Below, in pieces: positions 1-64,000 of a DNA stretch of 64,000 nt. A program made the translations under genes and the position numbers. The notes under the pieces are model-generated. The model saw only the letters and a list, made by a program, of their open reading frames with translations, had not been told where the DNA came from and did not search any database. Source of the DNA: Actinomycetes bacterium. GTDB taxonomy: Bacteria; Actinomycetota; Thermoleophilia; Solirubrobacterales; 70-9. The stretch lies in the NCBI GenBank assembly GCA_016861045.1, contig BOKP01000002.1, positions 310,001-374,000 on the forward strand. Reading direction: 5' to 3'. Numbering within the stretch: the stretch's first letter is position 1; each line of letters begins with the position of its first letter.

Positions 1-523
1 CGAGCCGCAGCGCCTCCTCCGCCCCGAACCGCCGGCAGGTGATCACGAGGTCCTTGGTCGCGGCGGGGCCGATCTCCCGTACGAGCCGCGGGATACCGCC
101 CCAGGCGAGCGGGATTCCGAGGTCGACCTCGGGGATCGAGAAGCGGGCATCGGCGGCGGCGACCCGCAGGTCGCAGGCGGCGGCGAGCACGAGCCCGCCG
201 CCCACGCACCAGCCGTGGACCTTGGCGATCGCGATCGCCGCCATCGCCTCGAGCGCCTCCGCCATCAACCGGCCCGCGTCGGCGTCCTCGCGCGCGACCC
301 CCCCGGCCCCGGCGAAGGCGGCCAGGTCGGCGCCGGCGCTGAAGGCGGCGCCGCGGCCGGAGACGACGACGACGCGGACCTCGGGATGGTCGGAGTCGAA
401 GCGCCGGGCCGCGGCGGCGATCGCCCGCAGCGTCGCCGGGCTCAGCGGGTTCAGCTGCTCGGGCCGGTCGAGGGTGATCGCACCCCTTGCGCCCTCGACC
501 TCGACCTCGATCCCCGCGGTCAT
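1..523 (-). CDS. enoyl-CoA hydratase/isomerase family protein (3' end beyond window)
   Basis: Reads from an ATG at 523 to the left window edge, about 174 residues, so the C-terminus is missing. Seen: the crotonase oxyanion-hole region GRGAAFSAGADL, the second glycine-rich segment HGWCVGGGLVLAAACDLRVA, and SIPEVDLGIPLAWGG, where family members carry the catalytic Glu. Known: crotonases hydrate or isomerise acyl-CoA thioesters, usually in fatty-acid or aromatic-acid catabolism. Substrate cannot be told from this part. It lies upstream of nothing obviously related; the MFS gene behind it runs in the same direction. Confidence 0.85.
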   Translation of the reverse strand, partial: MTAGIEVEVEGARGAITLDRPEQLNPLSPATLRAIAAAARRFDSDHPEVRVVVVSGRGAAFSAGADLAAFAGAGGVAREDADAGRLMAEALEAMAAIAIAKVHGWCVGGGLVLAAACDLRVAAADARFSIPEVDLGIPLAWGGIPRLVREIGPAATKDLVITCRRFGAEEALRL

Positions 524-680
524 GACGGGCACTCTACGTGCGCCGACCGCCGGGCGGGACCGGGATCGGCCGTCAGCCGGGGCGGGTGTTCCGCCGAGCA
601 CCGGGAGCGGGCCGGCGGGGATTCGGGCGACGCTCGGAAGAGGAGCGCCTCGCCTCCCGGCCCCAGCCCCGGGGGCCCGC

Positions 681-1988
681 CTACGGTGATCGGTCGTCGG
701 GAACCCGGCCTGATCGCCGCCTGCGACGCGGCCTTCCCCAGATCAGGGCCGGGATCAGAAGCAGCGCGAGGACTCCGCCGCCGAGCGAGAGCGTCGCGTA
801 GCCGGCCGAGGACACGACGACGCCGGATACCGCCCCGCCGCCGGCGCCGGCCAGCGCGATGAGGGTGTCGACGGCGCCTTGGGTGCGCGCCCGGTTCTCG
901 GGCACGGTCGCATCGACCACGAGCGCGGTGCCGGCGATCAAGCCGAAGTTCCAGCCGAGCCCGAGCAGCGCCAGGGCTACGATCAGCAACCCGAGTGAGT
1001 CTCCCGGCGCGAGCGCGGCGGCAACCCCGGCGAGCAGCAGCGTCACGCCGGAGGCGACGGCCATCGGGAGGCGGCCGACCCTGTCCACCAGCACGCCGGT
1101 GAGAAGCGACGGCAGATACATCGCTCCGATGTGGATGCCGATCACCAAGCCGACGTCGCCGAGATCGTGGTGGTGGGCGCGCATGTGCACCGGCGTCATC
1201 GTCATGATCGCGACCATCGCGGCCTGCGTGAGCACCATCACCGTGGCTCCCACGTATGCACCGCGCCCGGGCCCGGGCACGGCCACCGGCCCGCCGGACC
1301 CCGAGGGGCGCGGTGGCTCGGGGGCGAGCCGCCGGGCGAGCAGCAGGGGGTCGGGACGCAGGAGCCCGAACAGCGCCGCGCCGGCGGCCAGGTAGGCCAC
1401 CGCGGCGAGCAGGAACGGGCCGGCAAGCGCCGGGACGCCGATCCCGGTCGCCAGGTGGCCGAGCGGGTCGACGAGGTTGGGCCCGGCAACCGCCCCCAGC
1501 GTCGTCGAGACCATCGCGATGCTGATCGCGGTTCCGCGCCGGGCCGGCGGCGCGAGGTCGGTGCCCGCATATCGCGCCTGGAGGTTGGTCGCCGTCGCCG
1601 CCCCATAGACGAAGAGCGAGACGAACAGCAGCGGCACGCTGTCGCCGACCGCGGCGAGCACGACGCCGACCGCGCCGACCGCACCGGCTGTGAACCCGGC
1701 CCCGAGGCCGACCCGACGCCCCCACCGCTGGGTGAGCCGCCCGACCAGGAACGCGGCAAGCGCCGAGCCCAGCGTGAACAGGGCCGTCGGCGCGCCGGCG
1801 AGCTCGTCGCTGCCGAGCATGTCCTGCGCGAGCAGCGCGCCGACGGTGATCCCGGCGGCCAGGCCGGCCCCGCCGAGCACCTGGCTGAACACGACGACGG
1901 CGAGCGTGCGTCGCTGCACCCGGCGGCGATCGACCTCGCCCAGCACGGCCGGGCGATCCGCCGGCCGCCAACTGCTACGCGACCTCAA
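681..1988 (-). CDS. MFS transporter, 12-TM type
   Basis: 435 residues with alternating hydrophobic segments and the MFS loop 2-3 signature GRLTQRWGRRVGLG in the N-terminal half; the equivalent in the C-terminal half is GVLVDRVGRLP. A His-rich stretch (HMRAHHHD) lies between the halves. Known: MFS proteins are proton-coupled exporters or importers of the inner membrane. No substrate can be inferred. The start is uncertain: TTG at 1988 gives the longest form, GTG at 1946 is an alternative, and neither has a clear Shine-Dalgarno. It is the last gene before the tRNA fragment that marks the accessory block. Confidence 0.8.
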   Translation of the reverse strand: MRSRSSWRPADRPAVLGEVDRRRVQRRTLAVVVFSQVLGGAGLAAGITVGALLAQDMLGSDELAGAPTALFTLGSALAAFLVGRLTQRWGRRVGLGAGFTAGAVGAVGVVLAAVGDSVPLLFVSLFVYGAATATNLQARYAGTDLAPPARRGTAISIAMVSTTLGAVAGPNLVDPLGHLATGIGVPALAGPFLLAAVAYLAAGAALFGLLRPDPLLLARRLAPEPPRPSGSGGPVAVPGPGRGAYVGATVMVLTQAAMVAIMTMTPVHMRAHHHDLGDVGLVIGIHIGAMYLPSLLTGVLVDRVGRLPMAVASGVTLLLAGVAAALAPGDSLGLLIVALALLGLGWNFGLIAGTALVVDATVPENRARTQGAVDTLIALAGAGGGAVSGVVVSSAGYATLSLGGGVLALLLIPALIWGRPRRRRRSGRVPDDRSP

Positions 1989-2072
1989 GATCGACCGTCT
2001 TGCTCACCCGCCACTCCCGCGAACTCTCTCGCAGAACGGCGCGATTCGCCGGGCCGACTCCGCCGACGTCGG

Positions 2073-2119
2073 GCACGCGCCACGGGCGGGACTTGAACCC
2101 GCGACCTCCGGGTTATGAG
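2073..2119 (-). pseudogene. 3' half of a CAU-anticodon tRNA; candidate attachment-site remnant
   Basis: On the minus strand this reads anticodon loop CTCATAA, 3' anticodon stem, variable loop AGGTC, T-arm GCGGG-TTCAAGT-CCCGC and an acceptor-like 3' strand. The 5' half (D arm, 5' anticodon stem) is absent and replaced by the toxin-antitoxin promoter. Positions 2093-2119 match 52613-52639 of the intact initiator tRNA at 26 of 27 bases, in the same orientation. The T-stem differs by a compensated pair, and the acceptor strand (CCGTGGC) does not pair with the 5' strand of the intact tRNA. It may therefore derive from another CAU tRNA. Confidence 0.75.
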
Positions 2120-2125
2120 GAAGGT

Positions 2126-2154
2126 TCGTACGACTGTTCGCCATTGTCGTACGA
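2126..2154 (+). promoter_or_regulatory. paired TCGTACGA palindromes, likely antitoxin operator
   Basis: Two identical 8-bp palindromes TCGTACGA occur at 2126-2133 and 2147-2154, centre to centre 21 bp (two helical turns). A -10-like TACACT at 2162-2167 follows, with the ATG of the antitoxin at 2176. Phd/YefM antitoxins are known to repress their own operons through palindromic sites. The assignment here rests on position and symmetry. Confidence 0.6.
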
Positions 2155-2175
2155 GATTAGCTACACTGGCGCTCG

Positions 2176-2469
2176 ATGCCGCTGCGACACGAGACGATGA
2201 CCGCCGATGAGGTCCGTGCGCCCGCCGTCCCCCGTGGGCGCGCGATCATCGTCACGCGCTACCGCGAGGACAGAGAGAAGGTCGCCCTCGTCAACCCCGA
2301 GGACTTGGCAATGCTCGAGGAGGCCCACGATCTCCTCAATGCCATCGATGAGATCGAGCCAGCGGAGATCAGCAGGGCCGCGCAGCTGGCCCTCTCGCTC
2401 GAGGACCGGCCCGATCCCGCGGCCCGCGTCGAGGACGCCGAGCGGATCGCCGAGATCCTCGAGTTGTGA
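2176..2469 (+). CDS. Phd/YefM-like antitoxin
   Basis: 97 residues. The middle, RGRAIIVTRYREDREKVALV followed by NPEDLAMLEEAHDLL, matches the Phd/YefM pattern in which a short beta-alpha DNA-binding fold forbids or permits a residue stretch and ends in 'LV...edl..Le'. The acidic C-terminal part would be the toxin-binding region. The stop codon overlaps the GTG of the next gene (GTGA), as in toxin-antitoxin pairs. Twin palindromes lie directly upstream. An internal ATG at 2197 is an alternative start. Known: such antitoxins neutralise the partner toxin and autorepress. The family call is by pattern only. Confidence 0.6.
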   Translation: MPLRHETMTADEVRAPAVPRGRAIIVTRYREDREKVALVNPEDLAMLEEAHDLLNAIDEIEPAEISRAAQLALSLEDRPDPAARVEDAERIAEILEL

Positions 2470-3011
2470 GTGAACTGGCCGGTGCCGTCGTCTGGGCGGT
2501 CGTGCCGTTCGTTCCAGAGGCTCCGTTTCGGCTCTACGCCGGGGGCGAGCACAGGCCGATCGAGGTTGACACGGCGGAGAAATTGATCGCAGCCGGCCGC
2601 AAGGGCTCGGAGAGCGAATTCACGTTCCTCGTCCCCGCCAAGGCGCGGCCTGTTCTGATCGTCTCCGACCGCCACGATGCGCGGGTGGGAGAACTGCTCG
2701 CCCTGCGCCTTGCGCGGCTCGGCGCGCTCACCGAGGAGGAGCGCAGGATCGTTCGCGCTCACGAGGATCCGGCCCTCTACCCCCTCGACGCCGCTTCGTT
2801 CGCGCTACCCGAGGAGAACGCGGCGATCATCGCCGCACTCGTCAGGGTTCACCGCAGCGCGATCGACCCGAGACACGTCGGGCGCCTGGGCGCCGAGGAG
2901 CTGCGAGCGATCCACGAGCGCATCGCCACCCATTACGGGCTCGACCTGGCCCAACTCATGCGGCGCGAGATCAAGCGGCTCGCCGAAGCGCGCCGGCGCC
3001 GCGACCGGTAG
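2466..3011 (+). CDS. probable MazF/PemK-like toxin of the toxin-antitoxin pair
   Basis: 181 residues, GTG start overlapping the antitoxin stop. The N-terminal part (VVWAVVPFVPE, then FLVPAKARPVLIVSD and RVGELLALRLARLG) resembles the MazF/PemK fold with its conserved 'V.W..VPF....RP.lv.sd' strands. The C-terminal half is helical and charged and longer than in a typical MazF (about 110 residues). Known: MazF-like toxins cleave RNA. Inference: with the upstream antitoxin it would act as a stability module near the left end of the island. Catalytic residues cannot be assigned confidently. Confidence 0.5.
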   Translation: MSELAGAVVWAVVPFVPEAPFRLYAGGEHRPIEVDTAEKLIAAGRKGSESEFTFLVPAKARPVLIVSDRHDARVGELLALRLARLGALTEEERRIVRAHEDPALYPLDAASFALPEENAAIIAALVRVHRSAIDPRHVGRLGAEELRAIHERIATHYGLDLAQLMRREIKRLAEARRRRDR

Positions 3012-3054
3012 CGAGGCACGAAACACCCCACCCCCTGATCAGCATGGACCTTCT

Positions 3055-3109
3055 CATGAATAGCGGGGGCCCGATTCGTCTCTCGCTGCGACGCACGGAT
3101 CGTCGAGCG
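3055..3109 (+). repeat. upstream repeat copy A
   Basis: Starts CATGAA, contains CGATTCGT and ends GGATCGTCGAGCG; similar in order and spacing to 3943-3996. Each copy lies just upstream of a decayed cyclase-type gene, so it is probably a duplicated promoter or 5' region. Confidence 0.5.
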
Positions 3110-3172
3110 GATGCAGCTGCGATCTGACCTCTGATCTGCCCCGGGATGCCGAGCCCGGGGTACTGTGGGCCC

Positions 3173-3885
3173 GTGGACGCCCCCTCGACCCGTTATGCCG
3201 GCAGCCGCGATCATCAGATCGCCTACCAGGTCGTCGGCGAAGGCCCGCTCGACGTCGTAGTGGTCCCGCCATACCTGTCGAACATCGAGTTGTTCTGGGA
3301 GCTGCCGAGCTTCGCGCGCCTGTTCGGACGGCTCTCATCATTTGCCCGGGTGATCCTGTTCGACCGGCGCGGAAGGAGGTAAGGCGACCGGCCGTCAGCG
3401 ACCGCGTCCTTGCCACGGTTCAGTTCACCGACATAGTCGGCTCGACCGAGCGTGCAGCGGAGCTGGGCGACGCCGCCTGGCGATCGCTGCTCGAGCGCCA
3501 CGATCGCGTCGTGCGCAGAGAGGTCGAAAGCAATCGCGGGCGCTTCATAAAGTCGCTCGGCGACGGTGCGCTTGCCCTCTTCGACGGTCCAAGCCGCGCG
3601 ATCAGCTGCGCCGCTTCGATCCGCGACACGGTCCGCGACCTCGGCCTTGAGATCCGGGCCGGCCTGCACACCGGCGAATGCGAGCTCTTCCCCGATCACG
3701 ACGTCGGCGGGCTCGCCGTCCACATCGGCGCGCGTGTGTGTGGCCTTGCCGGGCCGGGCGAGGTTCTCGTCACCAACACCGTCCGCGACCTCAGCGTCGG
3801 CTCAGGCCACACGCTGACCGACCGCGGCGAACACGACCTCAAGGGAGTTCCTGGACCGTGGCGGATCTTTGCGGTCGCCGATTAG
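3173..3885 (+). pseudogene. alpha/beta-hydrolase-adenylate cyclase fusion with internal deletion
   Basis: From GTG 3173 the reading frame gives 69 residues of an alpha/beta-hydrolase N-terminus (IAYQVVGEGPLDVVVVPPYL, then VILFDRRG) and stops at 3380-3382. A second frame from about 3403 gives a nearly complete class III cyclase domain (ATVQFTDIVGSTERA, GDGALALFDGP, GLHTGEC). The intact paralogue at 57274-58599 has the same two halves joined by about 200 more hydrolase residues. Here that middle is gone and the halves are out of frame. A GGAAGGAGGT stretch lies at the junction, but no ATG/GTG follows at good spacing. Most likely inactive. Confidence 0.8.
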
Positions 3886-3942
3886 TCGAAACGGCAGACC
3901 CCGTCAGCCGGCGTTCCCAGCAACCCGGCGGCCCTTCGGTCG

Positions 3943-3996
3943 CATGAACGAATCGACTCGATTCGTTTCCCGCGACGACACGCGGATCGTCGAGCG
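3943..3996 (+). repeat. upstream repeat copy B
   Basis: Diverged second copy of 3055-3109, sharing CATGAA, CGATTCGT and GGATCGTCGAGCG, about 30 bp before the start of the next cyclase-type gene. Confidence 0.5.
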
Positions 3997-4025
3997 CGTG
4001 CGCCTGATCCGGATACGATCGGGCG

Positions 4026-4568
4026 GTGGGGGGCTCGAGGTCATACCCGCTGCCGGAGGACCCGGCCCTCGCCGATGCCGCGTCTGCGATCCGCGCTACC
4101 GGTCATTGGGGATGGGTCGTCGACGAGCGCTGGCGGTTGATGTGGGCGAGTGACGAAGTGCGCCTGTCGTTCGGGGCTCTCGTCGAGCTCGCACCGTTCG
4201 AGCTCGGCGCCCACCTCTTCGCGTCCGAATCGATCCGGACCAGCCAGGGATGGCGCATGGGGTCCAACAGCGTCGAGCTCAACCGTCTCTTCTTTCGCGG
4301 CGTCGGCGGCCTGATTCTCACCGACACTCCCGGCGGGCGCGACGAGCTCCGCGAGCTCGTCGACCCGGCGTTGCGCGACATCGTCGACGAGCTCAACCCG
4401 ACCGAGGGCACGATGCTGTCATTCACCACGAAGGGGTCCGGGATCGTCGGGGCAGGCGACGTCCCGGTGATCGCCTTCCGCGTCCGCGACGTCAGCGGCC
4501 GGCTTGCCGGCACCGCGCTGATCTCCAAGCCCGCCGCCGGCATGGCGATGCTCTCCGCGACTCGATGA
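4026..4568 (+). CDS. N-terminal module of an adenylate-cyclase-type protein, probably truncated
   Basis: 180 residues from GTG 4026. The sequence (ATGHWGWVVDERWRLMWASDE, LAPFELGAHLFASE, FRVRDVSGRLAGTALISKP) resembles the PAS-like N-terminal module that precedes a cyclase domain in proteins of this group. No cyclase domain follows; the frame stops soon after ISKPAAGMAML. Together with the deleted fusion gene upstream this looks like a graveyard of cyclase genes at the island edge. Seen: the length and missing C-terminal domain. Inference: truncation. A free-standing sensor module is possible. Confidence 0.5.
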   Translation: MGGSRSYPLPEDPALADAASAIRATGHWGWVVDERWRLMWASDEVRLSFGALVELAPFELGAHLFASESIRTSQGWRMGSNSVELNRLFFRGVGGLILTDTPGGRDELRELVDPALRDIVDELNPTEGTMLSFTTKGSGIVGAGDVPVIAFRVRDVSGRLAGTALISKPAAGMAMLSATR

Positions 4569-4653
4569 GGAGCACGGCGGCGAGCACGATCGCGAGGTGG
4601 TTCGCATGACGACGGCCGACGGTCCGCGCCACGCAGTGGCAAGCTGAGCGCTG

Positions 4654-5442
4654 ATGGCCGCCAACCCAGAGCTCCTGAGCTGGTTGCGAGCGGCGTGTGC
4701 CGAGTACCGCTTCGACGTCGCCGCTCTTTACCAGCGCCACGGCGATCATGCTTGGCCACTGGAGGCCGCCGATTTTGACGACCTGAGCCGGCAGCTCGAT
4801 GCTGGCGGCCACTTCCTACCGCTCCCAAAGGAGCCTGCGGCGCTCGCGAACGTCCTAGAGGTATCGATCGTTCGCTTCCTCGTCGAGCGCGCCGCGGACC
4901 ACGAGGACGTGGACGTCGAGATCGGCACCGAGCGCGGGTACCCAGACTTGGAGTTCTCCGGCCGAGCGTTCGGCGGCGGCTTCCACGCCGTCGATCTGAA
5001 GGCGGCTCGGCGAAAGCCGCTAAAGCGGTCGCCACCTCGCCAGACACAAAGCCGGATCACGCTCTACACGGGCAACACCTACTTCGCCTGGCCGGACCTC
5101 CAATGGCCGGGGATGCTCCGGCCGTTCGCCGAGTACGAGAGCCACGTGGACGTGATCGCGATCTACACCCTCGACACCGACGCAACGGAGCGCGCTACTG
5201 AGATCGAGGTAATCGTGCAGGAGCCGTGGAGGATCGCCTCCAAGGAGCGATCTTCGACCACCCGCGAGTACATCGGCGCCGTGCTTGAGCTGGAGCGGCT
5301 GCGCGAGGGCGCCGGCGACTTCGACTCCGAGGAGGACTTCTACAAGTACTGGCGCGCATTCGACTTCCGAATGCCGAAGGCGCTGCGGGCGCAACTCAGC
5401 AAGCTCATTTCGCAGCAAAAGGAAGCTGGAGACCGCGACTGA
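4654..5442 (+). CDS. type II restriction endonuclease, PD-(D/E)xK fold
   Basis: 262 residues. A PD-(D/E)xK-type catalytic pair is visible: P97-D98-L-E100 and, after a short spacer, D114-L-K116. The segment FAWPDLQWPGMLRPFAEYESHVDVIAIYTLD follows, as in EcoRV/MamI/ScaI-like enzymes. It stands next to a Vsr gene and a C5 cytosine methyltransferase, which is what defines it as the nuclease of a type II system. Known: such enzymes cut unmodified DNA at the site their methyltransferase protects. The recognition sequence cannot be told. The ATG at 4654 was chosen; no strong Shine-Dalgarno is visible. Confidence 0.7.
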   Translation: MAANPELLSWLRAACAEYRFDVAALYQRHGDHAWPLEAADFDDLSRQLDAGGHFLPLPKEPAALANVLEVSIVRFLVERAADHEDVDVEIGTERGYPDLEFSGRAFGGGFHAVDLKAARRKPLKRSPPRQTQSRITLYTGNTYFAWPDLQWPGMLRPFAEYESHVDVIAIYTLDTDATERATEIEVIVQEPWRIASKERSSTTREYIGAVLELERLREGAGDFDSEEDFYKYWRAFDFRMPKALRAQLSKLISQQKEAGDRD

Positions 5443-5524
5443 GGGGCCTCCCCATCGAAAGAGCAGCGTGCGGTGAGCGCCACCGTCGCCTGCCTCCCGG
5501 GGACGACTTGCTTTCCTGTCCTCG

Positions 5525-5974
5525 GTGAGCACGCTTCCGTACCCACGTCCGACGAGCGCTGCGGTCAGCCGTCGCATGCGCCGCAACCCGCGACACGACA
5601 CGGCGCCGGAGCGTGCACTGCGCTCGGAGCTTCACCGCCGTGGCCTGCGGTTTCGAAAGGACCTGCCTCTACGGGTCCCAGGACGGGTGGTGAGGCCCGA
5701 TGTCGTCTTTCCCCGCCGACGCATCGCCGTCTTCGTCGACGGATGCTTCTGGCACTGCTGCCCCATCCACGGCAACGAGCCGCGGGCGAACACCGATTAC
5801 TGGGGCCCGAAGCTCGCCCGGAACGTCGCTCGCGACCGCGCCGTCGACGAAGCGCTCCTAGCCGATGGCTGGACGGTGATTCGAGCGTGGGAGCACGAGG
5901 AGCCCGCTTCGATCGCTGACCGAGTCGCTCGCGCGCTGGCCGAAGTCGCTGATCGCCAGCCGCACGCCCGCTGA
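5525..5974 (+). CDS. vsr: very short patch repair endonuclease Vsr
   Basis: 149 residues, GTG start. The Vsr core is complete: PERALRSELHRRGLRFRKD, the metal-binding Asp in VRPDVVF (D59), FVDGCFWHCCPIHG with its Cys/His zinc ligands, then the YWGPKLARN and RD motifs. Known: Vsr nicks beside T:G mismatches that arise when 5-methylcytosine deaminates, and it accompanies C5 methyltransferases. That fits the methyltransferase 20 bp away on the other strand. It lies 83 bp downstream of the nuclease and is probably co-transcribed. Confidence 0.92.
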   Translation: MSTLPYPRPTSAAVSRRMRRNPRHDTAPERALRSELHRRGLRFRKDLPLRVPGRVVRPDVVFPRRRIAVFVDGCFWHCCPIHGNEPRANTDYWGPKLARNVARDRAVDEALLADGWTVIRAWEHEEPASIADRVARALAEVADRQPHAR

Positions 5975-5993
5975 TCCAGGCGCAGCGGTCCGG

Positions 5994-7226
5994 TCAGGCG
6001 GCGACCGCGAGCGCCTCGCCAGCCTCCAGCCGTCCTAGCTCCCTAGCGGTCGCAGTCGCGACTCGCTCGGCTAGCAGCGGCGGCACGGCGTTGCCGAGCT
6101 GAAGCTGCTGCTCGCGGCGGGTCCCCTCCACGACGAAGTGGTCCGGGAACGTCATCAGGCGCTTGAGCTCCGCGACCCGCAGGCGACGATCCTCCCAATG
6201 GAAGGGGCCTACCCACGGGCCTGGCTGCCCCTGGATCGTCGGCGAGGGCCGGTCGGGGTGGAGCTTCAGGAGGAAGCTCCAGTAGCGACTTCGCCACTCG
6301 AACTGCGGCCTCGGATGCCCGCGCTTCGCAGTGAGGAACAGGTAGTTGTCGCCGGGCGGCACCTCTCGGAGGGCGTCGGCGTAGGTCCCCTCCACGATCT
6401 CCTCAGGCTCCGGGGGGTTCGCAGCGAGGCCAGCCAGGGCCTCGCCGGCGGTCAGGTGGGGGGTGAGGGACTCATCCCACTCAGTTCGCCGCTCGTGCGG
6501 ACCCGCATGCGTCTCCTCAGGCCATCGGAACTCCCATAGCGCGGGCGATTGATCGAGCAGCTCGGAGCGAATGCCAACGCAGAAGAGCCGCTGGCGGAGC
6601 TGAGGCACGCCGTGATCGGCGGCAAGGATGATCCTGTGATCGACGGAGTACCCCGCGCCTCGGGCGCCGGCCATGAACCGCTCGAGAATCGGTCGGTTCT
6701 GGTTCTGGTAGGCAAGCCCGTAGACGTTCTCCATGAGAAACGCCTTGGGCTTGATCGCCTCCAGCGCCGCGACGTAGTTGTCGAGCAGTGAGGCCTTCGG
6801 GTCCTCGCCAGCCCGCTTGTACGCAAGCCAGTAGCCGGACTTCGAGAACGGAGTGCACGGCGGGCCGCCATGAAGCAGATCGACTTCGCCAGGGGCGAGA
6901 CCTGCCGCATCGAGGAGCTCCTCGTAGTCGAGCGTGACGATGTCGGAGAACAGCATCGACTCACGGAGGTCCACAAAGTGGTCCGCCCGGTTGGCGAGCA
7001 ACGTCCTCTGCGCTACCTCATCGAACTCCACCGCAGCGAGGGTTCGAAACCCTGCTGCCTCACATCCCAGGTCGAGCCCGCCCGCCCCGGTGAAGAGGCT
7101 CACGGCGGTACGCTGCGATGACCTCGCGCTAGCTCGGGAAGTCGATCGATCCGTCATCTCGGGCACGGTATCCACGCTGGCGGACGCCGCAGCACCAAGA
7201 GATAGCTGTCGTCGATCATTAGTCAT
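5994..7226 (-). CDS. C5-cytosine DNA methyltransferase
   Basis: 410 residues. Motif I AVSLFTGAGGLDLGCEAAGF at about 41-60 (SAM binding), motif IV GGPPCTPFSKSG with catalytic Cys124, motif VI MENV at 165-168, motif VIII around QLRQRLF, and C-terminal motifs IX/X ending QLGNAVPPLLAERVA. The target-recognition region lies between VIII and IX. Known: forms 5-methylcytosine and protects DNA from the partner nuclease. It starts 8 bp inside the integrase gene on the same strand, so it sits at the end of the integrase operon rather than with its nuclease. The first 38 residues are non-conserved and an internal start is possible. Confidence 0.93.
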   Translation of the reverse strand: MTNDRRQLSLGAAASASVDTVPEMTDRSTSRASARSSQRTAVSLFTGAGGLDLGCEAAGFRTLAAVEFDEVAQRTLLANRADHFVDLRESMLFSDIVTLDYEELLDAAGLAPGEVDLLHGGPPCTPFSKSGYWLAYKRAGEDPKASLLDNYVAALEAIKPKAFLMENVYGLAYQNQNRPILERFMAGARGAGYSVDHRIILAADHGVPQLRQRLFCVGIRSELLDQSPALWEFRWPEETHAGPHERRTEWDESLTPHLTAGEALAGLAANPPEPEEIVEGTYADALREVPPGDNYLFLTAKRGHPRPQFEWRSRYWSFLLKLHPDRPSPTIQGQPGPWVGPFHWEDRRLRVAELKRLMTFPDHFVVEGTRREQQLQLGNAVPPLLAERVATATARELGRLEAGEALAVAA

Positions 7227-8445
7227 CGCGCGGGCCTCCAGGACGGTGGATCTCTCCCTCCTCCTCGTTGTCGCTCGGCTCGTCGTGTGGCGCGATGAAG
7301 CTCGCCTTATCCGACGTGCCCAGGAACGCTCGCTCTACTAACGCCCCCTCGTGCTCACTTGGTGCGTAGTCGGCATAGACCTGGGTCGTCTTCGCATCGC
7401 GGTGCCCCATCCACTCTTGGAGGATTCGTAGTGGGACGCCAGCCGCGGCGCAGTGGGTCCCGAAGGTGTGCCGGAGGTCATGGAAACGGACCGGCCGGAT
7501 CCCGGCTCGAGCCAGCGCCTTCTTGAACCGCTTGCGCATCCGCGAGGCATCCATTGGCCGCCCGGTGTGGGGGTTGCAGAAGACGAGGTCCTCGTCGGCC
7601 TGGAACACCGAGGCCTGAAAGTGGCGCTCCAAGGCGCCGGCGACGCGATCGGTGAGCGGTACTGAGCGCGAGGAGCGACGCGACTTCGGCGCTCCGAAGC
7701 TGCCGCGCGTGAATGTGCGGCGGACGCGAAGCCGCCCGGCCCGCCAATCGACGTCGCCCCACCGAAGCGCGAGCAATTCGCCCTGCCTCAGGCCCGTCAT
7801 CGCGGCCGTCAGATACAGCGCGCGGTCGGTCACGGCGAAGCGCCCCTCGCCGATGGCGCGAAGCAGCGCCTCGACCTCGGCGAGGGTCAGGTAGCGGATG
7901 TCGGGATCGCCGCCGTCGGCTCGCGGCCGGTCGATCGCGTCCACCGGGTTCGTCTGAGCCCAGCCGCGCTTGACCGCGAAGGCGAACAGGCCGTGGAGGA
8001 AGACGAGGTGATTGGTGATCGTCTTCGTCGCAAGGCCTTCGCCGCGCTTGGCGACCAGGTAGCGGCTCACGTCCTCGGGGCGCAGCCGCTCGAGCGCAGT
8101 CGCGCCGAAGAACGGTGCGAGATGGCCGCGGAGGATGTAGCCGTAGTCGGCGACGGTGGTCGGCTTTCGCTCGAGCACATGCTCGAGGTGCTCGATATAG
8201 CGTTCGCCGGCCTCCTCGATCGCCACGCGCGCGCGGACCGGGGCCCGCTCGCTCTCCATCCTTCTCTGTAGCTCGCGCTCGGCCTGGGCGCGGGTGAGGC
8301 CCTCGCGCGAGCCGGGCTGGCGCTTCGGCCCGATCTTCCGCTGGACGCGACGATCGCCGGCCCACCACTTGCCGTACCAGGCCTCGCCGCCGCGAGCGCT
8401 TCGCCGCACATAAAGGGACCCCGTCCCGTAGGAGCGTCGGCTCAT
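7219..8445 (-). CDS. tyrosine recombinase / integrase
   Basis: 408 residues. N-terminal AP2-like region (SARGGEAWYGKWW), SAM-like core-binding domain (about 75-165), then the catalytic domain: Arg in TGLRQGELLALRW (about 220), HDLRHTFGTH (about 323) and the tyrosine in QVYADYAP (about 357). Known: integrates and excises mobile elements at att sites, often in tRNA genes. The 3' end overlaps the methyltransferase gene; upstream are the HTH protein and the coupling-protein gene, all on one strand. It lies about 5 kb from the tRNA fragment at 2.1 kb. Confidence 0.93.
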   Translation of the reverse strand: MSRRSYGTGSLYVRRSARGGEAWYGKWWAGDRRVQRKIGPKRQPGSREGLTRAQAERELQRRMESERAPVRARVAIEEAGERYIEHLEHVLERKPTTVADYGYILRGHLAPFFGATALERLRPEDVSRYLVAKRGEGLATKTITNHLVFLHGLFAFAVKRGWAQTNPVDAIDRPRADGGDPDIRYLTLAEVEALLRAIGEGRFAVTDRALYLTAAMTGLRQGELLALRWGDVDWRAGRLRVRRTFTRGSFGAPKSRRSSRSVPLTDRVAGALERHFQASVFQADEDLVFCNPHTGRPMDASRMRKRFKKALARAGIRPVRFHDLRHTFGTHCAAAGVPLRILQEWMGHRDAKTTQVYADYAPSEHEGALVERAFLGTSDKASFIAPHDEPSDNEEEGEIHRPGGPRDD

Positions 8446-8454
8446 GCCGGCACC

Positions 8455-8721
8455 TCAGCTCGCGAGCGAGCCCTGGCGGGAGCGCTGTCTCGTCTGTCGG
8501 ACACGACCACCCGAACCCCGGCGCGAAGCCGAGCGCCCCCTCTCCCTCTCGCCGGCCTCGAGCTCGGCCACCCAGCGCTCGATCGCCTCGCGCCGGTAGC
8601 GGCGGTAGCGGCCGAGGGTCACGGTCGGGATCGTTCCCCGCCGCGACTGCTCGTAGACCCACGAGGTCGGCACGCCGAGCAGCTCGCCGACCTGCGAGGC
8701 GGTGAGCAGCGAGCCGCTCAC
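8455..8721 (-). CDS. helix-turn-helix DNA-binding protein, excisionase-like
   Basis: 88 residues, GTG start overlapping the stop of the coupling-protein gene. The sequence LLTASQVGELLGVPTSWVYEQ followed by RGTIPTVTLGRYRRYRREAIERWV is the typical MerR-like winged-helix of excisionase/AlpA-type proteins. The tail is basic (RRGSGGRVRQTRQRSRQG). It sits directly upstream of the integrase, the usual place for Xis. Inference: controls excision direction or integrase expression. Confidence 0.8.
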   Translation of the reverse strand: MSGSLLTASQVGELLGVPTSWVYEQSRRGTIPTVTLGRYRRYRREAIERWVAELEAGERERGRSASRRGSGGRVRQTRQRSRQGSLAS

Positions 8722-10352
8722 GCGGCCGCGCTCCCCGCCGCCGCTGCGCTCGGCGGCGTCCAGATCCGCACCACCGAGGGCTCGCGCCTCGAGGTCGGCT
8801 CGATCACGATCGCCTCCCCCACCCCCAGGCGCTTGAACTCGTCGGGGTGGCGGACGAACTCGCGGCTGCGCTTGCGGGTCCCCTCCTCCGCGGGCGCCGA
8901 GGCTCCAAGTCGCTCGCGGGTGTGGCGGGTCACGGTCCAGACCGGCTGGGTCCCGGCCATCGCGGCGAGGATCTCGGCAGCCTCGGGCTCGGACTGGCGA
9001 TGGGCAACGACGTAGTCGACGTCGGCGAGAACCTGCCTTCTCAGGCTGTCGGTCTGATCGCCGGGCCGGGCGACCGTGAGGTCAGCGAAGCTCTGGGTGC
9101 CGATCAGCACGCTCAGCCCGGCCGAGCGCGAGCGCGAGAGAAGCCGGGAGACCTGTTCGGCGGCGAGGGCCGCGAACTCGTCGACGATCACGAGTCCGCT
9201 CGGCTCGGTTCCGTGGAGGCCCGCCGTGACCGTGATCAGATCGACGACGACCGCGGCGCCGAGCATCTGCGAGGCGAGCGGGAAGCGGTCGGCGTCGAGG
9301 CGGACGTAGGCGAGCTTGCGCTCGGCCAGGACCTCGGCGAGATCGAGCTGCGGCGTCCCCTCCGCGGGCTCGAGCCAGCGCCCGAGCTCGGACTCGGCCA
9401 GGACCGCGAGCCGGTCGCGGGCGCCGCCGAGCTCGGCCCGGGTCCGGGGCTGGAGGTCGTTGACGTAGCCGGTGATCCGCTCGGAGAGGTCTGCCTCGCA
9501 GAGGCCTGCCAGGTAAGAGAGGTGGTCGGGCTCGTAGTAGTAGACGAGCCGCGAGAGGCTCGGTGGCCACTCCCCCGCTCCCCGCATCGCCGCCAGGACC
9601 AGCCCGAGGTAGCGCTGGGCCTGGCGCAGGAAGTGAGGCTCGGTGAACTGCTCGGCTGCCAGGGCCTTGTCGGCGATCTCGGTCGGGGTGCCGCGGCCGA
9701 GCGGGTTGTAGGCGATCGGGCCATCGGGGCTCCACTCCAAGAGCTCGCGGCCCGAGCGCTCGGCCTCGGCATCGAGCACCTCGCGGAGGTATCGGTCTCC
9801 CTTCGGGTCGACCACGATCGCCGCCATCCCGGAGCGGACGTAGGCGCTCGCGTGCGCGGCCAGGGTCACGGTCTTGCCCGACCCCGGCGCCCCGGGAATG
9901 AAGCCGCGCACGCCTTGGCGGACCCCGAGCGGGACCGTCGCGAGCTCGCGGTCGCGGCGGATCCCGAGCGCGAGCCGCTCGCCGACCCGTCGCTCGCCTC
10001 GCGCTCGCTGGCTTTCACGGCGTGAGCGAACAAGCGCCAGCGGGCCGATCCGCTCGCGCGCCCGCCGCGCCTCCTGCCCGCCGCGCTCGACCGCCTGCTG
10101 GTTTCGTCCGAACCCGAGCGCGGCCGAGCCGCAGAGCACTGCTGCGAGCCCGCCGCCGATCGCTGGCCAGAGGGGAAGCAGGACCGCTGCGACCGGCAAC
10201 GAGAGGAGCGGGCTCGCCCAGTGGAGTCGGTAGCGCTCGAGCGCGACCACCACCCCGCCGACGCCGACTGCCGCCGTCGCGACCACGAGCGCCAGCTCGA
10301 CCAGCCCCGAGCCGATCGCGTCGAGGTCGGCCGGATCGGCCTCGCCCCTCAC
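8718..10352 (-). CDS. VirD4/TraG-type coupling ATPase
   Basis: 544 residues. Two N-terminal membrane segments (about 15-75), a basic linker, Walker A GAPGSGKT at about 151-158, the following IVVDPKGDRY, and Walker B LVIVDEFAAL at about 388. The C-terminal part (VLADVDYVVAHRQSEPEAAEILAAMAGT) is the TraG/VirD4 motor end. Known: couples the relaxosome to the type IV channel and pumps DNA. GTG start overlaps the stop of the Replic_Relax-like gene upstream, so the two are translationally coupled, as expected for relaxase and coupling protein. Confidence 0.9.
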   Translation of the reverse strand: MRGEADPADLDAIGSGLVELALVVATAAVGVGGVVVALERYRLHWASPLLSLPVAAVLLPLWPAIGGGLAAVLCGSAALGFGRNQQAVERGGQEARRARERIGPLALVRSRRESQRARGERRVGERLALGIRRDRELATVPLGVRQGVRGFIPGAPGSGKTVTLAAHASAYVRSGMAAIVVDPKGDRYLREVLDAEAERSGRELLEWSPDGPIAYNPLGRGTPTEIADKALAAEQFTEPHFLRQAQRYLGLVLAAMRGAGEWPPSLSRLVYYYEPDHLSYLAGLCEADLSERITGYVNDLQPRTRAELGGARDRLAVLAESELGRWLEPAEGTPQLDLAEVLAERKLAYVRLDADRFPLASQMLGAAVVVDLITVTAGLHGTEPSGLVIVDEFAALAAEQVSRLLSRSRSAGLSVLIGTQSFADLTVARPGDQTDSLRRQVLADVDYVVAHRQSEPEAAEILAAMAGTQPVWTVTRHTRERLGASAPAEEGTRKRSREFVRHPDEFKRLGVGEAIVIEPTSRREPSVVRIWTPPSAAAAGSAAA

Positions 10353-11104
10353 AGGATCTCCTCGAGCGGCCGGAGCTCAACCCGCTCGCGGGCGTGGGCG
10401 CGCTCGACCGCGCGCTCGAGCCCGCGCATGGTCGTCCCGGGCGCGGCGTAGTAGCGGAGGAGATCGACGCAGCGAGCCCTGCCCCAGGCGCGGACGATGC
10501 CCTCGAGGCGGACCGGCGCCTTCGGCGTGAGCTCGACCTCGATCGCGACCACCTCGCCCGCGCCGAGCAGGACGAGGTCGGGGCGGTGAAGCTGCGGGGA
10601 GCCGTCGGGCCGCTGGCCAACCGTCGCACTCGCCAGGGTCCGCCGCTCGAGGCGCTCGGCGGCGCGGATCTCGCGCTCGCTCAGAAGCTCGGCGTCCACT
10701 CCCTTTGGCAGTCGGACCGCCGCCCACCCGCAGGCGAGCCAGTGCGCGGCGAGCTCGGGACTCAGCCTCGCGACCGGCAAGGCCAGATCCGCGTAGCGGA
10801 GGCCGCGCGGGGTGGCGCGCAGCAGAGCAGGCTCTCCATGCAGCAGGTAGACGCGGTCGAGGAGGCCGCCCTCGATGCAGGCCGCCACCCGCCGGTAGGC
10901 GACGGTGCGGCCGAGGTCGAAGCGCTCGCGGACCTGCTCCAGCGTCGCCGCTCCCAGCCGCCCGACCCAGCGGACGATCTCGCGGTCGCGCCGCGAAGCC
11001 CCACCGAGGCCGAGACCCAGCCGCTGATCGCGCGGATCAACCGCAGCCAGCCGGAGCGCCCGCTCGGCGAGCCGGGCCGGCTGGGTTGGGGCGATCGCTT
11101 CCAT
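10349..11104 (-). CDS. Replic_Relax-like winged-helix/nuclease-like protein, candidate relaxase
   Basis: 251 residues from the second of two adjacent ATGs (11107 and 11104). The second was chosen because it lies 7 nt from the -10 box, as in the sister promoters. The N-terminal half is a winged-helix region (RLGAATLEQVRERFDLGRTVAYRRVAACIEGGLL). The C-terminal half holds RPDLVLLGAGEVVAIEVELT, a PD-(D/E)xK-like pattern, then a segment KAPVRLEGIVRAW. This layout matches the replication-relaxation family. No classical relaxase (MobA, TraI, MobF) was found in the element, which makes this the best candidate; direct evidence of nicking is absent. Confidence 0.6.
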   Translation of the reverse strand: MEAIAPTQPARLAERALRLAAVDPRDQRLGLGLGGASRRDREIVRWVGRLGAATLEQVRERFDLGRTVAYRRVAACIEGGLLDRVYLLHGEPALLRATPRGLRYADLALPVARLSPELAAHWLACGWAAVRLPKGVDAELLSEREIRAAERLERRTLASATVGQRPDGSPQLHRPDLVLLGAGEVVAIEVELTPKAPVRLEGIVRAWGRARCVDLLRYYAAPGTTMRGLERAVERAHARERVELRPLEEIL

Positions 11105-11111
11105 CATGGAA

Positions 11112-11140
11112 TACGTCGCGCGAAAGGAAAGAAAGTCCAA
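11112..11140 (-). promoter_or_regulatory. element promoter 1: TTGGACT-N15-CGACGTA
   Basis: Minus-strand TTGGACT (11140-11134), 15-nt spacer, CGACGTA (11118-11112), then 7 nt to the ATG at 11104. Same boxes and spacing as 22865-22893 and 28014-28042. Predicted to drive the Replic_Relax-coupling-HTH-integrase-methyltransferase operon as a leaderless mRNA. Confidence 0.75.
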
Positions 11141-11157
11141 GGTGACTTGAGCAGCGC

Positions 11158-11421
11158 TCAGCCGAGGACCCGGATCGAGGCCGGATCGGCAAGGAGCACC
11201 GTCCGCCCGCGCCAGCCGATCGCGAGCGGGTCGGAGACCTCGATCTCCTCGCCGACCTCTGGCAGCCGCAGCTCCTCGCTCGGCTCGAGGAAGAGGACGA
11301 CATCCTCGAAACACCGCTCGTAGGGGCCCTCGTCGACCATGACTCGGAGCTCACAGCAGATCGAGTCGAGGGTCTCGTAGGTCTCCGGCGCTCGCGTGAC
11401 CTGTCCGATCAGGGGGTTCAT
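11158..11421 (-). CDS. hypothetical small protein
   Basis: 87 residues, ATG start. Not recognised. It holds two adjacent cysteines (SICCELRV) near the N-terminus, an acidic middle, and a beta-rich end (IEVSDPLAIGWRGRTVLLADPASIRVLG). It stands between the 121-residue gene and the Replic_Relax-like gene, whose promoter begins 18 bp after its stop. Probably a transfer-associated accessory protein; nothing more can be said. Confidence 0.6.
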   Translation of the reverse strand: MNPLIGQVTRAPETYETLDSICCELRVMVDEGPYERCFEDVVLFLEPSEELRLPEVGEEIEVSDPLAIGWRGRTVLLADPASIRVLG

Positions 11422-11559
11422 CTGGTCCTCCTCGGCCCTGGTGGGCTCGGCAGTTGACTTCTTGCGAAGCGTCCGAAGCCGACCCCGTCGGCCACATTCA
11501 GCGGAGAAAGGAGGCGAATGCCGAGCGCCGAGGGCCGGGCTGGGAGCCGACCCCCCGGA

Positions 11560-11925
11560 CTAGCGATCGCGACCGCTCGGGATCTCCTCGACCTCGACCA
11601 GGACGCCGATCCGGAGCTCGATCGCGACCAGGCGCCACTCGAGCCCCGAGCGTGAGTCGCGGTAGCGCTCGAGGATCGCGCGAGCGAGCGCCGACTCCGC
11701 GATCCGCAGCGACGCCTCGCCCACCGACAGCGCCTGCGAGCGCCGCGGCGCGTAGCCGAAGCTCCAGCTACGTCCGAGGCGGCCGGCGAGGGTGAGGAAG
11801 GTCCCCGGCCCGCCGAGCGGGGAGAGCTCGACCCCGACCCAGCGGCCGGAGAGCGCGGCGAGCGCCCGTGAGGCCGCCTCAAAGTCGAGGAGGTACCGCT
11901 CGCTCGGTTCGGGCAGGTCCCTCAT
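11560..11925 (-). CDS. hypothetical protein
   Basis: 121 residues, ATG start. Not recognised. It looks like a mixed alpha/beta domain with a Gly-rich loop (LGGPGTFLTLAGRLGRSWSFGYAP) and ends with beta strands WRLVAIELRIGVLVEVEEI. No signal peptide or membrane segment. It follows the sigma-factor gene by 49 bp, so the two may be one operon. The 138 bp between its stop and the next gene holds no clear feature. Confidence 0.6.
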   Translation of the reverse strand: MRDLPEPSERYLLDFEAASRALAALSGRWVGVELSPLGGPGTFLTLAGRLGRSWSFGYAPRRSQALSVGEASLRIAESALARAILERYRDSRSGLEWRLVAIELRIGVLVEVEEIPSGRDR

Positions 11926-11974
11926 GCTCGTGAAACCCCGGCGGCGATGGGTGCGCCCCTGGCGCCCCGAGGTC

Positions 11975-12538
11975 TCAGTCGGACTCGATGAGCCGGCGAT
12001 TGGCCCGCCCGACCCGCTTTCGGATCGCGCGGGTGCTGAGCCCGGTGAGCTCGGAGACCTCGGCGTGGCTGTAGCCGGCGGCGATCAGCACCGCGACGGT
12101 GCGCTCCTGCTCGGGGAGGCGGCCAAGCAGCTCGCGCGCCTCCCCGCGCTCCTCGGCGGACAGCAGCAGCTCGAGCGGGCCCGGCGCGCTCGGATCGGAA
12201 AGCCCGATCTCCGCCTCGGAGCCGAGCCGGTCGGAGCTCTCGCGGGCGGGTGGCGCCGCGTTGCGGCTCTCCTTGCGCCGGTGGCGGCGGTGGAGCTTGA
12301 AGACGCGGTTGCGGACACAGCGGGCCGCGTAGGCGACCACGTGCGCGCGCTCGTGGGGGCCGGGGAAGGAGCGGAGGACATCGAGCAGGGCGTCCTGGAC
12401 GACGTCGTCGGCGGCATCGGCGCTCGCGCCCCAGCGCTGGGCGAGCGCGGCGAGCCAGCTGTAGCGCTCGCGAGCGAGGTAGTCGGCGAGGGGGCGATTT
12501 CGGGCGGGGTCTCGGTTCGGTGTCGGTTGATCGGCCAT
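11975..12538 (-). CDS. RNA polymerase sigma factor, ECF-like
   Basis: 187 residues from ATG 12538. Region 2 lies at about residues 25-85 (DAADDVVQDALLDVLRSF, then YAARCVRNRVFKLHRR), followed by a polar linker. Region 4 is PEQERTVAVLIAAGYSHAEV followed by SELTGLSTRAIRKRVGRANR. Known: binds core RNA polymerase and recognises -35/-10 boxes. Inference: it or the second sigma factor at 26590-28005 may read the TTGGACT/CGACGTA promoters. Its own upstream region has a 7-bp hairpin (12551-12567) that recurs before the ArdC-like gene. Confidence 0.85.
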   Translation of the reverse strand: MADQPTPNRDPARNRPLADYLARERYSWLAALAQRWGASADAADDVVQDALLDVLRSFPGPHERAHVVAYAARCVRNRVFKLHRRHRRKESRNAAPPARESSDRLGSEAEIGLSDPSAPGPLELLLSAEERGEARELLGRLPEQERTVAVLIAAGYSHAEVSELTGLSTRAIRKRVGRANRRLIESD

Positions 12539-12550
12539 AGGCCGCCGACC

Positions 12551-12567
12551 GCACGGCTTTGCCGTGC
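12551..12567 (-). repeat. GCACGGC-NNN-GCCGTGC hairpin, copy 1
   Basis: 7-bp perfect stem with 3-nt loop, 12 bp upstream of the sigma-factor ATG. The same stem (different loop) occurs at 23913-23929, upstream of the ArdC-like gene on the same strand. Confidence 0.6.
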
Positions 12568-12712
12568 CACACTGAGGCGGCCGGCCGTGAGACCGGCTCG
12601 AGCCCGCGACCCAGGCCGGGATCGCTCCCTCGGCTGGCTCCCTCACCCTCGCCACAACGCTGCGCCGTGGCCTCGCGGGGGCAGGCGGGACGGCGCCGGG
12701 CTTCTTCTGCCC

Positions 12713-12910
12713 GTGAGCGTCGTCCTCGTAGCGATCGTCCTGCTCTGGCTCAGCGCCGTCGGCGTCTGGCCGCTATTGACAGCGCTGCTCGCCTGCTCGA
12801 CCGTGTGGGCCGGCGGGGGAACGGAGGCCGAGATGATCGTCGCCGGCGTGCTCGCCTGGATCGCGGTCGCGCTCGTGCGGCGACGGCTTCGGGCCCGTCG
12901 CTACGGCTAG
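12713..12910 (+). CDS. small two-TM membrane protein
   Basis: 65 residues from GTG 12713. Two hydrophobic segments (VVLVAIVLLWLSAVGVWPLL and MIVAGVLAWIAVALV), with a basic end RRRLRARRYG. It is the only plus-strand gene inside the conjugation block and is divergent from the sigma factor. No clear Shine-Dalgarno. Not recognised; it could be an entry-exclusion or pore-associated peptide, but this is a guess. The following 227 bp to the terminator hold no gene I can support. Confidence 0.4.
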   Translation: MSVVLVAIVLLWLSAVGVWPLLTALLACSTVWAGGGTEAEMIVAGVLAWIAVALVRRRLRARRYG

Positions 12911-13137
12911 ACCGACCGCCTGCAACCGCGCAGGCTTACGGTGCCGTCGTTCACCACCGCGGCGTCGTGGACCCCCGGGCGGCATGCCGAGATGCGACGG
13001 ACCGCGCACCCAAGCCACGATCCGCCGTGGGCAAGGCTACGGCCGCCTGCCTCCCCCGCACAGGCCGCATGCACTCTCGGGCTCGCGGCCCGACGGGGGC
13101 TGGGCCAAAGCTCTCCCGTTCGAGGCCGAAGAATGAC

Positions 13138-13160
13138 GCGGGGCCCATTCCGGGCCCCGC
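13138..13160 (-). terminator. hairpin terminator after ssb
   Basis: GCGGGGCCC, loop ATTCC, GGGCCCCGC: a 9-bp perfect stem 28 bp downstream of the ssb stop. On the minus strand it is followed by GTCATTCTTCGG, only moderately T-rich. Confidence 0.65.
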
Positions 13161-13187
13161 GCCGTCGGTCGTGGGGATCTGCCGCGA

Positions 13188-13559
13188 TCAGAACGGGATG
13201 TCGACCTCGTCCGACCCCTCCTCCGAGGAGTCCTCCTCGGCCGACCTCGATCCGTTGGCGGAGCCGAGGAACTCGACCCGGCCGACGACCGAGTGCTTGG
13301 AGCGCCGGGAGCCGTCCTCGGCCTCCCACTCGCGGTAGAGCAGGCGGCCGTCGACGGCGACCTGCCGACCCTTGCTCAGATGAGCAGCGCAGGCCTCGGC
13401 CTGGCGGTCGAAGCAGGCGACATCGACGTAGGTCGGCGGCTTCTCGGGACCGTTTGAGACCGCGATCCGAAGATCGCAGACCGCGCGGCCGTCCTGGGAC
13501 TCGATGTGGCCGAGCTCGGGATCCTTGGTGAGCCGGCCTACCAGTGCGACGGAGTTCAT
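13188..13559 (-). CDS. ssb: single-stranded DNA-binding protein
   Basis: 123 residues from ATG 13559 with AAGGAGA 6-12 nt upstream. The OB-fold (MNSVALVGRLTKDPEL, DLRIAVSNG, YVDVACFDRQAEACAAHLSKG, VDGRLLYREWE) is complete. The tail is acidic and ends DEVDIPF, the conserved C-terminal hook that binds partner proteins. Known: mobile elements often carry their own SSB to protect transferred single strands. Its start overlaps the stop of a short upstream frame (13556-13624). Confidence 0.93.
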   Translation of the reverse strand: MNSVALVGRLTKDPELGHIESQDGRAVCDLRIAVSNGPEKPPTYVDVACFDRQAEACAAHLSKGRQVAVDGRLLYREWEAEDGSRRSKHSVVGRVEFLGSANGSRSAEEDSSEEGSDEVDIPF

Positions 13560-13624
13560 CTTCCGTCTCCTTTCCCCGCCGTAGCGGGCGTCGTGGACTT
13601 TGCGAGCAAGCCACCTCCCGGCAT
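13556..13624 (-). CDS. possible 22-codon leader peptide upstream of ssb
   Basis: ATG 13624 to a TGA that overlaps the ssb ATG as ATGA (22 codons, beginning MPGGGLLAK). Upstream is a degenerate relative of the element promoter: GTGGACT at 13657-13651 and GTA at 13635-13633, 8 nt from this ATG, but with a spacer 4 nt shorter than in the three clear copies. May couple ssb translation to a leaderless start. ssb also has its own Shine-Dalgarno, so the frame may be irrelevant. Confidence 0.35.
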   Translation of the reverse strand: MPGGGLLAKSTTPATAGKGDGR

Positions 13625-13713
13625 CGCCGGGATACAAACGCGAAGCAGGAAGTCCACGCGACCGCCGGCGGGAAGGAGCGAAGCGAACCCCTCGCGCTGC
13701 CGGCTCGCCGCGA

Positions 13714-14868
13714 TCACGCTCGCTCCCCGGGAGCCGGGAAGGCCATCACCCAGCGGGCCGGCGGGCGTAGGGGCCCCGAGCCGAACGACGAGCTCGCCCA
13801 GGAGACGTGGATGTGTGCCGGACAGCCGCCGTCGCAGGTGCGCGGGGAGCCATGGCTTGGGTAGCCGTCGTAGCCGATGAACTGGATCGCGGGGACCAGC
13901 GGGCAGAGGGGCTTGGAGCCCGAGGCCGCGCAGGAGCGCCGCCAGCCGAGGTCGGCGGCCAGGCGACCGGCCGAGCGGTCCCAGACCGCCTGCGAGGCAA
14001 TGTCCCCGGCCGGGACCATGTCGAGCGCGGTCCCGTCGCCGTGGGTGGCGTGGCCAGACTCGCGCGCGGCGGTGACCCGCAGCTCGTAGGTGCGGAGGAT
14101 CCAGACCGCGTTGTCATAGAGGCGCGCGTCGATCGGCTGCGGCGCGTAGCCCGCGGCCATCAGGCCGCGCGGCAGCGTCCGGAACTCGCGCGGCTCGTAG
14201 AGACGAACCGCCCGCCCGAGCTCCGCCGCGGCGGCCTCGGGCCCACAGCTCGCCTCGGCGACCGAGCCGACGTCGCCGAAGCGCTTCGCCCACCGCAAGA
14301 CGTCGCGCACGTACCAGTCGGCGTGGTTGTAGGCGAAGATCGCGCGGTACCAGTCGCGCGGCGCTCCTGACGCAGACAGGTAGTTGGCGGCGCCGAAGAT
14401 CGCGTCGTCGGGATCGTAGCGGTCCTTGGTGCCGTCGCCGTCGCCGTCGACCCCGTAGGCGGCCCAGGTGGGGCCGAGGAACTGCATCGGCCCGCCGGCG
14501 CCGGCGAAGTTCTCGCCGGAGCGGACGCCCGGCAGCGGCGAGCGGCCGAAGTCGGTCTCGACCTTGTGGATCGCAGCGAGGATCGCGGGGCCGCGGACGC
14601 CGAGCGCGAAGCGCTCGGCCGCGCCACCGTAGGTCGGGACGTACTGGCCGGGAACGCCGCGGACGCTGCCGGCCTCGGCCTCCGCCGGAGCGCAGGCGCC
14701 GCTGGCGGGACCGACCAGGGTCGAGCCCATCCCGGCCACGGCGAGAACGGCGAGGAAGGCCGCGGCCGCCCCGGCCGCGATCCGTCCCCACGATCCGCCG
14801 CCGGAGCGTCGACCGCGGCGGCCCTCGCCGAGCCCGACGCGACCGCTGATCGAGGCCGAGGCGCTCAC
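13714..14868 (-). CDS. two-domain peptidoglycan hydrolase (lytic transglycosylase plus M15-like peptidase)
   Basis: 384 residues. N-terminal membrane anchor at about 28-52, then a transglycosylase domain with catalytic Glu in AAIHKVETDFG, GPMQFLGPTW and the Ca-loop-like DGDGDGTKDRYDPDDAIFGAANYL. The C-terminal part has SGHATHGDGTALDM and AHIHVSW, spaced like the His-Asp-His zinc ligands of M15/VanY peptidases. Known: VirB1-type hydrolases open the wall for the conjugation channel. Last gene of the transfer operon, overlapping the preceding one by 4 bp (GTGA). Confidence 0.8.
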   Translation of the reverse strand: MSASASISGRVGLGEGRRGRRSGGGSWGRIAAGAAAAFLAVLAVAGMGSTLVGPASGACAPAEAEAGSVRGVPGQYVPTYGGAAERFALGVRGPAILAAIHKVETDFGRSPLPGVRSGENFAGAGGPMQFLGPTWAAYGVDGDGDGTKDRYDPDDAIFGAANYLSASGAPRDWYRAIFAYNHADWYVRDVLRWAKRFGDVGSVAEASCGPEAAAAELGRAVRLYEPREFRTLPRGLMAAGYAPQPIDARLYDNAVWILRTYELRVTAARESGHATHGDGTALDMVPAGDIASQAVWDRSAGRLAADLGWRRSCAASGSKPLCPLVPAIQFIGYDGYPSHGSPRTCDGGCPAHIHVSWASSSFGSGPLRPPARWVMAFPAPGERA

Positions 14869-15467
14869 AGCCCGATCCCCGCCACCCGCCAGCCCGCGGT
14901 AGTGCGGCGGAGCTCGATCGCGATCGGGTCTGGCCGACCGCCGTGAATGACGCGGCCGACGAGCTCGACCCGCGCCAGCCGCCCGCCCTCGGACTCGGCG
15001 GGCAGGAGCTCCAGCCGCCCAAGGCGAGCGCGCTCCGGCGGCGCCCCGCGCGGGGGGCGCGGCGGCCTTCGGAGCAGCGAGCTCGCGAGCCTCGGCGTCG
15101 CCGTCCGCCGCAGCACTCTCGCAGCCGGCTGTCCGAGCTCGTAGCGGCTGAGCGCCGAGTGGAAGCGGCGGGCGGTCGGCTCGACCACGCGCTCGACTCG
15201 CCGCCAGCGGCGCAGCGTCGCCGCGGTCGGGCCGGGCTCGCCCCGGGGATCCTCGCGCCGGAGCTGCTCGCGCCGGCGGGCATCCGCCCGCTCGCTGAGG
15301 CCCCCGAGCAGGCGAGCGGCATCGGGAGAGTCAGCCCCGGGTGAGCCCTCGGCGGCGATCGTCCGCCTACCGCCAGGCCCATCGCCAGTGGAGGTCAGAA
15401 GCAGCGCCGCGAGGGCCAAGAGAGCCAGCGCGATGACCAGCAGCGCGAGCCTGCGGCCGCGACTCAC
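14865..15467 (-). CDS. membrane-anchored transfer-operon protein, unknown
   Basis: 200 residues, GTG start overlapping the VirB6-like gene. One N-terminal membrane segment (LALLVIALALLALAALLLTS), then an Arg-rich external region and a beta-rich end (LARVELVGRVIHG, IAIELRRTTAGWRVAGIGL) that looks like a SnoaL/TcpC-type small domain. Its coupling to VirB6-like and hydrolase genes makes a structural role in the channel likely. No family recognised with confidence. Confidence 0.65.
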   Translation of the reverse strand: MSRGRRLALLVIALALLALAALLLTSTGDGPGGRRTIAAEGSPGADSPDAARLLGGLSERADARRREQLRREDPRGEPGPTAATLRRWRRVERVVEPTARRFHSALSRYELGQPAARVLRRTATPRLASSLLRRPPRPPRGAPPERARLGRLELLPAESEGGRLARVELVGRVIHGGRPDPIAIELRRTTAGWRVAGIGL

Positions 15468-17866
15468 CGGCTCACTCCTCGACGCGGCGAGGGCGCGCGG
15501 TGGGAGCGGCGCTCGCGCCGCGCCGCGGCCTCCGCCCCGCGCAGCTGACGGCGGCCCTCGGCCTCGCCGCGGGCCAGCTCGCGGCGGAAGCCGCGCTGGC
15601 GCCGCGGGTCGACCGCTCCCTCGGGGCGGTCGGGGATCGCGCCGAAGGCGAGCCGGTCGGCGCGGAGCTCACGCGCCACCCGGCCGTGTGCCTCCTCGCG
15701 CTCGCGGCCCGTGAGCGCCTCGTAGCGCTCGGGCGAGAGCCCCACCCGCCAGGCATGGGCGCCCGAGTCGAGGGGCCGGTCGACCTCGCGGCGGATCAGC
15801 TCGCGGCCCTCGGCGAGCTCGCGCCCGCCCCAACGGCCGCCGCGCGAGCGCTCGCGCTCCTCCGCCCGCCCGACGAACGCGGCCGCCGAGCGGGCGCGCT
15901 CTGACTGCGCGGCGATCTCGTGCCGAAGCTCGCGCTCCCGCTCGCCGAGCCGCTCGGCCCGCTCCCATGCCTCCGCGCCGAGCCCGTGGCGAGCATCACC
16001 GCCCTCCGAGCCCGAGGCGGCCGCCGCGCTTCCGAGCAGCGCCCGGCGCTCAGCCGCGACCGCGCCGAGCTCGGCCTTGCGCTCGCGCTGGCGCTCGACC
16101 ACCTGCCGCTCGGCCTCGTAGCGGGCGTCGAGCCGCCGCTCGGCGCGGCGGTCGAGCTGGCCGCGGGCGAGTCGGCTCGTGCCCTCGGCCCGGTCGGCTG
16201 CGCGAGCTCCGAGGAAGCCCCCGGCCGCAGCGCCGGCGGCGCCCCCTCCCGCCCCGGCGGCGGCTCCGAGCGGTCGGGCGATCGCGCGCCCGAGGCGAAT
16301 CCCGCCATAGAGGCCGGTGAGCCCCTCGAGCCGGCCGCCGCCGCCCTCGCCGGAGCCCGGCAGCGAGATCGCGGCGATCAGCTGCTCGCGCTTCAGGAAG
16401 ACGGCCCACCACAGCGCCGCCATCACCAGAAACGACATCAGCGCCCCCACGCCGCCGCCGCCGCGGACCAGCGAGGCGACGGTCGTCGTCGCCAGAAGGA
16501 CGACCGAAAGGATCGCCGCGTAGACGAGCTTTGAGAGCAGCGCCCCGAGCAGGGTCGTCGCCCAAAAGCCAAAGGCGCGGCGACCTCCCTCGCCGAAGAC
16601 CGGCAGAAAGAGCGCCAACGGCGTCGAGAGCACAAGCACGAAGGCGACCGCGGTCTGGGTGAAGATCCGGACCGCGAGCCAAGCCAGCAGCGCGATCCCG
16701 CCGAGCAGGCCGAGAGCGATCAGCGCGACCAAGGGCAGCCGCGTCCAGGCGCCGCCCCCGCCCTGGATCGCCATGTAGCCGGCGTAGGGGTGGTCGTCGG
16801 CGAACTCGTCCCAGAGCGAGTCGCGAGCGGGCGATCCCGGCGAGCTCCGAAGCCAGATCTCGGCGTTGGTCTCGGGCCGCGGTGCGAGCGGCGCCAAATC
16901 CTTACAGTTGACGTCGCCGCCGAAGGCGGCGGCCTTCGCGAGCTCGGCGACGACCCGCTCGGGCAGCGAGCGCAGGTAGGCGTAGTCGAGGCAGGCGGTC
17001 TTGTCCGCCTCCTCGAGCAGCTTCGGGTCCGGAGGCTTGAGCGCCCAGTCGACGTTGGAGAAGTTGAGCGCGGCGAAGCCGGGCATCGTCATCGCCTCCC
17101 AGACCTCGGCCGTCGCCTCCGCGTAGGTGGCGTCGGGGTCGCGGAGCGAGCCCGCCTGCGGCGCGGCGATGACCGAGGTCGCCGCCTGGTTGGCGAGCTC
17201 GGTCGCCCGCCCGACGCTTTGGTCGGGAGCGTGGATCACCCACAGCGCCGCGACGATCAGAACGACCGAGAGCAGGGCGCCGCCGATCGCCCCGGCGGCG
17301 TCGCGGCGGACGAGCCCACGCCAGATCCCAGCCGCCCCGATCGCGACCATCGCCGCCACCAGCCAGGGCGAGGTGAAGGCCCGGTAGAAGCGCTCGAGGC
17401 CGCGCGAGATCTCGGCCATCGTCTGGTTATGGCCGAAGGGGTTGAGCTCGAAGGCCCAGCCGAGCAGGGTCAGCACCAGGTTGAGGACGAAGAGCAGCGC
17501 GAGCCAGATCGCGTTCGCGATCTGGGCCAAAAGCGCCTGGAAGTTGCCGACGATGTTGTCGAGGCCGGTGTCGATGTGGGCCTCGAGGCCGTAGTTGGAG
17601 GCCGGGTAGCGGCCCTCGGGGGTGCCCGTCATCCGGCAGTTGCGCCGCTCGGCGCGGCGCAGGCCCTCGGAGCAGAGCGGGTTCTCGACGACCAGCGGGT
17701 TGGCGCTGCCGTAGCCGGCGTTCTGCTCGCCGCTGACCTCGACCGCACCGCCGCCGTCCGGCACCCCGCGCTTGCCGTCGGGCTTGGCAAGAGCGGGCGG
17801 CGCCGCGGCGGCCGCGACGATGAGGCAAGCGAGGAGCGCCAGGCTCCTAACCAGCGCCCGGCGCAT
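15464..17866 (-). CDS. VirB6/TrbL-like polytopic channel protein
   Basis: 800 residues. Signal peptide (ALVRSLALLACLIVAAAAAPPALA), a 100-residue external part with four Cys, then about seven hydrophobic segments between roughly 110 and 470. A long highly charged Arg/Glu-rich cytoplasmic tail follows (about 520-800). Known: VirB6/TrbL-type proteins form the inner-membrane part of the type IV channel. It overlaps the VirB4-like gene by 20 bp. The extended charged tail is longer than in typical VirB6 proteins. Confidence 0.75.
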   Translation of the reverse strand: MRRALVRSLALLACLIVAAAAAPPALAKPDGKRGVPDGGGAVEVSGEQNAGYGSANPLVVENPLCSEGLRRAERRNCRMTGTPEGRYPASNYGLEAHIDTGLDNIVGNFQALLAQIANAIWLALLFVLNLVLTLLGWAFELNPFGHNQTMAEISRGLERFYRAFTSPWLVAAMVAIGAAGIWRGLVRRDAAGAIGGALLSVVLIVAALWVIHAPDQSVGRATELANQAATSVIAAPQAGSLRDPDATYAEATAEVWEAMTMPGFAALNFSNVDWALKPPDPKLLEEADKTACLDYAYLRSLPERVVAELAKAAAFGGDVNCKDLAPLAPRPETNAEIWLRSSPGSPARDSLWDEFADDHPYAGYMAIQGGGGAWTRLPLVALIALGLLGGIALLAWLAVRIFTQTAVAFVLVLSTPLALFLPVFGEGGRRAFGFWATTLLGALLSKLVYAAILSVVLLATTTVASLVRGGGGVGALMSFLVMAALWWAVFLKREQLIAAISLPGSGEGGGGRLEGLTGLYGGIRLGRAIARPLGAAAGAGGGAAGAAAGGFLGARAADRAEGTSRLARGQLDRRAERRLDARYEAERQVVERQRERKAELGAVAAERRALLGSAAAASGSEGGDARHGLGAEAWERAERLGERERELRHEIAAQSERARSAAAFVGRAEERERSRGGRWGGRELAEGRELIRREVDRPLDSGAHAWRVGLSPERYEALTGREREEAHGRVARELRADRLAFGAIPDRPEGAVDPRRQRGFRRELARGEAEGRRQLRGAEAAARRERRSHRAPSPRRGVSR

Positions 17867-20327
17867 CTGGCTGCTCGGCCGCAGTCACGGCGACGGCGGG
17901 GTCGGGCTCGCTCCTCTCCCCGGCGGGGGTCGTATCAAGCGCTGCCAGCAGCTCCGGACCGGGCTCAACCCGCATCGGCAGGGTCCGGCCGTGGTGGTCG
18001 AGGTAGAGGCAACGGCCCGCGCGGAAGGCCATCAGCCGCTGCCGCGCCGCCTCATCGTCGGGGTCGAGCCGGAGCAGACCGAGCGCCCGGGAGGCCTCGG
18101 CCTCGCGCTCAACCCCGAAGGCGAGGTAGGCTCCGACCAGGGGCTCGAGCTCCTCCGCATCGCCGACGATCTGGGAGGCGAGCAGCGGGGTGATGTTCAT
18201 CGAGCGCCCCATCCGCGAGAAGCGCTCGAGCATCGCCCGTCCCTGCGCGTCGGCGAGAAGGGCCCAGGCCTCATCGAGCGCCAGCACCGAGTGGGTGCGC
18301 TCGGATGCCGCGCAGAGGCGCAGGGCGTAGGCGGAGACCAGGCGCAGCACCGCGCCGGAGACGCGCTCGTCGTCGGCGAGCTCCGAGCGCGAGGTCCCCG
18401 GCTCGGGGCGGGCCAGCCCGCGGATCCGGATCGAGACCAGCTGCGCGGCGCCGACCTCAGGCGCGGCTTGCCCCGGCTCGGCCAGGGCGAGCCGGGCGAG
18501 CCCCGAGCCGAGGTGGACCTCGAGCGCCTCGGCCGCCGCGACGGATACCTCGTCCCCCTCGCGCAGCGCCGCGAGCACCTCGACCAGCGAGAGACCCTCG
18601 GCGGCGACCACAGCGGCGAGCGCGCCGCGGATCTTCGTCTGCCACTCCGCCGGCACCGGCTGGGGCAGGACCGAGGCGAGAAAGCCGTAGGCGAGCTCCT
18701 CGCGCCCGGCCGCCTCCCCGATCCTCAGCGGATCGAGGATCCCGCGCTGGGCGTCGCTCGCGCCAAGCTCGATCACCTCGATCCCAGGGGCGAGGCCGGG
18801 CAGTTGCTCGAGCCGGTGATCGCCCTTGGGGTCGATGTCGACGATCGGGGCGCTGCCCTGCAGGAAGGCGTGGTAGAGCAGGGTCTGTAGCGCGATCGTC
18901 TTGCCCGAGCCCAGCGAGCCCGTGAGCAGCACCGTCGGCGGGCGGTTGAGCCGGCAGGCCTCGGCTAGGTCCAAGAGGACCGGCGCCCGCGAGCCGCTCA
19001 GCGAGTGGCCGAGGTATGGGCCGATCTCCGAGCCCGCGTGGGAGATCGCCGTCGGCACCATCGCCCCGACCTGCTCGGGCAGAAGGTGCGCCTTGTAGTC
19101 GGGGACGGGATGCTGCTGGGCCGGCATCGCGCCGAGGAAGAGCCGGTGCTGCTCGCCGAAGGGGCGATGGAGCTCGATCCGCCCGTACTCCGACCGCAGC
19201 CGCTCAACCCGCTCCTCGAGCTCGCTAGCGGTCGGGGCGCCGAGCGCGAGCGTCATCGCCGAGCGCAGTAGCGGTGGGCGGTCCGAGCCGCCGAGGCGGG
19301 CTTGGAGCTCGCGCGCGGCCTGGGTCTTCTCCGCGGTCTTCACCGTCGGTCCGTGCTCGCCGTAGCCCTCCTCCTTGGCCTGCTGGTCGGCGTCGACCAT
19401 CCGCTTCTGCGCGAGTCGCTGCGCCGGGCGGTTCGCCACGTACTCGCAGCTCAGGACCGCGTCGACACCGAAGTCGAGCTCGAGCGGCGCGAACAGAAGC
19501 TCGGTCTCCGGCCCGGGGAAGGCGGCTTCCTCAGGCAGGGCGCCGAGGACGAGCAGCGCCTGGTGGGAGGTGCCCAGCTCCGATTCGACCCGCAGGCCGC
19601 GCCGCTCGATCGAGGCCCGCGACTCGTGCAGGCGCAGGAGGTCGTGCTCGTAGGGCTCGAAGCGAGCGCCCCCCGAATCGCCGTCGGGGTCCTCGACCAC
19701 CAGCGCCTGGGGGCGCCAGTTGGGGTCGACCTCGGGCTCCCCGAGGCCGCGGGTGTAGGCGGCGCGGATCAGGTGCGCGATCTCGCCCGAGCGGGCGCGC
19801 TCGGCCGGCAGATAGTCGAGCACGCGCTCGTGGCAGCGCGACTCCGCGACGCGAAGCTCGTCGAGCTTCCGAGCGCCGATCCCCTGCGCCTCGCAGAGGC
19901 CGACCAGGCGCTCGAGGCCGCGGCGGAGCTCGGCAAGCCGGGCCGGGCCCGCCTCGCTGCGGGGCGGGCCGAGGCGGACCAAGAGGTAGGTCTCGGGCCG
20001 AAGCGGGCGCCTCGCCCGAAAGAGCTCGGCGTGGGCGGAGAGCAGGGCCTCGAACCGCTCGCCGTGTCCTGCCCGCCGGTCGAGGGTCGCCAGCGCCCGC
20101 TCGCGGTAGGAGTCGGGATCCCAGGCCCGCGAGGTGCGGACCAGCTGGAAATCGGCCTCGACGCCGTAGGCGAAGGCACTGATCCGGTCCTTGAGCTCGA
20201 TCTTGCGGGCGAGGGAGAGCCCGGGGTAGCTCTCGCCCTCCAGGCGGTAGGCAGCCCAGGCGTCGTCGGGTCCCTGCCCGAAGACGAGGTTCCCCCAGAG
20301 GAAGTAGTGGGGAGCGCGGGCGATCAC
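17847..20327 (-). CDS. VirB4/TraC-like transfer ATPase
   Basis: 826 residues. N-terminal half without ATP motifs (the VirB4 N-domain), then Walker A LLTGSLGSGKTIALQ at about 468-476, PIVDIDPKGDHRLEQL, and a Walker B-type segment SVLALDEAWALLAD with the motif ITPLLASQIVGDAEEL after it. Known: VirB4 ATPases energise assembly and transport in every type IV system. ATG overlaps the TcpE/PrgI-like stop. Confidence 0.88.
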   Translation of the reverse strand: MIARAPHYFLWGNLVFGQGPDDAWAAYRLEGESYPGLSLARKIELKDRISAFAYGVEADFQLVRTSRAWDPDSYRERALATLDRRAGHGERFEALLSAHAELFRARRPLRPETYLLVRLGPPRSEAGPARLAELRRGLERLVGLCEAQGIGARKLDELRVAESRCHERVLDYLPAERARSGEIAHLIRAAYTRGLGEPEVDPNWRPQALVVEDPDGDSGGARFEPYEHDLLRLHESRASIERRGLRVESELGTSHQALLVLGALPEEAAFPGPETELLFAPLELDFGVDAVLSCEYVANRPAQRLAQKRMVDADQQAKEEGYGEHGPTVKTAEKTQAARELQARLGGSDRPPLLRSAMTLALGAPTASELEERVERLRSEYGRIELHRPFGEQHRLFLGAMPAQQHPVPDYKAHLLPEQVGAMVPTAISHAGSEIGPYLGHSLSGSRAPVLLDLAEACRLNRPPTVLLTGSLGSGKTIALQTLLYHAFLQGSAPIVDIDPKGDHRLEQLPGLAPGIEVIELGASDAQRGILDPLRIGEAAGREELAYGFLASVLPQPVPAEWQTKIRGALAAVVAAEGLSLVEVLAALREGDEVSVAAAEALEVHLGSGLARLALAEPGQAAPEVGAAQLVSIRIRGLARPEPGTSRSELADDERVSGAVLRLVSAYALRLCAASERTHSVLALDEAWALLADAQGRAMLERFSRMGRSMNITPLLASQIVGDAEELEPLVGAYLAFGVEREAEASRALGLLRLDPDDEAARQRLMAFRAGRCLYLDHHGRTLPMRVEPGPELLAALDTTPAGERSEPDPAVAVTAAEQPDAPGAG

Positions 20328-20962
20328 CGCACCCGCACCTCACGCCCGGCCGGGACCGTCAGGGTCCGCGCGCGAGCGAGCGGTCCTCGCCACTCGCCGG
20401 CCGCCGAGAGCGTGAGCCGCCGGGCGGCGGCGAGACGGTCCCGCCCCTCGCCGCCGCGGCCGCCCTCAGCCCGCGCCCGGGCCGGGTAGCGGAGGGTGAG
20501 TCGCGCCGGTCCCCGCACCCGGCCGGCCCGAAGCGTCGGCCCGTCGCCCACCGCGGCGATCTCGACCGCCTCCACCGGCGCCAGCTCCGCGCCCGCCGGC
20601 GGGCAGCAGCGGAGCCCCGACAGCGTGCGGGGGGAGGCCAGGTAGCGAGCCGCTGCGAACAGCATCCGGTGCGGCGGCCGACCGTCGATCCGCAGCGAGG
20701 CCATCGCCCAGCCACCGAGCGCCGGCACGGCCAGCAGGCGCAGCGAGTCGGGCAGCAGTCCGAGCAGGGGTCCGACGAGCGGCAGCCCGGAGGCGAGGAG
20801 CAGGACGAGCAGCCAGGCGAGCGCGTAGCCGACCCCTCGCACCGGCACCCCGTGCGGGGTGGGCAGCCGCCATCGGTCTAGCCGGAAGATCCGCCGCTCG
20901 ACCTCGTCGACGACGCCGCGGTAGGAGCGGACGGCGACGCGAGCGGAGGGACGCTCGGACAC
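20324..20962 (-). CDS. TcpE/PrgI-like conjugal transfer membrane protein
   Basis: 212 residues, GTG start. Two close membrane segments (ALAWLLVLLLASGLPLVGPL and LLAVPALGGWAMASL) followed by RPPHRMLFAAARYL, the TcpE/PrgI pattern, then a soluble beta-rich C-terminal part. Known: these small proteins sit beside the VirB4 ATPase in Gram-positive conjugation systems; the gene order here agrees (coupled directly to VirB4). Confidence 0.7.
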   Translation of the reverse strand: MSERPSARVAVRSYRGVVDEVERRIFRLDRWRLPTPHGVPVRGVGYALAWLLVLLLASGLPLVGPLLGLLPDSLRLLAVPALGGWAMASLRIDGRPPHRMLFAAARYLASPRTLSGLRCCPPAGAELAPVEAVEIAAVGDGPTLRAGRVRGPARLTLRYPARARAEGGRGGEGRDRLAAARRLTLSAAGEWRGPLARARTLTVPAGREVRVR

Positions 20963-20975
20963 TAGACGCGACCCC

Positions 20976-21299
20976 TCAGGCGATCCGCTGCCAGAAGCCC
21001 TTGATCAGGCTCTCGGCGGTCTCGGGCGCGAAGACGAAGAGCCCGAGGAAGACCGCGATCGCCGCCGCGGTGACCGCGACGCCGATCTCCCGCTTCATGA
21101 ACGCGTAGAGGCCGGCGATAGCGACCAGGACGATGATCACCGGCCCGAGGATCCCGGCGAAGAGGTCGGCGGTCTTCTCGCCGAGCCGCTCGACCCGGCC
21201 GCCGCCGCGTCCCTGCGCCTGAGCCTCCGCGACCCAGACGCCGAGCACGAGCCAGCTCGCCCCCAGCGCTGCGAGTGGTGCCTTCAGTGTCCTTCTCAT
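20976..21299 (-). CDS. VirB2/TrbC-like small membrane protein
   Basis: 107 residues. Signal-like N-terminus (LAALGASWLVLGVWVAEAQA), then two membrane segments (ILGPVIIVLVAIAGLYAFM and AVTAAAIAVFLGLFVFAPE) and a short end. This two-helix layout after a leader is the VirB2/TrbC pilin-like pattern. Translationally coupled (ATGA) to the TcpC-like gene upstream. Confidence 0.7.
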   Translation of the reverse strand: MRRTLKAPLAALGASWLVLGVWVAEAQAQGRGGGRVERLGEKTADLFAGILGPVIIVLVAIAGLYAFMKREIGVAVTAAAIAVFLGLFVFAPETAESLIKGFWQRIA

Positions 21300-22168
21300 C
21301 TGTCCCTCCTCGTGGAGTCGGTTGGCACGGTCTCGATGAAGCTCACGAGGGGGCGGCCGCGGCGGGGCTCGATCCCGAGGCGGTAGCTGAGGGTGTAGGC
21401 GGCGCCGTCGGCGCCGACCGCCTCGACGGTGACCGCCACCGGCGAGCGCTCGGGCGCGCCGGCCCAGGCCAGCTCGAGCACCTCGCGGACCCGGAGTTCG
21501 ATCGCGGGAAGGGAGACCGAAGCGCCGGGCAGGAGGTCGGCGCGGAGGTTCGCGGGCTCGCTGGCGAGGTAGTTGGCCACGACCCGGCGGGCGACCTCGG
21601 CGACGGCCGGGTCCTCGAGCTCAGCTCGCTCGGGAAGCCGGCCGCGCGCCACAGCCGGCGCGCCGACGATCGCCGGGTAGTCGAGGAGCTGGAGCGCCCC
21701 GGCGGAGGTGCGGCGGAGGCGCAGCGCGAGATGCAGCGGCTCGGGCGCAACGTCGGTCATCGCCGCGACCACGACCGAGCGCTCGCCGCCGCCGAGGGGA
21801 GCGCTCTCGGCGACCTCGGCCCAGAGCACGTCCCGAGAGCCGCGGCGGGGCACGAAGCCCCCGTCGGGCGCGAGGTCCTCGGGCAGAAGGCCCGCGAGCT
21901 CGCGCTCGCGGGCGCCGGGGCGGGCGGCGTCGTAGCTCAGATAGGCGCGCGCCAGGCGAAGCGCGTAGCTCTCGGCGGCGGGATCTGCGGTCGAGGCCGG
22001 TGTGGGCGAAGGCGTCGGCTCGGCGGGAGCGACGGCCGCACGGAGCCCGGCAACGGCGAGGATCGCGATCGCGCCCACCGCAAGGTATCGGACGGAGCAT
22101 GCGGCGAGCCGCCGCATGCGCGCCGAGCGTCGCAGGCGCTCGACCCGTTCGGGGGGCTCGGCGCCCAC
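21296..22168 (-). CDS. TcpC/VirB8-like conjugal transfer protein
   Basis: 290 residues, GTG directly after the TAG of the preceding gene. Cytoplasmic basic start, one membrane segment (VRYLAVGAIAILAVAGLRAAV), then an external region with two similar beta-rich stretches (SYALRLARAYLSYDAA..., VVAAMTDVAPEPLHLALRLRRT...; VARRVVANYLAS..., VAVTVEAVGADGAAYTLSYRLGI). Two tandem NTF2-like domains are the hallmark of TcpC. Known: TcpC anchors the channel in the envelope. Confidence 0.7.
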   Translation of the reverse strand: MGAEPPERVERLRRSARMRRLAACSVRYLAVGAIAILAVAGLRAAVAPAEPTPSPTPASTADPAAESYALRLARAYLSYDAARPGARERELAGLLPEDLAPDGGFVPRRGSRDVLWAEVAESAPLGGGERSVVVAAMTDVAPEPLHLALRLRRTSAGALQLLDYPAIVGAPAVARGRLPERAELEDPAVAEVARRVVANYLASEPANLRADLLPGASVSLPAIELRVREVLELAWAGAPERSPVAVTVEAVGADGAAYTLSYRLGIEPRRGRPLVSFIETVPTDSTRRDR

Positions 22169-22819
22169 CTAGGGACCGAACTCCCTATAGAGGATCTCGC
22201 CGCGCGAGAGCGGCTCCGGGGTGGGCTTGGCGGAGGCAGCCTCGCTTGGCGCAGGAGCCGGGCTAGGCACGGGCGCGGGGTTCGGCGCCTGGACCGAGAC
22301 CGGGCCCGGGTCGGGGCTGACGCGGCCGGCATCCGAAGGCGCGGCCTGCACCCGCTTCGGCTCGGCCTCGGGAGCCCGGTCCACCTTCCCGCGCTGAGCG
22401 GTCCTCGCTCCGATCCGGCGCTCGGGCCGGCGCCGGCCAGCGTCGGAGACCGGTCGTGGGGCAGCGATCTCGCTCCGGAGCGTGGCCCGCCCTTCCGGCC
22501 TCTTTGGGACCGATGCCTCGTCGGACTCGGCCGAGAGGGCGGCAGCGACCATGGCCACAACGCCGAAGAAGAGAGCAAGCGCCGCGGCTGTGCGAATGCC
22601 ACCGGCGCGTCCGATCGCGTCGAGGATCAGGGGCCGGCGCCCGGGTCGCGCCGCGTGGGCCTCGGCGCTCGCCGGGGCCGACCCCCTCTCCTCGTCCGCG
22701 GGCCCGCCCCCGTCAGGAGGAATCGCGAGCGGGTCCTCGGCATCCGAGAGCTCCACGGCGGGCTCGTCGAGGAGCTGCTCTTCTCCGAGCTCGAAGACGT
22801 CGTCGCTGCGCCGTCTCAT
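22169..22819 (-). CDS. single-pass Pro-rich membrane protein ending REFGP
   Basis: 216 residues. Acidic cytoplasmic part (1-80), one membrane segment (IRTAAALALFFGVVAMVAAALSA, about 84-106), then an external Arg/Pro/Ala-rich stretch (PNPAPVPSPAPAPSEA) and the C-terminus ILYREFGP. First large gene of the transfer operon. The last five residues are identical to those of the tethered sigma factor at 26590-28005, which has the same cytoplasm-membrane-proline linker order. Function unknown. Confidence 0.75.
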   Translation of the reverse strand: MRRRSDDVFELGEEQLLDEPAVELSDAEDPLAIPPDGGGPADEERGSAPASAEAHAARPGRRPLILDAIGRAGGIRTAAALALFFGVVAMVAAALSAESDEASVPKRPEGRATLRSEIAAPRPVSDAGRRRPERRIGARTAQRGKVDRAPEAEPKRVQAAPSDAGRVSPDPGPVSVQAPNPAPVPSPAPAPSEAASAKPTPEPLSRGEILYREFGP

Positions 22820-22857
22820 CCGTCGGACCTTGGGGCCGTGTCGGTCGCGTCTGCCAT
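22816..22857 (-). CDS. 13-codon leaderless leader peptide of the transfer operon
   Basis: ATG 22857 (MADATDTAPRSDG) with its TGA overlapping the ATG of the 216-residue gene as ATGA. The ATG lies 7 nt from the CGACGTA box, the same distance at which the other two promoters have their first gene. The mRNA would therefore begin at or near this ATG, and the downstream start would be reached by termination-reinitiation. Confidence 0.55.
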   Translation of the reverse strand: MADATDTAPRSDG

Positions 22858-22864
22858 CTACTAG

Positions 22865-22893
22865 TACGTCGCGGCAGCGGCGCGATAGTCCAA
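22865..22893 (-). promoter_or_regulatory. element promoter 2: TTGGACT-N15-CGACGTA
   Basis: TTGGACT at 22893-22887, 15-nt spacer, CGACGTA at 22871-22865, then 7 nt to ATG 22857. Drives the VirB-like operon. Identical boxes and spacing to 11112-11140 and 28014-28042. Confidence 0.75.
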
Positions 22894-22933
22894 CCCGATT
22901 TCAGCGATGGGTTGGGGAACCTCGCGAGTGGCC

Positions 22934-23857
22934 TCAGTCGGTGCCCGACGACTCGTCGAGCCCCATGGCTGCCTCGAGCCGAGCGGCGAGCGCGTCGATC
23001 AGCCGGGCGGCCTCGGCGACCACCTCGAGCTTGCCGTCCTCGCCCCAGCCGGCGCAGTAGGCGACTGCCTCGCCCGAGGTGTCGAGCCCGGCGGCCGCGG
23101 CAGCTACGTGCCCGGCACACTCGACCACGCACTCCTCCTCGGCGTAGTCGAGGGCGACCCTGCCGCCGACGCTGTCGCCGCCGCCTCGCTCTGCCAACAG
23201 CGCGTGCGCCAGCTCGTGCAGCAGGGTGCGCACCATCGCGTTCGGATCGTCGGGCGCGACAACGATCCGACTGTCGCGGCGGCGGTAGAAGCCCCTCGCC
23301 GCCCCCGGGACGGACTCGATGTCCACCCTGACTCCGATCGAGTCCGCGAACCCCCTTAGCTTCGGCAAGAGGTGCGCATGCGAGTCCCCGCTGAGCGGCT
23401 CCGCTTGCGGAGGCTCGATCGCGACCGCGTCGGGTCCGGCCTCGACCTGGGAGCGGTCGAAGACCGAGACGCTCCGAAAGCCGACGATCCGACGGACCCT
23501 CTCCCCCGTTCCCTCGTCCTCGATCCACCGCGCGAGCGGGGCCATGATCGCGTATCCGCGCTCGCCACGGCGGACCTGGTAGCCATGCTCAGACCACCAG
23601 CGGTAGCCGGCGACGTAGTTGAGCTCGGTGCCGCGCGCCCAGGCCTCGCAGGCCAAGAGGAGCTGGTTGGTGGTCGAGTAGCGCGCCAGGCCGTTGTGGC
23701 GCCGCAGCGCGATCCAGCGCCGCCATCCCTCGGAGTCCTGGAGCGCTCGCGTTGCCTCCTCGAGGCGCCGACGGTCGCGCTCCCGGCGCCCCTCGTGCTC
23801 GGCGTTGGCGGATGGCCGCTTGCGGTCCGATCGGCGCTGCGTGGGGCTGGACTGCAT
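22934..23857 (-). CDS. ArdC-like anti-restriction protein
   Basis: 307 residues from ATG 23857, preceded by GAGGAGG. The N-terminal part (WRRWIALRRHNGLARYSTTNQLLL, ELNYVAGYRWWSEHGYQVRRGERG) matches the ArdC N-terminal ssDNA-binding domain. The C-terminal part has the zincin motif HELAHALL at about 214-221 and a later Glu (ECVVECAGHV). Known: ArdC-type proteins enter with conjugating single strands and protect against host restriction. Meaningful here because the same island also carries a restriction system. Confidence 0.85.
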   Translation of the reverse strand: MQSSPTQRRSDRKRPSANAEHEGRRERDRRRLEEATRALQDSEGWRRWIALRRHNGLARYSTTNQLLLACEAWARGTELNYVAGYRWWSEHGYQVRRGERGYAIMAPLARWIEDEGTGERVRRIVGFRSVSVFDRSQVEAGPDAVAIEPPQAEPLSGDSHAHLLPKLRGFADSIGVRVDIESVPGAARGFYRRRDSRIVVAPDDPNAMVRTLLHELAHALLAERGGGDSVGGRVALDYAEEECVVECAGHVAAAAAGLDTSGEAVAYCAGWGEDGKLEVVAEAARLIDALAARLEAAMGLDESSGTD

Positions 23858-23912
23858 CTCTGCCTCCTCGGGCTCTCGGCCCCGCCCGTCGCGAGGCCTT
23901 CGCCCGACCCCC

Positions 23913-23929
23913 GCACGGCGAAGCCGTGC
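23913..23929 (-). repeat. GCACGGC-NNN-GCCGTGC hairpin, copy 2
   Basis: Same 7-bp stem as 12551-12567 with loop GAA instead of TTT, 55 bp upstream of the ArdC-like start. Confidence 0.6.
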
Positions 23930-24019
23930 AACCATCGGGAGGGCAGGCCGGAGACGGGCGGCGGCGTGCCCTAAGGCCGGCCGCAGTCTGGCCGACCGTC
24001 TCAGCCTCGATGGGCTCGG

Positions 24020-24637
24020 CTACCCGCCGCGAACAGCGAGCACGGCTAGCGTGGGATTCTCGATCCGGGCGTCACCGGAGAGCTCCTGGCAGGCAAGTGA
24101 GACGAGGTGCCGGCCGGCCGCCACGCGCTGAGGAGTGACGATGGTTCGGGCGAAGCCGTCGGTGGCCGAGATCGAGGTGTTGTCGCTCGCTTCCTCGCCG
24201 GGGGCGGCACTGAGCGCGCTCGGCGCTCCGTCGACCCGAACCTGACAGACGGCTTTCGAGGGGCCCCCTTCGCTCCGGTGCCCTCCCGTGGCGATCGCCA
24301 GTAGCTGCGCCGGGCGCTCAAGCTCGAGCGCGGCCTCGGCGCAAGCGTCGAACGCAGGGCCCGGGTTGCAGCCGACCGGCTCGTCCCCTGCGACCGCGAC
24401 AAGTGAGGAGAGGTCCAGAGAGCGCTCCTTGATCTGCCGCCCGCCCAGAGCGTTGGGCTTCACGTCGATTCCCCGGACCGCCTTCTTGTTCTTGAGGTCA
24501 GCGCTGCGGATCGAGCCGTTGCGGATATCGGAGGAGCCGATCTTCGAGGCCGCGTAGGCCCCGCCGCCGCCGATCACGCCGACCAGGGCGAGCGTCGCCG
24601 CCACGTTCGCGTAGCTCAGGTGCTCTCTGATCCTCAT
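24020..24637 (-). CDS. secreted protein with KIGSSDIRNGSI-type N-terminal repeat
   Basis: 205 residues, GGAGAG Shine-Dalgarno. Signal segment (ANVAATLALVGVIGGGGAYAA), then IGSSDIRNGSIRSADLKNKKAV, a beta-helix-like repeat start common on exported proteins of Thermoleophilia-type actinobacteria. A beta-rich domain with four Cys follows. Third gene of the sigma-factor operon. Role unknown; inference: surface factor made when the element is active. Confidence 0.6.
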   Translation of the reverse strand: MRIREHLSYANVAATLALVGVIGGGGAYAASKIGSSDIRNGSIRSADLKNKKAVRGIDVKPNALGGRQIKERSLDLSSLVAVAGDEPVGCNPGPAFDACAEAALELERPAQLLAIATGGHRSEGGPSKAVCQVRVDGAPSALSAAPGEEASDNTSISATDGFARTIVTPQRVAAGRHLVSLACQELSGDARIENPTLAVLAVRGG

Positions 24638-24697
24638 TCGACTCTCCGTTTCGATCGAGCCGCCGGCCTCATGCCGGCGGCATCCGCCTAGCCCTAA

Positions 24698-26563
24698 TCA
24701 TCGCGCTTTCACGACCACGCGTCGAGACTTCGAGCCCGACGGCGCCTTGTAGGGCCAGCGCTGCTCTCGGGCGACCTTGACTCGGAAGCGGAAGCGCGCG
24801 TCGCGCTCGTAGAAGGTCCCGAAGCGGTAGCGGAGCCGGTAGCGGCCGCGGTCGTTGGTCCGGAAGGCCTCGCGGACCGTGTTCCAGCTGCTCGGCCCCT
24901 CGCGGACCTGGAGCTCGACCAGCTTGCCGCCGGCCGGAATCCTGGCGCCGAGTCGGCCGACCTTGCCGCGGAAGACCACCGCCTTGCCGGCCCGTACCTT
25001 GCGCCTGGAGACGCGAAAGCTGGCGCGGCTTCTGACCGCGAGCCGGCCCGCGCTCGAGCGTCGGTTCAGGTACCGCGGCGTGCCCTCGTAGATCGCCGTG
25101 ACCGCGCGGGAGGGGCCCGCTGGGAGCTTTGAGGCGAAGCGGCCACGAGCGTCGGTTCGCACCTCGCGGACGCGACGATCGATCAGGGCGCCCGGACCGA
25201 AGTACTCCTCGATCCGCACCTCGTGGTTCCGCAGGGGCTCGCCCGAGCTGTCCATCAGGCGACCGGCGACGCGTGAGTCGGTCCCGTAGGAGACGGTCTG
25301 CCGAGGCGAGCCACCGGGCATGTGCGTGCTGAGACGCACGGGCTCGCGCAGCGGGAAGCTCAGCACCATCGGCTCGCCGTTAGCGCGGCTCGCGCTATCG
25401 GCGGCGTTGCCGGCCACGTCTGAAGCCTCGGCCTTGAACTCGTAGCGGCCGGGTGGGTACGAGGCGGAGTCGACCCGCGCGCGGAGCTCACCACCCTCGT
25501 GGCGCGTGGAGAGCGGCTCCCACTCGCTTTCGCCCTGCGCGCGAAACAGGATCCTGCCTGAGGCGACCCCTGAGTGCGGGTCGGAGACAGGAGCGCGGAT
25601 CAGCTCGGGATCGCTCGGATCCTGCTCGTTGGCGAACGCGAGCTGCGGCGGGGCGTTGTCGACCCAGACGGTCCGTTGATCGCACCTACGGTTGCCGGCG
25701 AAGTCGATCGCGCAGACGGAGGTCGCGTTGGCGCCGTTGCGGAAGGGTGCCCGGGTTGTGTCGGCGGTGAGCCTGAGCTCTCCGTTCGGGCCGCAAGGGA
25801 TGACGCGGCTCGAGAGCGCGGTGCCGGGGATCCTGCCCGGGCACTGGCCGTTCGTCAGTGCAAGCTGTGCGCCGTTCGTGGTAGCGACGATGCGTTCCAG
25901 CCCTGTGCCCTCATCGAGCGCAACCGCGGTGAGCCCATGGCTACCGCGCCGCCAGCCGGACGCCCACAGCGAGCCATCGAGGCCGCTGAAACTGGGATCC
26001 CGATAGTCGGCGACGGTCATCCGCACATTTCGCATCCAGGTCTTCGCCTGATCCGACCTCGGGCAGCCGCCGCCACGATCGCACCTCAGCCAGGCGACGA
26101 TCTGACTGGCCGGCGGGAACCGGAGCGCTATCGAGCGGAAGGGGGCAGCATCGGTCTGTCCGCTCACGATCCGCTTCGTCTCCCTGCCCGCGGCGTCGGC
26201 GGCGAAGATACGCGCGTGATGGCCTGAGTCGTTTCGGGCCTTGTACTGGAGAGAGGCACCGACGATCGCGAGCGGAGCGGGCGCCGACCAGCGAGCGAGC
26301 CCGAGCCGTCCGGTCTCGGCGTCCTTTACGTTGAGCAGCTTGAGCGCGTAGTCCTGGCTCGCTTCCGCGCAGAAGTTGTGGCCCTCGTAGGCGCGGCTGT
26401 CGCTGACGGAAGCCTGATGCCCTCGGTTGAGCGGGTCGCACTGAACGACCGTGTACTCCCCTCCGGCCGCGCTCGCAGTCGGGGCGTGCAGCCCGACCAG
26501 CGCCGCCGTGAGCATCGCCGCGACTCCGGCCACTCCGAGTCGCCTCCAACTGCTTGCGGTCAT
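24698..26563 (-). CDS. large secreted surface protein
   Basis: 621 residues from ATG 26563, chosen because GAAGGAGAT precedes it. Signal peptide LGVAGVAAMLTAALVGLHAPTASA. Then a Cys-containing N-terminal domain (VVQCDPLNRG, HNFCAEASQDY), a segment typical of Ig-like folds (VWVDNAPPQLAFANEQDPSD, FKAEASDVAGNAADSA), and two Ig/CNA-B-like repeats (VSYGTDSRVAGRLMDSSGEPL; FRVSRRKVRAGKAVVFRGKV). No LPXTG. It follows the tethered sigma factor by 26 bp. Inference: contact or adhesion protein of the element. Confidence 0.65.
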   Translation of the reverse strand: MTASSWRRLGVAGVAAMLTAALVGLHAPTASAAGGEYTVVQCDPLNRGHQASVSDSRAYEGHNFCAEASQDYALKLLNVKDAETGRLGLARWSAPAPLAIVGASLQYKARNDSGHHARIFAADAAGRETKRIVSGQTDAAPFRSIALRFPPASQIVAWLRCDRGGGCPRSDQAKTWMRNVRMTVADYRDPSFSGLDGSLWASGWRRGSHGLTAVALDEGTGLERIVATTNGAQLALTNGQCPGRIPGTALSSRVIPCGPNGELRLTADTTRAPFRNGANATSVCAIDFAGNRRCDQRTVWVDNAPPQLAFANEQDPSDPELIRAPVSDPHSGVASGRILFRAQGESEWEPLSTRHEGGELRARVDSASYPPGRYEFKAEASDVAGNAADSASRANGEPMVLSFPLREPVRLSTHMPGGSPRQTVSYGTDSRVAGRLMDSSGEPLRNHEVRIEEYFGPGALIDRRVREVRTDARGRFASKLPAGPSRAVTAIYEGTPRYLNRRSSAGRLAVRSRASFRVSRRKVRAGKAVVFRGKVGRLGARIPAGGKLVELQVREGPSSWNTVREAFRTNDRGRYRLRYRFGTFYERDARFRFRVKVAREQRWPYKAPSGSKSRRVVVKAR

Positions 26564-26589
26564 CAGATCTCCTTCGCGCATCGATCTAC

Positions 26590-28005
26590 CTACGGTCCGA
26601 ACTCACGCTGAACGGCCGAGCCTCCCCCGCCGCTACTGCCGGATCCACCGCTGCTGCTGCTCGTGGTGGGCTGCGGAGCGGTGGCCGAGACGACTCCAAA
26701 CTCCTGCTCGCTGGCGGGTGCGCTCGGCGCGGCCGTCTGCGGCGGCTCGGACGCCGAGGGCTCCGGCTCCGGGCTCTGCTCCGGCTCCGGCTCGGGGTCC
26801 TGCTTGGGAGCGGGCGTCGGCTCGGGAAGAGCGATCGGTTTGCTCTCCTCAAGGGGCACAGGCGCCGCTGGCTCGACGGCCTCGACGACCTTCGCGGGCG
26901 GCTTGTCGTCGCGATCCTCCTTGCCGCCGAGATCGGGCCCGATGCCGGGCACGACACCGGCGGCGACGCAGGCGGTGGCCGCGGCACCGGTGCCGATGCA
27001 GGCGGTGGCGATCTTGCCGGCGCCGCCAAGGCCAGCGAGCTTGGCGAGCGCTCCGCTGGCGGCGGCGCCGCTGCCCCGCGTACCGGCGGCGATCGTCGCG
27101 CTGGAGCTCGCCGCATCGCCCAGCTCGGCCGAGCGGCCGCCGGCGCCCGGCAGGTGCTCGCGGATCCGATCCGGCAGGGCAAGCAGCCGCTCGACGACGC
27201 TGGCGGATGCGTCCGGCTCGATCGTGATCGGCGTGAGCGCCGCGGCAGTCGACTCGTGTGCGGCGCGGAGCTCACGCGCGGTTGCCGCCGCGCGCGGATC
27301 GGTGCGGATGAGAAGCTCGGCGCGGCGGCGCTCGGGGGCGGAGGCGACGCCCGCAATGTAGGCGCCTAGCAGGGTGCGCTGAAGGCGGGCGAAGCGGCTG
27401 TCCTCGAGGTTGGCGGAGACCGTGTCGACGGCCCGGCGCAGCCGGTGCCGGTAGGTGCTCCGCGGAAGGCCAAGCCGTTCGCAGGCCTCCTCGGTCGAGA
27501 GGCGCTCGAAGAAGCGGACCCGGTAGGCGGCGCGGTGCTCGGCGCTCAGCTGCTCGACGGCCTCGATCGCGTGAGCCAGATCAACCCGGTGCTCGAGCCG
27601 CTCCTCGGCCGTCGCCTCGCGATCCTCGATCTCGGCGAAGATGCCGTCCGCAGGATCGGTCGAGGCCTCGCGGCGGTCGCGGACCAGGTCCCGCGCATCA
27701 CGCCAGGCGATCGTCCGCAGATAGCCGGCGAGGTCCGAGATCGCCTCGCCGCCGAGCCGCTTTCTGAGGACGGACTCCCAAGCCCCCTGGGCGATGTCCT
27801 CGACATCGTCGTGATCCAGCGTCCCGCGGAAGCGAGCTCGCAGGTACTCAACCAGCTCCGCCCTGATCGCGCCAACCTCTGAGTCCCGAAATCCGTTGCA
27901 TCCGACCACGCGCACCGCAGCGCCGTTGCTCCCCGCAGCGCGCTCCGCCCCGCCGTTCCGCTCGCCGGCCGGGCCGTCCTCCGTGATGCGCTCCGCGTTG
28001 GCCAT
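26590..28005 (-). CDS. membrane-tethered sigma factor with external tail ending REFGP
   Basis: 471 residues. Sigma region 2 (EYLRARFRGTLDHDDVEDIAQ, AGYLRTIAWRDARDLVRD) and region 4 (LSAEHRAAYRVRFFERL, then STEEACERLGLPRSTYRHRL) fill residues 1-210. A linker follows, then a hydrophobic Ala/Gly segment (KIATACIGTGAAATACVAAGVV, about 315-352), a Pro/Glu-rich stretch (EPTPAPKQDPEPEPEQSPEP) and the end AVQREFGP. The last five residues equal those of the transfer protein at 22169-22819. Its promoter is the same type as those of the transfer operons, so it may control itself and them. The membrane segment is weakly hydrophobic and needs confirmation. Confidence 0.75.
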   Translation of the reverse strand: MANAERITEDGPAGERNGGAERAAGSNGAAVRVVGCNGFRDSEVGAIRAELVEYLRARFRGTLDHDDVEDIAQGAWESVLRKRLGGEAISDLAGYLRTIAWRDARDLVRDRREASTDPADGIFAEIEDREATAEERLEHRVDLAHAIEAVEQLSAEHRAAYRVRFFERLSTEEACERLGLPRSTYRHRLRRAVDTVSANLEDSRFARLQRTLLGAYIAGVASAPERRRAELLIRTDPRAAATARELRAAHESTAAALTPITIEPDASASVVERLLALPDRIREHLPGAGGRSAELGDAASSSATIAAGTRGSGAAASGALAKLAGLGGAGKIATACIGTGAAATACVAAGVVPGIGPDLGGKEDRDDKPPAKVVEAVEPAAPVPLEESKPIALPEPTPAPKQDPEPEPEQSPEPEPSASEPPQTAAPSAPASEQEFGVVSATAPQPTTSSSSGGSGSSGGGGSAVQREFGP

Positions 28006-28013
28006 CTACCTCT

Positions 28014-28042
28014 TACGTCGCGAAACTCACCAGAAAGTCCAA
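28014..28042 (-). promoter_or_regulatory. element promoter 3: TTGGACT-N15-CGACGTA
   Basis: TTGGACT at 28042-28036, 15-nt spacer, CGACGTA at 28020-28014, then 8 nt to the ATG of the tethered sigma factor. Suggests autoregulation and a leaderless transcript. Confidence 0.75.
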
Positions 28043-28116
28043 CCCAACTTCAGAAAAAACTCCTGATCAGATGCTTCCACCCCCCGTCCGTCCCTTCAAC
28101 CACCAACCTTCCCGAA

Positions 28117-28185
28117 CCGCAGCCGACCCCATCCACACACCCCTTGTTTTCTCTATTCATGGTGTGGGGGTGGGGTCGGCTGCGG
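28117..28185. repeat. 25-bp inverted repeat with 19-nt AT-rich loop, candidate oriT or origin
   Basis: Left arm 28117-28141 and right arm 28161-28185: the outer 15 bp pair perfectly (CCGCAGCCGACCCCA with its complement). The inner 10 positions hold 8 pairs, one G-T and one mismatch. Loop CCTTGTTTTCTCTATTCAT. It lies in the 290-bp non-coding gap that ends the conjugation block, with a direct repeat (28233-28253) beside it. It could instead be a bidirectional terminator, but it lies between two minus-strand genes, upstream of the sigma-factor promoter. Confidence 0.55.
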
Positions 28186-28232
28186 TGAGGGCCTATGACG
28201 CTCTGAATAGCGCTAGGTGGGGTGGATTGGCG

Positions 28233-28253
28233 GTCCATAGCTGTGTCCATAGC
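28233..28253 (+). repeat. direct repeat GTCCATAGC x2
   Basis: Two copies of GTCCATAGC (28233-28241 and 28245-28253), 12 bp apart, 48 bp from the long hairpin. Might be binding sites of a transfer or replication protein. Confidence 0.4.
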
Positions 28254-28303
28254 CGGAGCTGCATGGAACTACTCGGCCCCGCCGACGCCGGCCGTGGACA
28301 CTC

Positions 28304-28921
28304 TCAGCGCTCGAGGGCGTAGGCCTTGATGTCAGCCTCGAGCGCCGCCTCATCCTCGTAGACACCCTGATGCGTGAAGGTCAGCTCGCCCGCTGAGTTG
28401 TAGAAGGCCGTCGTCGGCCACGCTCGGCCGCCACCGAACGAGCGGGCGATCTCAGTGTCGGGGTCGAAGTAGTGCGGGTAAGGCGTTGGCATTCCACGCA
28501 AAAAAGTCTCGGCCGCGTCTCTGTCGTCCTCGGAATCCACGCCGAGGAAGGCAACGCGCCCACCGTACTTGACCGCGAGATTCCGAAGGAACGGGAACTC
28601 GAAGCGGCACGGTCCGCACCATGAGGCCCACTGGTTGACGACGATCGGATCTCCGCGCAGCCGCTCGAGCTGCATCTCGAACGCCCCCAGCCCGCCATCG
28701 AGGATCTGGTTCCCGCGCTCGACGAGACGGCCGAGCTCGCCGTTGGCTTCGACCTCGGGGATCTCCCCCGGCGGGGGAACGGCATCACTCGGAAACTCCT
28801 CGGACCCACAGGCGACCAGGGCCAGCCCGGCGGCAAGCAGCGCGAGGCCGCCGACGGCCCTCGAAAACCCCCGGCGCTGCGCCGCCCGGACGCCGGCCGA
28901 GCGATCAAGCCCGCCTTTCAA
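28304..28921 (-). CDS. TlpA/ResA-like thioredoxin lipoprotein
   Basis: 205 residues, TTG start overlapping the preceding stop (TTGA). Signal and lipobox GLALLAAGLALVAC, then a thioredoxin fold with the redox pair in NQWASWCGPCRFEFPFLR and cis-Pro region RAWPTTAFY. Known: TlpA/ResA proteins reduce extracytoplasmic thiols, for example in cytochrome c or copper-site assembly. Paired with the lipoprotein upstream, both under the operator at 29948-29964. Confidence 0.85.
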   Translation of the reverse strand: MKGGLDRSAGVRAAQRRGFSRAVGGLALLAAGLALVACGSEEFPSDAVPPPGEIPEVEANGELGRLVERGNQILDGGLGAFEMQLERLRGDPIVVNQWASWCGPCRFEFPFLRNLAVKYGGRVAFLGVDSEDDRDAAETFLRGMPTPYPHYFDPDTEIARSFGGGRAWPTTAFYNSAGELTFTHQGVYEDEAALEADIKAYALER

Positions 28922-29940
28922 CCAACCACCTTTTGCACCGCTCGGTCGAGCTCGTCGGCGCTGAATCCGCCTTCTATTGCCTTCGAGACGCGGCCTTCCC
29001 GGTCGATGACGAAGAGCCAGGGCTCGGTGCGCAGCCCGAAGGCCCGGAGTTGGGGCCGCACGCCATTGTCGATCAAGTTCTCGCGGTAGACCTCCATGTG
29101 GATGAAGGCAACCTCATCCGGCTCGAACTCGTTTTTGACCTGCTCCGCGACGTCGACGACGGGTCCGCAGACTCGGCTCTGGCAGAGCGCCGGAGTGGCG
29201 AAGAGCAACACGATCGGCCTCTCCCCGAGCGCATCGGCAAAGTCGACCTCGTGCATCGTGTCCGGCGGTTGTCGGGTCTCGATTTCGGTGATGAGGCCGA
29301 CGTCTTCGGCGGTCGGCGTATGGATCTGCGGCGCCTTCTCCCCCACCGCGGGGATCCGGGCGTAGCTTTTCACCTCGATGCTCGGCATCCGCGTCGCCAC
29401 CAACGAGCCTCCATCGCGCACCAGCGCCAGAAGCCGCCACTCTCCCCGCTTGGGCAGCTCGAGATCGGTCACGTAGATCCCGGTGATCGCGTCCGGGTCC
29501 CCGGAGGATGTCTTCGAGGTGAATGCGCCTTCGGTGGCGAGCCTCTCGAGCCTGGCCGGGTAGGGGCCGCGCGCGTCCCCTTCTGCGCCATGGGCCGCGT
29601 AGACCGCGACCTCGGCGTCATCGATCTGCTCGCGGGCAACGGTGAACATCCCGAATCCGAAGCGGTTCTTGCCCGGCCGAGAGACGCGACCCGCGGGCGA
29701 GGCGACGAGATCATTGCTGAGTTCCCCGGCTTCATCGGTCGCGATCTGCTCCAGGGAGCGACCCGCCGGCGCGGGGAAGGACGCCGCCTCAGGGGTCACT
29801 TGAGCGGAGGGCTCGGTGCTCGCATCCCCCTCGCCGCCACAGCCCAGCATCACGCCGAGCACCAGAAGCAGCGGCAGCAAGCACACCGCCCGCCGCGACG
29901 TCGCCGTTGCCTGAGCTGAGGATCCGCAGCGTTCGTTCAT
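28918..29940 (-). CDS. lipoprotein with C-terminal thioredoxin-like domain
   Basis: 340 residues from ATG 29940 (a TTG at 29946 is the alternative). Lipobox LLLVLGVMLGCGGEG. The N-terminal part is a beta-rich domain with FGFGMFTVAREQIDDAEVAVY; the C-terminal part (VLLFATPALCQSRVCGPVVD) is thioredoxin-like with Cys spaced C-x4-C rather than CxxC. Resembles SCO1-like or redoxin proteins. First gene of the pair with the TlpA-like protein; operator 8 bp upstream. Confidence 0.7.
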   Translation of the reverse strand: MNERCGSSAQATATSRRAVCLLPLLLVLGVMLGCGGEGDASTEPSAQVTPEAASFPAPAGRSLEQIATDEAGELSNDLVASPAGRVSRPGKNRFGFGMFTVAREQIDDAEVAVYAAHGAEGDARGPYPARLERLATEGAFTSKTSSGDPDAITGIYVTDLELPKRGEWRLLALVRDGGSLVATRMPSIEVKSYARIPAVGEKAPQIHTPTAEDVGLITEIETRQPPDTMHEVDFADALGERPIVLLFATPALCQSRVCGPVVDVAEQVKNEFEPDEVAFIHMEVYRENLIDNGVRPQLRAFGLRTEPWLFVIDREGRVSKAIEGGFSADELDRAVQKVVG

Positions 29941-29947
29941 CGTCAAG

Positions 29948-29964
29948 TACTACGGAACCTAGCA
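29948..29964 (-). promoter_or_regulatory. BlaI-type operator 1
   Basis: TACTACGGAACCTAGCA (17-nt form, one half degenerate), just before the lipoprotein start. One of eight related dyads in 29.9-43.6 kb. Confidence 0.55.
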
Positions 29965-30078
29965 GGAGCACCTCGCCGGCCAGCGCAGCGACATAGGGAG
30001 CTGCCGCGGGGTTCTTGAGTGGGCGATGCCCTCAGCGGGGAGGGCCGGACTAAAGGATTCGCTACCGTTGCCGACAAC

Positions 30079-30098
30079 TACTACGCTCAATCGTATTC
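30079..30098 (+). promoter_or_regulatory. BlaI-type operator 2
   Basis: TACTACGCTCAATCGTATTC (20-nt form, TACTACG-N6-CGTAttc), ending 2 bp before ATG 30101. Confidence 0.6.
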
Positions 30099-30100
30099 AG

Positions 30101-30346
30101 ATGGAACTCGCTCTCCTGATCGTCGCGGCGCTCGTCGCCTTCTCTCTCTGCCCCTTGATGATGTGGTGGCAGCGTCGCCGTGGCCGACCGGCTCCGTGCT
30201 GCGAGCCTCGACGGCTCCTTTCCTCCACCACGCCTGAGGCCACGGCGCACTCGGTGCAGAACCGTCAGCGCGCGCTCGCCGAGTGGGTCGCATCGCTTCG
30301 GCCCTCAGAGAGCTCGGCCTCGGAGAAGGCGCGAGCGGATGGATAG
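30101..30346 (+). CDS. small membrane protein at head of the CcdA operon
   Basis: 81 residues. One N-terminal membrane segment (LALLIVAALVAFSLCPLMMWW) with a Cys inside, a basic RRRGRPAPCCEPRR containing adjacent cysteines, and a soluble end. Its stop lies inside the next gene (8-bp overlap). Operator 2 lies 2 bp before the ATG, leaving no room for a Shine-Dalgarno. Not recognised; the cysteines and the operon suggest a metal or redox role. Confidence 0.6.
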   Translation: MELALLIVAALVAFSLCPLMMWWQRRRGRPAPCCEPRRLLSSTTPEATAHSVQNRQRALAEWVASLRPSESSASEKARADG

Positions 30347-31286
30347 CAGTCTGCTCTTCGGAGGCTCGGCGCTGGCGGCCGCGATCGCGGGCGGGGTGGC
30401 GCTGTTCGCCCCGTGCTGCATCTCGGTGATGCTGCCGGCCTACTTCGCCAGCGCCTTCCAGAATCGGCGCGTGCTTGTCGGCATGACCTTCCTCTTCGCC
30501 GCCGGCGTAGCCACGGTGATCCTGCCGATCGCGCTGGGGGCGGCCGCGCTGCAGCAGTTCTTCACTGCCGAACACAGCCTCGTCTTCGGGATCGGCGGGG
30601 CGCTGATGCTGGCACTCGCGGCATATGTGTTGCTCGGCGGTCGCTTCCATCTGCCGATGCCGGGACGAGCCGCAGGCGCCCCCACCGGTCCCCTGGGGGT
30701 CTACGGGCTTGGGATCTTCTCGGGAGTCGCAAGCTCGTGCTGTGCGCCGGTCCTCGCCGGGGTCCTCGCGCTCTCGGGCGTCGCGTCGTCGTTCGGCTAC
30801 GCGCTGGGCCTCGGCTCCGCCTACGTGTTCGGCATGGTCGCACCGCTCTTCCTGCTCTCCGTCCTGTGGGGGCGGCTCGGCGATCGCGCCCGGGCGAGGG
30901 TCTTCCGCCCGCGGACGTTGCACTACCGGATCGGGCCGCTCGAGCGCTCGCTGAGCGGCAGCGCTCTGGCCAGCGGCCTGCTCTTGGCCCTGATGGGGGT
31001 CGCGACGCTGGTGATCGGGCTGACGACCGACGGTATGCCGGCGGCTGGAGGCTGGCAGGCCGAGATCTCGGCTGAGCTGCAGCACTACGGCAGCGCGCTC
31101 ACCGACGCGCTCTCGGGAGTGCCCGGGTGGGCCGCCGCCCTGGTGCTGGTCGCGATCGTCGGCCTCCTCGCTCGCCGCGCGTTCGGCGAGCAGCTGCGGC
31201 GGTCCGAAACCACCACGTCCACCGCCCCCGCCCCGGAGCCGGCGAGCGACACCGACCTCGATCGCTCCGCCAGCCCGGCGCGGTAA
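30339..31286 (+). CDS. CcdA/DsbD-like thiol-redox membrane protein
   Basis: 315 residues. About seven membrane segments; paired-cysteine motifs in the helices, GVALFAPCCISVMLPAYF and GVASSCCAPVLAGVLALS, where CcdA has its redox Cys. Known: CcdA passes electrons from cytoplasmic thioredoxin to extracytoplasmic thiol proteins. Followed by a membrane-anchored redoxin (31311) and a glutaredoxin-like protein (32087). Confidence 0.8.
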   Translation: MDSSLLFGGSALAAAIAGGVALFAPCCISVMLPAYFASAFQNRRVLVGMTFLFAAGVATVILPIALGAAALQQFFTAEHSLVFGIGGALMLALAAYVLLGGRFHLPMPGRAAGAPTGPLGVYGLGIFSGVASSCCAPVLAGVLALSGVASSFGYALGLGSAYVFGMVAPLFLLSVLWGRLGDRARARVFRPRTLHYRIGPLERSLSGSALASGLLLALMGVATLVIGLTTDGMPAAGGWQAEISAELQHYGSALTDALSGVPGWAAALVLVAIVGLLARRAFGEQLRRSETTTSTAPAPEPASDTDLDRSASPAR

Positions 31287-31310
31287 CGACCCTCAGATCA
31301 AGGACCAGGA

Positions 31311-32069
31311 ATGCCAGAAAGCGAGATTCAGATGAGCAAAAAGCAAAGCAAGCAAAGCGAGGAGCGGGAGCGGCAACGCGAGGAACGTCGCCGGCGGGAG
31401 GCCGAGGAGGAGGCGCGGCGCCGGAAGCAGGGACTGCAGTGGAAGGTCGCCGGTGCCCTCGGCACCGCGCTCCTGCTGCTGCTGGGTGTCTTCTTGGTCA
31501 GCGGCAGCGGAGGCAGTAGCTCGCCGAGCGCGTCCGCGGCGACGGGAGGCGGCGCCGGCGAGTACCCGTATGCCGTGGGCAGCCCCGCGGGCGGCGAGAA
31601 GGCCCCGCAGATCATGCTGCCGGCGAGCGACGGCGGGACCTTCGACCTGGCCGCCCAGCGCGGCAAGAGCACCCTTCTCTACTTCCAGGAGGGGCTCATG
31701 TGCCAGCCGTGCTGGGATCAGATCACCGATCTCGAGCCGCGCATGCGCGAGCTGCGCAAGCTCGGCGTCGACCAGCTGGTGTCGATCACCACCGACCCGG
31801 TCGACGCGATCGAGCAGAAGGTCGCCGACGAGGGAATCGACGTTCCGGTGCTCTCCGACGAGGACCTCGCGGTATCCCGCGCCTACGGGACCAACCTGTA
31901 CGGGATGATGGGCGAGGGCTACAACGGCCACTCGTTCATCCTGGTCGGGCCCGACGGCAGGATCCGCTGGCGCGCCGACTACGGCGGCGATCCGAACTAC
32001 TTCATGTACATCCCGGTACCGAACCTGCTGGCGGACATGCGGGAGGGCATGGACGCGGCGTCGCAGTAG
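31311..32069 (+). CDS. membrane-anchored AhpC/TSA-type redoxin
   Basis: 252 residues. Basic, Lys/Arg/Glu-rich cytoplasmic start, membrane segment AGALGTALLLLLGVFLVSG, then a redoxin domain (KAPQIMLPASDGGTFDLAAQ) with active site QEGLMCQPCWDQI. Start at 31311; ATG 31332 is possible. Partner of the CcdA-like protein 25 bp upstream, probably the receiver of its electrons. Confidence 0.8.
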   Translation: MPESEIQMSKKQSKQSEERERQREERRRREAEEEARRRKQGLQWKVAGALGTALLLLLGVFLVSGSGGSSSPSASAATGGGAGEYPYAVGSPAGGEKAPQIMLPASDGGTFDLAAQRGKSTLLYFQEGLMCQPCWDQITDLEPRMRELRKLGVDQLVSITTDPVDAIEQKVADEGIDVPVLSDEDLAVSRAYGTNLYGMMGEGYNGHSFILVGPDGRIRWRADYGGDPNYFMYIPVPNLLADMREGMDAASQ

Positions 32070-32086
32070 CCACCGCGAGAAGAGAG

Positions 32087-32362
32087 ATGGACGATCAGCG
32101 GCCGATCGAGGTGTGGCTTCTGACGCAGGGCCAGTGCAGATTCTGCGTCGAGGCCAAGGAGCTGTTGGCCGCGCTGGCGGTCGAGCTCCCCCTCAGGGTC
32201 GAGGAGATCGAGCTCGACTCCGACCGCGGCCGCCGGCTGGCCGCCGAGGGCGGGGTGCTGTTTCCGCCCGGCATCTTCATCGAAGGTCGCCCCGTCTCCT
32301 ACGGTCGCCCGTCGCGGCGGCGGCTGCGCAGGGAGCTCCATCGGGCTGGGCTCGCGAGCTGA
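32087..32362 (+). CDS. glutaredoxin-like thiol protein
   Basis: 91 residues from ATG 32087 with AGAGAG before it. Starts with a beta strand and TQGQCRFCVEAKELL (CRFC active site), then GGVLFPPGIFIEGRPVSYG, the cis-Pro and glycine turn of glutaredoxins. Cytoplasmic. Last gene of the CcdA operon; converges with the TlpA-like gene at 32374. Confidence 0.8.
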   Translation: MDDQRPIEVWLLTQGQCRFCVEAKELLAALAVELPLRVEEIELDSDRGRRLAAEGGVLFPPGIFIEGRPVSYGRPSRRRLRRELHRAGLAS

Positions 32363-32373
32363 CCTGGCGCCGC

Positions 32374-33042
32374 TCAACGCTGCGGCCTGATGTCGCCGCC
32401 CTCGAGGGCGCCGACGACCTCGCCGCTCTTTGCCGCCGCGACGCCGGCGGCGAGCTGCTCCTCGGAGATGACTCCGATCACGTGGCTGACGATGTTGCCG
32501 TCCGGTGCGATGAAGAAGGTCTCAGGGATACCCGTCACCCCGTAGGTGCGCGCGACGCCGTTGGAGGGCTCGCGGATCGTCGGATAGCTGATCGAGAACT
32601 CCCGCAGGAAATCACGCGCATCGCCGGTGAGATCCTGCATGTCGAGCCCGAGGAAAAGCACGCCCTGACGCCCATAGCGCCTCCAGCCCTCCTGCAACAA
32701 CGGCGCCTCCTCGCGGCAGGGAATGCACCACGAGGCCCAGAAGTTGAGCAGCACCGGGACGCCTTCGAGCTCGTCGAGGCTGAGCTGACCGTCGGCAAAC
32801 GCCCCCTCCAGCCGCCCGGCGAGACCCGGGGGCAGTGTGCCTGACTCTAGGATCGGTAGCGAGAAGCCGGGCGCCGGCGGCGCCTCCTCGCGGGCCAGGC
32901 TCTCGTCGATCGCGGTTGAGGCGCCGCTTGTCCGCAGGCCGTATGCGAGCAGGGCGATGAAGGCGAGCACGCTCACGAGCACCACAAGCTGCAACCAGCG
33001 TCGACGCGATCTGGCTGCGGTGGCGATTGCGGGGCGCATCAT
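32374..33042 (-). CDS. TlpA/ResA-like membrane-anchored thioredoxin
   Basis: 222 residues from the outer of two ATGs. One N-terminal membrane anchor (QLVVLVSVLAFIALLAYGL), then LLNFWASWCIPCREEAPLLQEGW (WCIPC) and cis-Pro GIPETFFIAPDG. Known: TlpA/ResA thiol reductases. Second TlpA-type protein in the block; its own promoter region has operator 3. Confidence 0.88.
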   Translation of the reverse strand: MMRPAIATAARSRRRWLQLVVLVSVLAFIALLAYGLRTSGASTAIDESLAREEAPPAPGFSLPILESGTLPPGLAGRLEGAFADGQLSLDELEGVPVLLNFWASWCIPCREEAPLLQEGWRRYGRQGVLFLGLDMQDLTGDARDFLREFSISYPTIREPSNGVARTYGVTGIPETFFIAPDGNIVSHVIGVISEEQLAAGVAAAKSGEVVGALEGGDIRPQR

Positions 33043-33093
33043 CGGGTGAGAAAACGGGCTCTGCCGTTGTGGGCTCGAAGGCGTTCCGCCCAA

Positions 33094-33113
33094 GCCTACG
33101 ATCAAGTGTAGTA
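33094..33113 (-). promoter_or_regulatory. BlaI-type operator 3
   Basis: GCCTACGATCAAGTGTAGTA on the plus strand (20-nt form), 52 bp before the TlpA-like start at 33042. Confidence 0.6.
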
Positions 33114-33149
33114 GCAGCTCGGGGCGGGCCGCGGCCGGAGCCGGTGATC

Positions 33150-33166
33150 TACTACAGTCCATAGTA
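33150..33166 (+). promoter_or_regulatory. BlaI-type operator 4, overlapping the lgt start
   Basis: TACTACAGTCCATAGTA (17-nt form). The last A is the first base of the ATG of lgt (TAGTATG). Confidence 0.65.
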
Positions 33167-34005
33167 TGCCCTCCCTCCCGCACGTAACCGCCGATCCAGG
33201 CATGGCGATCATCACGATCGGGATCGACCCCGAGATCCACCTGGGTCCGCTGATGGTCACCTGGCACGGGCTGATGACGGTAGTCGGGATCATCGCCGGG
33301 ACCTGGCTGGCGACGGTCTACGCTCGCGAGCGCGGCCTCCAAGCGGAGAGGATCGTCGATCTCGCCGTTGTCGTCGCCATCACGGGCATCGTCGGCGCCC
33401 GGCTCTTCTATCTGGCCGAGCAGGGCGAGTTGCTCGAGCCGAGCGAGTGGCTGGGCCGCAACGGCTTCTCCTTCTACGGCGCGATGATCCTCGCCGGCGC
33501 GGCCGCTGCGCTCTACATGCGCCGCCGCGGGCTCGGGCTGCGCTACCTCGACGCGGTGGCCGCAGGGCTGCCGCTGGGGGTCCTCGTCGGCAGATTCGGC
33601 GACCTCGTCAACGGCGAGCACTACGGCCCGGCCTCGGATCTGCCCTGGGCGGTGCGCAACAGCCACCCGAACGCCGACACTCCCAACCCCGAGCTCGCAT
33701 ATCACTCGGGTGGCCTCTACGAGATGGCTCTCGGCCTGCTCATCCTCGTAGTGGTCTGGCCGCTGCGCCACCGCTTCAGTCGTCCCGGCGCCCTGCTCTG
33801 GACGGTGGTGGCCATGTACAGCGCCGGCCGCTTCGCGATGTTCTTCTACCGCGACGACAGCGAGCAGATCGCGCTCGGCCTGAACAGCGGCCAGTGGACG
33901 AGCCTCGCCTTGCTCGCCCTCGCAGCCGGCGGGCTCTGGCTTGCACTCGGCCGCGCGCCCGCGGCACGGTCCGCAGACCCCGAGGCACGGCGAGCGGAGC
34001 GCTGA
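33166..34005 (+). CDS. lgt: prolipoprotein diacylglyceryl transferase
   Basis: 279 residues. Seven membrane segments; the conserved TWHGLM of helix 1, the signature GRFGDLVNGEHYGPASDLPW, and YHSGGLYEMALGLL. Known: Lgt transfers diacylglycerol to the lipobox Cys. A second Lgt inside a metal/redox island is unusual; the block also makes several lipoproteins (28304, 28918, 42654). The stop overlaps the CopC-CopD start (ATGA). Confidence 0.9.
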   Translation: MPSLPHVTADPGMAIITIGIDPEIHLGPLMVTWHGLMTVVGIIAGTWLATVYARERGLQAERIVDLAVVVAITGIVGARLFYLAEQGELLEPSEWLGRNGFSFYGAMILAGAAAALYMRRRGLGLRYLDAVAAGLPLGVLVGRFGDLVNGEHYGPASDLPWAVRNSHPNADTPNPELAYHSGGLYEMALGLLILVVVWPLRHRFSRPGALLWTVVAMYSAGRFAMFFYRDDSEQIALGLNSGQWTSLALLALAAGGLWLALGRAPAARSADPEARRAER

Positions 34006-36056
34006 TGAAGGGCGGCCGGCGCCTGGCCGCACGGCTCGCGCTGCCGCTCCCGGCACTGACGCTTGCGGGCCTGGCTCTGGCTGGGCCGGCCTGGGGTCAC
34101 GCCGCATTCTTGGAATCCGAGCCGGCGCCGGGGGCGAACCTCAAGCGGGCCCCGCTGGAGGTGAAGCTCGAGTTCACCGAGCCGCTGAACGAGAGGCTGA
34201 CCGGGGTTGAGCTGCTCGATGAGCAGGAGAGGCCGGCCCCGGCGCAGATCGAGCTCACCGGCCGCGACGGCGTCATCGTCCGTCCGAACGACCGCCTGCC
34301 CGGTGGCGTCTATACGGTCTCCTGGTACACGGTCTCCACTCTTGACGGCCATCCCCTCGAGGGCACGTTCGAGTTCGGCGTGCGCGCTGACGCCGAGAAT
34401 GCGCAGAGCATCGAGCAGAGTCCGTTGCTCGGCTGGGGGTGGCTCCGGATCACTTCCCGTGCCGTCTTCTACGCGGCGCTCTTCTTCTTCGCCGGGGGAG
34501 TGTTCACCGCGACCCTGCTCTCACCGCGTCGGCTCTCGGGCTGGCTGCTGCCGGAGCGGATCGCGGAATCCGGGGCCGACCGCATCCGACGGGCTAGACG
34601 AGGAGCCCGCCGCCGCACGCTCGGTGCGGGCTGGGTGGCGACGGCTGGCGCGCTCGCGGTGGCCCTGGTGGAGACCCTGGACGCGACCGGTGGGCTATCT
34701 CCCGGTGATCTCGGCGACTTCCTGCTCGGCAACGCCGCCGGGCTGGCGCGGATCTGGACGGTCGCGCTGCTTGCGCTCGCCTCCAGTCTGATCGTCCGCG
34801 CTCCCCGAGGCGCAGCCGTCGCGGTGGCGAGCTCGCTGCTCGCCATAGCCCTCGGCGGGCACGCCAGCTCGGCTTCGCCCCAGACCCTCGCTGTGCTCAG
34901 CGATTGGGTCCACCTTCTTGCCGGAGCTATCTGGGTCGGCGGGCTGACTCAGATCGCGGCTACCTGGATCCCGCTGGCCCGGCGAACCGAGATCCAGGTT
35001 CGCCGCCAGGCGATGCGTCTGGTGCTCGCCCGATTCGGCCGTATCGCCTTGCCTGCGTTCGCGGTGGTGGCCCTGACCGGGGCTCTGAACAGTCTGATCC
35101 AGCTCGAGAGCCCGGCCGCCCTCTGGCAGACCAGCTACGGACGCGTGCTTGCGGTCAAGCTGGGACTCGTCGGGACGATCGCGTTCGCCAGCTACCTGCA
35201 CGCCCTGCACCTCCGGCCGCGGCTGCTCTCCACCGACGCGGACCAGCCGGCTGCTGAACGCCGCCACTGGCGGCTGCTGGCGGTCGAGCCGGCTCTTGCC
35301 ATCGGCGTCGTCGCGGCGGCGGCGGCACTGGTGGCCTTCCCGCTCCCGCCGCGCGATCTGCCCGAGGGCGAGGCAGCCGCGGCGCCGCCGTGTGAGCCGT
35401 GCCCGGTGCCCAAACCGCGACGATCACAGCTGGCGGTCGCGGAGAACATCGGCTCAAACATCGCCGCCCTCTGGGTCGACTCCCGCGGTCGAGCGACCCT
35501 CCGCACCTACGGCGTCGACGGAGCGCCAGCCCGGCTCGAGGCCGAGCCGCTCGCTGGGCTCGCGCTCGGCGGGTGCGGCAACGCCTGCCGACGGCTGCGA
35601 GCCCCGCCCGGCCGGATGACGATCGCCGCGAGCATCGCGGGCGACCGATTCGTGGCCACCATGCCGACCGCCTGGAATCCGGATAAGAATCGGCACGCCG
35701 AGCAGCTCGCTGTGCGCGCCCAAGAAACCATGCGGGCCCTCCGCAGCGTCCGAGTCCAGGAGCGGACCACGAGCGGTCCCGGCACGCTGGGAACCGCGGA
35801 TGCCCGCCTTATCGCAGACCGTCAACCACGCCTCTACCGTCAGGTGTTCCGCTGGGGCCGATTTGCGGCGACGGCGCGCTGGCTGGGGACCGAACCGCGC
35901 CGGGGGGGAGGGGCCGTCCGGCTTGCCGTGCTCGACCCCGGCGCCCCGACCTGGTTCCGGCTTCTGGTGGACGTACGCACAGGCCGGGTCCTGACGGAGC
36001 GGCTGATCACCACCGCGCACTTCATCGACAGGCGCTACAGCGAGTTTGAGCGGTAG
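34005..36056 (+). CDS. CopC-CopD fusion copper protein with C-terminal extension
   Basis: 683 residues. Signal peptide ending AWG, giving a mature N-terminus HAAFLESEP, the copper-binding His of CopC. CopC domain to about 130 (GVYTVSWYTVSTLDGHPLEGTF), then the eight-helix CopD domain (about 150-460, with WVHLLAGAIWVGGL). A 200-residue external end follows, with a CEPC motif and a CGNAC pair, not part of ordinary CopC-CopD proteins. Known: CopC/CopD handles copper import or periplasmic trafficking. Co-transcribed with lgt. Confidence 0.85.
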   Translation: MKGGRRLAARLALPLPALTLAGLALAGPAWGHAAFLESEPAPGANLKRAPLEVKLEFTEPLNERLTGVELLDEQERPAPAQIELTGRDGVIVRPNDRLPGGVYTVSWYTVSTLDGHPLEGTFEFGVRADAENAQSIEQSPLLGWGWLRITSRAVFYAALFFFAGGVFTATLLSPRRLSGWLLPERIAESGADRIRRARRGARRRTLGAGWVATAGALAVALVETLDATGGLSPGDLGDFLLGNAAGLARIWTVALLALASSLIVRAPRGAAVAVASSLLAIALGGHASSASPQTLAVLSDWVHLLAGAIWVGGLTQIAATWIPLARRTEIQVRRQAMRLVLARFGRIALPAFAVVALTGALNSLIQLESPAALWQTSYGRVLAVKLGLVGTIAFASYLHALHLRPRLLSTDADQPAAERRHWRLLAVEPALAIGVVAAAAALVAFPLPPRDLPEGEAAAAPPCEPCPVPKPRRSQLAVAENIGSNIAALWVDSRGRATLRTYGVDGAPARLEAEPLAGLALGGCGNACRRLRAPPGRMTIAASIAGDRFVATMPTAWNPDKNRHAEQLAVRAQETMRALRSVRVQERTTSGPGTLGTADARLIADRQPRLYRQVFRWGRFAATARWLGTEPRRGGGAVRLAVLDPGAPTWFRLLVDVRTGRVLTERLITTAHFIDRRYSEFER

Positions 36057-36166
36057 CCGAAGGACCGACGCAGATCCTTTCTGTCCAGAATCGATCCTCG
36101 GCGGCGCGCGGCGGTACGGGGAGCGGTGGCGCGATGACCCGCTGGAGAAATCGGCGGCCCAACCGA

Positions 36167-36186
36167 GGCTACGATGCTGTGTAGTA
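36167..36186 (+). promoter_or_regulatory. BlaI-type operator 5, overlapping the start of the next gene
   Basis: GGCTACGATGCTGTGTAGTA (20-nt form), whose final A begins the ATG at 36186 (TAGTATG). Confidence 0.65.
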
Positions 36187-36815
36187 TGTTGGGGATGCGT
36201 CGGATGATCCTCACCGGCAGTTCGACCGCGCTGCAACCCATGCTGCTGATCGTCGCCCTTGCCGTTCTGCTCTTCGGAGCGCAGACGGCCGCCGCCTCGC
36301 CTGGCGATGTCGCTCGATCCTCGCCCGAGCGATGCGCTCCAGCAGAGCTTTCCGAAAGAGGCGAGCCGATGATGGCTGAGATGGCCGCCTCATCTCGCGC
36401 CACCCGTCAGATGAGCGACGCAATGAGGGCAGTGCTCGGCAAACGAGGGGTCCCGGCGATGCACGAGACGATGGGAGCCGCATCAGGCCGCTGTCCGGGC
36501 CGGTTCGCAGCGGCAAACATGGGCATGAGCGGCACGATGAACGGCGGTATGATGCACGGCGTCACCGACCGGCGCGGCGACGGCACCATGATGGAAGGTG
36601 GCGGAATGGTGGAGTCAGGCTCGGGAACGGATTGGGGCACGGTGACTCCGATCGTGCTCCTGTTTGTGGTTCTAATCGTCGGCGTTGCCGCATCGCTCCT
36701 TCGGCGACCGTGGTCCGCACGCTCCCGGCCGGCCAGCATGGTCGACGAGCGGCTCGCTCGCGGCGAGATCGACGTCGATGAGCATCGACGGCTTCGCTCG
36801 GCGCTCCAGCGCTGA
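36186..36815 (+). CDS. Met-rich exported/membrane protein with C-terminal SHOCT motif
   Basis: 209 residues. N-terminal signal-anchor (ALQPMLLIVALAVLLFGAQTAAA), an external region dense in Met and His (AAANMGMSGTMNGGMMHG), a membrane helix (VTPIVLLFVVLIVGVAASLL), and a short SHOCT-type end (VDERLARGEIDVDEHRRLRSAL). Met-rich external stretches are common Cu(I) ligands. ATG 36186 was chosen because it abuts the operator as in lgt; ATG 36195 is an alternative. Confidence 0.65.
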   Translation: MLGMRRMILTGSSTALQPMLLIVALAVLLFGAQTAAASPGDVARSSPERCAPAELSERGEPMMAEMAASSRATRQMSDAMRAVLGKRGVPAMHETMGAASGRCPGRFAAANMGMSGTMNGGMMHGVTDRRGDGTMMEGGGMVESGSGTDWGTVTPIVLLFVVLIVGVAASLLRRPWSARSRPASMVDERLARGEIDVDEHRRLRSALQR

Positions 36816-36903
36816 CAGGTCTCCACCGACCTCGATCGAACAAGTCGGTTTGGATCGCGGCATGTCGACCGCGCCATTTTGCCCAGGACGACGGGCCCGG
36901 ATA

Positions 36904-36923
36904 TACTATGCAGCGTCGTAAGT
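36904..36923 (+). promoter_or_regulatory. BlaI-type operator 6
   Basis: TACTATGCAGCGTCGTAAGT (20-nt form with two changes), 49 bp before the ATG at 36973, upstream of the regulator operon. Confidence 0.5.
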
Positions 36924-36972
36924 CGGCGACACAATTCGAGACGCGCCGACGTGAGCTAACAGGAGGCTGATC

Positions 36973-37257
36973 ATGGAAGGACTGCTGCTTGGTGCACTTG
37001 TCCTGGCCTGCCCGGTCGGGATGGGGCTGATGATGTGGATGATGTCGAAAGGGATGATGGGTGGAAAGCAGGCCGACGATGCGCAGTCAGCAGCCCGGGA
37101 GCCGTCCCTTGCAGAGCTCAGAGCAGAGCACGACCGGCTCGCCAACGAGATCGCCCAGCTTGACGCTGCGACGGCGAGCGGCGATGAACGCTCGAGGCCG
37201 TCCGGACAGCCTGAGCCGACGGGGGAAGCGCGACTGGGTAGCCTCCCCTCTGCATGA
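36973..37257 (+). CDS. small Met-rich membrane protein
   Basis: 94 residues preceded by AACAGGAGG. A membrane segment with many Met residues (VGMGLMMWMMSKGMMGGK), then a coiled-coil-like SLAELRAEHDRLANEIAQLDAA. Lies 34 bp before the BlaI-type regulator and may be in its operon. Probable copper ligand; no family recognised. Confidence 0.6.
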   Translation: MEGLLLGALVLACPVGMGLMMWMMSKGMMGGKQADDAQSAAREPSLAELRAEHDRLANEIAQLDAATASGDERSRPSGQPEPTGEARLGSLPSA

Positions 37258-37291
37258 CCCCTACGACTCGCCGCGCAGAGCCACGAACGTG

Positions 37292-37690
37292 ATGGATTCC
37301 AGGGAAGCCCCGCCGCGCTTACACGAGCTCGAAGCCGAGGTCATGCATGAGGTCTGGGATGCCGAGCCCCCGGTCACGGTTCGGGAGATCCGCGCCGCCC
37401 TGAACAAGCGCAACCGGCGCAAGAACCGCGCCTACACCACCGTGATGACGATCATGGCCCGGCTGCACGAGAAGCGCCTGCTGACGCGGAGGCTCCAGGG
37501 CAAGACCTACCAGTACCGACCCGTCCTCAGCCCCGAGCAGTACGCAAACGCCCGCGCGGCCGCCGAGGTGAGCGAGCTGTTGGGCGACTACGGAGACGTC
37601 GCCCTCGCCCACTTCGCCCGGCAGGTCGACGGCCTCGACGAGCAACGGCTCGCGGCGCTGCGCGCGCTCGCCGAGGAGGACGCTGGATGA
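37292..37690 (+). CDS. BlaI/MecI/CopY-family repressor
   Basis: 132 residues from ATG 37292 (GTG 37289 possible). Winged helix: LHELEAEVMHEVWDAEPPVT, VREIRAALNKRNRR, AYTTVMTIMARLHEKRLLTR and the wing QGKTYQYRPVLS; C-terminal dimerisation helices follow. Known: family members bind TACA/TGTA- or TACTAC/GTAGTA-type dyads and are inactivated by copper (CopY) or by proteolysis (BlaI). The 8 dyads around it are the natural targets. No CopY-type CxC metal hook is visible, and it is coupled to a metallopeptidase, so proteolytic release is more likely. Confidence 0.88.
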   Translation: MDSREAPPRLHELEAEVMHEVWDAEPPVTVREIRAALNKRNRRKNRAYTTVMTIMARLHEKRLLTRRLQGKTYQYRPVLSPEQYANARAAAEVSELLGDYGDVALAHFARQVDGLDEQRLAALRALAEEDAG

Positions 37691-38625
37691 GAGGCGCCTC
37701 GCGACTCGGTCGTGTACAGATGGCCCTGATCGGGCTTGCCTTGGCGGCGGTCGGGACCGGAGTAAGCGCGATGCTCGGCTCCGCCTCCTTGGATGCCGGG
37801 TCGCTTCAGGCTCTCGCCGCAGCATGCCAGCAGGTACTCCCGGCCTCATCGAGTCTTCCCGGTCTCCTCGGTCTGCTGTTCGTGGCGCTCGCAGCCGCCG
37901 TCGTCGTCCGGGGCACCCACTCGCTGCTCAAGCAGCTACGCGACACCTCACGGCACTTGAAGGCCCTCCCCGCGACGGGCGAAACCGTGACCGTGAGATC
38001 TGCCCGCTGCATCGTGATCGCCGGCGAGCGGCCGGTCGCATTCTGCGCCGGCCTGCTGAGGCCGCGGGTTCACCTGACCCGCGGCACGCTTGCCCAGCTC
38101 TCTGAACCCGAGCTCGAAGCGGTGGTCGCGCATGAGCTCCACCACGTGCGCGGTCGGGACCCGCTGCGCCTGCTGCTGCTGCGAAGCCTCGCCGACGCAC
38201 TCTTCTTCCTTCCCGTCCTAAAGGAGATGACTGTCCGCTACGTCGCATTGCGCGAGCTGGCCGCCGACGAGGCGGCCATCGAGGCCCTCGGTGAGCGGCG
38301 ATCGATCGCGGCGGCCCTGCTGCGCTTCACGGAGCGGGAGTCGCCGCGGCTCGCGGTCGCCGGGATCGCAGCCGAGCGTGTCGATCACCTGCGCGGAGAT
38401 CCGCTTGCGACGCGCTGGCGCCTGCCCCGGCGAGCGACGGCGGCCTCGGCAGCGTCCGCAGCGCTGCTGCTGGTCGCTCTTCTCCACCTGACGAGCGTCG
38501 AGTCGCCAACGACGACCAGCCTTCCGCTGCTACTCGCCCAGAGCTGCATGCCTCTGATGGGCCTCGCGGCGCTCGCGGCGATTCTCGCGCCGATGGTTGC
38601 CCTCCGGCAGCGGCCAGCCACCTGA
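37687..38625 (+). CDS. BlaR1/M56-type membrane metallopeptidase without sensor domain
   Basis: 312 residues, start overlapping the repressor stop. Membrane segments at both ends and in the middle; zinc motif VVAHELHHVRGRDP at about 146-158 with the Glu on the ALRELAADEAAIEALG helix. Known: M56 proteases of BlaR1/MecR1 type cleave or trigger cleavage of BlaI/MecI. The usual C-terminal penicillin-binding sensor is missing, so the signal is not a beta-lactam in any obvious way; copper or redox stress is inferred from the regulon. Confidence 0.85.
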   Translation: MRGASRLGRVQMALIGLALAAVGTGVSAMLGSASLDAGSLQALAAACQQVLPASSSLPGLLGLLFVALAAAVVVRGTHSLLKQLRDTSRHLKALPATGETVTVRSARCIVIAGERPVAFCAGLLRPRVHLTRGTLAQLSEPELEAVVAHELHHVRGRDPLRLLLLRSLADALFFLPVLKEMTVRYVALRELAADEAAIEALGERRSIAAALLRFTERESPRLAVAGIAAERVDHLRGDPLATRWRLPRRATAASAASAALLLVALLHLTSVESPTTTSLPLLLAQSCMPLMGLAALAAILAPMVALRQRPAT

Positions 38626-38679
38626 GGCGGGCCTCGTAGCCGCCAAGACTCCGCATCCGGGGAGCCGATGCCACCGACG

Positions 38680-38696
38680 TACTATTCTGAGTAGTT
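38680..38696 (+). promoter_or_regulatory. BlaI-type operator 7
   Basis: TACTATTCTGAGTAGTT (17-nt form), 3 bp before an ATG at 38700 that opens a short frame coupled to the SHOCT/CcdA/CopA operon. Confidence 0.6.
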
Positions 38697-38699
38697 GAC

Positions 38700-38765
38700 A
38701 TGCACCGAGACCTCCGCAACGACCCGCCGAAGGCCTGCGACTCCGACGGGACGGCACGGCGATGA
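38700..38765 (+). CDS. possible 21-codon leaderless leader peptide
   Basis: ATG 38700 to a TGA that overlaps the ATG of the next gene as ATGA (21 residues, starting MHRDLRNDPPKACD). It begins just after operator 7, so a transcript starting near the operator would be leaderless. Same layout as 22816-22857. Confidence 0.45.
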   Translation: MHRDLRNDPPKACDSDGTARR

Positions 38766-39007
38766 TGGGCGAGATGACCCTCTGGATGCTGGTGGGCCTG
38801 CTCTTCGTTGCCCTCGTGATCGCCGCAGCCGTCTACCTGGCCGTGCGCGCTGCCGGCGACGGAGGGGGACGGGAAGGCGGACCCCGCGCGACCCTGCGCC
38901 GGCGCCTGGCCTCGGGCGAGATCTCGACCGAGGAGTACAGGGAGCGCGAGGCTGCGCTCGACGATCGACTTTCACGGCCCGATCGCGACGATGGTCGAGA
39001 CGCCTAG
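38762..39007 (+). CDS. small membrane protein with SHOCT motif
   Basis: 81 residues. One membrane helix (MLVGLLFVALVIAAAVYLAV), then RRRLASGEISTEEYREREAAL, the SHOCT pattern (short C-terminal domain). Overlaps the CcdA-like gene by 17 bp. Known: SHOCT motifs occur as an end piece on many membrane proteins; role unknown. Confidence 0.7.
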   Translation: MMGEMTLWMLVGLLFVALVIAAAVYLAVRAAGDGGGREGGPRATLRRRLASGEISTEEYREREAALDDRLSRPDRDDGRDA

Positions 39008-39730
39008 CCTGACACTTGCGTTCGCGGCGGGCCTGGTCTCCTTCCTCTCGCCCTGCTGCCTGCCGCTCGTGCCGGGCTACCTCGCAGCGATCGGAGGCGG
39101 CGAGGCCCCGGCCCCGCAGGCCGGCCGCTGGCGGCCCGACCCACGGCTGCTAGGGCGCAGCCTGGCCTTCGTCGCAACCTTCTCGCTGATCTTCATCCTG
39201 CTCGGGCTCACGGCGACCGCGATCGGCACCCTGCTCTTCGACAACCAGCCGCTGCTGCAGAAGATCGCGGGCCTATTGATCATCGCGATGGGCGTCCTGT
39301 TCATCGCCTCCGTGTTCGTCGCGCGGCTCAACCGCGAGTGGCGCCCGGACGGACTGATCGAGCGGGCCGGCAGCGGCGGTCCCGTCGTGGCCGGAGCGGC
39401 GTTCGGGATCGCCTGGACCCCGTGCGTCGGGCCCACTCTCGGCGCGATCCTCGGCCTGGCGGCACTGGAGTCCAGCGTCGGCACGGCTGCGTTGCTGCTC
39501 GGCGTCTACTCGGCCGGCCTGGCCCTGCCGTTCCTGCTCTCGGCCCTTGCCTTCGACCGCCTCCGGGGGGCATTCGACTTCGTCAAACGCCACTACGCGG
39601 GACTGCAGGTCGGGGCCGGCTCCGTACTGGTGGCGATGGGGGTGCTGGTCTATACGAACGAGCTCTTCCGCCTCAACATCGAGGTCCAGCAGTTCCTCGA
39701 CCGGTTCGGGCTCAACTTCTTCCAGAGCGT

Positions 39731-39734
<4 letters not shown>
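38991..39734 (+). CDS. ccdA: CcdA-type thiol-redox/cytochrome c biogenesis protein
   Basis: 247 residues, six membrane segments. Redox Cys motifs [15 protein letters not shown] and [20 protein letters not shown], exactly CcdA-like. Known: carries reducing equivalents across the membrane. Second CcdA-type protein of the block; coupled (ATGA) to the copper ATPase behind it. Confidence 0.9.
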
Positions 39735-41929
<2,195 letters not shown>

Positions 41930-41949
41930 TTCACACCGTCATGCGGCCA

Positions 41950-42495
41950 TCAACCGTCGACGGAGGCGAGCGAAGGCGGGATCTTGCAGCACTTGCGGAG
42001 CGCGATCTCCTCGGTGAGACCGGCGGCGAAGCGCCGCCGATGCGAGCGCCCGCAGTCGTGCCAGGGAACGTGCTCCTCCGGCAGAGCGCGGCCGGCGAAA
42101 CGATCCTCGACGATCTCCCGAAGCAACCCCGAGCCCGCGCGAGACAGCCAGCCGCCCGGGAGCGCGGTGAAGGTCAGAAACAGGTGCCCCTGCGGATCAA
42201 GCACCCGCAGGAGCTCGCTCGTCGCGCGCATGGGGTCCTCGACCGTCTCGATCACCCAGGCGCTGACCACCACGTCGAAGCTGCCGTCGTCGAAGGGCAG
42301 CTCGGCCACGTCGGCGTTGATCCGCTCAGCCGGGATCTCGGCAGCCTGCTCGAGCATTCCAGTGGAGATGTCGGCCATCGTCACCTTGGCCTCTGGCTCG
42401 AGCTCAAGGATCTCCCGGGAGAGAGCACCGGTCCCCGCGCCGGCGTCGAGAACCCGGGCGCCAGGCCGGAGCGTCGCCCGCAGGTCCATGAGCAT
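41950..42495 (-). CDS. SAM-dependent methyltransferase, upstream start unclear
   Basis: 181 residues from ATG 42495; motif I LDAGAGTGALSREIL, motif II VTMADIS, FDVVVSAWVIETVED. The same frame stays open upstream and encodes YDRLAPRYEGFRRLWIRLAG, which is the usual N-terminus of this family, back to about 42680. That stretch has no ATG/GTG/TTG; only CTG 42630 offers itself. Either a rare start is used or the start was lost. Converges on the copper ATPase. Substrate unknown. Confidence 0.65.
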   Translation of the reverse strand: MLMDLRATLRPGARVLDAGAGTGALSREILELEPEAKVTMADISTGMLEQAAEIPAERINADVAELPFDDGSFDVVVSAWVIETVEDPMRATSELLRVLDPQGHLFLTFTALPGGWLSRAGSGLLREIVEDRFAGRALPEEHVPWHDCGRSHRRRFAAGLTEEIALRKCCKIPPSLASVDG

Positions 42496-42653
42496 CGCCT
42501 GCTCAGCGCCACTGCCGGCTAGGCGTATCCAAAGCCGCCGAAATCCCTCGTAGCGCGGTGCCAGCCGGTCGTATAGATCGGCAACCCGCTCGGGCCGCGA
42601 GCCCAGGAGCGCGTCGAGGTCGTCAATCAGGCCGGAGGCTGAGATGGCCGCGC

Positions 42654-43523
42654 CTACGAGCCGACCGCGGTTCTCTGCGTCCAGGAGGAGCCGCCGTCAC
42701 GCGACTGAAGCACCGAACCATCCGCCAGCGCCGCGTAGAGCTCCTGCTCACCCGCCGCGACGAAGGCGACCGGCTGGCCACCGATCTCGCCGACCTGGCG
42801 CAGCTCCCCGCCGAGCTCGCCCACCGAGACCGCTCCAGCGCCGTCGATCAGGTAGAGGCGCTCCGAGCTGGGCCAGGCGAGCAGTCCGATCTCGGCCGCC
42901 ACCGGCTCCCACGAGTCGGCGCCATTGTCGCTGAGCGCGAGCCCGCGTCCGGTCGAGGCGAGGACTCGCTCGGGATCGTCCGGATCGATCGCCAGGTCGA
43001 TCAGGTCACGGGGAGGCTGGCGCGTCTGCCAGCTCTCGCCCCCGTCGTCGCTGATCATTAGCTGCGCGCTGAGTCCGTTGAAGCCGTAGACGCGCTCGCC
43101 CTGGGAGCGCAGGATGTGAAAGTCCGCCTCGCCGGCCAGCGAGATCGTCTCCCAGCTCTGCCCCGCGTCGTCAGATCTGATCAGGCCCAGGTTCGGGGGG
43201 TCGTCCTGGCCGGGCCCGGGATGGCCCGAGCCGAGGAACTCCTCGGGGCCGGTGATCGAGAAGCCCATCGTGTCCTGCTCGCTGGCACCGACCCGCTCGG
43301 CCGCCTCGCTGCCGGCCTCGGACCGGAAGAGACCGTTGTGGGTGGCGACGAATAGCGCGCCGTCGCTCGGATCGACCCCGAGGCCGTGTATGTGGCCGCC
43401 GGCGGCAGAGTCGGATGTACCGGAGTCGTCCTCCCCGCCACAAGCCGCGAGGCCGAGCGCCAACAACGCCGCGGCCAGCCACAGCGCGACGACCGTGCGC
43501 TTTCGGCGGTATCTGTCGATCAT
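42654..43523 (-). CDS. BNR/photosystem-II-stability-like lipoprotein (F510_1955-type)
   Basis: 289 residues from ATG 43523 with AGGAGG upstream. Lipobox ALLALGLAACGGED. Repeated beta-propeller units with SDDAGQSWETISL, SDDGGESWQTRQ and SRDGGSSWTQRT, and HIHGLGVDPSDGALFVATHNGLF near the start, the pattern of the 'exo-alpha-sialidase/F510_1955' group. Known: seven-bladed propellers; in this context often beside copper genes. Divergent from the methyltransferase at 43658, with operator 8 between. Confidence 0.75.
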   Translation of the reverse strand: MIDRYRRKRTVVALWLAAALLALGLAACGGEDDSGTSDSAAGGHIHGLGVDPSDGALFVATHNGLFRSEAGSEAAERVGASEQDTMGFSITGPEEFLGSGHPGPGQDDPPNLGLIRSDDAGQSWETISLAGEADFHILRSQGERVYGFNGLSAQLMISDDGGESWQTRQPPRDLIDLAIDPDDPERVLASTGRGLALSDNGADSWEPVAAEIGLLAWPSSERLYLIDGAGAVSVGELGGELRQVGEIGGQPVAFVAAGEQELYAALADGSVLQSRDGGSSWTQRTAVGS

Positions 43524-43574
43524 CCATGTCCTCCTGCTCGGCTCTGGATCGTGGCTGCTTGCCCGTACCTCGGG

Positions 43575-43594
43575 TACTACGGTGCATCGTAGTA
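43575..43594 (+). promoter_or_regulatory. BlaI-type operator 8 (best dyad)
   Basis: TACTACGGTGCATCGTAGTA: 18 of 20 positions are in perfect dyad symmetry. It lies between the divergent propeller lipoprotein and methyltransferase genes and may serve both. The final A begins an ATG (43594) out of frame with the methyltransferase. Confidence 0.7.
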
Positions 43595-43657
43595 TGTCGC
43601 GTGCTGCGGCTGCCGCAGCCGCGCTATTGGTTCGCGACGACCAACGAAGGGACACGC

Positions 43658-44296
43658 ATGCAACTCCGCCCCACCACGGACCGCGTCCGGCGCATCCAGG
43701 ACGAGACCGCGCCGAGCTACGACCGCCGCATCAGCTTCTTCGAGCGCGTGCTCTTCGGTGGAGGGCGCCGCTGGGTCTGCGAGCAGGCCCAAGGCGACGT
43801 CCTCGAGATCGCCGCGGGCACCGGCCGTAACCTGCCCTTCTATGGGCCCGGGGTACGCCTGACGACGATCGAGCTCAGCCCCGAGATGCTCGCCATCGCG
43901 CACCGCCGCCAGCGCGACCTCGGTCGGCAGGCTGAGCTGAAGCTCGGCGATGCCCAGGAGCTGGAGTTCGCCGACGAGAGCTTTGACACCGTCGTCTGCA
44001 CGCTCGGGCTCTGCACGATCCCCGACGATCATCGCGCGATCGGAGAGACGTTCCGCGTGCTGCGTCCCGGCGGGACGCTGCTGCTGATGGAGCACGTTCG
44101 CAGCCCGTCACTGCCCGTGCGAGCCGTTCAGCGGGCGCTCGATCCCCTCGCAGTCCACTTCGAAGCCGACCACCTTCTCCGCGACCCGCTCGACCACCTC
44201 GAAAGACTGGGGTTCTCGGTCGAGACGGTCCTGCGTTCGAAGCTGGGGATCGTCGAGCGCGTCGCGGCTCGCAAGCCGGCCGGCAGCACCTCATGA
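43658..44296 (+). CDS. UbiE-type SAM-dependent methyltransferase
   Basis: 212 residues from ATG 43658 with GAAGGGA upstream; GTG 43601 is an alternative. Motif I DVLEIAAGTGRNLPFY, motif II TTIELSPEML, LKLGDAQELEF, and VLRPGGTLLLMEHV. Known: small-molecule C- or O-methyltransferases; substrate unknown. The third class-I methyltransferase in the resistance region (others at 41950 and 47185), which is more than usual. Confidence 0.8.
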   Translation: MQLRPTTDRVRRIQDETAPSYDRRISFFERVLFGGGRRWVCEQAQGDVLEIAAGTGRNLPFYGPGVRLTTIELSPEMLAIAHRRQRDLGRQAELKLGDAQELEFADESFDTVVCTLGLCTIPDDHRAIGETFRVLRPGGTLLLMEHVRSPSLPVRAVQRALDPLAVHFEADHLLRDPLDHLERLGFSVETVLRSKLGIVERVAARKPAGSTS

Positions 44297-44425
44297 GCAC
44301 ACCGCGCCGACACGGCAGATAGCGGCACCGGCGAGGTCGGCCCGCGCAGGCCTCATCGAGCACGGAGCGCCACGGGCTACGCATCGCCGCTGCCCGCCGG
44401 GAGGTTCTTGGCAGTGCGGGATCAA

Positions 44426-44444
44426 GGTGACTCGGGCTGTCACC
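44426..44444. terminator. hairpin in convergent gap
   Basis: GGTGAC-TCGGGCT-GTCACC, a 6-bp perfect stem in the 259-bp gap between convergent genes; no T-run. No gene is supported in the rest of 44297-44555. Confidence 0.35.
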
Positions 44445-44555
44445 CGCGGACTCGTATGTTCCGGATGACCACACCGCTCCGCGGACGGGCCTGCATTCGG
44501 GACAGGTCGACGTGAAGACCCTGCGCCGGCTTGTGTCCCGAGGTGGCCGTGCTGC

Positions 44556-45245
44556 TCATCGTTTCTCCGTTCGTTGCCGCTGACGGTCTTGGCGTTCAGG
44601 TGGCTGGGAAGGCGCGTCCTCCTGCCGGCGCGACTCCTCCCACGCGTCGCGGCCGTTCTTGGCCGCGATGGCCGCGACGACAAGTGCCGCCACGGGGTCC
44701 GCCCACCACAGGCCGAAGGCAGCATTCAACCCGAGGCCGACGAGCAAGCTGATCGACAGGTAGTTCGACACCCACGTCTCCCCCGACTGCGCGACCAGAG
44801 CCTGGTTGCCGAGCTCTCGTCCCGTCCGGCGCTGGGCGATCGCGACCGGAACCATCGCCGCGAGAGCAACGATGTTGAGCACGATGCCGACGATGGACTC
44901 GCCGGCTTTGTCCTGGCCGATGAGGTCGCGGAGGGACTCCAGCGTCACGTAGGCGGCCAAGACGAAGAAGCTGATCGCGATGAGACGCAGCGCGGTCTTC
45001 ATCCGCGCGTGCGCTCCACCGCGAAGCTGCCAGATCACGACCAGTGCCGCGAAGACCTCGATTACCGCGTCGATCCCGAACCCGACCAGCGCGATCGACC
45101 CGGCGGCGAGTCCGGCGGTGACCGCGACGGCGCCTTCGATGGCGTCCCAGACGACGATGAACCAGGCCAGCCGCAGGCCGCGCTTACGCAGGCGTTCGGT
45201 GTCGTCCGCCGGCCCCCTCGCGATCCCGCCGTCGTCCGAGATCAC
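44556..45245 (-). CDS. cation diffusion facilitator-like transporter
   Basis: 229 residues. Five to six membrane helices with GSIALVGFGIDAVIEVFAAL, where CDF proteins have their first metal site (here G-x-D in place of HxxxD), and LWWADPVAALVVAAIAAKNG near the second site. A His/Glu-poor tail ends it. Known: CDF proteins export Zn2+/Cd2+/Co2+. It overlaps the P-type ATPase stop. The changed site residues mean metal choice is uncertain. Confidence 0.75.
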   Translation of the reverse strand: MISDDGGIARGPADDTERLRKRGLRLAWFIVVWDAIEGAVAVTAGLAAGSIALVGFGIDAVIEVFAALVVIWQLRGGAHARMKTALRLIAISFFVLAAYVTLESLRDLIGQDKAGESIVGIVLNIVALAAMVPVAIAQRRTGRELGNQALVAQSGETWVSNYLSISLLVGLGLNAAFGLWWADPVAALVVAAIAAKNGRDAWEESRRQEDAPSQPPERQDRQRQRTEKR

Positions 45246-47188
45246 GTCTCGACTGCCGCGGAAGGCAGCGGTGCCGGGCGGCGCGCTGCGCGGACGCCGT
45301 TGCCCACGGCGAGCAGCTCGGAGACCTCGTGGACGGCGACCGCGACGACCACGGTGAGCAGGCCGATGACGGCGCTGGGGATCAGCACCGCGAGCAGCAC
45401 GATGCTGAACAGCAGGTTCTGCCGCGAGATGCTGCTCGCGCGGCGCCCGAGCCGCAGGGCCTCGGAGACCTTGGTGATGTCGTCGGCCATCAGCGCGACA
45501 TCAGCCGCCTCGATCGCCGCGTCGCTACCGCCGGTGCCCATCGCCATGCCGAGATCCGCGGTGGCCAGGGCGGGAGCGTCGTTGATGCCGTCGCCGACCA
45601 TCGCCACGGTCCCGTAGCGCTCACGCAGCTCCTCGACGGCGGCGACCTTGTCCTCGGGCTTGAGCTCGGACAACACGTCGTCGATCCCGAGCCCGCGGGC
45701 GATCGCCTCGGCGGTCCGGCGGTTGTCGCCGGTGAGCATGACGAGGTTCCGCACGCCGATGCGGCGGAGCCGTTCGAGCGCCTCGACGGCCTCCGGACGG
45801 GGTTCGTCCCTGAGCGCCAGCAGCGCCAGCAGGCGGTCGGCCTCGCCGACGAAGACGACGGTCTTGCCCTCGTCCTGCAGCTCTTCGACCTCGGCCGGCA
45901 GCTGGATGTCCGGCGCCCGCTCGGCCACGAGCTTCGGGCTGCCGACCCAGATGTCGCGACCGCCGACACTTGCGGCCGCGCCGTGGCCGACGAAGGCGGC
46001 GAAGTCCTGTGCAGGCGGCGGCTCGAGCTCGCGCTCGCGCGCCGCGGTGACGATCGCGTGAGCCAGCGGGTGCTCGGAGCGAGCCTCGACCGCGGCCCCG
46101 AGCCGCAACGCCTCGCGCTCGTCGCCGTCGAGGGCCACGACGTCGGTCAGCTGCGGCGCGCCCTTGGTCAGCGTGCCCGTCTTGTCGAACGCGACCACCT
46201 GGACCCGCCCGAGCGCCTCGAGCTGCAGGCCGCCCTTGATCAGGATCCCCTCGCGGCCGGCGCGGCTGATCGCCGCGGCGGCCGCAACCGGTACCGACAT
46301 CACAAGCGCGCACGGCGCGCCGGCGACCAGCACGGTCACGCCTCGAAGCGCCCACTCCTCCCAGTCACCCCCGAGAAGGGGGCCGAGGAGGGCGACGAGG
46401 ACGCCGGCGGCCAGCACGGCGGGGCTGTAGCGGGTGGCGAAGCGGTCGACGAACCGCTGCGTGCGCGACTTCTGGCTCTGCGCCTCCTCGACCAGGTGGA
46501 CGATGCGCTGCAGCGTGTTGTCCGCGAACGCGCGCGTGACCTCGACCTCCAGCGCCCGCGAGCCGTTCAGCGCGCCGGCGAAGACGTCCTGACCAGGGCC
46601 CTTCTCGACCGGCACCGACTCGCCGGTCACCGCGGCCTCGTTCAGCGTCGACGTACCCTCGCGGATGAGGCCATCGGTTGCGAGCGCCTCGCCCGGCCGG
46701 ACAACGAAGACATCGCCGAGCTGCAGCTGCTCGGCATCGATCGTCTCCTCGCGACCGTCGATCAGGCGTCGCGCCTGCTTGGGCGCGAGGTCGAGCAGCT
46801 TGCGGATCGCCCCGCGCGTCCGCGCGAAGGTCAGCTCCTCGATCGACTCCGCGAGCGCGTAGAGGAAGATCAGCGCCGCCGCTTCCTCGAAGAGCCCGAA
46901 GACCAGAGCTCCGCCCGCCGCCGTGAGCATCAGCGCTTCGATCCCGATCACCCGCTCGGCCACGAGCTCCTCGAACCCCTCCTGGGCGAAGTACCAGGCG
47001 CCGATCGGAATCGCCGCCAAGAACGCGGCGACCGCAACCTCCCCGGGCGCCCCGAGCAGCTCTAAAAGCAGGCCGAGGGCGAGCAGCAAGCCGGCGAGCA
47101 GGGCGTTGCGCAGCGGCGCGAACCGGTACGTCGCCTCGCGCCAGCTCAGCGGCCCGCCAACCGCGACCTCCTCGTCGTCCTCGCTCAA
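45242..47188 (-). CDS. P1B-type heavy-metal ATPase (Cd/Zn/Pb type) with APC motif
   Basis: 648 residues from TTG 47188, which overlaps the preceding stop (TTGA). No N-terminal HMA domain. Actuator VTGESVPVEKGPG, membrane motif VAGAPCALVMSVPVA (APC where CPC, SPC or TPC is normal) at about 290, phosphorylation [10 protein letters not shown] at about 332, SEHPLAHAI, and hinge [22 protein letters not shown]. Known: P1B ATPases export metals; the family with a Cys directly after Pro usually carries Zn/Cd/Pb. The ArsR regulator upstream fits Cd/Pb. Confidence 0.85.
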   Translation of the reverse strand: MSEDDEEVAVGGPLSWREATYRFAPLRNALLAGLLLALGLLLELLGAPGEVAVAAFLAAIPIGAWYFAQEGFEELVAERVIGIEALMLTAAGGALVFGLFEEAAALIFLYALAESIEELTFARTRGAIRKLLDLAPKQARRLIDGREETIDAEQLQLGDVFVVRPGEALATDGLIREGTSTLNEAAVTGESVPVEKGPGQDVFAGALNGSRALEVEVTRAFADNTLQRIVHLVEEAQSQKSRTQRFVDRFATRYSPAVLAAGVLVALLGPLLGGDWEEWALRGVTVLVAGAPCALVMSVPVAAAAAISRAGREGILIKGGLQLEALGRVQVVAFDKTGTLTKGAPQLTDVVALDGDEREALRLGAAVEARSEHPLAHAIVTAARERELEPPPAQDFAAFVGHGAAASVGGRDIWVGSPKLVAERAPDIQLPAEVEELQDEGKTVVFVGEADRLLALLALRDEPRPEAVEALERLRRIGVRNLVMLTGDNRRTAEAIARGLGIDDVLSELKPEDKVAAVEELRERYGTVAMVGDGINDAPALATADLGMAMGTGGSDAAIEAADVALMADDITKVSEALRLGRRASSISRQNLLFSIVLLAVLIPSAVIGLLTVVVAVAVHEVSELLAVGNGVRAARRPAPLPSAAVET

Positions 47189-47871
47189 GCCGCCGACCCC
47201 GTCGCGGGGCGCCGGGCCCGCAGCAGCGCGAGGGTGCCGTAGATCGTCCGGTAGGCGCGCCCCTGCTCGACCTCGCCGAATCCCGCGGCGGCGATCAGGT
47301 CCGGGAGCCTGCCCCGGAGGTTGTCCTCGGTCTGCTCGCGCCCGTCCAGCAGCATGATCGAGCGCGAGAGCACGCTCATCAGCGGATCGGCGGGCCGAGC
47401 CCAGTCGGCGATGTGAAGCTCGCCACCGGGCCTCAGCACCCGGCGGACCTCCGCCAGCGTGCGCTCCTTGTCGGCCCGGATCAGGTGGTGGAAGAAGAGG
47501 CTCGAGAGGACCCGGTCGAAGCTCGCATCGGCGTGGGGCAGCTCGAAGGACATCCCGGAGCTGAGGGTGAGCTCGACCCCGGCGCGCTCGGCCTTGCTCT
47601 CGGCCCACTCGAGCATCTCGGGATCGCCGTCGACTCCCGCCACCCGAGCCTCCGGGACGCGTTGCTTGGTCCAGATCGCGAGCGTGCCGGTCCCGCAGCC
47701 GAGATCGAGGACGTCCATGCGAGGCTCGACCGAGGCCTGCTCCAAGAGCCCTGCCTTGAACGCACGCTCGCGCGTGGTGAGCCTGATCAGCGGGTCATAC
47801 AGCGGCGTCAGCCAGCGGTAGGCGAGCGCCGGCACGAAGCGCTCATCCCTGTCGCGGTCGGGGCCACTCAC
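47185..47871 (-). CDS. SAM-dependent methyltransferase in the cadmium-type operon
   Basis: 228 residues. Motif I DVLDLGCGTGTLAIW, VAGVDGDPEMLEWA, LSSLFFHHLIR, VLRPGGELHIADW. Close to arsenite-/ubiquinone-type class I methyltransferases but lacks the arsenite Cys cluster. Coupled to the cyclase upstream and the ATPase downstream. Substrate unknown. Confidence 0.8.
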   Translation of the reverse strand: MSGPDRDRDERFVPALAYRWLTPLYDPLIRLTTRERAFKAGLLEQASVEPRMDVLDLGCGTGTLAIWTKQRVPEARVAGVDGDPEMLEWAESKAERAGVELTLSSGMSFELPHADASFDRVLSSLFFHHLIRADKERTLAEVRRVLRPGGELHIADWARPADPLMSVLSRSIMLLDGREQTEDNLRGRLPDLIAAAGFGEVEQGRAYRTIYGTLALLRARRPATGSAA

Positions 47872-48419
47872 GATCGGGCAACCGCGGGCCGAACCTGTCC
47901 GGGTCCCGTTGCTCGGATCGCTGCGTAGAGCTCGAGCGGCTCTCTCAGGCCCCGCAGTCGGCAGAGACCACGAGACGCGAAGCCGACCCCGGTTAGCCCC
48001 TGCGCGGCCTCGCGCATCCGCACCGTGGTGAGGACGCTTCCCTCGTCCGCGGCCGCGGCTAACCGCGCGGCGGTATTGACGGTGGTCCCGAACCAGTCGT
48101 CGCGTCGCCGCGTCGCCCGCCCCCAGTCCAGGCCGACGCGAACCCGCGGAAAGCCGCGCTCGGGGCCGATCCGCTCGACGATGCCCAGCGCAAGCTCGAC
48201 GGCCGGAGCGGGCTCGGGGATGTGGATCATGCAGGCGTCGCCGATCATCTTCACGTCCTCGGCCCCGTGCCCACGGTTGAGCTCGCAGACGTGATAGCAG
48301 AACGCGATCGCGATCTCCGCACCGGCCTCGTCACCGCGTTGCTCCGTGAACTCCGTGAAACCGACGAGGTCGGCGAACAGGAAGCCGCGCTTCCTGTCGG
48401 CCTCTCGCTCCGCGGTCAT
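47868..48419 (-). CDS. class III adenylate/guanylate cyclase domain protein
   Basis: 183 residues from ATG 48419 overlapping the repressor stop. Motifs FLFADLVGFTEFTEQRGDE (metal-binding Asp), KMIGDACMIHIPEPA, VRVGLDWGRATRRRDDWFG and TVNTAARLAAAADEG. Known: forms cAMP or cGMP as a dimer. Free-standing and cytoplasmic. Presence inside a metal-resistance operon between repressor and methyltransferase is unusual. Confidence 0.85.
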   Translation of the reverse strand: MTAEREADRKRGFLFADLVGFTEFTEQRGDEAGAEIAIAFCYHVCELNRGHGAEDVKMIGDACMIHIPEPAPAVELALGIVERIGPERGFPRVRVGLDWGRATRRRDDWFGTTVNTAARLAAAADEGSVLTTVRMREAAQGLTGVGFASRGLCRLRGLREPLELYAAIRATGPGQVRPAVARS

Positions 48420-48772
48420 CGGCCCACGCTTGCGCCGTCGAGCAGGGTCGCCAGCAGCGCACGTCCTGCCTCGGTGAGGGAGTAGAGCGCCATCTTTCCC
48501 TCCCGGCGGCTCTGGGCCAGCCCGGCTCGTCGCATCACCCGCAGGTGGTGGGAGGTCAGGTTCTCGGCCCGCCCCACGATCCAGGAGAGATCGCAAACGC
48601 AAAGCTCGTCGCCCTCGCGCAGCGCCACAGCGAGATCAACCCGTGCGGGGTCAGCGAGGGCCGTGGCGAGCTCGGATAGCTCCTCGGCAAGCTCGGGCTC
48701 AATCGCAGAAGCCCGCAGCTCCTCGGCTCGCTCGAGGTCGAGTGCAAGAAGATCGCAGCGGTCGGCGGCCAC
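48416..48772 (-). CDS. ArsR/SmtB-family metal-sensing repressor, CmtR/CadC-like
   Basis: 118 residues. Winged helix; LREGDELCVCDLSWIVGRAE carries Cys58 and Cys60 next to the recognition helix, the CadC/CmtR thiolate site, and LTSHHLRVMRRAGLAQSRREGK is the DNA-reading part. Known: releases DNA on binding Cd2+ or Pb2+. First gene of the operon; a 9-bp inverted repeat lies just upstream. Confidence 0.88.
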   Translation of the reverse strand: MAADRCDLLALDLERAEELRASAIEPELAEELSELATALADPARVDLAVALREGDELCVCDLSWIVGRAENLTSHHLRVMRRAGLAQSRREGKMALYSLTEAGRALLATLLDGASVGR

Positions 48773-48776
48773 CTAC

Positions 48777-48809
48777 TCACCCTAACATCCTTTGGTCTGT
48801 AGGGGTGAC
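48777..48809 (-). promoter_or_regulatory. inverted repeat TCACCCCTA-N15-TAGGGGTGA, likely ArsR operator
   Basis: Two perfect 9-bp arms (48777-48785 and 48801-48809), 15-nt spacer, 4 bp from the repressor start. Position and symmetry suit autorepression. Confidence 0.6.
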
Positions 48810-48867
48810 AGCCATACGGGGTCGGACACGACTGCGTCGCCTGGCCCACCGCCCGGAGTCCGAGCCA

Positions 48868-48890
48868 CCCGCGACCTCCGGGCTTGAGCC
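48868..48890 (-). pseudogene. short tRNA(CAU)-like fragment
   Basis: CCCGCGACCTCCGGG at 48868-48882 is identical to 2098-2112 of the tRNA fragment, then diverges (CTTGAGCC). Lies in the 308-bp gap between the cadmium-type and mercury operons. Short, so chance cannot be excluded. The rest of the gap holds no supported gene. Confidence 0.35.
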
Positions 48891-49080
48891 GAAGCGCTGG
48901 GTCCCAACCGAGAAGGCAACTGTGTTTGCTGCTCGCCGCGGGAGCGCGGAAGGCCTGAGCGGCACGGGCACGGGCTTCGGGGCTAACCAATGAAGGGCAA
49001 GCCAAGCGAGTCGCGCAGCGATGGTCGGGCGTCCGATCTCGTCCGCTCCGGTGGTCACAGAGCCACCGCGAAATAGCGCG

Positions 49081-50427
49081 TTAGAGCTCCAGATCCTCCA
49101 GGGCCGGCCGAAAGGCCTCGCTGAAGGTTGGGAACTGGGCGACGGTGTCGCGGAGAACCTCGACCGGGATCTCGGCCTTGACCGCAAGTACGGCCTGATG
49201 GATCCACTCCCCCGCAAGCGGGCCGACGGCCCAGGCGCCGACGAGCGTGCGGGTGTCGCGATCGGCCATCACACCGACCTCTCCACCGACTCCCTCGCCG
49301 AAGGTAGCGGCCCGCGCAACGCGGCTCAGATCGGAGCGGCCCTCGACCGCATCGATGCCCCGCTCCGACGCCTCCTCCATCGTCAGCCCGACTGCAGCGA
49401 TCTCGGGATCGGAGAAGACCACCCGCGGGATCGCGCGGTAGTCCGCCCGCGCGTCGCTACCCGCGATATCAGCGCATGCGATCCGTGCCTGGTAGGTGCC
49501 GGTGTGGGTGAACATCGAGACGCCGGTCACGTCTCCGATCGCCCAGACCCGCTCGGCGGCGCGACAGCGTTCGTCGACGGGGATCTCGCCCCGCTCGCCG
49601 AGCTCGATGCCGAGGCGCTCGAGGCCGAGCTCGCCCGTCCTCGGACGCCTTCCCGTCGCGACCACGATCCGTTCGGCCGACAGCTCCTCACCGCCTTCGA
49701 GCTCGAGGACCTGGCGATCGCCGTCCGCTCGCGCAGCCGTCGCCCGGGCGACGAGGCGCAGCTCGATCCCATCGTCGGCGAGCGCCTCGGCGATCAGCTC
49801 GCCCACGCGCGGATCCTCGCGATCGATCAGCCGCTCGGCGGCCTCGACGATCGTCACCCCGGCTCCGTAGCGGCGAAGCATCTGGCCGAGCTCGATGCCG
49901 ACCGGGCCGCCGCCGAGCACGATCACGTCTTCCGGCACCCGATCCAGGGTGGTCGCCTCGCGGTTGGTCCAGTAGTCGATGGATCCGAGGCCGTCAACGG
50001 GCGGGAGCTGGGGCTCGCTGCCGGTGGCGATCACGATCCGCTCGGCCTCGATCTCCTGATCTCCGACCGCGACGCGGCCGGCATCGACGATCCGCGCCGA
50101 GCCCTTGATCACCGTCATTCCACGCTTCTCGTATCCGTCGACGACGCCGGAGTCATCGAGGTCGCGGACCATGTAGTTGCGGTAGGCGACGATCTCCTGC
50201 CAGCGCGCTTCGGGCTCGCTGATACCGGCGACCCTCGCGGCCTCGGCCCGCGCCTCCGGCGGGCGCAGCAGGGTCTTCGAGGGAATGCAGGCCCAGTAGG
50301 CGCATTCTCCACCGACGAGCTCACGCTCGATCAGGGCGACACTGAGATCCTCCTTGGCGAGCTTCGCGGCCGCCGTCTCGCCGGCGGGCCCCGAGCCGAT
50401 CACAACCGCCTCGTATCTGCTGCTCAT
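49081..50427 (-). CDS. mercuric-reductase-like FAD disulfide oxidoreductase
   Basis: 448 residues. FAD Rossmann VVIGSGPAGETAAAKLA, redox pair in VGGECAYWACIPSKTLL (C-x4-C), NAD(P) site DVIVLGGGPVGIELG, WAIGDVTGVSMFTHTGTYQ. Lacks both the NmerA domain and the C-terminal Cys pair of MerA (ends ALEDLEL). Known: related enzymes reduce mercury, glutathione or lipoamide. Context (MerB, ArsR, MerF-like) argues for mercury, the missing C-terminal Cys argues for caution. Confidence 0.75.
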   Translation of the reverse strand: MSSRYEAVVIGSGPAGETAAAKLAKEDLSVALIERELVGGECAYWACIPSKTLLRPPEARAEAARVAGISEPEARWQEIVAYRNYMVRDLDDSGVVDGYEKRGMTVIKGSARIVDAGRVAVGDQEIEAERIVIATGSEPQLPPVDGLGSIDYWTNREATTLDRVPEDVIVLGGGPVGIELGQMLRRYGAGVTIVEAAERLIDREDPRVGELIAEALADDGIELRLVARATAARADGDRQVLELEGGEELSAERIVVATGRRPRTGELGLERLGIELGERGEIPVDERCRAAERVWAIGDVTGVSMFTHTGTYQARIACADIAGSDARADYRAIPRVVFSDPEIAAVGLTMEEASERGIDAVEGRSDLSRVARAATFGEGVGGEVGVMADRDTRTLVGAWAVGPLAGEWIHQAVLAVKAEIPVEVLRDTVAQFPTFSEAFRPALEDLEL

Positions 50428-50747
50428 TCGACCTCTCTCTCGTGTTGTCGCAGTGCGTCGGTGATCCAGTTCTCCGGCGGAATGCCGGAGGCTCCCTGCT
50501 CGGTGCGATAGAGGCGGCACTTGAGCCCGAAGTCCTCGCGCGCCGAGGCCCCGGGCTCGATGTCCTGGCCGTCGACCCGGACCGTCGGTGAGCCCAGAAA
50601 ACGCTCGCGCTCGGCGGCCTCGGGCGTCTCTACCCTGCGCATCTCGAGCGAGTCGCCGAGTCCCTCCCGCTCGAGTATTGCCTCCAGGTCGGGAAGTAGC
50701 TTCCGGTGGCTGGGGCAGCCGTCGAAGTAGAGGAGCTCGACCCTCAT
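50424..50747 (-). CDS. thioredoxin-like alkylmercury/redox accessory protein
   Basis: 107 residues from ATG 50747. Starts RVELLYFDGCPSHRKLLPDLE (a single Cys followed by PSH), then VRVDGQDIEPGA and CRLYRTEQGASGIPPENWI with a second Cys. Thioredoxin fold of the type found next to merB in actinobacterial mercury operons. Overlaps its neighbour on each side by 4 bp. Inference: passes Hg2+ or electrons to the flavoprotein. Confidence 0.75.
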   Translation of the reverse strand: MRVELLYFDGCPSHRKLLPDLEAILEREGLGDSLEMRRVETPEAAERERFLGSPTVRVDGQDIEPGASAREDFGLKCRLYRTEQGASGIPPENWITDALRQHEREVE

Positions 50748-51214
50748 CGGCCCACCCCCCCGTGCGCTCGGCTGTGGTCCGGATCGGACGAGCCGGCGTC
50801 GACGGCATCGAGCGGAGCGAGCACCACGCAGCCGATCTGATCGTCGCGGCGCAGAATCCAGTTCGAGATCGCAGTCGCCTCGCAGCCCGCGTAGCCGCGG
50901 TAGGCCGCGAGCAGCAGCGAGGCGCCGACGAAGATCGCCGTCGCCGGACGGGTGGCATCGATCGAGAACAGCAGCACGGCAACCGCGACGTTGGCCGCCA
51001 TCGCCCAGGGCCCAGTCGCTTCGAGACGACCCCCAACCAACGCCTGGTAGGTGCCTTGGGCGACGATGAACGCCGCCGGAAACAGCAGCAGTCCGGCAAC
51101 GAAATCGAGGGGCCCGGGCGATGCCCAGAACATGAGGTAGGGGCCAAGGAAGAAGGCCCCGATAAGGAGGCGGCCCGCGGTCCCGACCGGACCGATCGCT
51201 CTGGCGTCCCTCAC
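50744..51214 (-). CDS. membrane protein of mercury operon
   Basis: 156 residues. Four hydrophobic segments (LLIGAFFLGPYLMFWA, FVAGLLLFPAAFIVAQG, AANVAVAVLLFSI, ATAIFVGASLLLAAYRG) followed by AGCEATAISNWILRRDDQIGCVVLAPLD with two Cys. Resembles the DUF6410-type proteins next to MerB in actinobacteria. Role unknown; the Cys pair at the cytoplasmic face could relay Hg2+. Confidence 0.65.
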   Translation of the reverse strand: MRDARAIGPVGTAGRLLIGAFFLGPYLMFWASPGPLDFVAGLLLFPAAFIVAQGTYQALVGGRLEATGPWAMAANVAVAVLLFSIDATRPATAIFVGASLLLAAYRGYAGCEATAISNWILRRDDQIGCVVLAPLDAVDAGSSDPDHSRAHGGVGR

Positions 51215-51861
51215 ACGACCACCGCCTCACCGAATCGGTGCTCGTTCCAGAGCCGGCCCAGGCGATGGGCCTCGGCAACGGTGAGCAGGAAGGCGTCGTC
51301 GTCCTCGCGCTCGGCGAGCCAGCGCTCCCCCGCGCTCTCGGAGACGAAGAAATGGACGTGATGGCAGAAGGCGGTCAACACGTCGGCGCCGAGGCCTTCC
51401 TCGGAGGCCAGCATCGAGACCACCGCATCAGGGTGCGAGATCTCGCTGACGCGCTCCGCGTCAACCGTGAAGGTGATTCTCTCCGCCGTCTGCCGGCAGG
51501 CGGATCTGACCCGAGCCGGCTTTCCGATCAGCGCCGGCATGAACAGCGTGTCCCAGGCGCACCAGGCGTAGAGGTCGACGCCGTCGACCTCGAAGCGATG
51601 GGGCATCTCGGCGATCGCGAGCCCCCAGAAGCCGACGACTCGTCCGTCCTCGTCGCGAAAGACGCCGGGCATCTCTTCGAGCCAGGCCTCGGCCTCCTCT
51701 AGCTGCACCCGGGAGGCCGCCGCCAGATCGGCGACCGGAACCGGTGATCCTGCGGACAGGAGGCGATAGGCCGAGAGGGCCAGCGAGCGACCGTCTCCGC
51801 GTAGCCGCTCCATCGACCGGGCGAGGACCCCGGCGACCCGGTCGGCAGTCTGTGCGCTCAC
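51211..51861 (-). CDS. merB: alkylmercury lyase
   Basis: 216 residues, GTG start. VDGVDLYAWCAWDTLFMP contains Cys101 and Asp104, and LTAFCHHVHFFVS contains Cys166, matching the Cys-Asp-Cys catalytic set of MerB; N-terminal helical domain complete. Known: cleaves the C-Hg bond of organomercurials, giving Hg2+ for a reductase. Stop overlaps the next gene; start overlaps the small transporter's stop. Confidence 0.92.
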   Translation of the reverse strand: MSAQTADRVAGVLARSMERLRGDGRSLALSAYRLLSAGSPVPVADLAAASRVQLEEAEAWLEEMPGVFRDEDGRVVGFWGLAIAEMPHRFEVDGVDLYAWCAWDTLFMPALIGKPARVRSACRQTAERITFTVDAERVSEISHPDAVVSMLASEEGLGADVLTAFCHHVHFFVSESAGERWLAEREDDDAFLLTVAEAHRLGRLWNEHRFGEAVVV

Positions 51862-52055
51862 GCGGCGGACCTCCTCGAGCTCGAGCGTCGGCGGAACGCG
51901 AGGGCGCCGAGCATCACCACGGCGACGATCCCACCGCCGACGCCGGCAAAGGCGACTACGGCCACGCCGCTGATCCCGGCGAGGAGGGCCGGCGCAACCG
52001 AGCAGCAGGCGACGACGGCGCCCAGCCCCAGGGCGGCCGGCAGCAGATCCCTCAT
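51858..52055 (-). CDS. small two-TM protein, MerF/MerT-like
   Basis: 65 residues. Two membrane helices; the first contains adjacent cysteines (GLGAVVACCSVAPALLAGISG), the arrangement that carries Hg2+ in MerF and MerT; basic end RRRSSSRRSAA. Coupled to the ArsR gene by TGATG and to merB by GTGA. Family by pattern; the periplasmic Cys pair of MerT is missing. Confidence 0.6.
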   Translation of the reverse strand: MRDLLPAALGLGAVVACCSVAPALLAGISGVAVVAFAGVGGGIVAVVMLGALAFRRRSSSRRSAA

Positions 52056-52423
52056 CAGCAGGCACCGCCCACTGTGCGGCAGGCCGCGACGTGCTCGGCG
52101 TTGTCGGCGAGCAGAGCCTGAGCGAGTCCCAGGATCTCCTCGACCCGGCCGTCAGCGATCCGGCAATAGACGGTCCTGTGCTCGCGGCGATCCTCGACGA
52201 ACCCGCACCAGCGCAGGCAACCCAGATGTTTGGAGACCTTCGGCTGCGGAAGCTCGAGCCGCTCGACCAGCTGTCCGACCGACAGCTCGCCATCGGCCTC
52301 CGCCAGGGCTTCGAGGATCTGAAGGCGGGTCGGGTCGCCGAGCGCCCGGAAGTACTTGGCGACGAGATCCGTGGGCGCGGGGTCAGCCCGGAGGCGAAAC
52401 GGGGCTTCCGCGGTCCTGCTCAT
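52055..52423 (-). CDS. ArsR-family mercury-type repressor
   Basis: 122 residues. Winged helix ALGDPTRLQILEALAEADGELS, LPQPKVSKHLGCLRWCGFVEDRR (Cys69, Cys73), YCRIADG, and a tail HVAACRTVGGAC with two more Cys. Known: in Streptomyces-type actinobacteria the mercury operon is controlled by an ArsR-like protein rather than classical MerR. First gene of the mercury operon; a dyad overlaps its start. Confidence 0.82.
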   Translation of the reverse strand: MSRTAEAPFRLRADPAPTDLVAKYFRALGDPTRLQILEALAEADGELSVGQLVERLELPQPKVSKHLGCLRWCGFVEDRREHRTVYCRIADGRVEEILGLAQALLADNAEHVAACRTVGGAC

Positions 52424-52442
52424 ATGCGGAAATTAGCATATG
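52421..52442 (-). promoter_or_regulatory. CATATGC-N8-GCATATG operator over the repressor start
   Basis: Perfect 7-bp arms at 52421-52427 and 52436-52442; the first arm contains the ATG of the ArsR-family gene. AT-rich against its surroundings. Typical shape of ArsR operators. Confidence 0.7.
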
Positions 52443-52564
52443 TACGAGCCGGAGCTTGGACCAGACGTGAACGGGCGCCTCGACGCGGGGTGTCCCGCCG
52501 CTCGCACAGACAATGGGACCTGTTTGGGACCACGAGCAGCCGCCGCTTCGGACTCCGAAAAGCA

Positions 52565-52592
52565 CGAAACCCCCGGATAACCAGGGGTTTCG
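52565..52592 (-). terminator. hairpin terminator after tRNA-Met
   Basis: CGAAACCCC, 10-nt loop, GGGGTTTCG: a 9-bp perfect stem 6 bp downstream of the tRNA 3' end; followed on the minus strand by TGCTTTTCGG. Confidence 0.7.
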
Positions 52593-52597
52593 TTGAA

Positions 52598-52671
52598 TAG
52601 CGGGGGCAGGATTTGAACCTGCGACCTCCGGGTTATGAGCCCGGCGAGCTACCTGACTGCTCCACCCCGCG
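52598..52671 (-). tRNA. tRNA-fMet (anticodon CAT)
   Basis: 74 nt without CCA: 5' CGCGGGG, D-arm GGAGCAGTCAGGTAGCTC, anticodon stem-loop CCGGGCTCATAACCCGG with the three G-C pairs of initiators, T-arm GCAGG-TTCAAAT-CCTGC, 3' CCCCGCT-A. The first acceptor position is an unpaired C-T, another initiator mark. The 3' CCA is not encoded. Direct repeat partner of 2093-2119. Confidence 0.92.
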
Positions 52672-52740
52672 GCGGTCGGTTGAGGATAGCAGTGGCCGGA
52701 GGGCGGGCGGGGGTGTCGGGGGAGGTCCGGGCGCGGGTGT

Positions 52741-54096
52741 TCAACGGGGAGCCCGGGCGTGGATCGCGGGGGGGTCGGGGCGGAGGGTCCCCTCGGGGTC
52801 GCAGCGCTGGCGGATGGATTCGAGGCGGGTGGCTCGCTCGTCGGCGCCGCCCGTGGCGGAGCGATACGGTTCCGGGCGGGGGGCGAGGAAGCCCGGGTGG
52901 GCGGTGGCGAGGGTGTAGGGCTCGAGCGCGGCGGCGATGCCGTCCACCCAGTCGATCGCGCCACGATCGAGGCTCTCCACGGGCGGCCAGAGGCCGAAGC
53001 ACCGGTAGGCCCAGGGCGCATCGGGGATCCGTAGCGCCATCGCGTCGGGGTCGAGGCGCTCCAGCGCGCCGCCGAGCGGCTGCAGGAGGAGATGGGACAG
53101 CGCCGCGGCGGGGCGGTTGGCTGCCGCGATCACGCGCTCGAGGGCCTCGTCGGGGAGCTCGCGCAGGTAGCCGCCGCGGAGGTGGACGCGCGAGCCGTGG
53201 GGGTTGCGGACGTCGAAGAGGTGCTGGAGCGCCGTGTACTCGTTCGGGGCGACCGCGTCGATCGAGGGGCCGAGTGCGCGGAGCGGCGCGACGGCCTCCT
53301 CCCCGTTCGCGACCGACCCCGCGAAGGCGACCACCGCCGAGCAGGCGCCGCCGATGCCGGCGCCGAGCATGAGGGCGCCGCCGAGCTCGTCGGGCCCGTG
53401 CTCGAGCAGGTCACGGAAGGCGCCGCCGACCTCGAGCGCCCGCTCGCGGGGGAAGCCGAGAAAGCCCGAGAGCAGGGTCGGGTCGAGCGGGTGCAGCCGC
53501 AGCTCGAGCTCGGTGACGACGCCGAAGCCCCCTGCACCGCCGCGAAGCGCCCAGAGCAGGTCGGGGTCCTCGTCGCCGGCACGCGCGGTCCTCCCGCCGG
53601 CGAGCACGACCTCGGCGCCGACCACGCCGGCGCAGGTCGGCCCGAGCGCCCGCTCGAGCCAGCCGCTGCCGCCGGCGAGCGCGACGCCCGCGACCCCGAG
53701 CCGGGGCACGCGCGCACCGGTCACCGCGAGCCCGTGCTCCTGAGCCGCCGCGTCGAGCTCGCGCCAGGTGGCGCCGCCGCCGACCCGCACGGTCGCCGCC
53801 TCGGGATCGATCGCGACCCGGTCGAGCGGTCCCACATCGACGACCAGGCCGGCGTCGAGCGTCGCCAGGTCGGAGGTGCCGCCGCCGCGGACGGCGACCG
53901 GCAGCCCCCGCTCGGCACCTGCCGCGAGCGCCGCGACGACGTCCTCGCGGGATGCGCAGCGGGCGATCGCCAGCGGCCGGCGGTCGATCCGCGCGTTGAA
54001 GACGGAGCGGAGCCGGTCGTAGCCGGGGTCGCCGGCGACGACCACCTCGCCCTCGATCCGCGCGCGCAGCGCCGCCGCTAGCCCGTCCTCAGCCAT
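52741..54096 (-). CDS. FAD-binding (BBE/PCMH-type) oxidoreductase
   Basis: 451 residues. VFNARIDRRPLAIARCASREDV, then PVAVRGGGTSDLATLDAGLVVDVG (the His of the usual GGGHS, which often binds FAD covalently, is Thr here), LGVAGVALAGGSGWLERALG and WALRGGAGGFGVVTELELRL. Known: oxidises alcohols, sugars or amines with O2. Last of the flavoprotein-TatA operon. The 5' part is complete. Confidence 0.8.
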   Translation of the reverse strand: MAEDGLAAALRARIEGEVVVAGDPGYDRLRSVFNARIDRRPLAIARCASREDVVAALAAGAERGLPVAVRGGGTSDLATLDAGLVVDVGPLDRVAIDPEAATVRVGGGATWRELDAAAQEHGLAVTGARVPRLGVAGVALAGGSGWLERALGPTCAGVVGAEVVLAGGRTARAGDEDPDLLWALRGGAGGFGVVTELELRLHPLDPTLLSGFLGFPRERALEVGGAFRDLLEHGPDELGGALMLGAGIGGACSAVVAFAGSVANGEEAVAPLRALGPSIDAVAPNEYTALQHLFDVRNPHGSRVHLRGGYLRELPDEALERVIAAANRPAAALSHLLLQPLGGALERLDPDAMALRIPDAPWAYRCFGLWPPVESLDRGAIDWVDGIAAALEPYTLATAHPGFLAPRPEPYRSATGGADERATRLESIRQRCDPEGTLRPDPPAIHARAPR

Positions 54097-54114
54097 CGCC
54101 CGCCCGGCGGCGCT

Positions 54115-54282
54115 TCAGGTCGAGGATGAAGGCGGCTCCTCCGGCTTCGCCGCGACCGCGCCCTTGAACTCGCGCAGGCCGCGCCCGGCCGAGCGCCCGA
54201 GCTCGGGCAGGCGCTTGGGCCCGAAGACCACGAGCGCGATCAGGACGACGATCGCGATCTCGAGCGGGCCGATGGTCGGCAT
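54115..54282 (-). CDS. tatA: TatA-type twin-arginine translocase subunit
   Basis: 55 residues. MPTIGPLEIAIVVLIALVVF, then GPKRLPELGRSAGRGLREFKGAV (amphipathic helix after the FGP hinge), acidic end. Known: TatA forms the protein-conducting part of the Tat pathway. It lies 12 bp after a gene with a twin-arginine signal peptide, as if dedicated to it. Confidence 0.88.
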   Translation of the reverse strand: MPTIGPLEIAIVVLIALVVFGPKRLPELGRSAGRGLREFKGAVAAKPEEPPSSST

Positions 54283-54294
54283 CGCGGCCGCCCC

Positions 54295-56535
54295 CTAGCG
54301 ACCGGGCAGGTCCTGGACCGCCCGGTAGGCCTCGTTGATGGCGCTGTGGGTGTAGGCGAACGCCTCCGAGTCGGCGTTGGCGATCGCCACGTTCTTGTAG
54401 GGCTGGCGCCCGGCGTACTGGGGCTGGCCCTCGACCGGCCCGTACGCCGACGGGTCGAACACCGAGCTGAGCTCGTGGGCGTAGCCGTAGTTCCAGCGGT
54501 TGATCTTCCAGTCGTGGATGTCGCGCTCGGGATCGAAGTCGCCGCCCTCCTTGTTGACGGTGCGGTCGATCAGGTCGATGACCGAGTCCTCGAGATCCGC
54601 CCAGCTCAGCTCCTTGAGCATCTGCTGCCCGGTCGAGTAGGCGAACAGCTGCGGCATCGCGTCCGGGTGGTTGGGGACGACCGAGAACGACAGCTGCGCG
54701 GGCGCGGCGGGCGGGCTGTTCGGCGTCGGGCCGTAGTACTTGCCCGGGGTCGCGTTCGGGCCGAACCCGGCGCCGGCGGAGACGCTGAAGCTGTCCCAGA
54801 ACAGGCTCGTGCCGCGCGGGCTCACGCTCGACAGCTTCGCGTCGGCGAACGCCTGCCAGTTGTTGAGCCCGGCCCGGCCGTAGATCAGCGGCACCTTGCG
54901 CGCGTAGCAGAGGCCCTCGACCTGCTTCTTCGGCAGGCCGTCGACGACGTGGGCGGTGACGCGGTTCCAGCACGCCATGATCACGTGCCTGGCCCAGACG
55001 CGCCGGCCCTTCTTGCCCTTCGGCTTGCGGCCACCCGGCACCGGGTTGAGGACGTAGTCGACGGGCGAGTAACCGCGGCGCTCGTGGCACGGCTTGACCC
55101 GGAAGACCGTGCTGTTGAGCCGGATCCGGAGGTCGTTGGAAGGCCGGTCGAGCTGGTCGTAGCGGGTCTCGGCCTTGAGGATGCTGAGCTGGTCCGGACG
55201 CATCGGCCCGTCGCCGACGTCGACGTTCGGGAACGCGTTCGGGATCAGCTTGCTCAGCGCCAGCCGCAGCAGCGAGATGTTGCCGTCGGGCCAGGCGACG
55301 AACGCCCCCGTGTCGGTCCGCGAGTCCTGGTAGGGGGTCCGCCCGATCCCGGCGAGCTCGATGCCCTCGGTGTCGCCGAGCCCGACGCCGTCGGGGAACC
55401 CGGGCCGGCCGAGGATCCAGCAGTCGGCCGCTCCGACCGCCTGGCCGCCGGTCCCGAGCAGGCTGCCAGAACCGCGCCAGTACTCGGCGTAGAAGGCCTC
55501 GTCGTTGACCCCGACGTGGTCCTGCAGGTACTGCTTGTAGGTGATCGACGTCAGGTACGCCCGCTTCTGCTCCTGGGTCAGCGGCGCGCCCGGGGCGTTG
55601 GCGAGGAAGTCCTCGTCGGCGGTCTGCACGCGCAGGATCGCCGCCTTCGCCGCGGCTGAGTAGGGCGTGCGGTCGAGGAAAGCGGTCCAGCCCTCCGGGG
55701 TCGAGGGCTCGAGCCCGGCATAGGGGCCGACGTTGCGCCCCGCGACGACGTGGTCGGAGCCGAAGTCGGCGGCCGCGAACAGCAGCCTCTGGTAGAGGCC
55801 GAAGGAGCTCGGGATGCCGCTGGCGCCGCCGCGCTCCCAGAGCGTGTCGTCGCTGTAGTTGACGCCCGCCCAGTCGAGGAAGTCGAGTGCCGGCTGCCCG
55901 TAGGAGCCGGGGATCCCGGACGGCCCGTCCTGGTTCCAGGTGCCGATGCTGTCGAGGTTCACGGTGCCGCCGTTGCGCAGCGTCAGCACGTCCCTGCCGC
56001 CGTCGGCGGCGTTCGGGATGTGGAACTCGTTGCGGTGCGAGTGCCCGCCGATGTCGGGCAGCGCGTCGACGATCAGGATCTTCTTGTCGGGGCCGAAGCG
56101 GTCCCGGTAGGACTTGGCGGCGGCGATGCCGCTCGCGCCGGCGCCGACGATCACGCAGTCGTACTTCTCCCCCGTGTCGTGGACCGGGACGTTGATGCCC
56201 GGGCCGCCCTTGGTCGAGTGGATCTGCGACGGCTTCGACGGCGGCGGGCCGTCGATCTTGACCGTCTTCCTGATCACCGAATCGGGCAGGCCCGTGAACG
56301 GGTCGTTGAAGCTCGGCGGGTAGTAGTCGGGGGGAAGGCCGGGGTCGCCGCCCCCGCCCTTCGAGCGGGCCATCGCCTGCGCCCCCGTCAGGTGCGGGAA
56401 CGCGGCCGCCGTCGCGAGCCCGGCGGCGCTGATCGCCGCCCCGTCGAGGAAGTCGCGACGGGTAATCCCGTCCTTCTTCTCCCGCCGCTCGCGCTCGTCG
56501 CTGTACCGCCGCCTGTCGCTCGGGCCACCGCTCAC
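54295..56535 (-). CDS. Tat-exported FAD-dependent oxidoreductase, spermidine-dehydrogenase-like
   Basis: 746 residues from GTG 56535 with AAGGAG upstream. Twin-arginine signal ITRRDFLDGAAISAAGLATA. FAD-binding CVIVGAGASGIAAAKSYRD, LPDIGGHSHRNEFHIPN (the GGHxxRNEF of SpdH-type enzymes), and a long C-terminal domain. Known: SpdH oxidises spermidine in the envelope. The substrate here is inferred from the motif and not certain. Operon with TatA and an FAD oxidase. Confidence 0.75.
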   Translation of the reverse strand: MSGGPSDRRRYSDERERREKKDGITRRDFLDGAAISAAGLATAAAFPHLTGAQAMARSKGGGGDPGLPPDYYPPSFNDPFTGLPDSVIRKTVKIDGPPPSKPSQIHSTKGGPGINVPVHDTGEKYDCVIVGAGASGIAAAKSYRDRFGPDKKILIVDALPDIGGHSHRNEFHIPNAADGGRDVLTLRNGGTVNLDSIGTWNQDGPSGIPGSYGQPALDFLDWAGVNYSDDTLWERGGASGIPSSFGLYQRLLFAAADFGSDHVVAGRNVGPYAGLEPSTPEGWTAFLDRTPYSAAAKAAILRVQTADEDFLANAPGAPLTQEQKRAYLTSITYKQYLQDHVGVNDEAFYAEYWRGSGSLLGTGGQAVGAADCWILGRPGFPDGVGLGDTEGIELAGIGRTPYQDSRTDTGAFVAWPDGNISLLRLALSKLIPNAFPNVDVGDGPMRPDQLSILKAETRYDQLDRPSNDLRIRLNSTVFRVKPCHERRGYSPVDYVLNPVPGGRKPKGKKGRRVWARHVIMACWNRVTAHVVDGLPKKQVEGLCYARKVPLIYGRAGLNNWQAFADAKLSSVSPRGTSLFWDSFSVSAGAGFGPNATPGKYYGPTPNSPPAAPAQLSFSVVPNHPDAMPQLFAYSTGQQMLKELSWADLEDSVIDLIDRTVNKEGGDFDPERDIHDWKINRWNYGYAHELSSVFDPSAYGPVEGQPQYAGRQPYKNVAIANADSEAFAYTHSAINEAYRAVQDLPGR

Positions 56536-56696
56536 CGGACGCTCCTTCTCTCCTGATTGTCGAACGGGCTCGAGGAACCCCCTCGGCGATGGGCGAAACC
56601 AACCACGCGGGAAGCGTCCTGTCAACGGACATTCGTGACATACGCGAGCCCGTCCGTTGTCCGGAGCGGAGTACCGTGGCCGGCCGTGGCGGCGGC

Positions 56697-57260
56697 TCAG
56701 CGCCGCCGGGCCAGCTCCTTCGGCTTGACGAAGGCGGCGAGGCGGGCGCAGCCGGGCTCGAGGTCGGGCCAGGGACGGTCGAGCTCGAGGGTGGCGAGGG
56801 CGGCCGTGGGGAACTTCGCCTCGAGCTCGGCGAGGCGAGCGCCGCTGGCGGCGAGGGTGGTGGCGAGGTCGCCGATCCCGGGCTGGTGGCCGATCAGCAT
56901 CACGCTCTCGGGTTCGGCGAGGTTGCGCTGACCGGCTCGTGGAGCCGGTTTCTGCAACGTCGCGGCCTGGAGGTGGCGGAGGAGGTCGATCAGGGACGCG
57001 GCCGACGCCTCGTAGATCGCCGCCTCGTACTCGATCCGGGGCGGGGCGGCGAAGCCGTCACGGACGCCCTCGAGCGTCCGCCGGGCGCGGACGGCGGTCG
57101 AGCAGAGGACGAGGTCGGGGGCGATCGCCTGCCGGCGCAGGTGGTCGGCGACCACGGCGCAGGCACGGATGCCGCGCGGGGCGAGCGGGCGGTCGTGGTC
57201 GTGCAGGGTCGGCGTCTCCCAGCTCGACTTCGCGTGACGGAGGAGGTAGAGGGTGGGCAC
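56697..57260 (-). CDS. SixA-type histidine phosphatase
   Basis: 187 residues. LYLLRHAKSSWETPTLHDHDRPLAPRG (catalytic RHAKS), LVLCSTAVRARRT, SVMLIGHQPGIGDLA (second catalytic His). Known: SixA-like branch of the histidine phosphatase superfamily, acting on phosphohistidine or small phosphates. The 161 bp upstream to the flavoprotein gene holds no other feature I can support. Confidence 0.85.
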   Translation of the reverse strand: MPTLYLLRHAKSSWETPTLHDHDRPLAPRGIRACAVVADHLRRQAIAPDLVLCSTAVRARRTLEGVRDGFAAPPRIEYEAAIYEASAASLIDLLRHLQAATLQKPAPRAGQRNLAEPESVMLIGHQPGIGDLATTLAASGARLAELEAKFPTAALATLELDRPWPDLEPGCARLAAFVKPKELARRR

Positions 57261-57273
57261 GGCTCTCCCGCGC

Positions 57274-58599
57274 TCAGCCGGTGACCGCGAACAGGCGCCA
57301 CTCGCCGGGGGCGCCCTTGAGCTCGTGGGCGCCGCGGGGCTCGAACCCGATGCCGGAGCCGACGACGAGCTCGCGGACGGTGCTCGACACGAGGATCTCC
57401 CCCTCCCCGGCGAGGGCGCCGACGCGGGCGCCGATGTTGACCGCCATGCCGCCGACGTCGCCGCCGATCGTCTCGACCTCGCCGCTGTGGATCCCGGATC
57501 TGACCGCGAGACCGCTCGTAACGAGCGAGTCGCGGATCGCGATCGCGCAGCGGATCGCCCGGGCCGGGCCGTCGAAGGTCGCGAGGAAGCCGTCGCCGGT
57601 CGTCTTCACCTCGTCGCCGCGGTGGACCGCCAGCGCCTGGCGCACGGTCGCGTCGTGGCGCTCGAGCAGGTCCCGCCAGCGGCGGTCGCCGAGCCGGGCC
57701 GCGGTCTCGGTCGAGCCGACGATGTCGGTGAACAGCACCGTCGCGAGCGAGCGCTCGACGCCGTGGGTGCCGCGGCTGCCGACCAGGAACTCCTCGACCT
57801 CGTCGATCAGGTCGTCGCCGCCGATCGCGGGGATGTGGTCGGCGCCCTCGAGCTCGACATAGCGGGCCTCGGCGATGTGCTCGGCGAGGTAGCGGGCCTG
57901 CCGCTCCAGCACGACGCGGTCGTCGCGGCGGTGGATGACCAGCGTCGGGACCGCGATCGCCGGCAGCGCCGGGCGGACGTCGATCTCGCGATAGAGGTCC
58001 ATCAGGTCGATCGCTCCCCTGGGGCTCGTCCCCTGGCGCAGCAGCCGCGCCCACCAGCGAGCGAAGTCGGCGTTGCCGAGCTCGCTCGGCGCCCAGAGGT
58101 CGACGCCGACCGGCCCTCCCCACTCGGAGCGGACCCGCTCCGCCCAGCGGTCGAAGGCGTCGCCGGGGACGCCCTCCGGATAGTCGGGCGCCGCCAGCAT
58201 CCGCGCGAAGGTCCCGTAGAGGACGAGGGAGACGACCCGTCCGGGGTGGGTGGCGGCGTAGAGCGCCGACATCGGGCCGCCCTCGGAGATCCCGAGGATC
58301 GCCGCCCGCTCGGCCCCGACCGCGTCCATGACCGCGCCGAGGTCGTCCATCGACTGCTCCAGCGTCGGCGGGCGCCCGGGCCGGTCCGAAAGCCCCTGCC
58401 CGCGCTTGTCGAAGACGGCGACCCGCGAGAACGAGGCGAGCCGGCGCAGGAAGCGGCGCAGGGTCGGCTCCTCCCACCAGAGCTCGACGTGGGAGACGAA
58501 GCCGGGCACGAAGACGAGGTCGAGCGGGCCCTCCCCGTGAACCTGGTAGGCGATGCTGGTGCCGTCGGGCGAGGTCGCGTATCGGGTCCTGGCCTCCAT
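57274..58599 (-). CDS. alpha/beta-hydrolase-adenylate cyclase fusion
   Basis: 441 residues. Alpha/beta-hydrolase N-terminal part (GTSIAYQVHGEGPLDLVFVPG, FDKRGQGLSD, nucleophile elbow LGISEGGPMSALYA, VIHRRDDRVV, ADHIPAIGGD) and C-terminal class III cyclase (ATVLFTDIVGSTETAARLGD, TTGDGFLATFDGP, VNIGARVGALAGEGE). Known: such fusions are common in Actinobacteria; the hydrolase part probably senses a ligand. Intact copy of the pseudogene at 3173-3885. Confidence 0.9.
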   Translation of the reverse strand: MEARTRYATSPDGTSIAYQVHGEGPLDLVFVPGFVSHVELWWEEPTLRRFLRRLASFSRVAVFDKRGQGLSDRPGRPPTLEQSMDDLGAVMDAVGAERAAILGISEGGPMSALYAATHPGRVVSLVLYGTFARMLAAPDYPEGVPGDAFDRWAERVRSEWGGPVGVDLWAPSELGNADFARWWARLLRQGTSPRGAIDLMDLYREIDVRPALPAIAVPTLVIHRRDDRVVLERQARYLAEHIAEARYVELEGADHIPAIGGDDLIDEVEEFLVGSRGTHGVERSLATVLFTDIVGSTETAARLGDRRWRDLLERHDATVRQALAVHRGDEVKTTGDGFLATFDGPARAIRCAIAIRDSLVTSGLAVRSGIHSGEVETIGGDVGGMAVNIGARVGALAGEGEILVSSTVRELVVGSGIGFEPRGAHELKGAPGEWRLFAVTG

Positions 58600-58689
58600 C
58601 GCTTCGGGCCGACTGTAGCGGTGGGGGCATCGGCTGAGACCGGCTCGGGGGGTCGGCGGGAGGCCGCCCAGCGTCTACGATCCGCGGCC

Positions 58690-59619
58690 GTGCGAGTCGC
58701 CGCGATCGACATCGGGACGAACTCGACGAGGCTGCTCGTCGCCGACGTCGTCGCCGGCGAGATCGCCCCGGTCCGGCGCGAGTCGCAGGTGACCGGGCTC
58801 GGCCGCGGGGTCGAGATCTCGGGCCGGCTCTCAACCGAGGCGCTCGAGGGCGTCTTCGCCGCGATCGGCGATTACCTGGCGATCATCCGCGAGCTCGAGG
58901 CGGCCGGGACGTTCGCGTTCGCGACCAGCGCCGCCCGCGACGCGAGCAACTCCGGCGCGTTCCTGGCCGAGCTGCGGGAGCGGTTCGCGCTCGACGCGAC
59001 GATCCTCGACGGCGAGCGGGAGGCGATGCTGACCTACCTCGGCGCCCGCGACGGATGCCGCCACGGGGCCACGATGGTGATCGACATCGGCGGCGGCTCG
59101 ACCGAGATCGTCGTCGGCTCCGGCGCCGAGCCGTCATTCCACACCTCGCTGCAGCTCGGCGTCGTCCGCCACACCGAGCGCCACCTGCACACCGACCCCC
59201 CGCAGACGAACGAGCTCGAGTCGCTCGCCGAGGACGTCGGCGAGGCGATCGCCGCCGAGCTCGCCGCCCGCCCGGGGATCGGCGCCGGCTGCGGCATCGC
59301 CGTCGCCGGGACGCCGGCGATCCTGGCGGCGATGGACCTCGGCCTCGAGCGGGTCGAGCCCGACCGGATCGAGGGCCACGTGCTCGAGCTCGCTGCCGTC
59401 CAGAGGCTCTGCTCGCGGATCGCGTCGCTGCCGCTGGCCGAGCGTCGCGAGCTTCGCGGCATGGACCCCGACCGGGCGCCGACGATCGTCGCCGGTGTGA
59501 TCATCCTGATCAAGGCGATGCGGGCCTTCGCGCTGCAGCGGATCACCGTCTCCCAGCGCGACATCCTCTACGGCGCGGTGCTGCGCGCGGCCGAGCGGCG
59601 GGCGGCGGCCGCGGGCTGA
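58690..59619 (+). CDS. ppx: Ppx/GppA exopolyphosphatase family protein
   Basis: 309 residues, GTG start. ASKHA motifs VRVAAIDIGTNSTRLLVADV, FATSAARDASNSGAFLAEL, TMVIDIGGGSTEIVVG and the helical end. Known: hydrolyses polyphosphate or pppGpp; this short actinobacterial form is usually Ppx2-like. Divergent from the hydrolase-cyclase gene. Confidence 0.9.
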   Translation: MRVAAIDIGTNSTRLLVADVVAGEIAPVRRESQVTGLGRGVEISGRLSTEALEGVFAAIGDYLAIIRELEAAGTFAFATSAARDASNSGAFLAELRERFALDATILDGEREAMLTYLGARDGCRHGATMVIDIGGGSTEIVVGSGAEPSFHTSLQLGVVRHTERHLHTDPPQTNELESLAEDVGEAIAAELAARPGIGAGCGIAVAGTPAILAAMDLGLERVEPDRIEGHVLELAAVQRLCSRIASLPLAERRELRGMDPDRAPTIVAGVIILIKAMRAFALQRITVSQRDILYGAVLRAAERRAAAAG

Positions 59620-59716
59620 GGCGGGGCGCCGCACGCCCGCCGAGCCGCTCGCCACCTCGTCGAGCCAAGGAAGGGGTCGGCCGGGGTGAGCCCGCCGGCC
59701 CGGTCTCACGCTCGCC

Positions 59717-60337
59717 TCAGGGCGCGAGGCGGGTGCGGGACCAGCGATCGCCGGCGCGCTCGTAGCGAAAGCGGTCGTGGAGGCGGCCGACCTGCCCCTG
59801 CCAGAACTCGATCGCCTCGGGGACGACGCGGAAGCCGCCCCAGTGCGAAGGGCGGGGAACGTCGGCGCCGGCGAAGCGGGCCTCGATCTCGGCGACGCGG
59901 CGGTCGAGCTCGGCCCGCTCGCCGATCGGGCGGCTCTGCGGGCTCGCCCAGGCGCCGATCCTGCTCGCCCGCTCGCGGGTCGCGAAGTACTCGTCCGACT
60001 CGGCCGGGTCGAGGCGCTCGACCGGGCCCCGGACCCGGACCTGGCGGTCGAGCTCGCGCCAGTAGAAGACGAGCGCGGCCGCGGGGCGGGCGGCGAGCTG
60101 GCCGCCCTTCGCCGACCGCTCGTTGGTGAAGAAGCGGAAGCCGCGCTCGTCGAAGCCCTTGAGCAGGACCATCCGCGCGTCGGGGGCCCCATCGTCGCCG
60201 GCGGTGGCGAGGCAGACCGCCTCGGCCAGCGGCAGCTCCGCGGCGGCGAGCTCGAACCAGGCGGCGAAGAGCTCGATCGGATCGTCGCGCAGGTCGGCCC
60301 CGGTGAACGGCGGCATGTCGGGACGCGGCTTCGGCAT
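59717..60337 (-). CDS. pdxH: pyridoxamine 5'-phosphate oxidase
   Basis: 206 residues. ADLRDDPIELFAAWFELAAA, DARMVLLKGFDERGFRFFTN (FMN/PLP binding), ALVFYWRELDRQVRVRGPVERL, ASPQSRPI, and PSHWGGFRVVPEAIEFWQG with the final RLHDRFRYERAGDRW. Known: makes pyridoxal phosphate from PNP/PMP with O2. Converges with ppx. Confidence 0.93.
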   Translation of the reverse strand: MPKPRPDMPPFTGADLRDDPIELFAAWFELAAAELPLAEAVCLATAGDDGAPDARMVLLKGFDERGFRFFTNERSAKGGQLAARPAAALVFYWRELDRQVRVRGPVERLDPAESDEYFATRERASRIGAWASPQSRPIGERAELDRRVAEIEARFAGADVPRPSHWGGFRVVPEAIEFWQGQVGRLHDRFRYERAGDRWSRTRLAP

Positions 60338-60385
60338 CGGCGCGGACTCTAAGCGCCGCGGTGGCCGCTCAGTAGGGTGGCGGCC

Positions 60386-60844
60386 GTGGGAATCCTGACG
60401 GCGAGCTGGACGGTCGAGATCGAGGCCCCGCGCGAGCGCGTCTTCGCGGTAGCCGCCGACGTGCCCGCATCGCCGGCCTGGCAGCCGGCGCTCGCGACGG
60501 TCGAGACCGTGGAGAGCGACGAGCGGGGGCGCGCGGTCCTCGTCGACACGACCTCCGACGCGGTCGTCAAGAAGACGCGGCAGCGGCTCCGCTTCTCCTA
60601 CGAGGACGAGCCGGCGGGGATGAGCTGGACCCAGCTCTCGGGCGACGTCAAGTCGCTCGAGGGATCGTGGGCCTTCGCCGAGCTGGCCGCCGAACGGACC
60701 GCGGCGACGTTCGAGCTGATCGTCGATCCCGGGCGAATGCTCGGGATGCTCCTCCGCGGCCCGGTCGAGGGCAGGGTCAAGGAGTTCCTGACCAAGGGAG
60801 CGGCCGAGGGGCTCAAGGGCCACGTCGAGGCCGCCCGCGGCTGA
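60386..60844 (+). CDS. SRPBCC-family polyketide-cyclase/START-like protein
   Basis: 152 residues, GTG start. WTVEIEAPRERVFAVAADVPA, LRFSYEDEPAGMSWTQLSGD, LEGSWAFAELAAERTAATFEL and a long C-terminal helix: the helix-grip fold of SRPBCC proteins. Known: binds small hydrophobic ligands. 3 bp from the thioesterase gene, so likely co-transcribed. Confidence 0.8.
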   Translation: MGILTASWTVEIEAPRERVFAVAADVPASPAWQPALATVETVESDERGRAVLVDTTSDAVVKKTRQRLRFSYEDEPAGMSWTQLSGDVKSLEGSWAFAELAAERTAATFELIVDPGRMLGMLLRGPVEGRVKEFLTKGAAEGLKGHVEAARG

Positions 60845-60847
60845 GCC

Positions 60848-61555
60848 GTGCCGGCGGCAGCCAGCGCCCGCAGCTTCACCGGCCGCCGCCAGGTCGGTCC
60901 CGCCGACGTCGATGCCGCCGGAGGCGCCCACCCCTTCGCGATCGCGCGCTGGCTGCAGGAGGTCGCCTTCGCCGACGGACTCGACTCCGGATTCGGAGCC
61001 GAGGCCGCCTGGGTCATCCGCCGGCTCCGGCTCGAGGTCGCCCGGCTGCCGAGCTTCCCCGAGGAGCTCGAGCTCGAGACCTGGTGCAGCGCCAAGGCGA
61101 AGACGGTGGCGGAGCGGACGACGACGATCAGAGGCGACGGCGGAGCCGACGTCGCCGCGACCGCGATCTGGGTCCACATCGATCCCGAGACCCGGCTGCC
61201 GGCGCGGCTGCCGGCGCGCTTCGAGGCGATCTACGGCCCGAGCACCGGGGGCCGGAGGGCGCGGGCGGCGCTCCGCCACCCGCCCGCCCCTCCCGCCGAC
61301 GCGGAGCGCTCCGGCTGGTGGTTCGGCCGCTCGCAGGTCGACCTCGCCGGTCACGTCAGCAACCTCTGGTACTGGCAGCTCGCCGAGGAGCATCTCGAGA
61401 TGCCGACGGTCGGGTCCGGGCCGCTGGCGCTCGAGGCCGAGTTCCGGGCCGGGATCGGCCACGGCGCCGCCGTCGTCCATCGCTCCGGCCCGATGCTCTG
61501 GGTCGCCGACGCCGGCGGCACCGTCGCCGCGACGCTCGCGGCCCCGGCTCCCTGA
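60848..61555 (+). CDS. acyl-ACP thioesterase-like hotdog protein
   Basis: 235 residues, GTG start. Double hotdog layout: FTGRRQVGPADVDAAGGAHPFAI and AFADGLDSGFGAEAAWVIRR with EELELETWCSAKAKTVAERTT, then FGRSQVDLAGHVSNLWYWQL (Asn/His region of FatA/B) in the second half. Known: releases fatty acids from acyl carrier protein. Partner of the SRPBCC gene. Confidence 0.75.
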   Translation: MPAAASARSFTGRRQVGPADVDAAGGAHPFAIARWLQEVAFADGLDSGFGAEAAWVIRRLRLEVARLPSFPEELELETWCSAKAKTVAERTTTIRGDGGADVAATAIWVHIDPETRLPARLPARFEAIYGPSTGGRRARAALRHPPAPPADAERSGWWFGRSQVDLAGHVSNLWYWQLAEEHLEMPTVGSGPLALEAEFRAGIGHGAAVVHRSGPMLWVADAGGTVAATLAAPAP

Positions 61556-61615
61556 GACGGCGGGGGCGAGGCGTTCGGTGGGACGGGCCCGCGGCGGGGC
61601 GGTCGGACGCGCGAC

Positions 61616-61888
61616 TCAGCGGCCGACCGCGAACTCGACGCCAACGACGCGCTCGCGCTCTCCGCTCGGCAGCGAGGCGTGGACGGCGCCGTCGCGCTCG
61701 AGCCGCGCCCGCGGCTCCATCAGGGCGATGCCGTGGAAGCGGCCCTCGCCGTCGAACAGCCAGACGTCGTTCTCCGGCGAGGGCTCGCGGCGGGCCGACG
61801 GCGCGTCGTCGCGCTTGGCGTAGATCACGTCGCTGGAGGCGTCGTAGGTGACGTAGGAGAAGTTGTGGCGGCCGACGCGCAGGCCCAC
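61616..61888 (-). CDS. DUF2283-type small protein
   Basis: 90 residues, GTG start. SYVTYDASSDVIYAKRDDAP and DVWLFDGEGRFHGIALMEPRARLERDG fit the DUF2283 pattern (Y..DaD.lYi). Function not known. 15 bp after the ThDP enzyme. Confidence 0.6.
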   Translation of the reverse strand: MGLRVGRHNFSYVTYDASSDVIYAKRDDAPSARREPSPENDVWLFDGEGRFHGIALMEPRARLERDGAVHASLPSGERERVVGVEFAVGR

Positions 61889-61903
61889 GGGAGCCGGGAG
61901 ACC

Positions 61904-63556
61904 TCAGGCGAGCACCGCCCGGCGCGGATAGACCACGCCGGGATCGGTGAGGACGTTGACGAGCGCCGGCACCCCGGCGGCGAAGGCGCGATCGAGCGCC
62001 GGCCCGAGCTCGTCCGGCTCGCGGACGAGCTCGCCGTGGCCGCCGAGCGCCGCGACGATCTCCTCGTAGGGCGTCCCCGGCCGCAGCTCGGCTGCCACCG
62101 AGTAGCCGTAGAGGAACTCCATCGGGTGCTTCTCGAGCGCCCAGATGCCGTTGTTGCCGATCACGCCGACGACCGGGAGGCCGTGGCGGACCATCGTGTC
62201 GAACTCGAGCCCGCTGAAGCCGAAGGCGCCGTCGCCGAGCAGCAGGCAGACCTGGCGTCCGGGCCGCGCGCAGGCGGCGCCGATCGCCTGCCCGGGGCCG
62301 GCGCCGAGGCAGCCGAAGGGGCCGGGGTCCATCCAGGTCCCGGGCTCGAACGTCTCGATCACCCGGCCGGCGTAGGAGACGAAGTCGCCGCCGTCGCCGA
62401 TCACGATCGCGTCGCGGTCGAGGACCCGGCCGAGCTCCTCGTAGAGGCGCATCGGATGCAGCGGCGCCCGGGGGTCGGCCCGCTCCTCCGCCTCGGCGGC
62501 GCGCTTCTCCTCCTCCCGGCCGCGGAGCTCGGCGAGCCAGGCGGAGCGGTCGGCGGGCGCGGCCGCCCCGTCCAGCGCCGCCAGCGTCGCGGCGACGTCG
62601 CCGACGAGGTCGGCGTCGGCGGCGCGGTTGCGCTCGAGCCGGTTCGGCTCGACGTCGACGCGGATCAGCTTCGCGTCGGCGCCGATCGCCGCGCCGAACC
62701 CGAGCCGGAAGTCGAGCGGGACGCCGACGACGATCGCGACGTCGGCGGCGCCGAGGCCGGCGCCGCGGGTGCGGCTGAACGCGTTCGGGTGGTCGGCGGG
62801 CAGGCAGCCCCGCCCCATCCCGTTCAGGTAGACGGGGATGTCGTGGCGCTCGGCGAGCGCCCGCAGCCCGTCCTCGGCCCGCGCCCAGTAGAGGCCGGTC
62901 CCGGCCATGATCGCGGGGCGCTCGGCGCCGGCGAGGAGCTCGGCGGCGCGCTCGATGCCGTCCGCGGCGACCGCCTCGCGCGCCGGGGCGGGCGGGATCT
63001 CGGCGTCCGCCTCGCTGAAGACGACGTCGAGCGGGTAGTCGAGGAAGGTCGGTCCGGTCGGCGGCGTCGCGGCGCGATCGTAGGCGTCGACCGTCGCGGC
63101 GCCGATCGCGGCCGGGTCTTTGACCGTCGCCGCCGCCTTGACGATGGGCGAGACGAACGGGAGGTGGTCGATCTCCTGCAGGCTGCCGCTGCCCCAGCGG
63201 CCCTCGGCGGCGCGGCCGCCGAGGACGACGATCGGGGTTCCGTTGCCGGCGGCGCTCGCCATCGCGCTGACCCCGTTCGTCACGCCGGGGCCCGCGGTCA
63301 GCGCGCAGACGCCGGGCGTCCGCGTCGCCTTCGCCCAGCCCTCGGCGGCGAACGCCGCGGCCTGCTCGTGGCGCACGTCGACGATCTCGATCCCCTCCTC
63401 GCGGCAGCCGTCGTAGAGGCTGAAGAGGTGGCCACCCGAGAGCGTGAACAGGTGGGTTACGCCGCGGGCCCGCAACGCCTTCGCGGCGAGCCGGCCGCCG
63501 TGCAGGGCGCCGGGGTTGGCTACACCGCCCTCAGCCTTCTGCCCGGTCGCCGCCAC
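61904..63556 (-). CDS. thiamine-diphosphate-dependent enzyme, acetolactate-synthase-like
   Basis: 550 residues from GTG 63556, which lies inside the cyclase gene. N-terminal Pyr domain with the catalytic Glu in [32 protein letters not shown], the middle domain, and the PP domain [20 protein letters not shown] followed by VIGNNGIW (GDG-N ThDP motif). Known: AHAS, oxalyl-CoA decarboxylase, benzoylformate decarboxylase and similar. The exact reaction is not clear. Confidence 0.85.
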
Positions 63557-64000
63557 GGACCCGAGCGTACACCGAGCGCACCGCCCCGATCGGATCGGCA
63601 CGCCGGGCCCGGTCGGGACGTGGCGGCGCGTAGAGGTGGACCGGGCGCTCGATCCCCTTCAGCTCGCGCTCGCCGCGGGACTCGAGCTCGAAGCCGTCGG
63701 TGAGCCGCTCGCGGGTCGCCGCGGTCAGGAGCACGGCGTCGCCGGTCTCCCGCGTCGTCGCCTCGACCCGGGCGGCGACGTTGACGGGATCGCCGATGAC
63801 GCTGAAGTTGAGCCTGCCGGCGCCGCCGATCGAGCCGGCGACGACCTCGCCGGTGTTGACGCCGATCCCGACCCGGAAGCCGGGCCCCTCCCCCTCCCCG
63901 TTCACGGCCCGGTCGATCTCGAGCGCGGCGCGAAGCGCCCTGTCGGCGTGGTCGGAGACCCGCTCCGGCGCTCCGAAGACGGCCATCAGGCCATCCCCCT
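63531..64000 (-). CDS. class III adenylate/guanylate cyclase domain protein (5' end beyond window)
   Basis: 157 residues of the C-terminal part are visible: [63 protein letters not shown] and [17 protein letters not shown]. The start lies to the right of 64000. Fourth cyclase-type gene in the window. Overlaps the ThDP enzyme by 26 bp. Confidence 0.88.

What the first reader, a model, noticed from the sequence alone, without database searches (positions are those of the whole stretch)
11102..28042. Shared promoter TTGGACT-N15-CGACGTA with leaderless starts in three conjugation operons
The same two boxes with identical 15-nt spacing lie in front of the relaxase/coupling/integrase operon, the VirB-like operon and the sigma-factor/secreted-protein operon, always with an ATG 7-8 nt after the second box. 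This is a dedicated regulon with mRNAs that start at the ATG. The boxes are unlike the usual housekeeping -10/-35.
Basis: seen in the sequence. Interest (0 to 1): 0.85.

Follow-up and report, generated by a model that had tools for sequence, protein, structure and literature searches.

The report
Conjugative element's private leaderless sigma promoters
A mobile DNA element in a soil-type actinobacterium carries its own RNA-polymerase sigma factor, and the same private promoter sits in front of its sigma, transfer-machine and DNA-processing/integration operons, with messages that appear to start at or within a few bases of the start codon; related elements keep the layout but use a different recognition box.

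Summary
TTGGACT-N15-CGACGTA occurs exactly three times in the 2.7-Mb genome, all in this element: before the sigma operon, the T4SS (VirB) operon and the coupling-protein/xis/integrase operon, with an ATG 14-15 nt after the C of CGAC. Related conjugative elements of Solirubrobacterales show the same architecture with other upstream boxes: CCATACA (G022, 4 sites), GGGGAGT (G244, 3 sites), GAGGGGT (G259/G411). Spacing is always 15, the CGAC(N)TA box is shared, and the sites precede the same functions. Two sites were found in stretches not yet read (relaxase in G244, xis-int in G259), and a one-mismatch genome search found four more xis-int modules in G411. Twelve of 14 sites not used to define a motif have ATG/GTG at 12-15 nt (null 8%). 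Best reading: each element encodes an ECF sigma factor (fused to an anti-sigma-like, membrane-anchored tail) that drives its own gene and all transfer operons from leaderless promoters. Some cassettes lacking T4SS and a nearby sigma1 carry the promoter, suggesting trans control. No transcript data. Three sigma-bearing relatives lack a detectable shared site.

The parts
28014..28042 (-). promoter site of sigma operon: TTGGACT-N15-CGACGTA, then 8 nt, ATG at 28005
22865..22893 (-). promoter site of VirB/T4SS operon, then 7 nt, ATG at 22857
11112..11140 (-). promoter site of RepRelax-like/TraG/xis/int operon, ATG at 11107 or 11104
26590..28005 (-). sigma1: ECF sigma domain, degenerate anti-sigma-like helical domain, hydrophobic segment, Pro-rich tail with EFG...EFGP end
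24698..26581 (-). secreted Ig/carboxypeptidase-regulatory-like protein, conserved partner of sigma1
24020..24637 (-). second predicted exported protein of the sigma operon
22934..23935 (-). ArdC-like antirestriction protein
22816..22857 (-). 13-codon leader ORF MADATDTAPRSDG*, TGA overlaps next ATG
   Evidence: a leader ORF at the same place in G022
22169..22819 (-). first VirB-operon protein, TM protein ending REFGP like sigma1
13714..22168 (-). T4SS genes: TcpC-like, small TM protein, TcpE, VirB4, CD3337/EF1877-type TM protein, lytic transglycosylase
11975..12538 (-). sig2: soluble ECF sigma, rival reader of the promoter
8718..10352 (-). VirD4/TraD-like coupling protein
7219..8721 (-). HTH_17 xis-like protein and tyrosine integrase
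28111..28191 (.). 31-nt inverted repeat upstream of the sigma promoter; conserved with the promoter in G027
2101..2119 (.). probable att copy (19-bp exact repeat of tRNA-Met)
52621..52639 (.). second att copy inside tRNA-Met (52598-52671)

Best explanation
The three sites are promoters read by an alternative (ECF) sigma factor encoded on the same integrative conjugative element, most likely sigma1 (26590-28005). TTGGACT is the -35 element, CGAC(G)TA the -10 element, and transcription starts at or within about 3 nt of the ATG. Sigma1 is held inactive by its fused anti-sigma-like, membrane-anchored C-terminal part; a signal outside the cell would release it by proteolysis. It then activates its own gene (positive feedback), the T4SS operon and the coupling-protein/xis/integrase operon together, switching the element into transfer. 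Shown by sequence: the sites, their uniqueness, constant spacing, position at starts and conservation in other elements.
For: Three exact sites in the whole genome, all at the element's operons. Same architecture, other -35 box, same -10 box, same N15, before the same functions: G022 CCATACA at sigma, VirB, TraG and RepRelax; G244 GGGGAGT at sigma and VirB, then relaxase in a flank not used for the motif, with no other place in 4.7 Mb at 1 mismatch; G259 GAGGGGT at VirB, then xis-int in a flank not used. Start codon at 12-15 nt in 12 of 14 sites not used to define a motif, null 8%, P about 5e-12 if independent. Sigma1 is an ECF sigma by profile and fold; its own gene carries the site in the window, G022, G244 and probably G259. 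Region 2.4 IAWRxAxD is shared by sigma1 of the elements with the CGAC box and absent from the sigma1-type proteins without it, except G424; G259 and G411 share nearly the same region 4.2 and the same -35. The fused anti-sigma architecture matches ECF52/53, thought to be activated by proteolysis.
Against: No transcript or binding data. A second ECF sigma (sig2) occurs in the window, G022, G244, G259, G411 and the G000 C1 cassette, so co-occurrence does not single out sigma1. Three sigma1-bearing elements (G047, G232, G373) show no shared site, and G424 has the region-2.4 motif without a recognised site. Sigma1 of window and G022 are 56% alike in region 4.2 although their -35 boxes differ entirely. 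The G022 sigma-to-VirB region comparison alone did not exceed its random maximum (28 vs 29); its support is the four-site rule and the genome search. The AlphaFold model is weak beyond residue 255.
Confidence: 0.68

Rival explanations
1. The promoters are read by sig2 (11975-12538), the soluble ECF sigma; sigma1 is one of its targets, in a cascade, or both sigmas read the same promoter.
For: One sig2-type gene in window, G022, G244, G259, G411 and the G000 C1 cassette, often directly upstream of the relaxase/RepRelax site. G022 and G000 C1 sig2 are 70% identical and share the CCATACA box, while the window sig2 is 33-38% identical to both and its box differs.
Against: sig2 genes carry no recognised site of their own while sigma1 genes do; sig2 region 2.4 varies although the -10 box is constant.
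Confidence: 0.2
2. The boxes are binding sites of an activator or repressor on top of ordinary promoters.
For: Direct evidence for a sigma promoter is lacking; HTH proteins are encoded on the element.
Against: Two unlike half-sites with fixed 15-nt spacing and fixed distance to the start codon leave little room for a separate -10; box 1 changes between elements while box 2 stays, as expected for sigma regions 4 and 2.
Confidence: 0.09
3. Chance repeats or recent duplications of one stretch.
For: The boxes are short.
Against: Spacers differ; three exact hits in 2.7 Mb, all at operon starts; equivalent sites in independent elements and in flanks not used for the motif.
Confidence: 0.01

Closest known systems
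ECF52/ECF53 (and ECF48) sigma factors, e.g. SCO4117 of Streptomyces coelicolor (PMC5826349, PMC8999054)
   Same: ECF domain followed in one chain by an anti-sigma-like domain, a membrane segment and a Pro-rich outer extension; own gene in the regulon; expected activation by proteolysis
   Different: chromosomal, developmental regulon; here element-borne, with the zinc ligands lost, no carbohydrate-binding domain found, and a conserved EFG...EFGP tail
SigN of plasmid pBS32 in Bacillus subtilis (PMC6751061)
   Same: sigma factor encoded on an extrachromosomal element, drives its own gene and an element regulon from a distinct consensus, positive feedback
   Different: not a fused membrane ECF; LexA/DNA-damage trigger; its regulon is replication/nucleotide metabolism and cell death, not transfer
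SigM of Mycobacterium smegmatis switching on ESX-4 on cell contact (as described in PMC9514802)
   Same: ECF sigma released from a membrane anti-sigma switches on genes for DNA exchange
   Different: chromosomal, acts in the recipient, separate anti-sigma
Leaderless mRNAs of Actinobacteria (own knowledge)
   Same: start codon at or near the transcript 5' end, no room for a Shine-Dalgarno
   Different: normally mixed promoters; here most sites of one element regulon look leaderless

Membership tests
Integrative conjugative element | integrase plus conjugation genes | tested here: met
   tyrosine integrase, VirB4, coupling protein, TcpE, transglycosylase
Integrative conjugative element | flanking att repeats at a tRNA | tested here: inconclusive
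   19-bp exact repeat with tRNA-Met at 2101 and 52621; empty site not checked
Integrative conjugative element | recognised relaxase | tested here: inconclusive
   none in this element by Pfam/NCBIfam among the proteins scanned; TrwC relaxase in the G244 relative
ECF sigma factor | sigma regions 2 and 4 only, ECF profile | tested here: met
   TIGR02937 3.6e-15; best folds are ECF sigma factors
ECF52/ECF53 group | C-terminal zinc-binding anti-sigma domain | tested here: not met
   H..HC..C motif present in chromosomal paralogs, absent in sigma1
ECF52/ECF53 group | membrane segment and Pro-rich extension | tested here: inconclusive
   conserved hydrophobic stretch and Pro-rich tail by inspection of the alignment; no TM predictor run, model weak there
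ECF52/ECF53 group | assignment by the ECF classification models | not testable with these tools
   models not available
Leaderless promoter | transcript 5' end at the start codon | not testable with these tools
   geometry only

The most novel reading that the evidence does not exclude
Each conjugative element of this group owns a private sigma/promoter code (same -10, exchangeable -35), and small cassettes without transfer genes or a nearby sigma1 have captured the -35 code of a full element so that their excision genes fire in trans when the helper element does. Candidates: four xis-int modules in G411; RepRelax modules at G000:C1:1044434 (which has its own sig2) and G000:C3:487483, with the G022 code; and the orphan window-type promoter in G027.
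Probability: 0.3. Interest if true: 0.85.

Novelty: new variant of a known kind. Interest (0 to 1): 0.7.

Why it matters
Activators and repressors are the familiar controls of conjugative elements. A self-encoded sigma factor whose -35 code has diverged between related elements would be a control layer that keeps co-resident elements apart, gives orthogonal promoter/sigma pairs, and offers a direct way to find elements and possible satellites by promoter code alone.

Tried and rejected
Sigma1 scan of genome contigs found no relatives. A longer form of the window motif across 399 class genomes gave only one further site, in G027; the other promoter classes had to be found through VirB4 and sigma1 homologs instead. 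The one other exact hit in the family, in G023 (L021), is not followed by an ATG/GTG at the usual distance and was set aside. Shared sites were sought and not found in G047, G232 and G373. A first upstream read-out of the loci used the wrong orientation for minus-strand matches and was redone. The G259 sigma site overlaps conserved coding sequence and is treated as probable only. Chromosomal sigma1 paralogs were inspected by eye for the promoter and none was seen. Literature searches found no description of an ICE with such a sigma regulon, within an open-access library only.

Full report
Observation. The motif TTGGACT-N15-CGACGTA is present exactly where stated (sequences). In the 2.7-Mb genome there are three exact matches, all here; at up to 2 mismatches the genome has 22 matches versus 15 for the reversed-pattern control, so only the exact sites stand out. 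Spacings of 10-20 other than 15 give none in the window. Distances from the C of CGAC to the ATG are 15 (sigma), 14 (VirB) and 11 or 14 (tandem ATGs). At the VirB operon the ATG opens a 13-codon leader whose stop overlaps the first real gene.

Anatomy. Sigma operon: ECF sigma, two exported proteins, ArdC-like protein. VirB operon: EFGP-tailed TM protein, TcpC-like, TcpE, VirB4, TM protein, transglycosylase. Third operon: unassigned winged-helix/nuclease-like protein, TraD-like coupling protein, HTH_17 (xis-like), integrase, cytosine methylase. A 19-bp exact repeat of tRNA-Met at 2101 and 52621 suggests an element of about 50 kb with heavy-metal cargo (P-type ATPases, MerB, redoxins). Hits to the VirB4 alignment are Solirubrobacterales genomes.

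Relatives. VirB4 homologs occur in 42 of 399 class genomes. G022 carries an element whose VirB4 is 68% and sigma1 43% identical. Its sigma, VirB and TraG operons share CCATACA-N15-CGAC(N)TA; a fourth site lies before the RepRelax homolog. The window-type box is absent there. G244 shares GGGGAGT-N15-CGACTAAG at sigma and VirB (34 of 40 identical).

Tests on sites not used to define the motifs. For G244 and G259, flanks that had not been read were scanned afterwards. G244 gave one site directly before a TrwC relaxase with GTG at 13 nt; G259 gave one before xis-int with ATG at 12 nt. Genome-wide, at 1 mismatch, G244 has only its three sites. The G022 pattern finds three of its four sites in G022, the fourth (sigma) differing in the -10 box, plus three one-mismatch places in the window's own genome, two of which precede RepRelax homologs. 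The GAGGGGT pattern finds four xis-int modules in G411 with ATG at 12-15 nt and an integrase remnant in G259. In total 20 of 26 sites, and 12 of 14 not used to define a motif, have ATG/GTG at 12-15 nt; the null is 8%. Some G411 sites are homologs of one another, so the P-value is optimistic.

Mechanism. The fixed spacing, the fixed distance to the start codon, the conserved -10 and the element-specific -35 fit a sigma-factor promoter with region 2 conserved and region 4 diverging. Sigma1 is an ECF sigma by profile and fold, fused to a helical anti-sigma-like domain that has lost the zinc ligands kept by chromosomal paralogs, a hydrophobic segment and a Pro-rich tail ending EFGP. ECF52/53 factors with this layout are expected to be released by proteolysis (PMC8999054). 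Region 2.4 IAWRxAxD is found in sigma1 of elements with the CGAC box, and in G424 without a recognised site. Element-encoded sigma regulons with positive feedback have a precedent in SigN of pBS32 (PMC6751061).

What remains open. A soluble ECF sigma (sig2) is also present in the window, G022, G244, G259, G411 and one cassette. It is the main rival. Three sigma1-bearing relatives show no shared site. Promoter-bearing cassettes without T4SS or nearby sigma1 (G411 xis-int modules, G000 C1 and C3, G027) may be satellites that respond in trans, or decayed elements; the data do not decide.

Noticed in passing
window 26590-28005 and 22169-22819; loci L025, L026, L029, L030, L038, L039, L040: Sigma1, its chromosomal paralogs and the first VirB-operon protein end in the same tail (EFGP, variants EFTP, EFAP, EFSP); several sigma1 proteins also carry an inner EFG or EFD.
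   Followed up: partly
window 23900-23960 and 12530-12600 (-), L123 about 7180 (-): Similar GC-rich hairpins (GCACGGC..GCCGTGCGG; GCACGTTTCGCGTGCGG) just before ardC, sig2 and the G022 sig2.
   Followed up: no
window 28111-28191: Long inverted repeat CCGCAGCCGACCCCA.. upstream of the sigma promoter, conserved with the promoter in G027 and partly in G022; possible oriT or regulatory structure.
   Followed up: partly
window 2101-2119 and 52621-52639: 19-bp tRNA-Met repeat that may bound a 50-kb element with MerB, P-type ATPases and redoxins between.
   Followed up: partly
G000:C1:1043561-1045500 and G000:C3 near 487483 (L136, L137, L138): Two more RepRelax cassettes in the same genome with the G022-type promoter and no VirB4 homolog or sigma1 in the stretches read.
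   Followed up: partly
G000:C2:211362-212603 (L039, L045): Chromosomal sigma1 paralog with zinc anti-sigma motif, followed by a secreted protein.
   Followed up: partly
window 4654-5974: EcoRV-like endonuclease and Vsr-like nuclease next to a cytosine methylase on the element.
   Followed up: no
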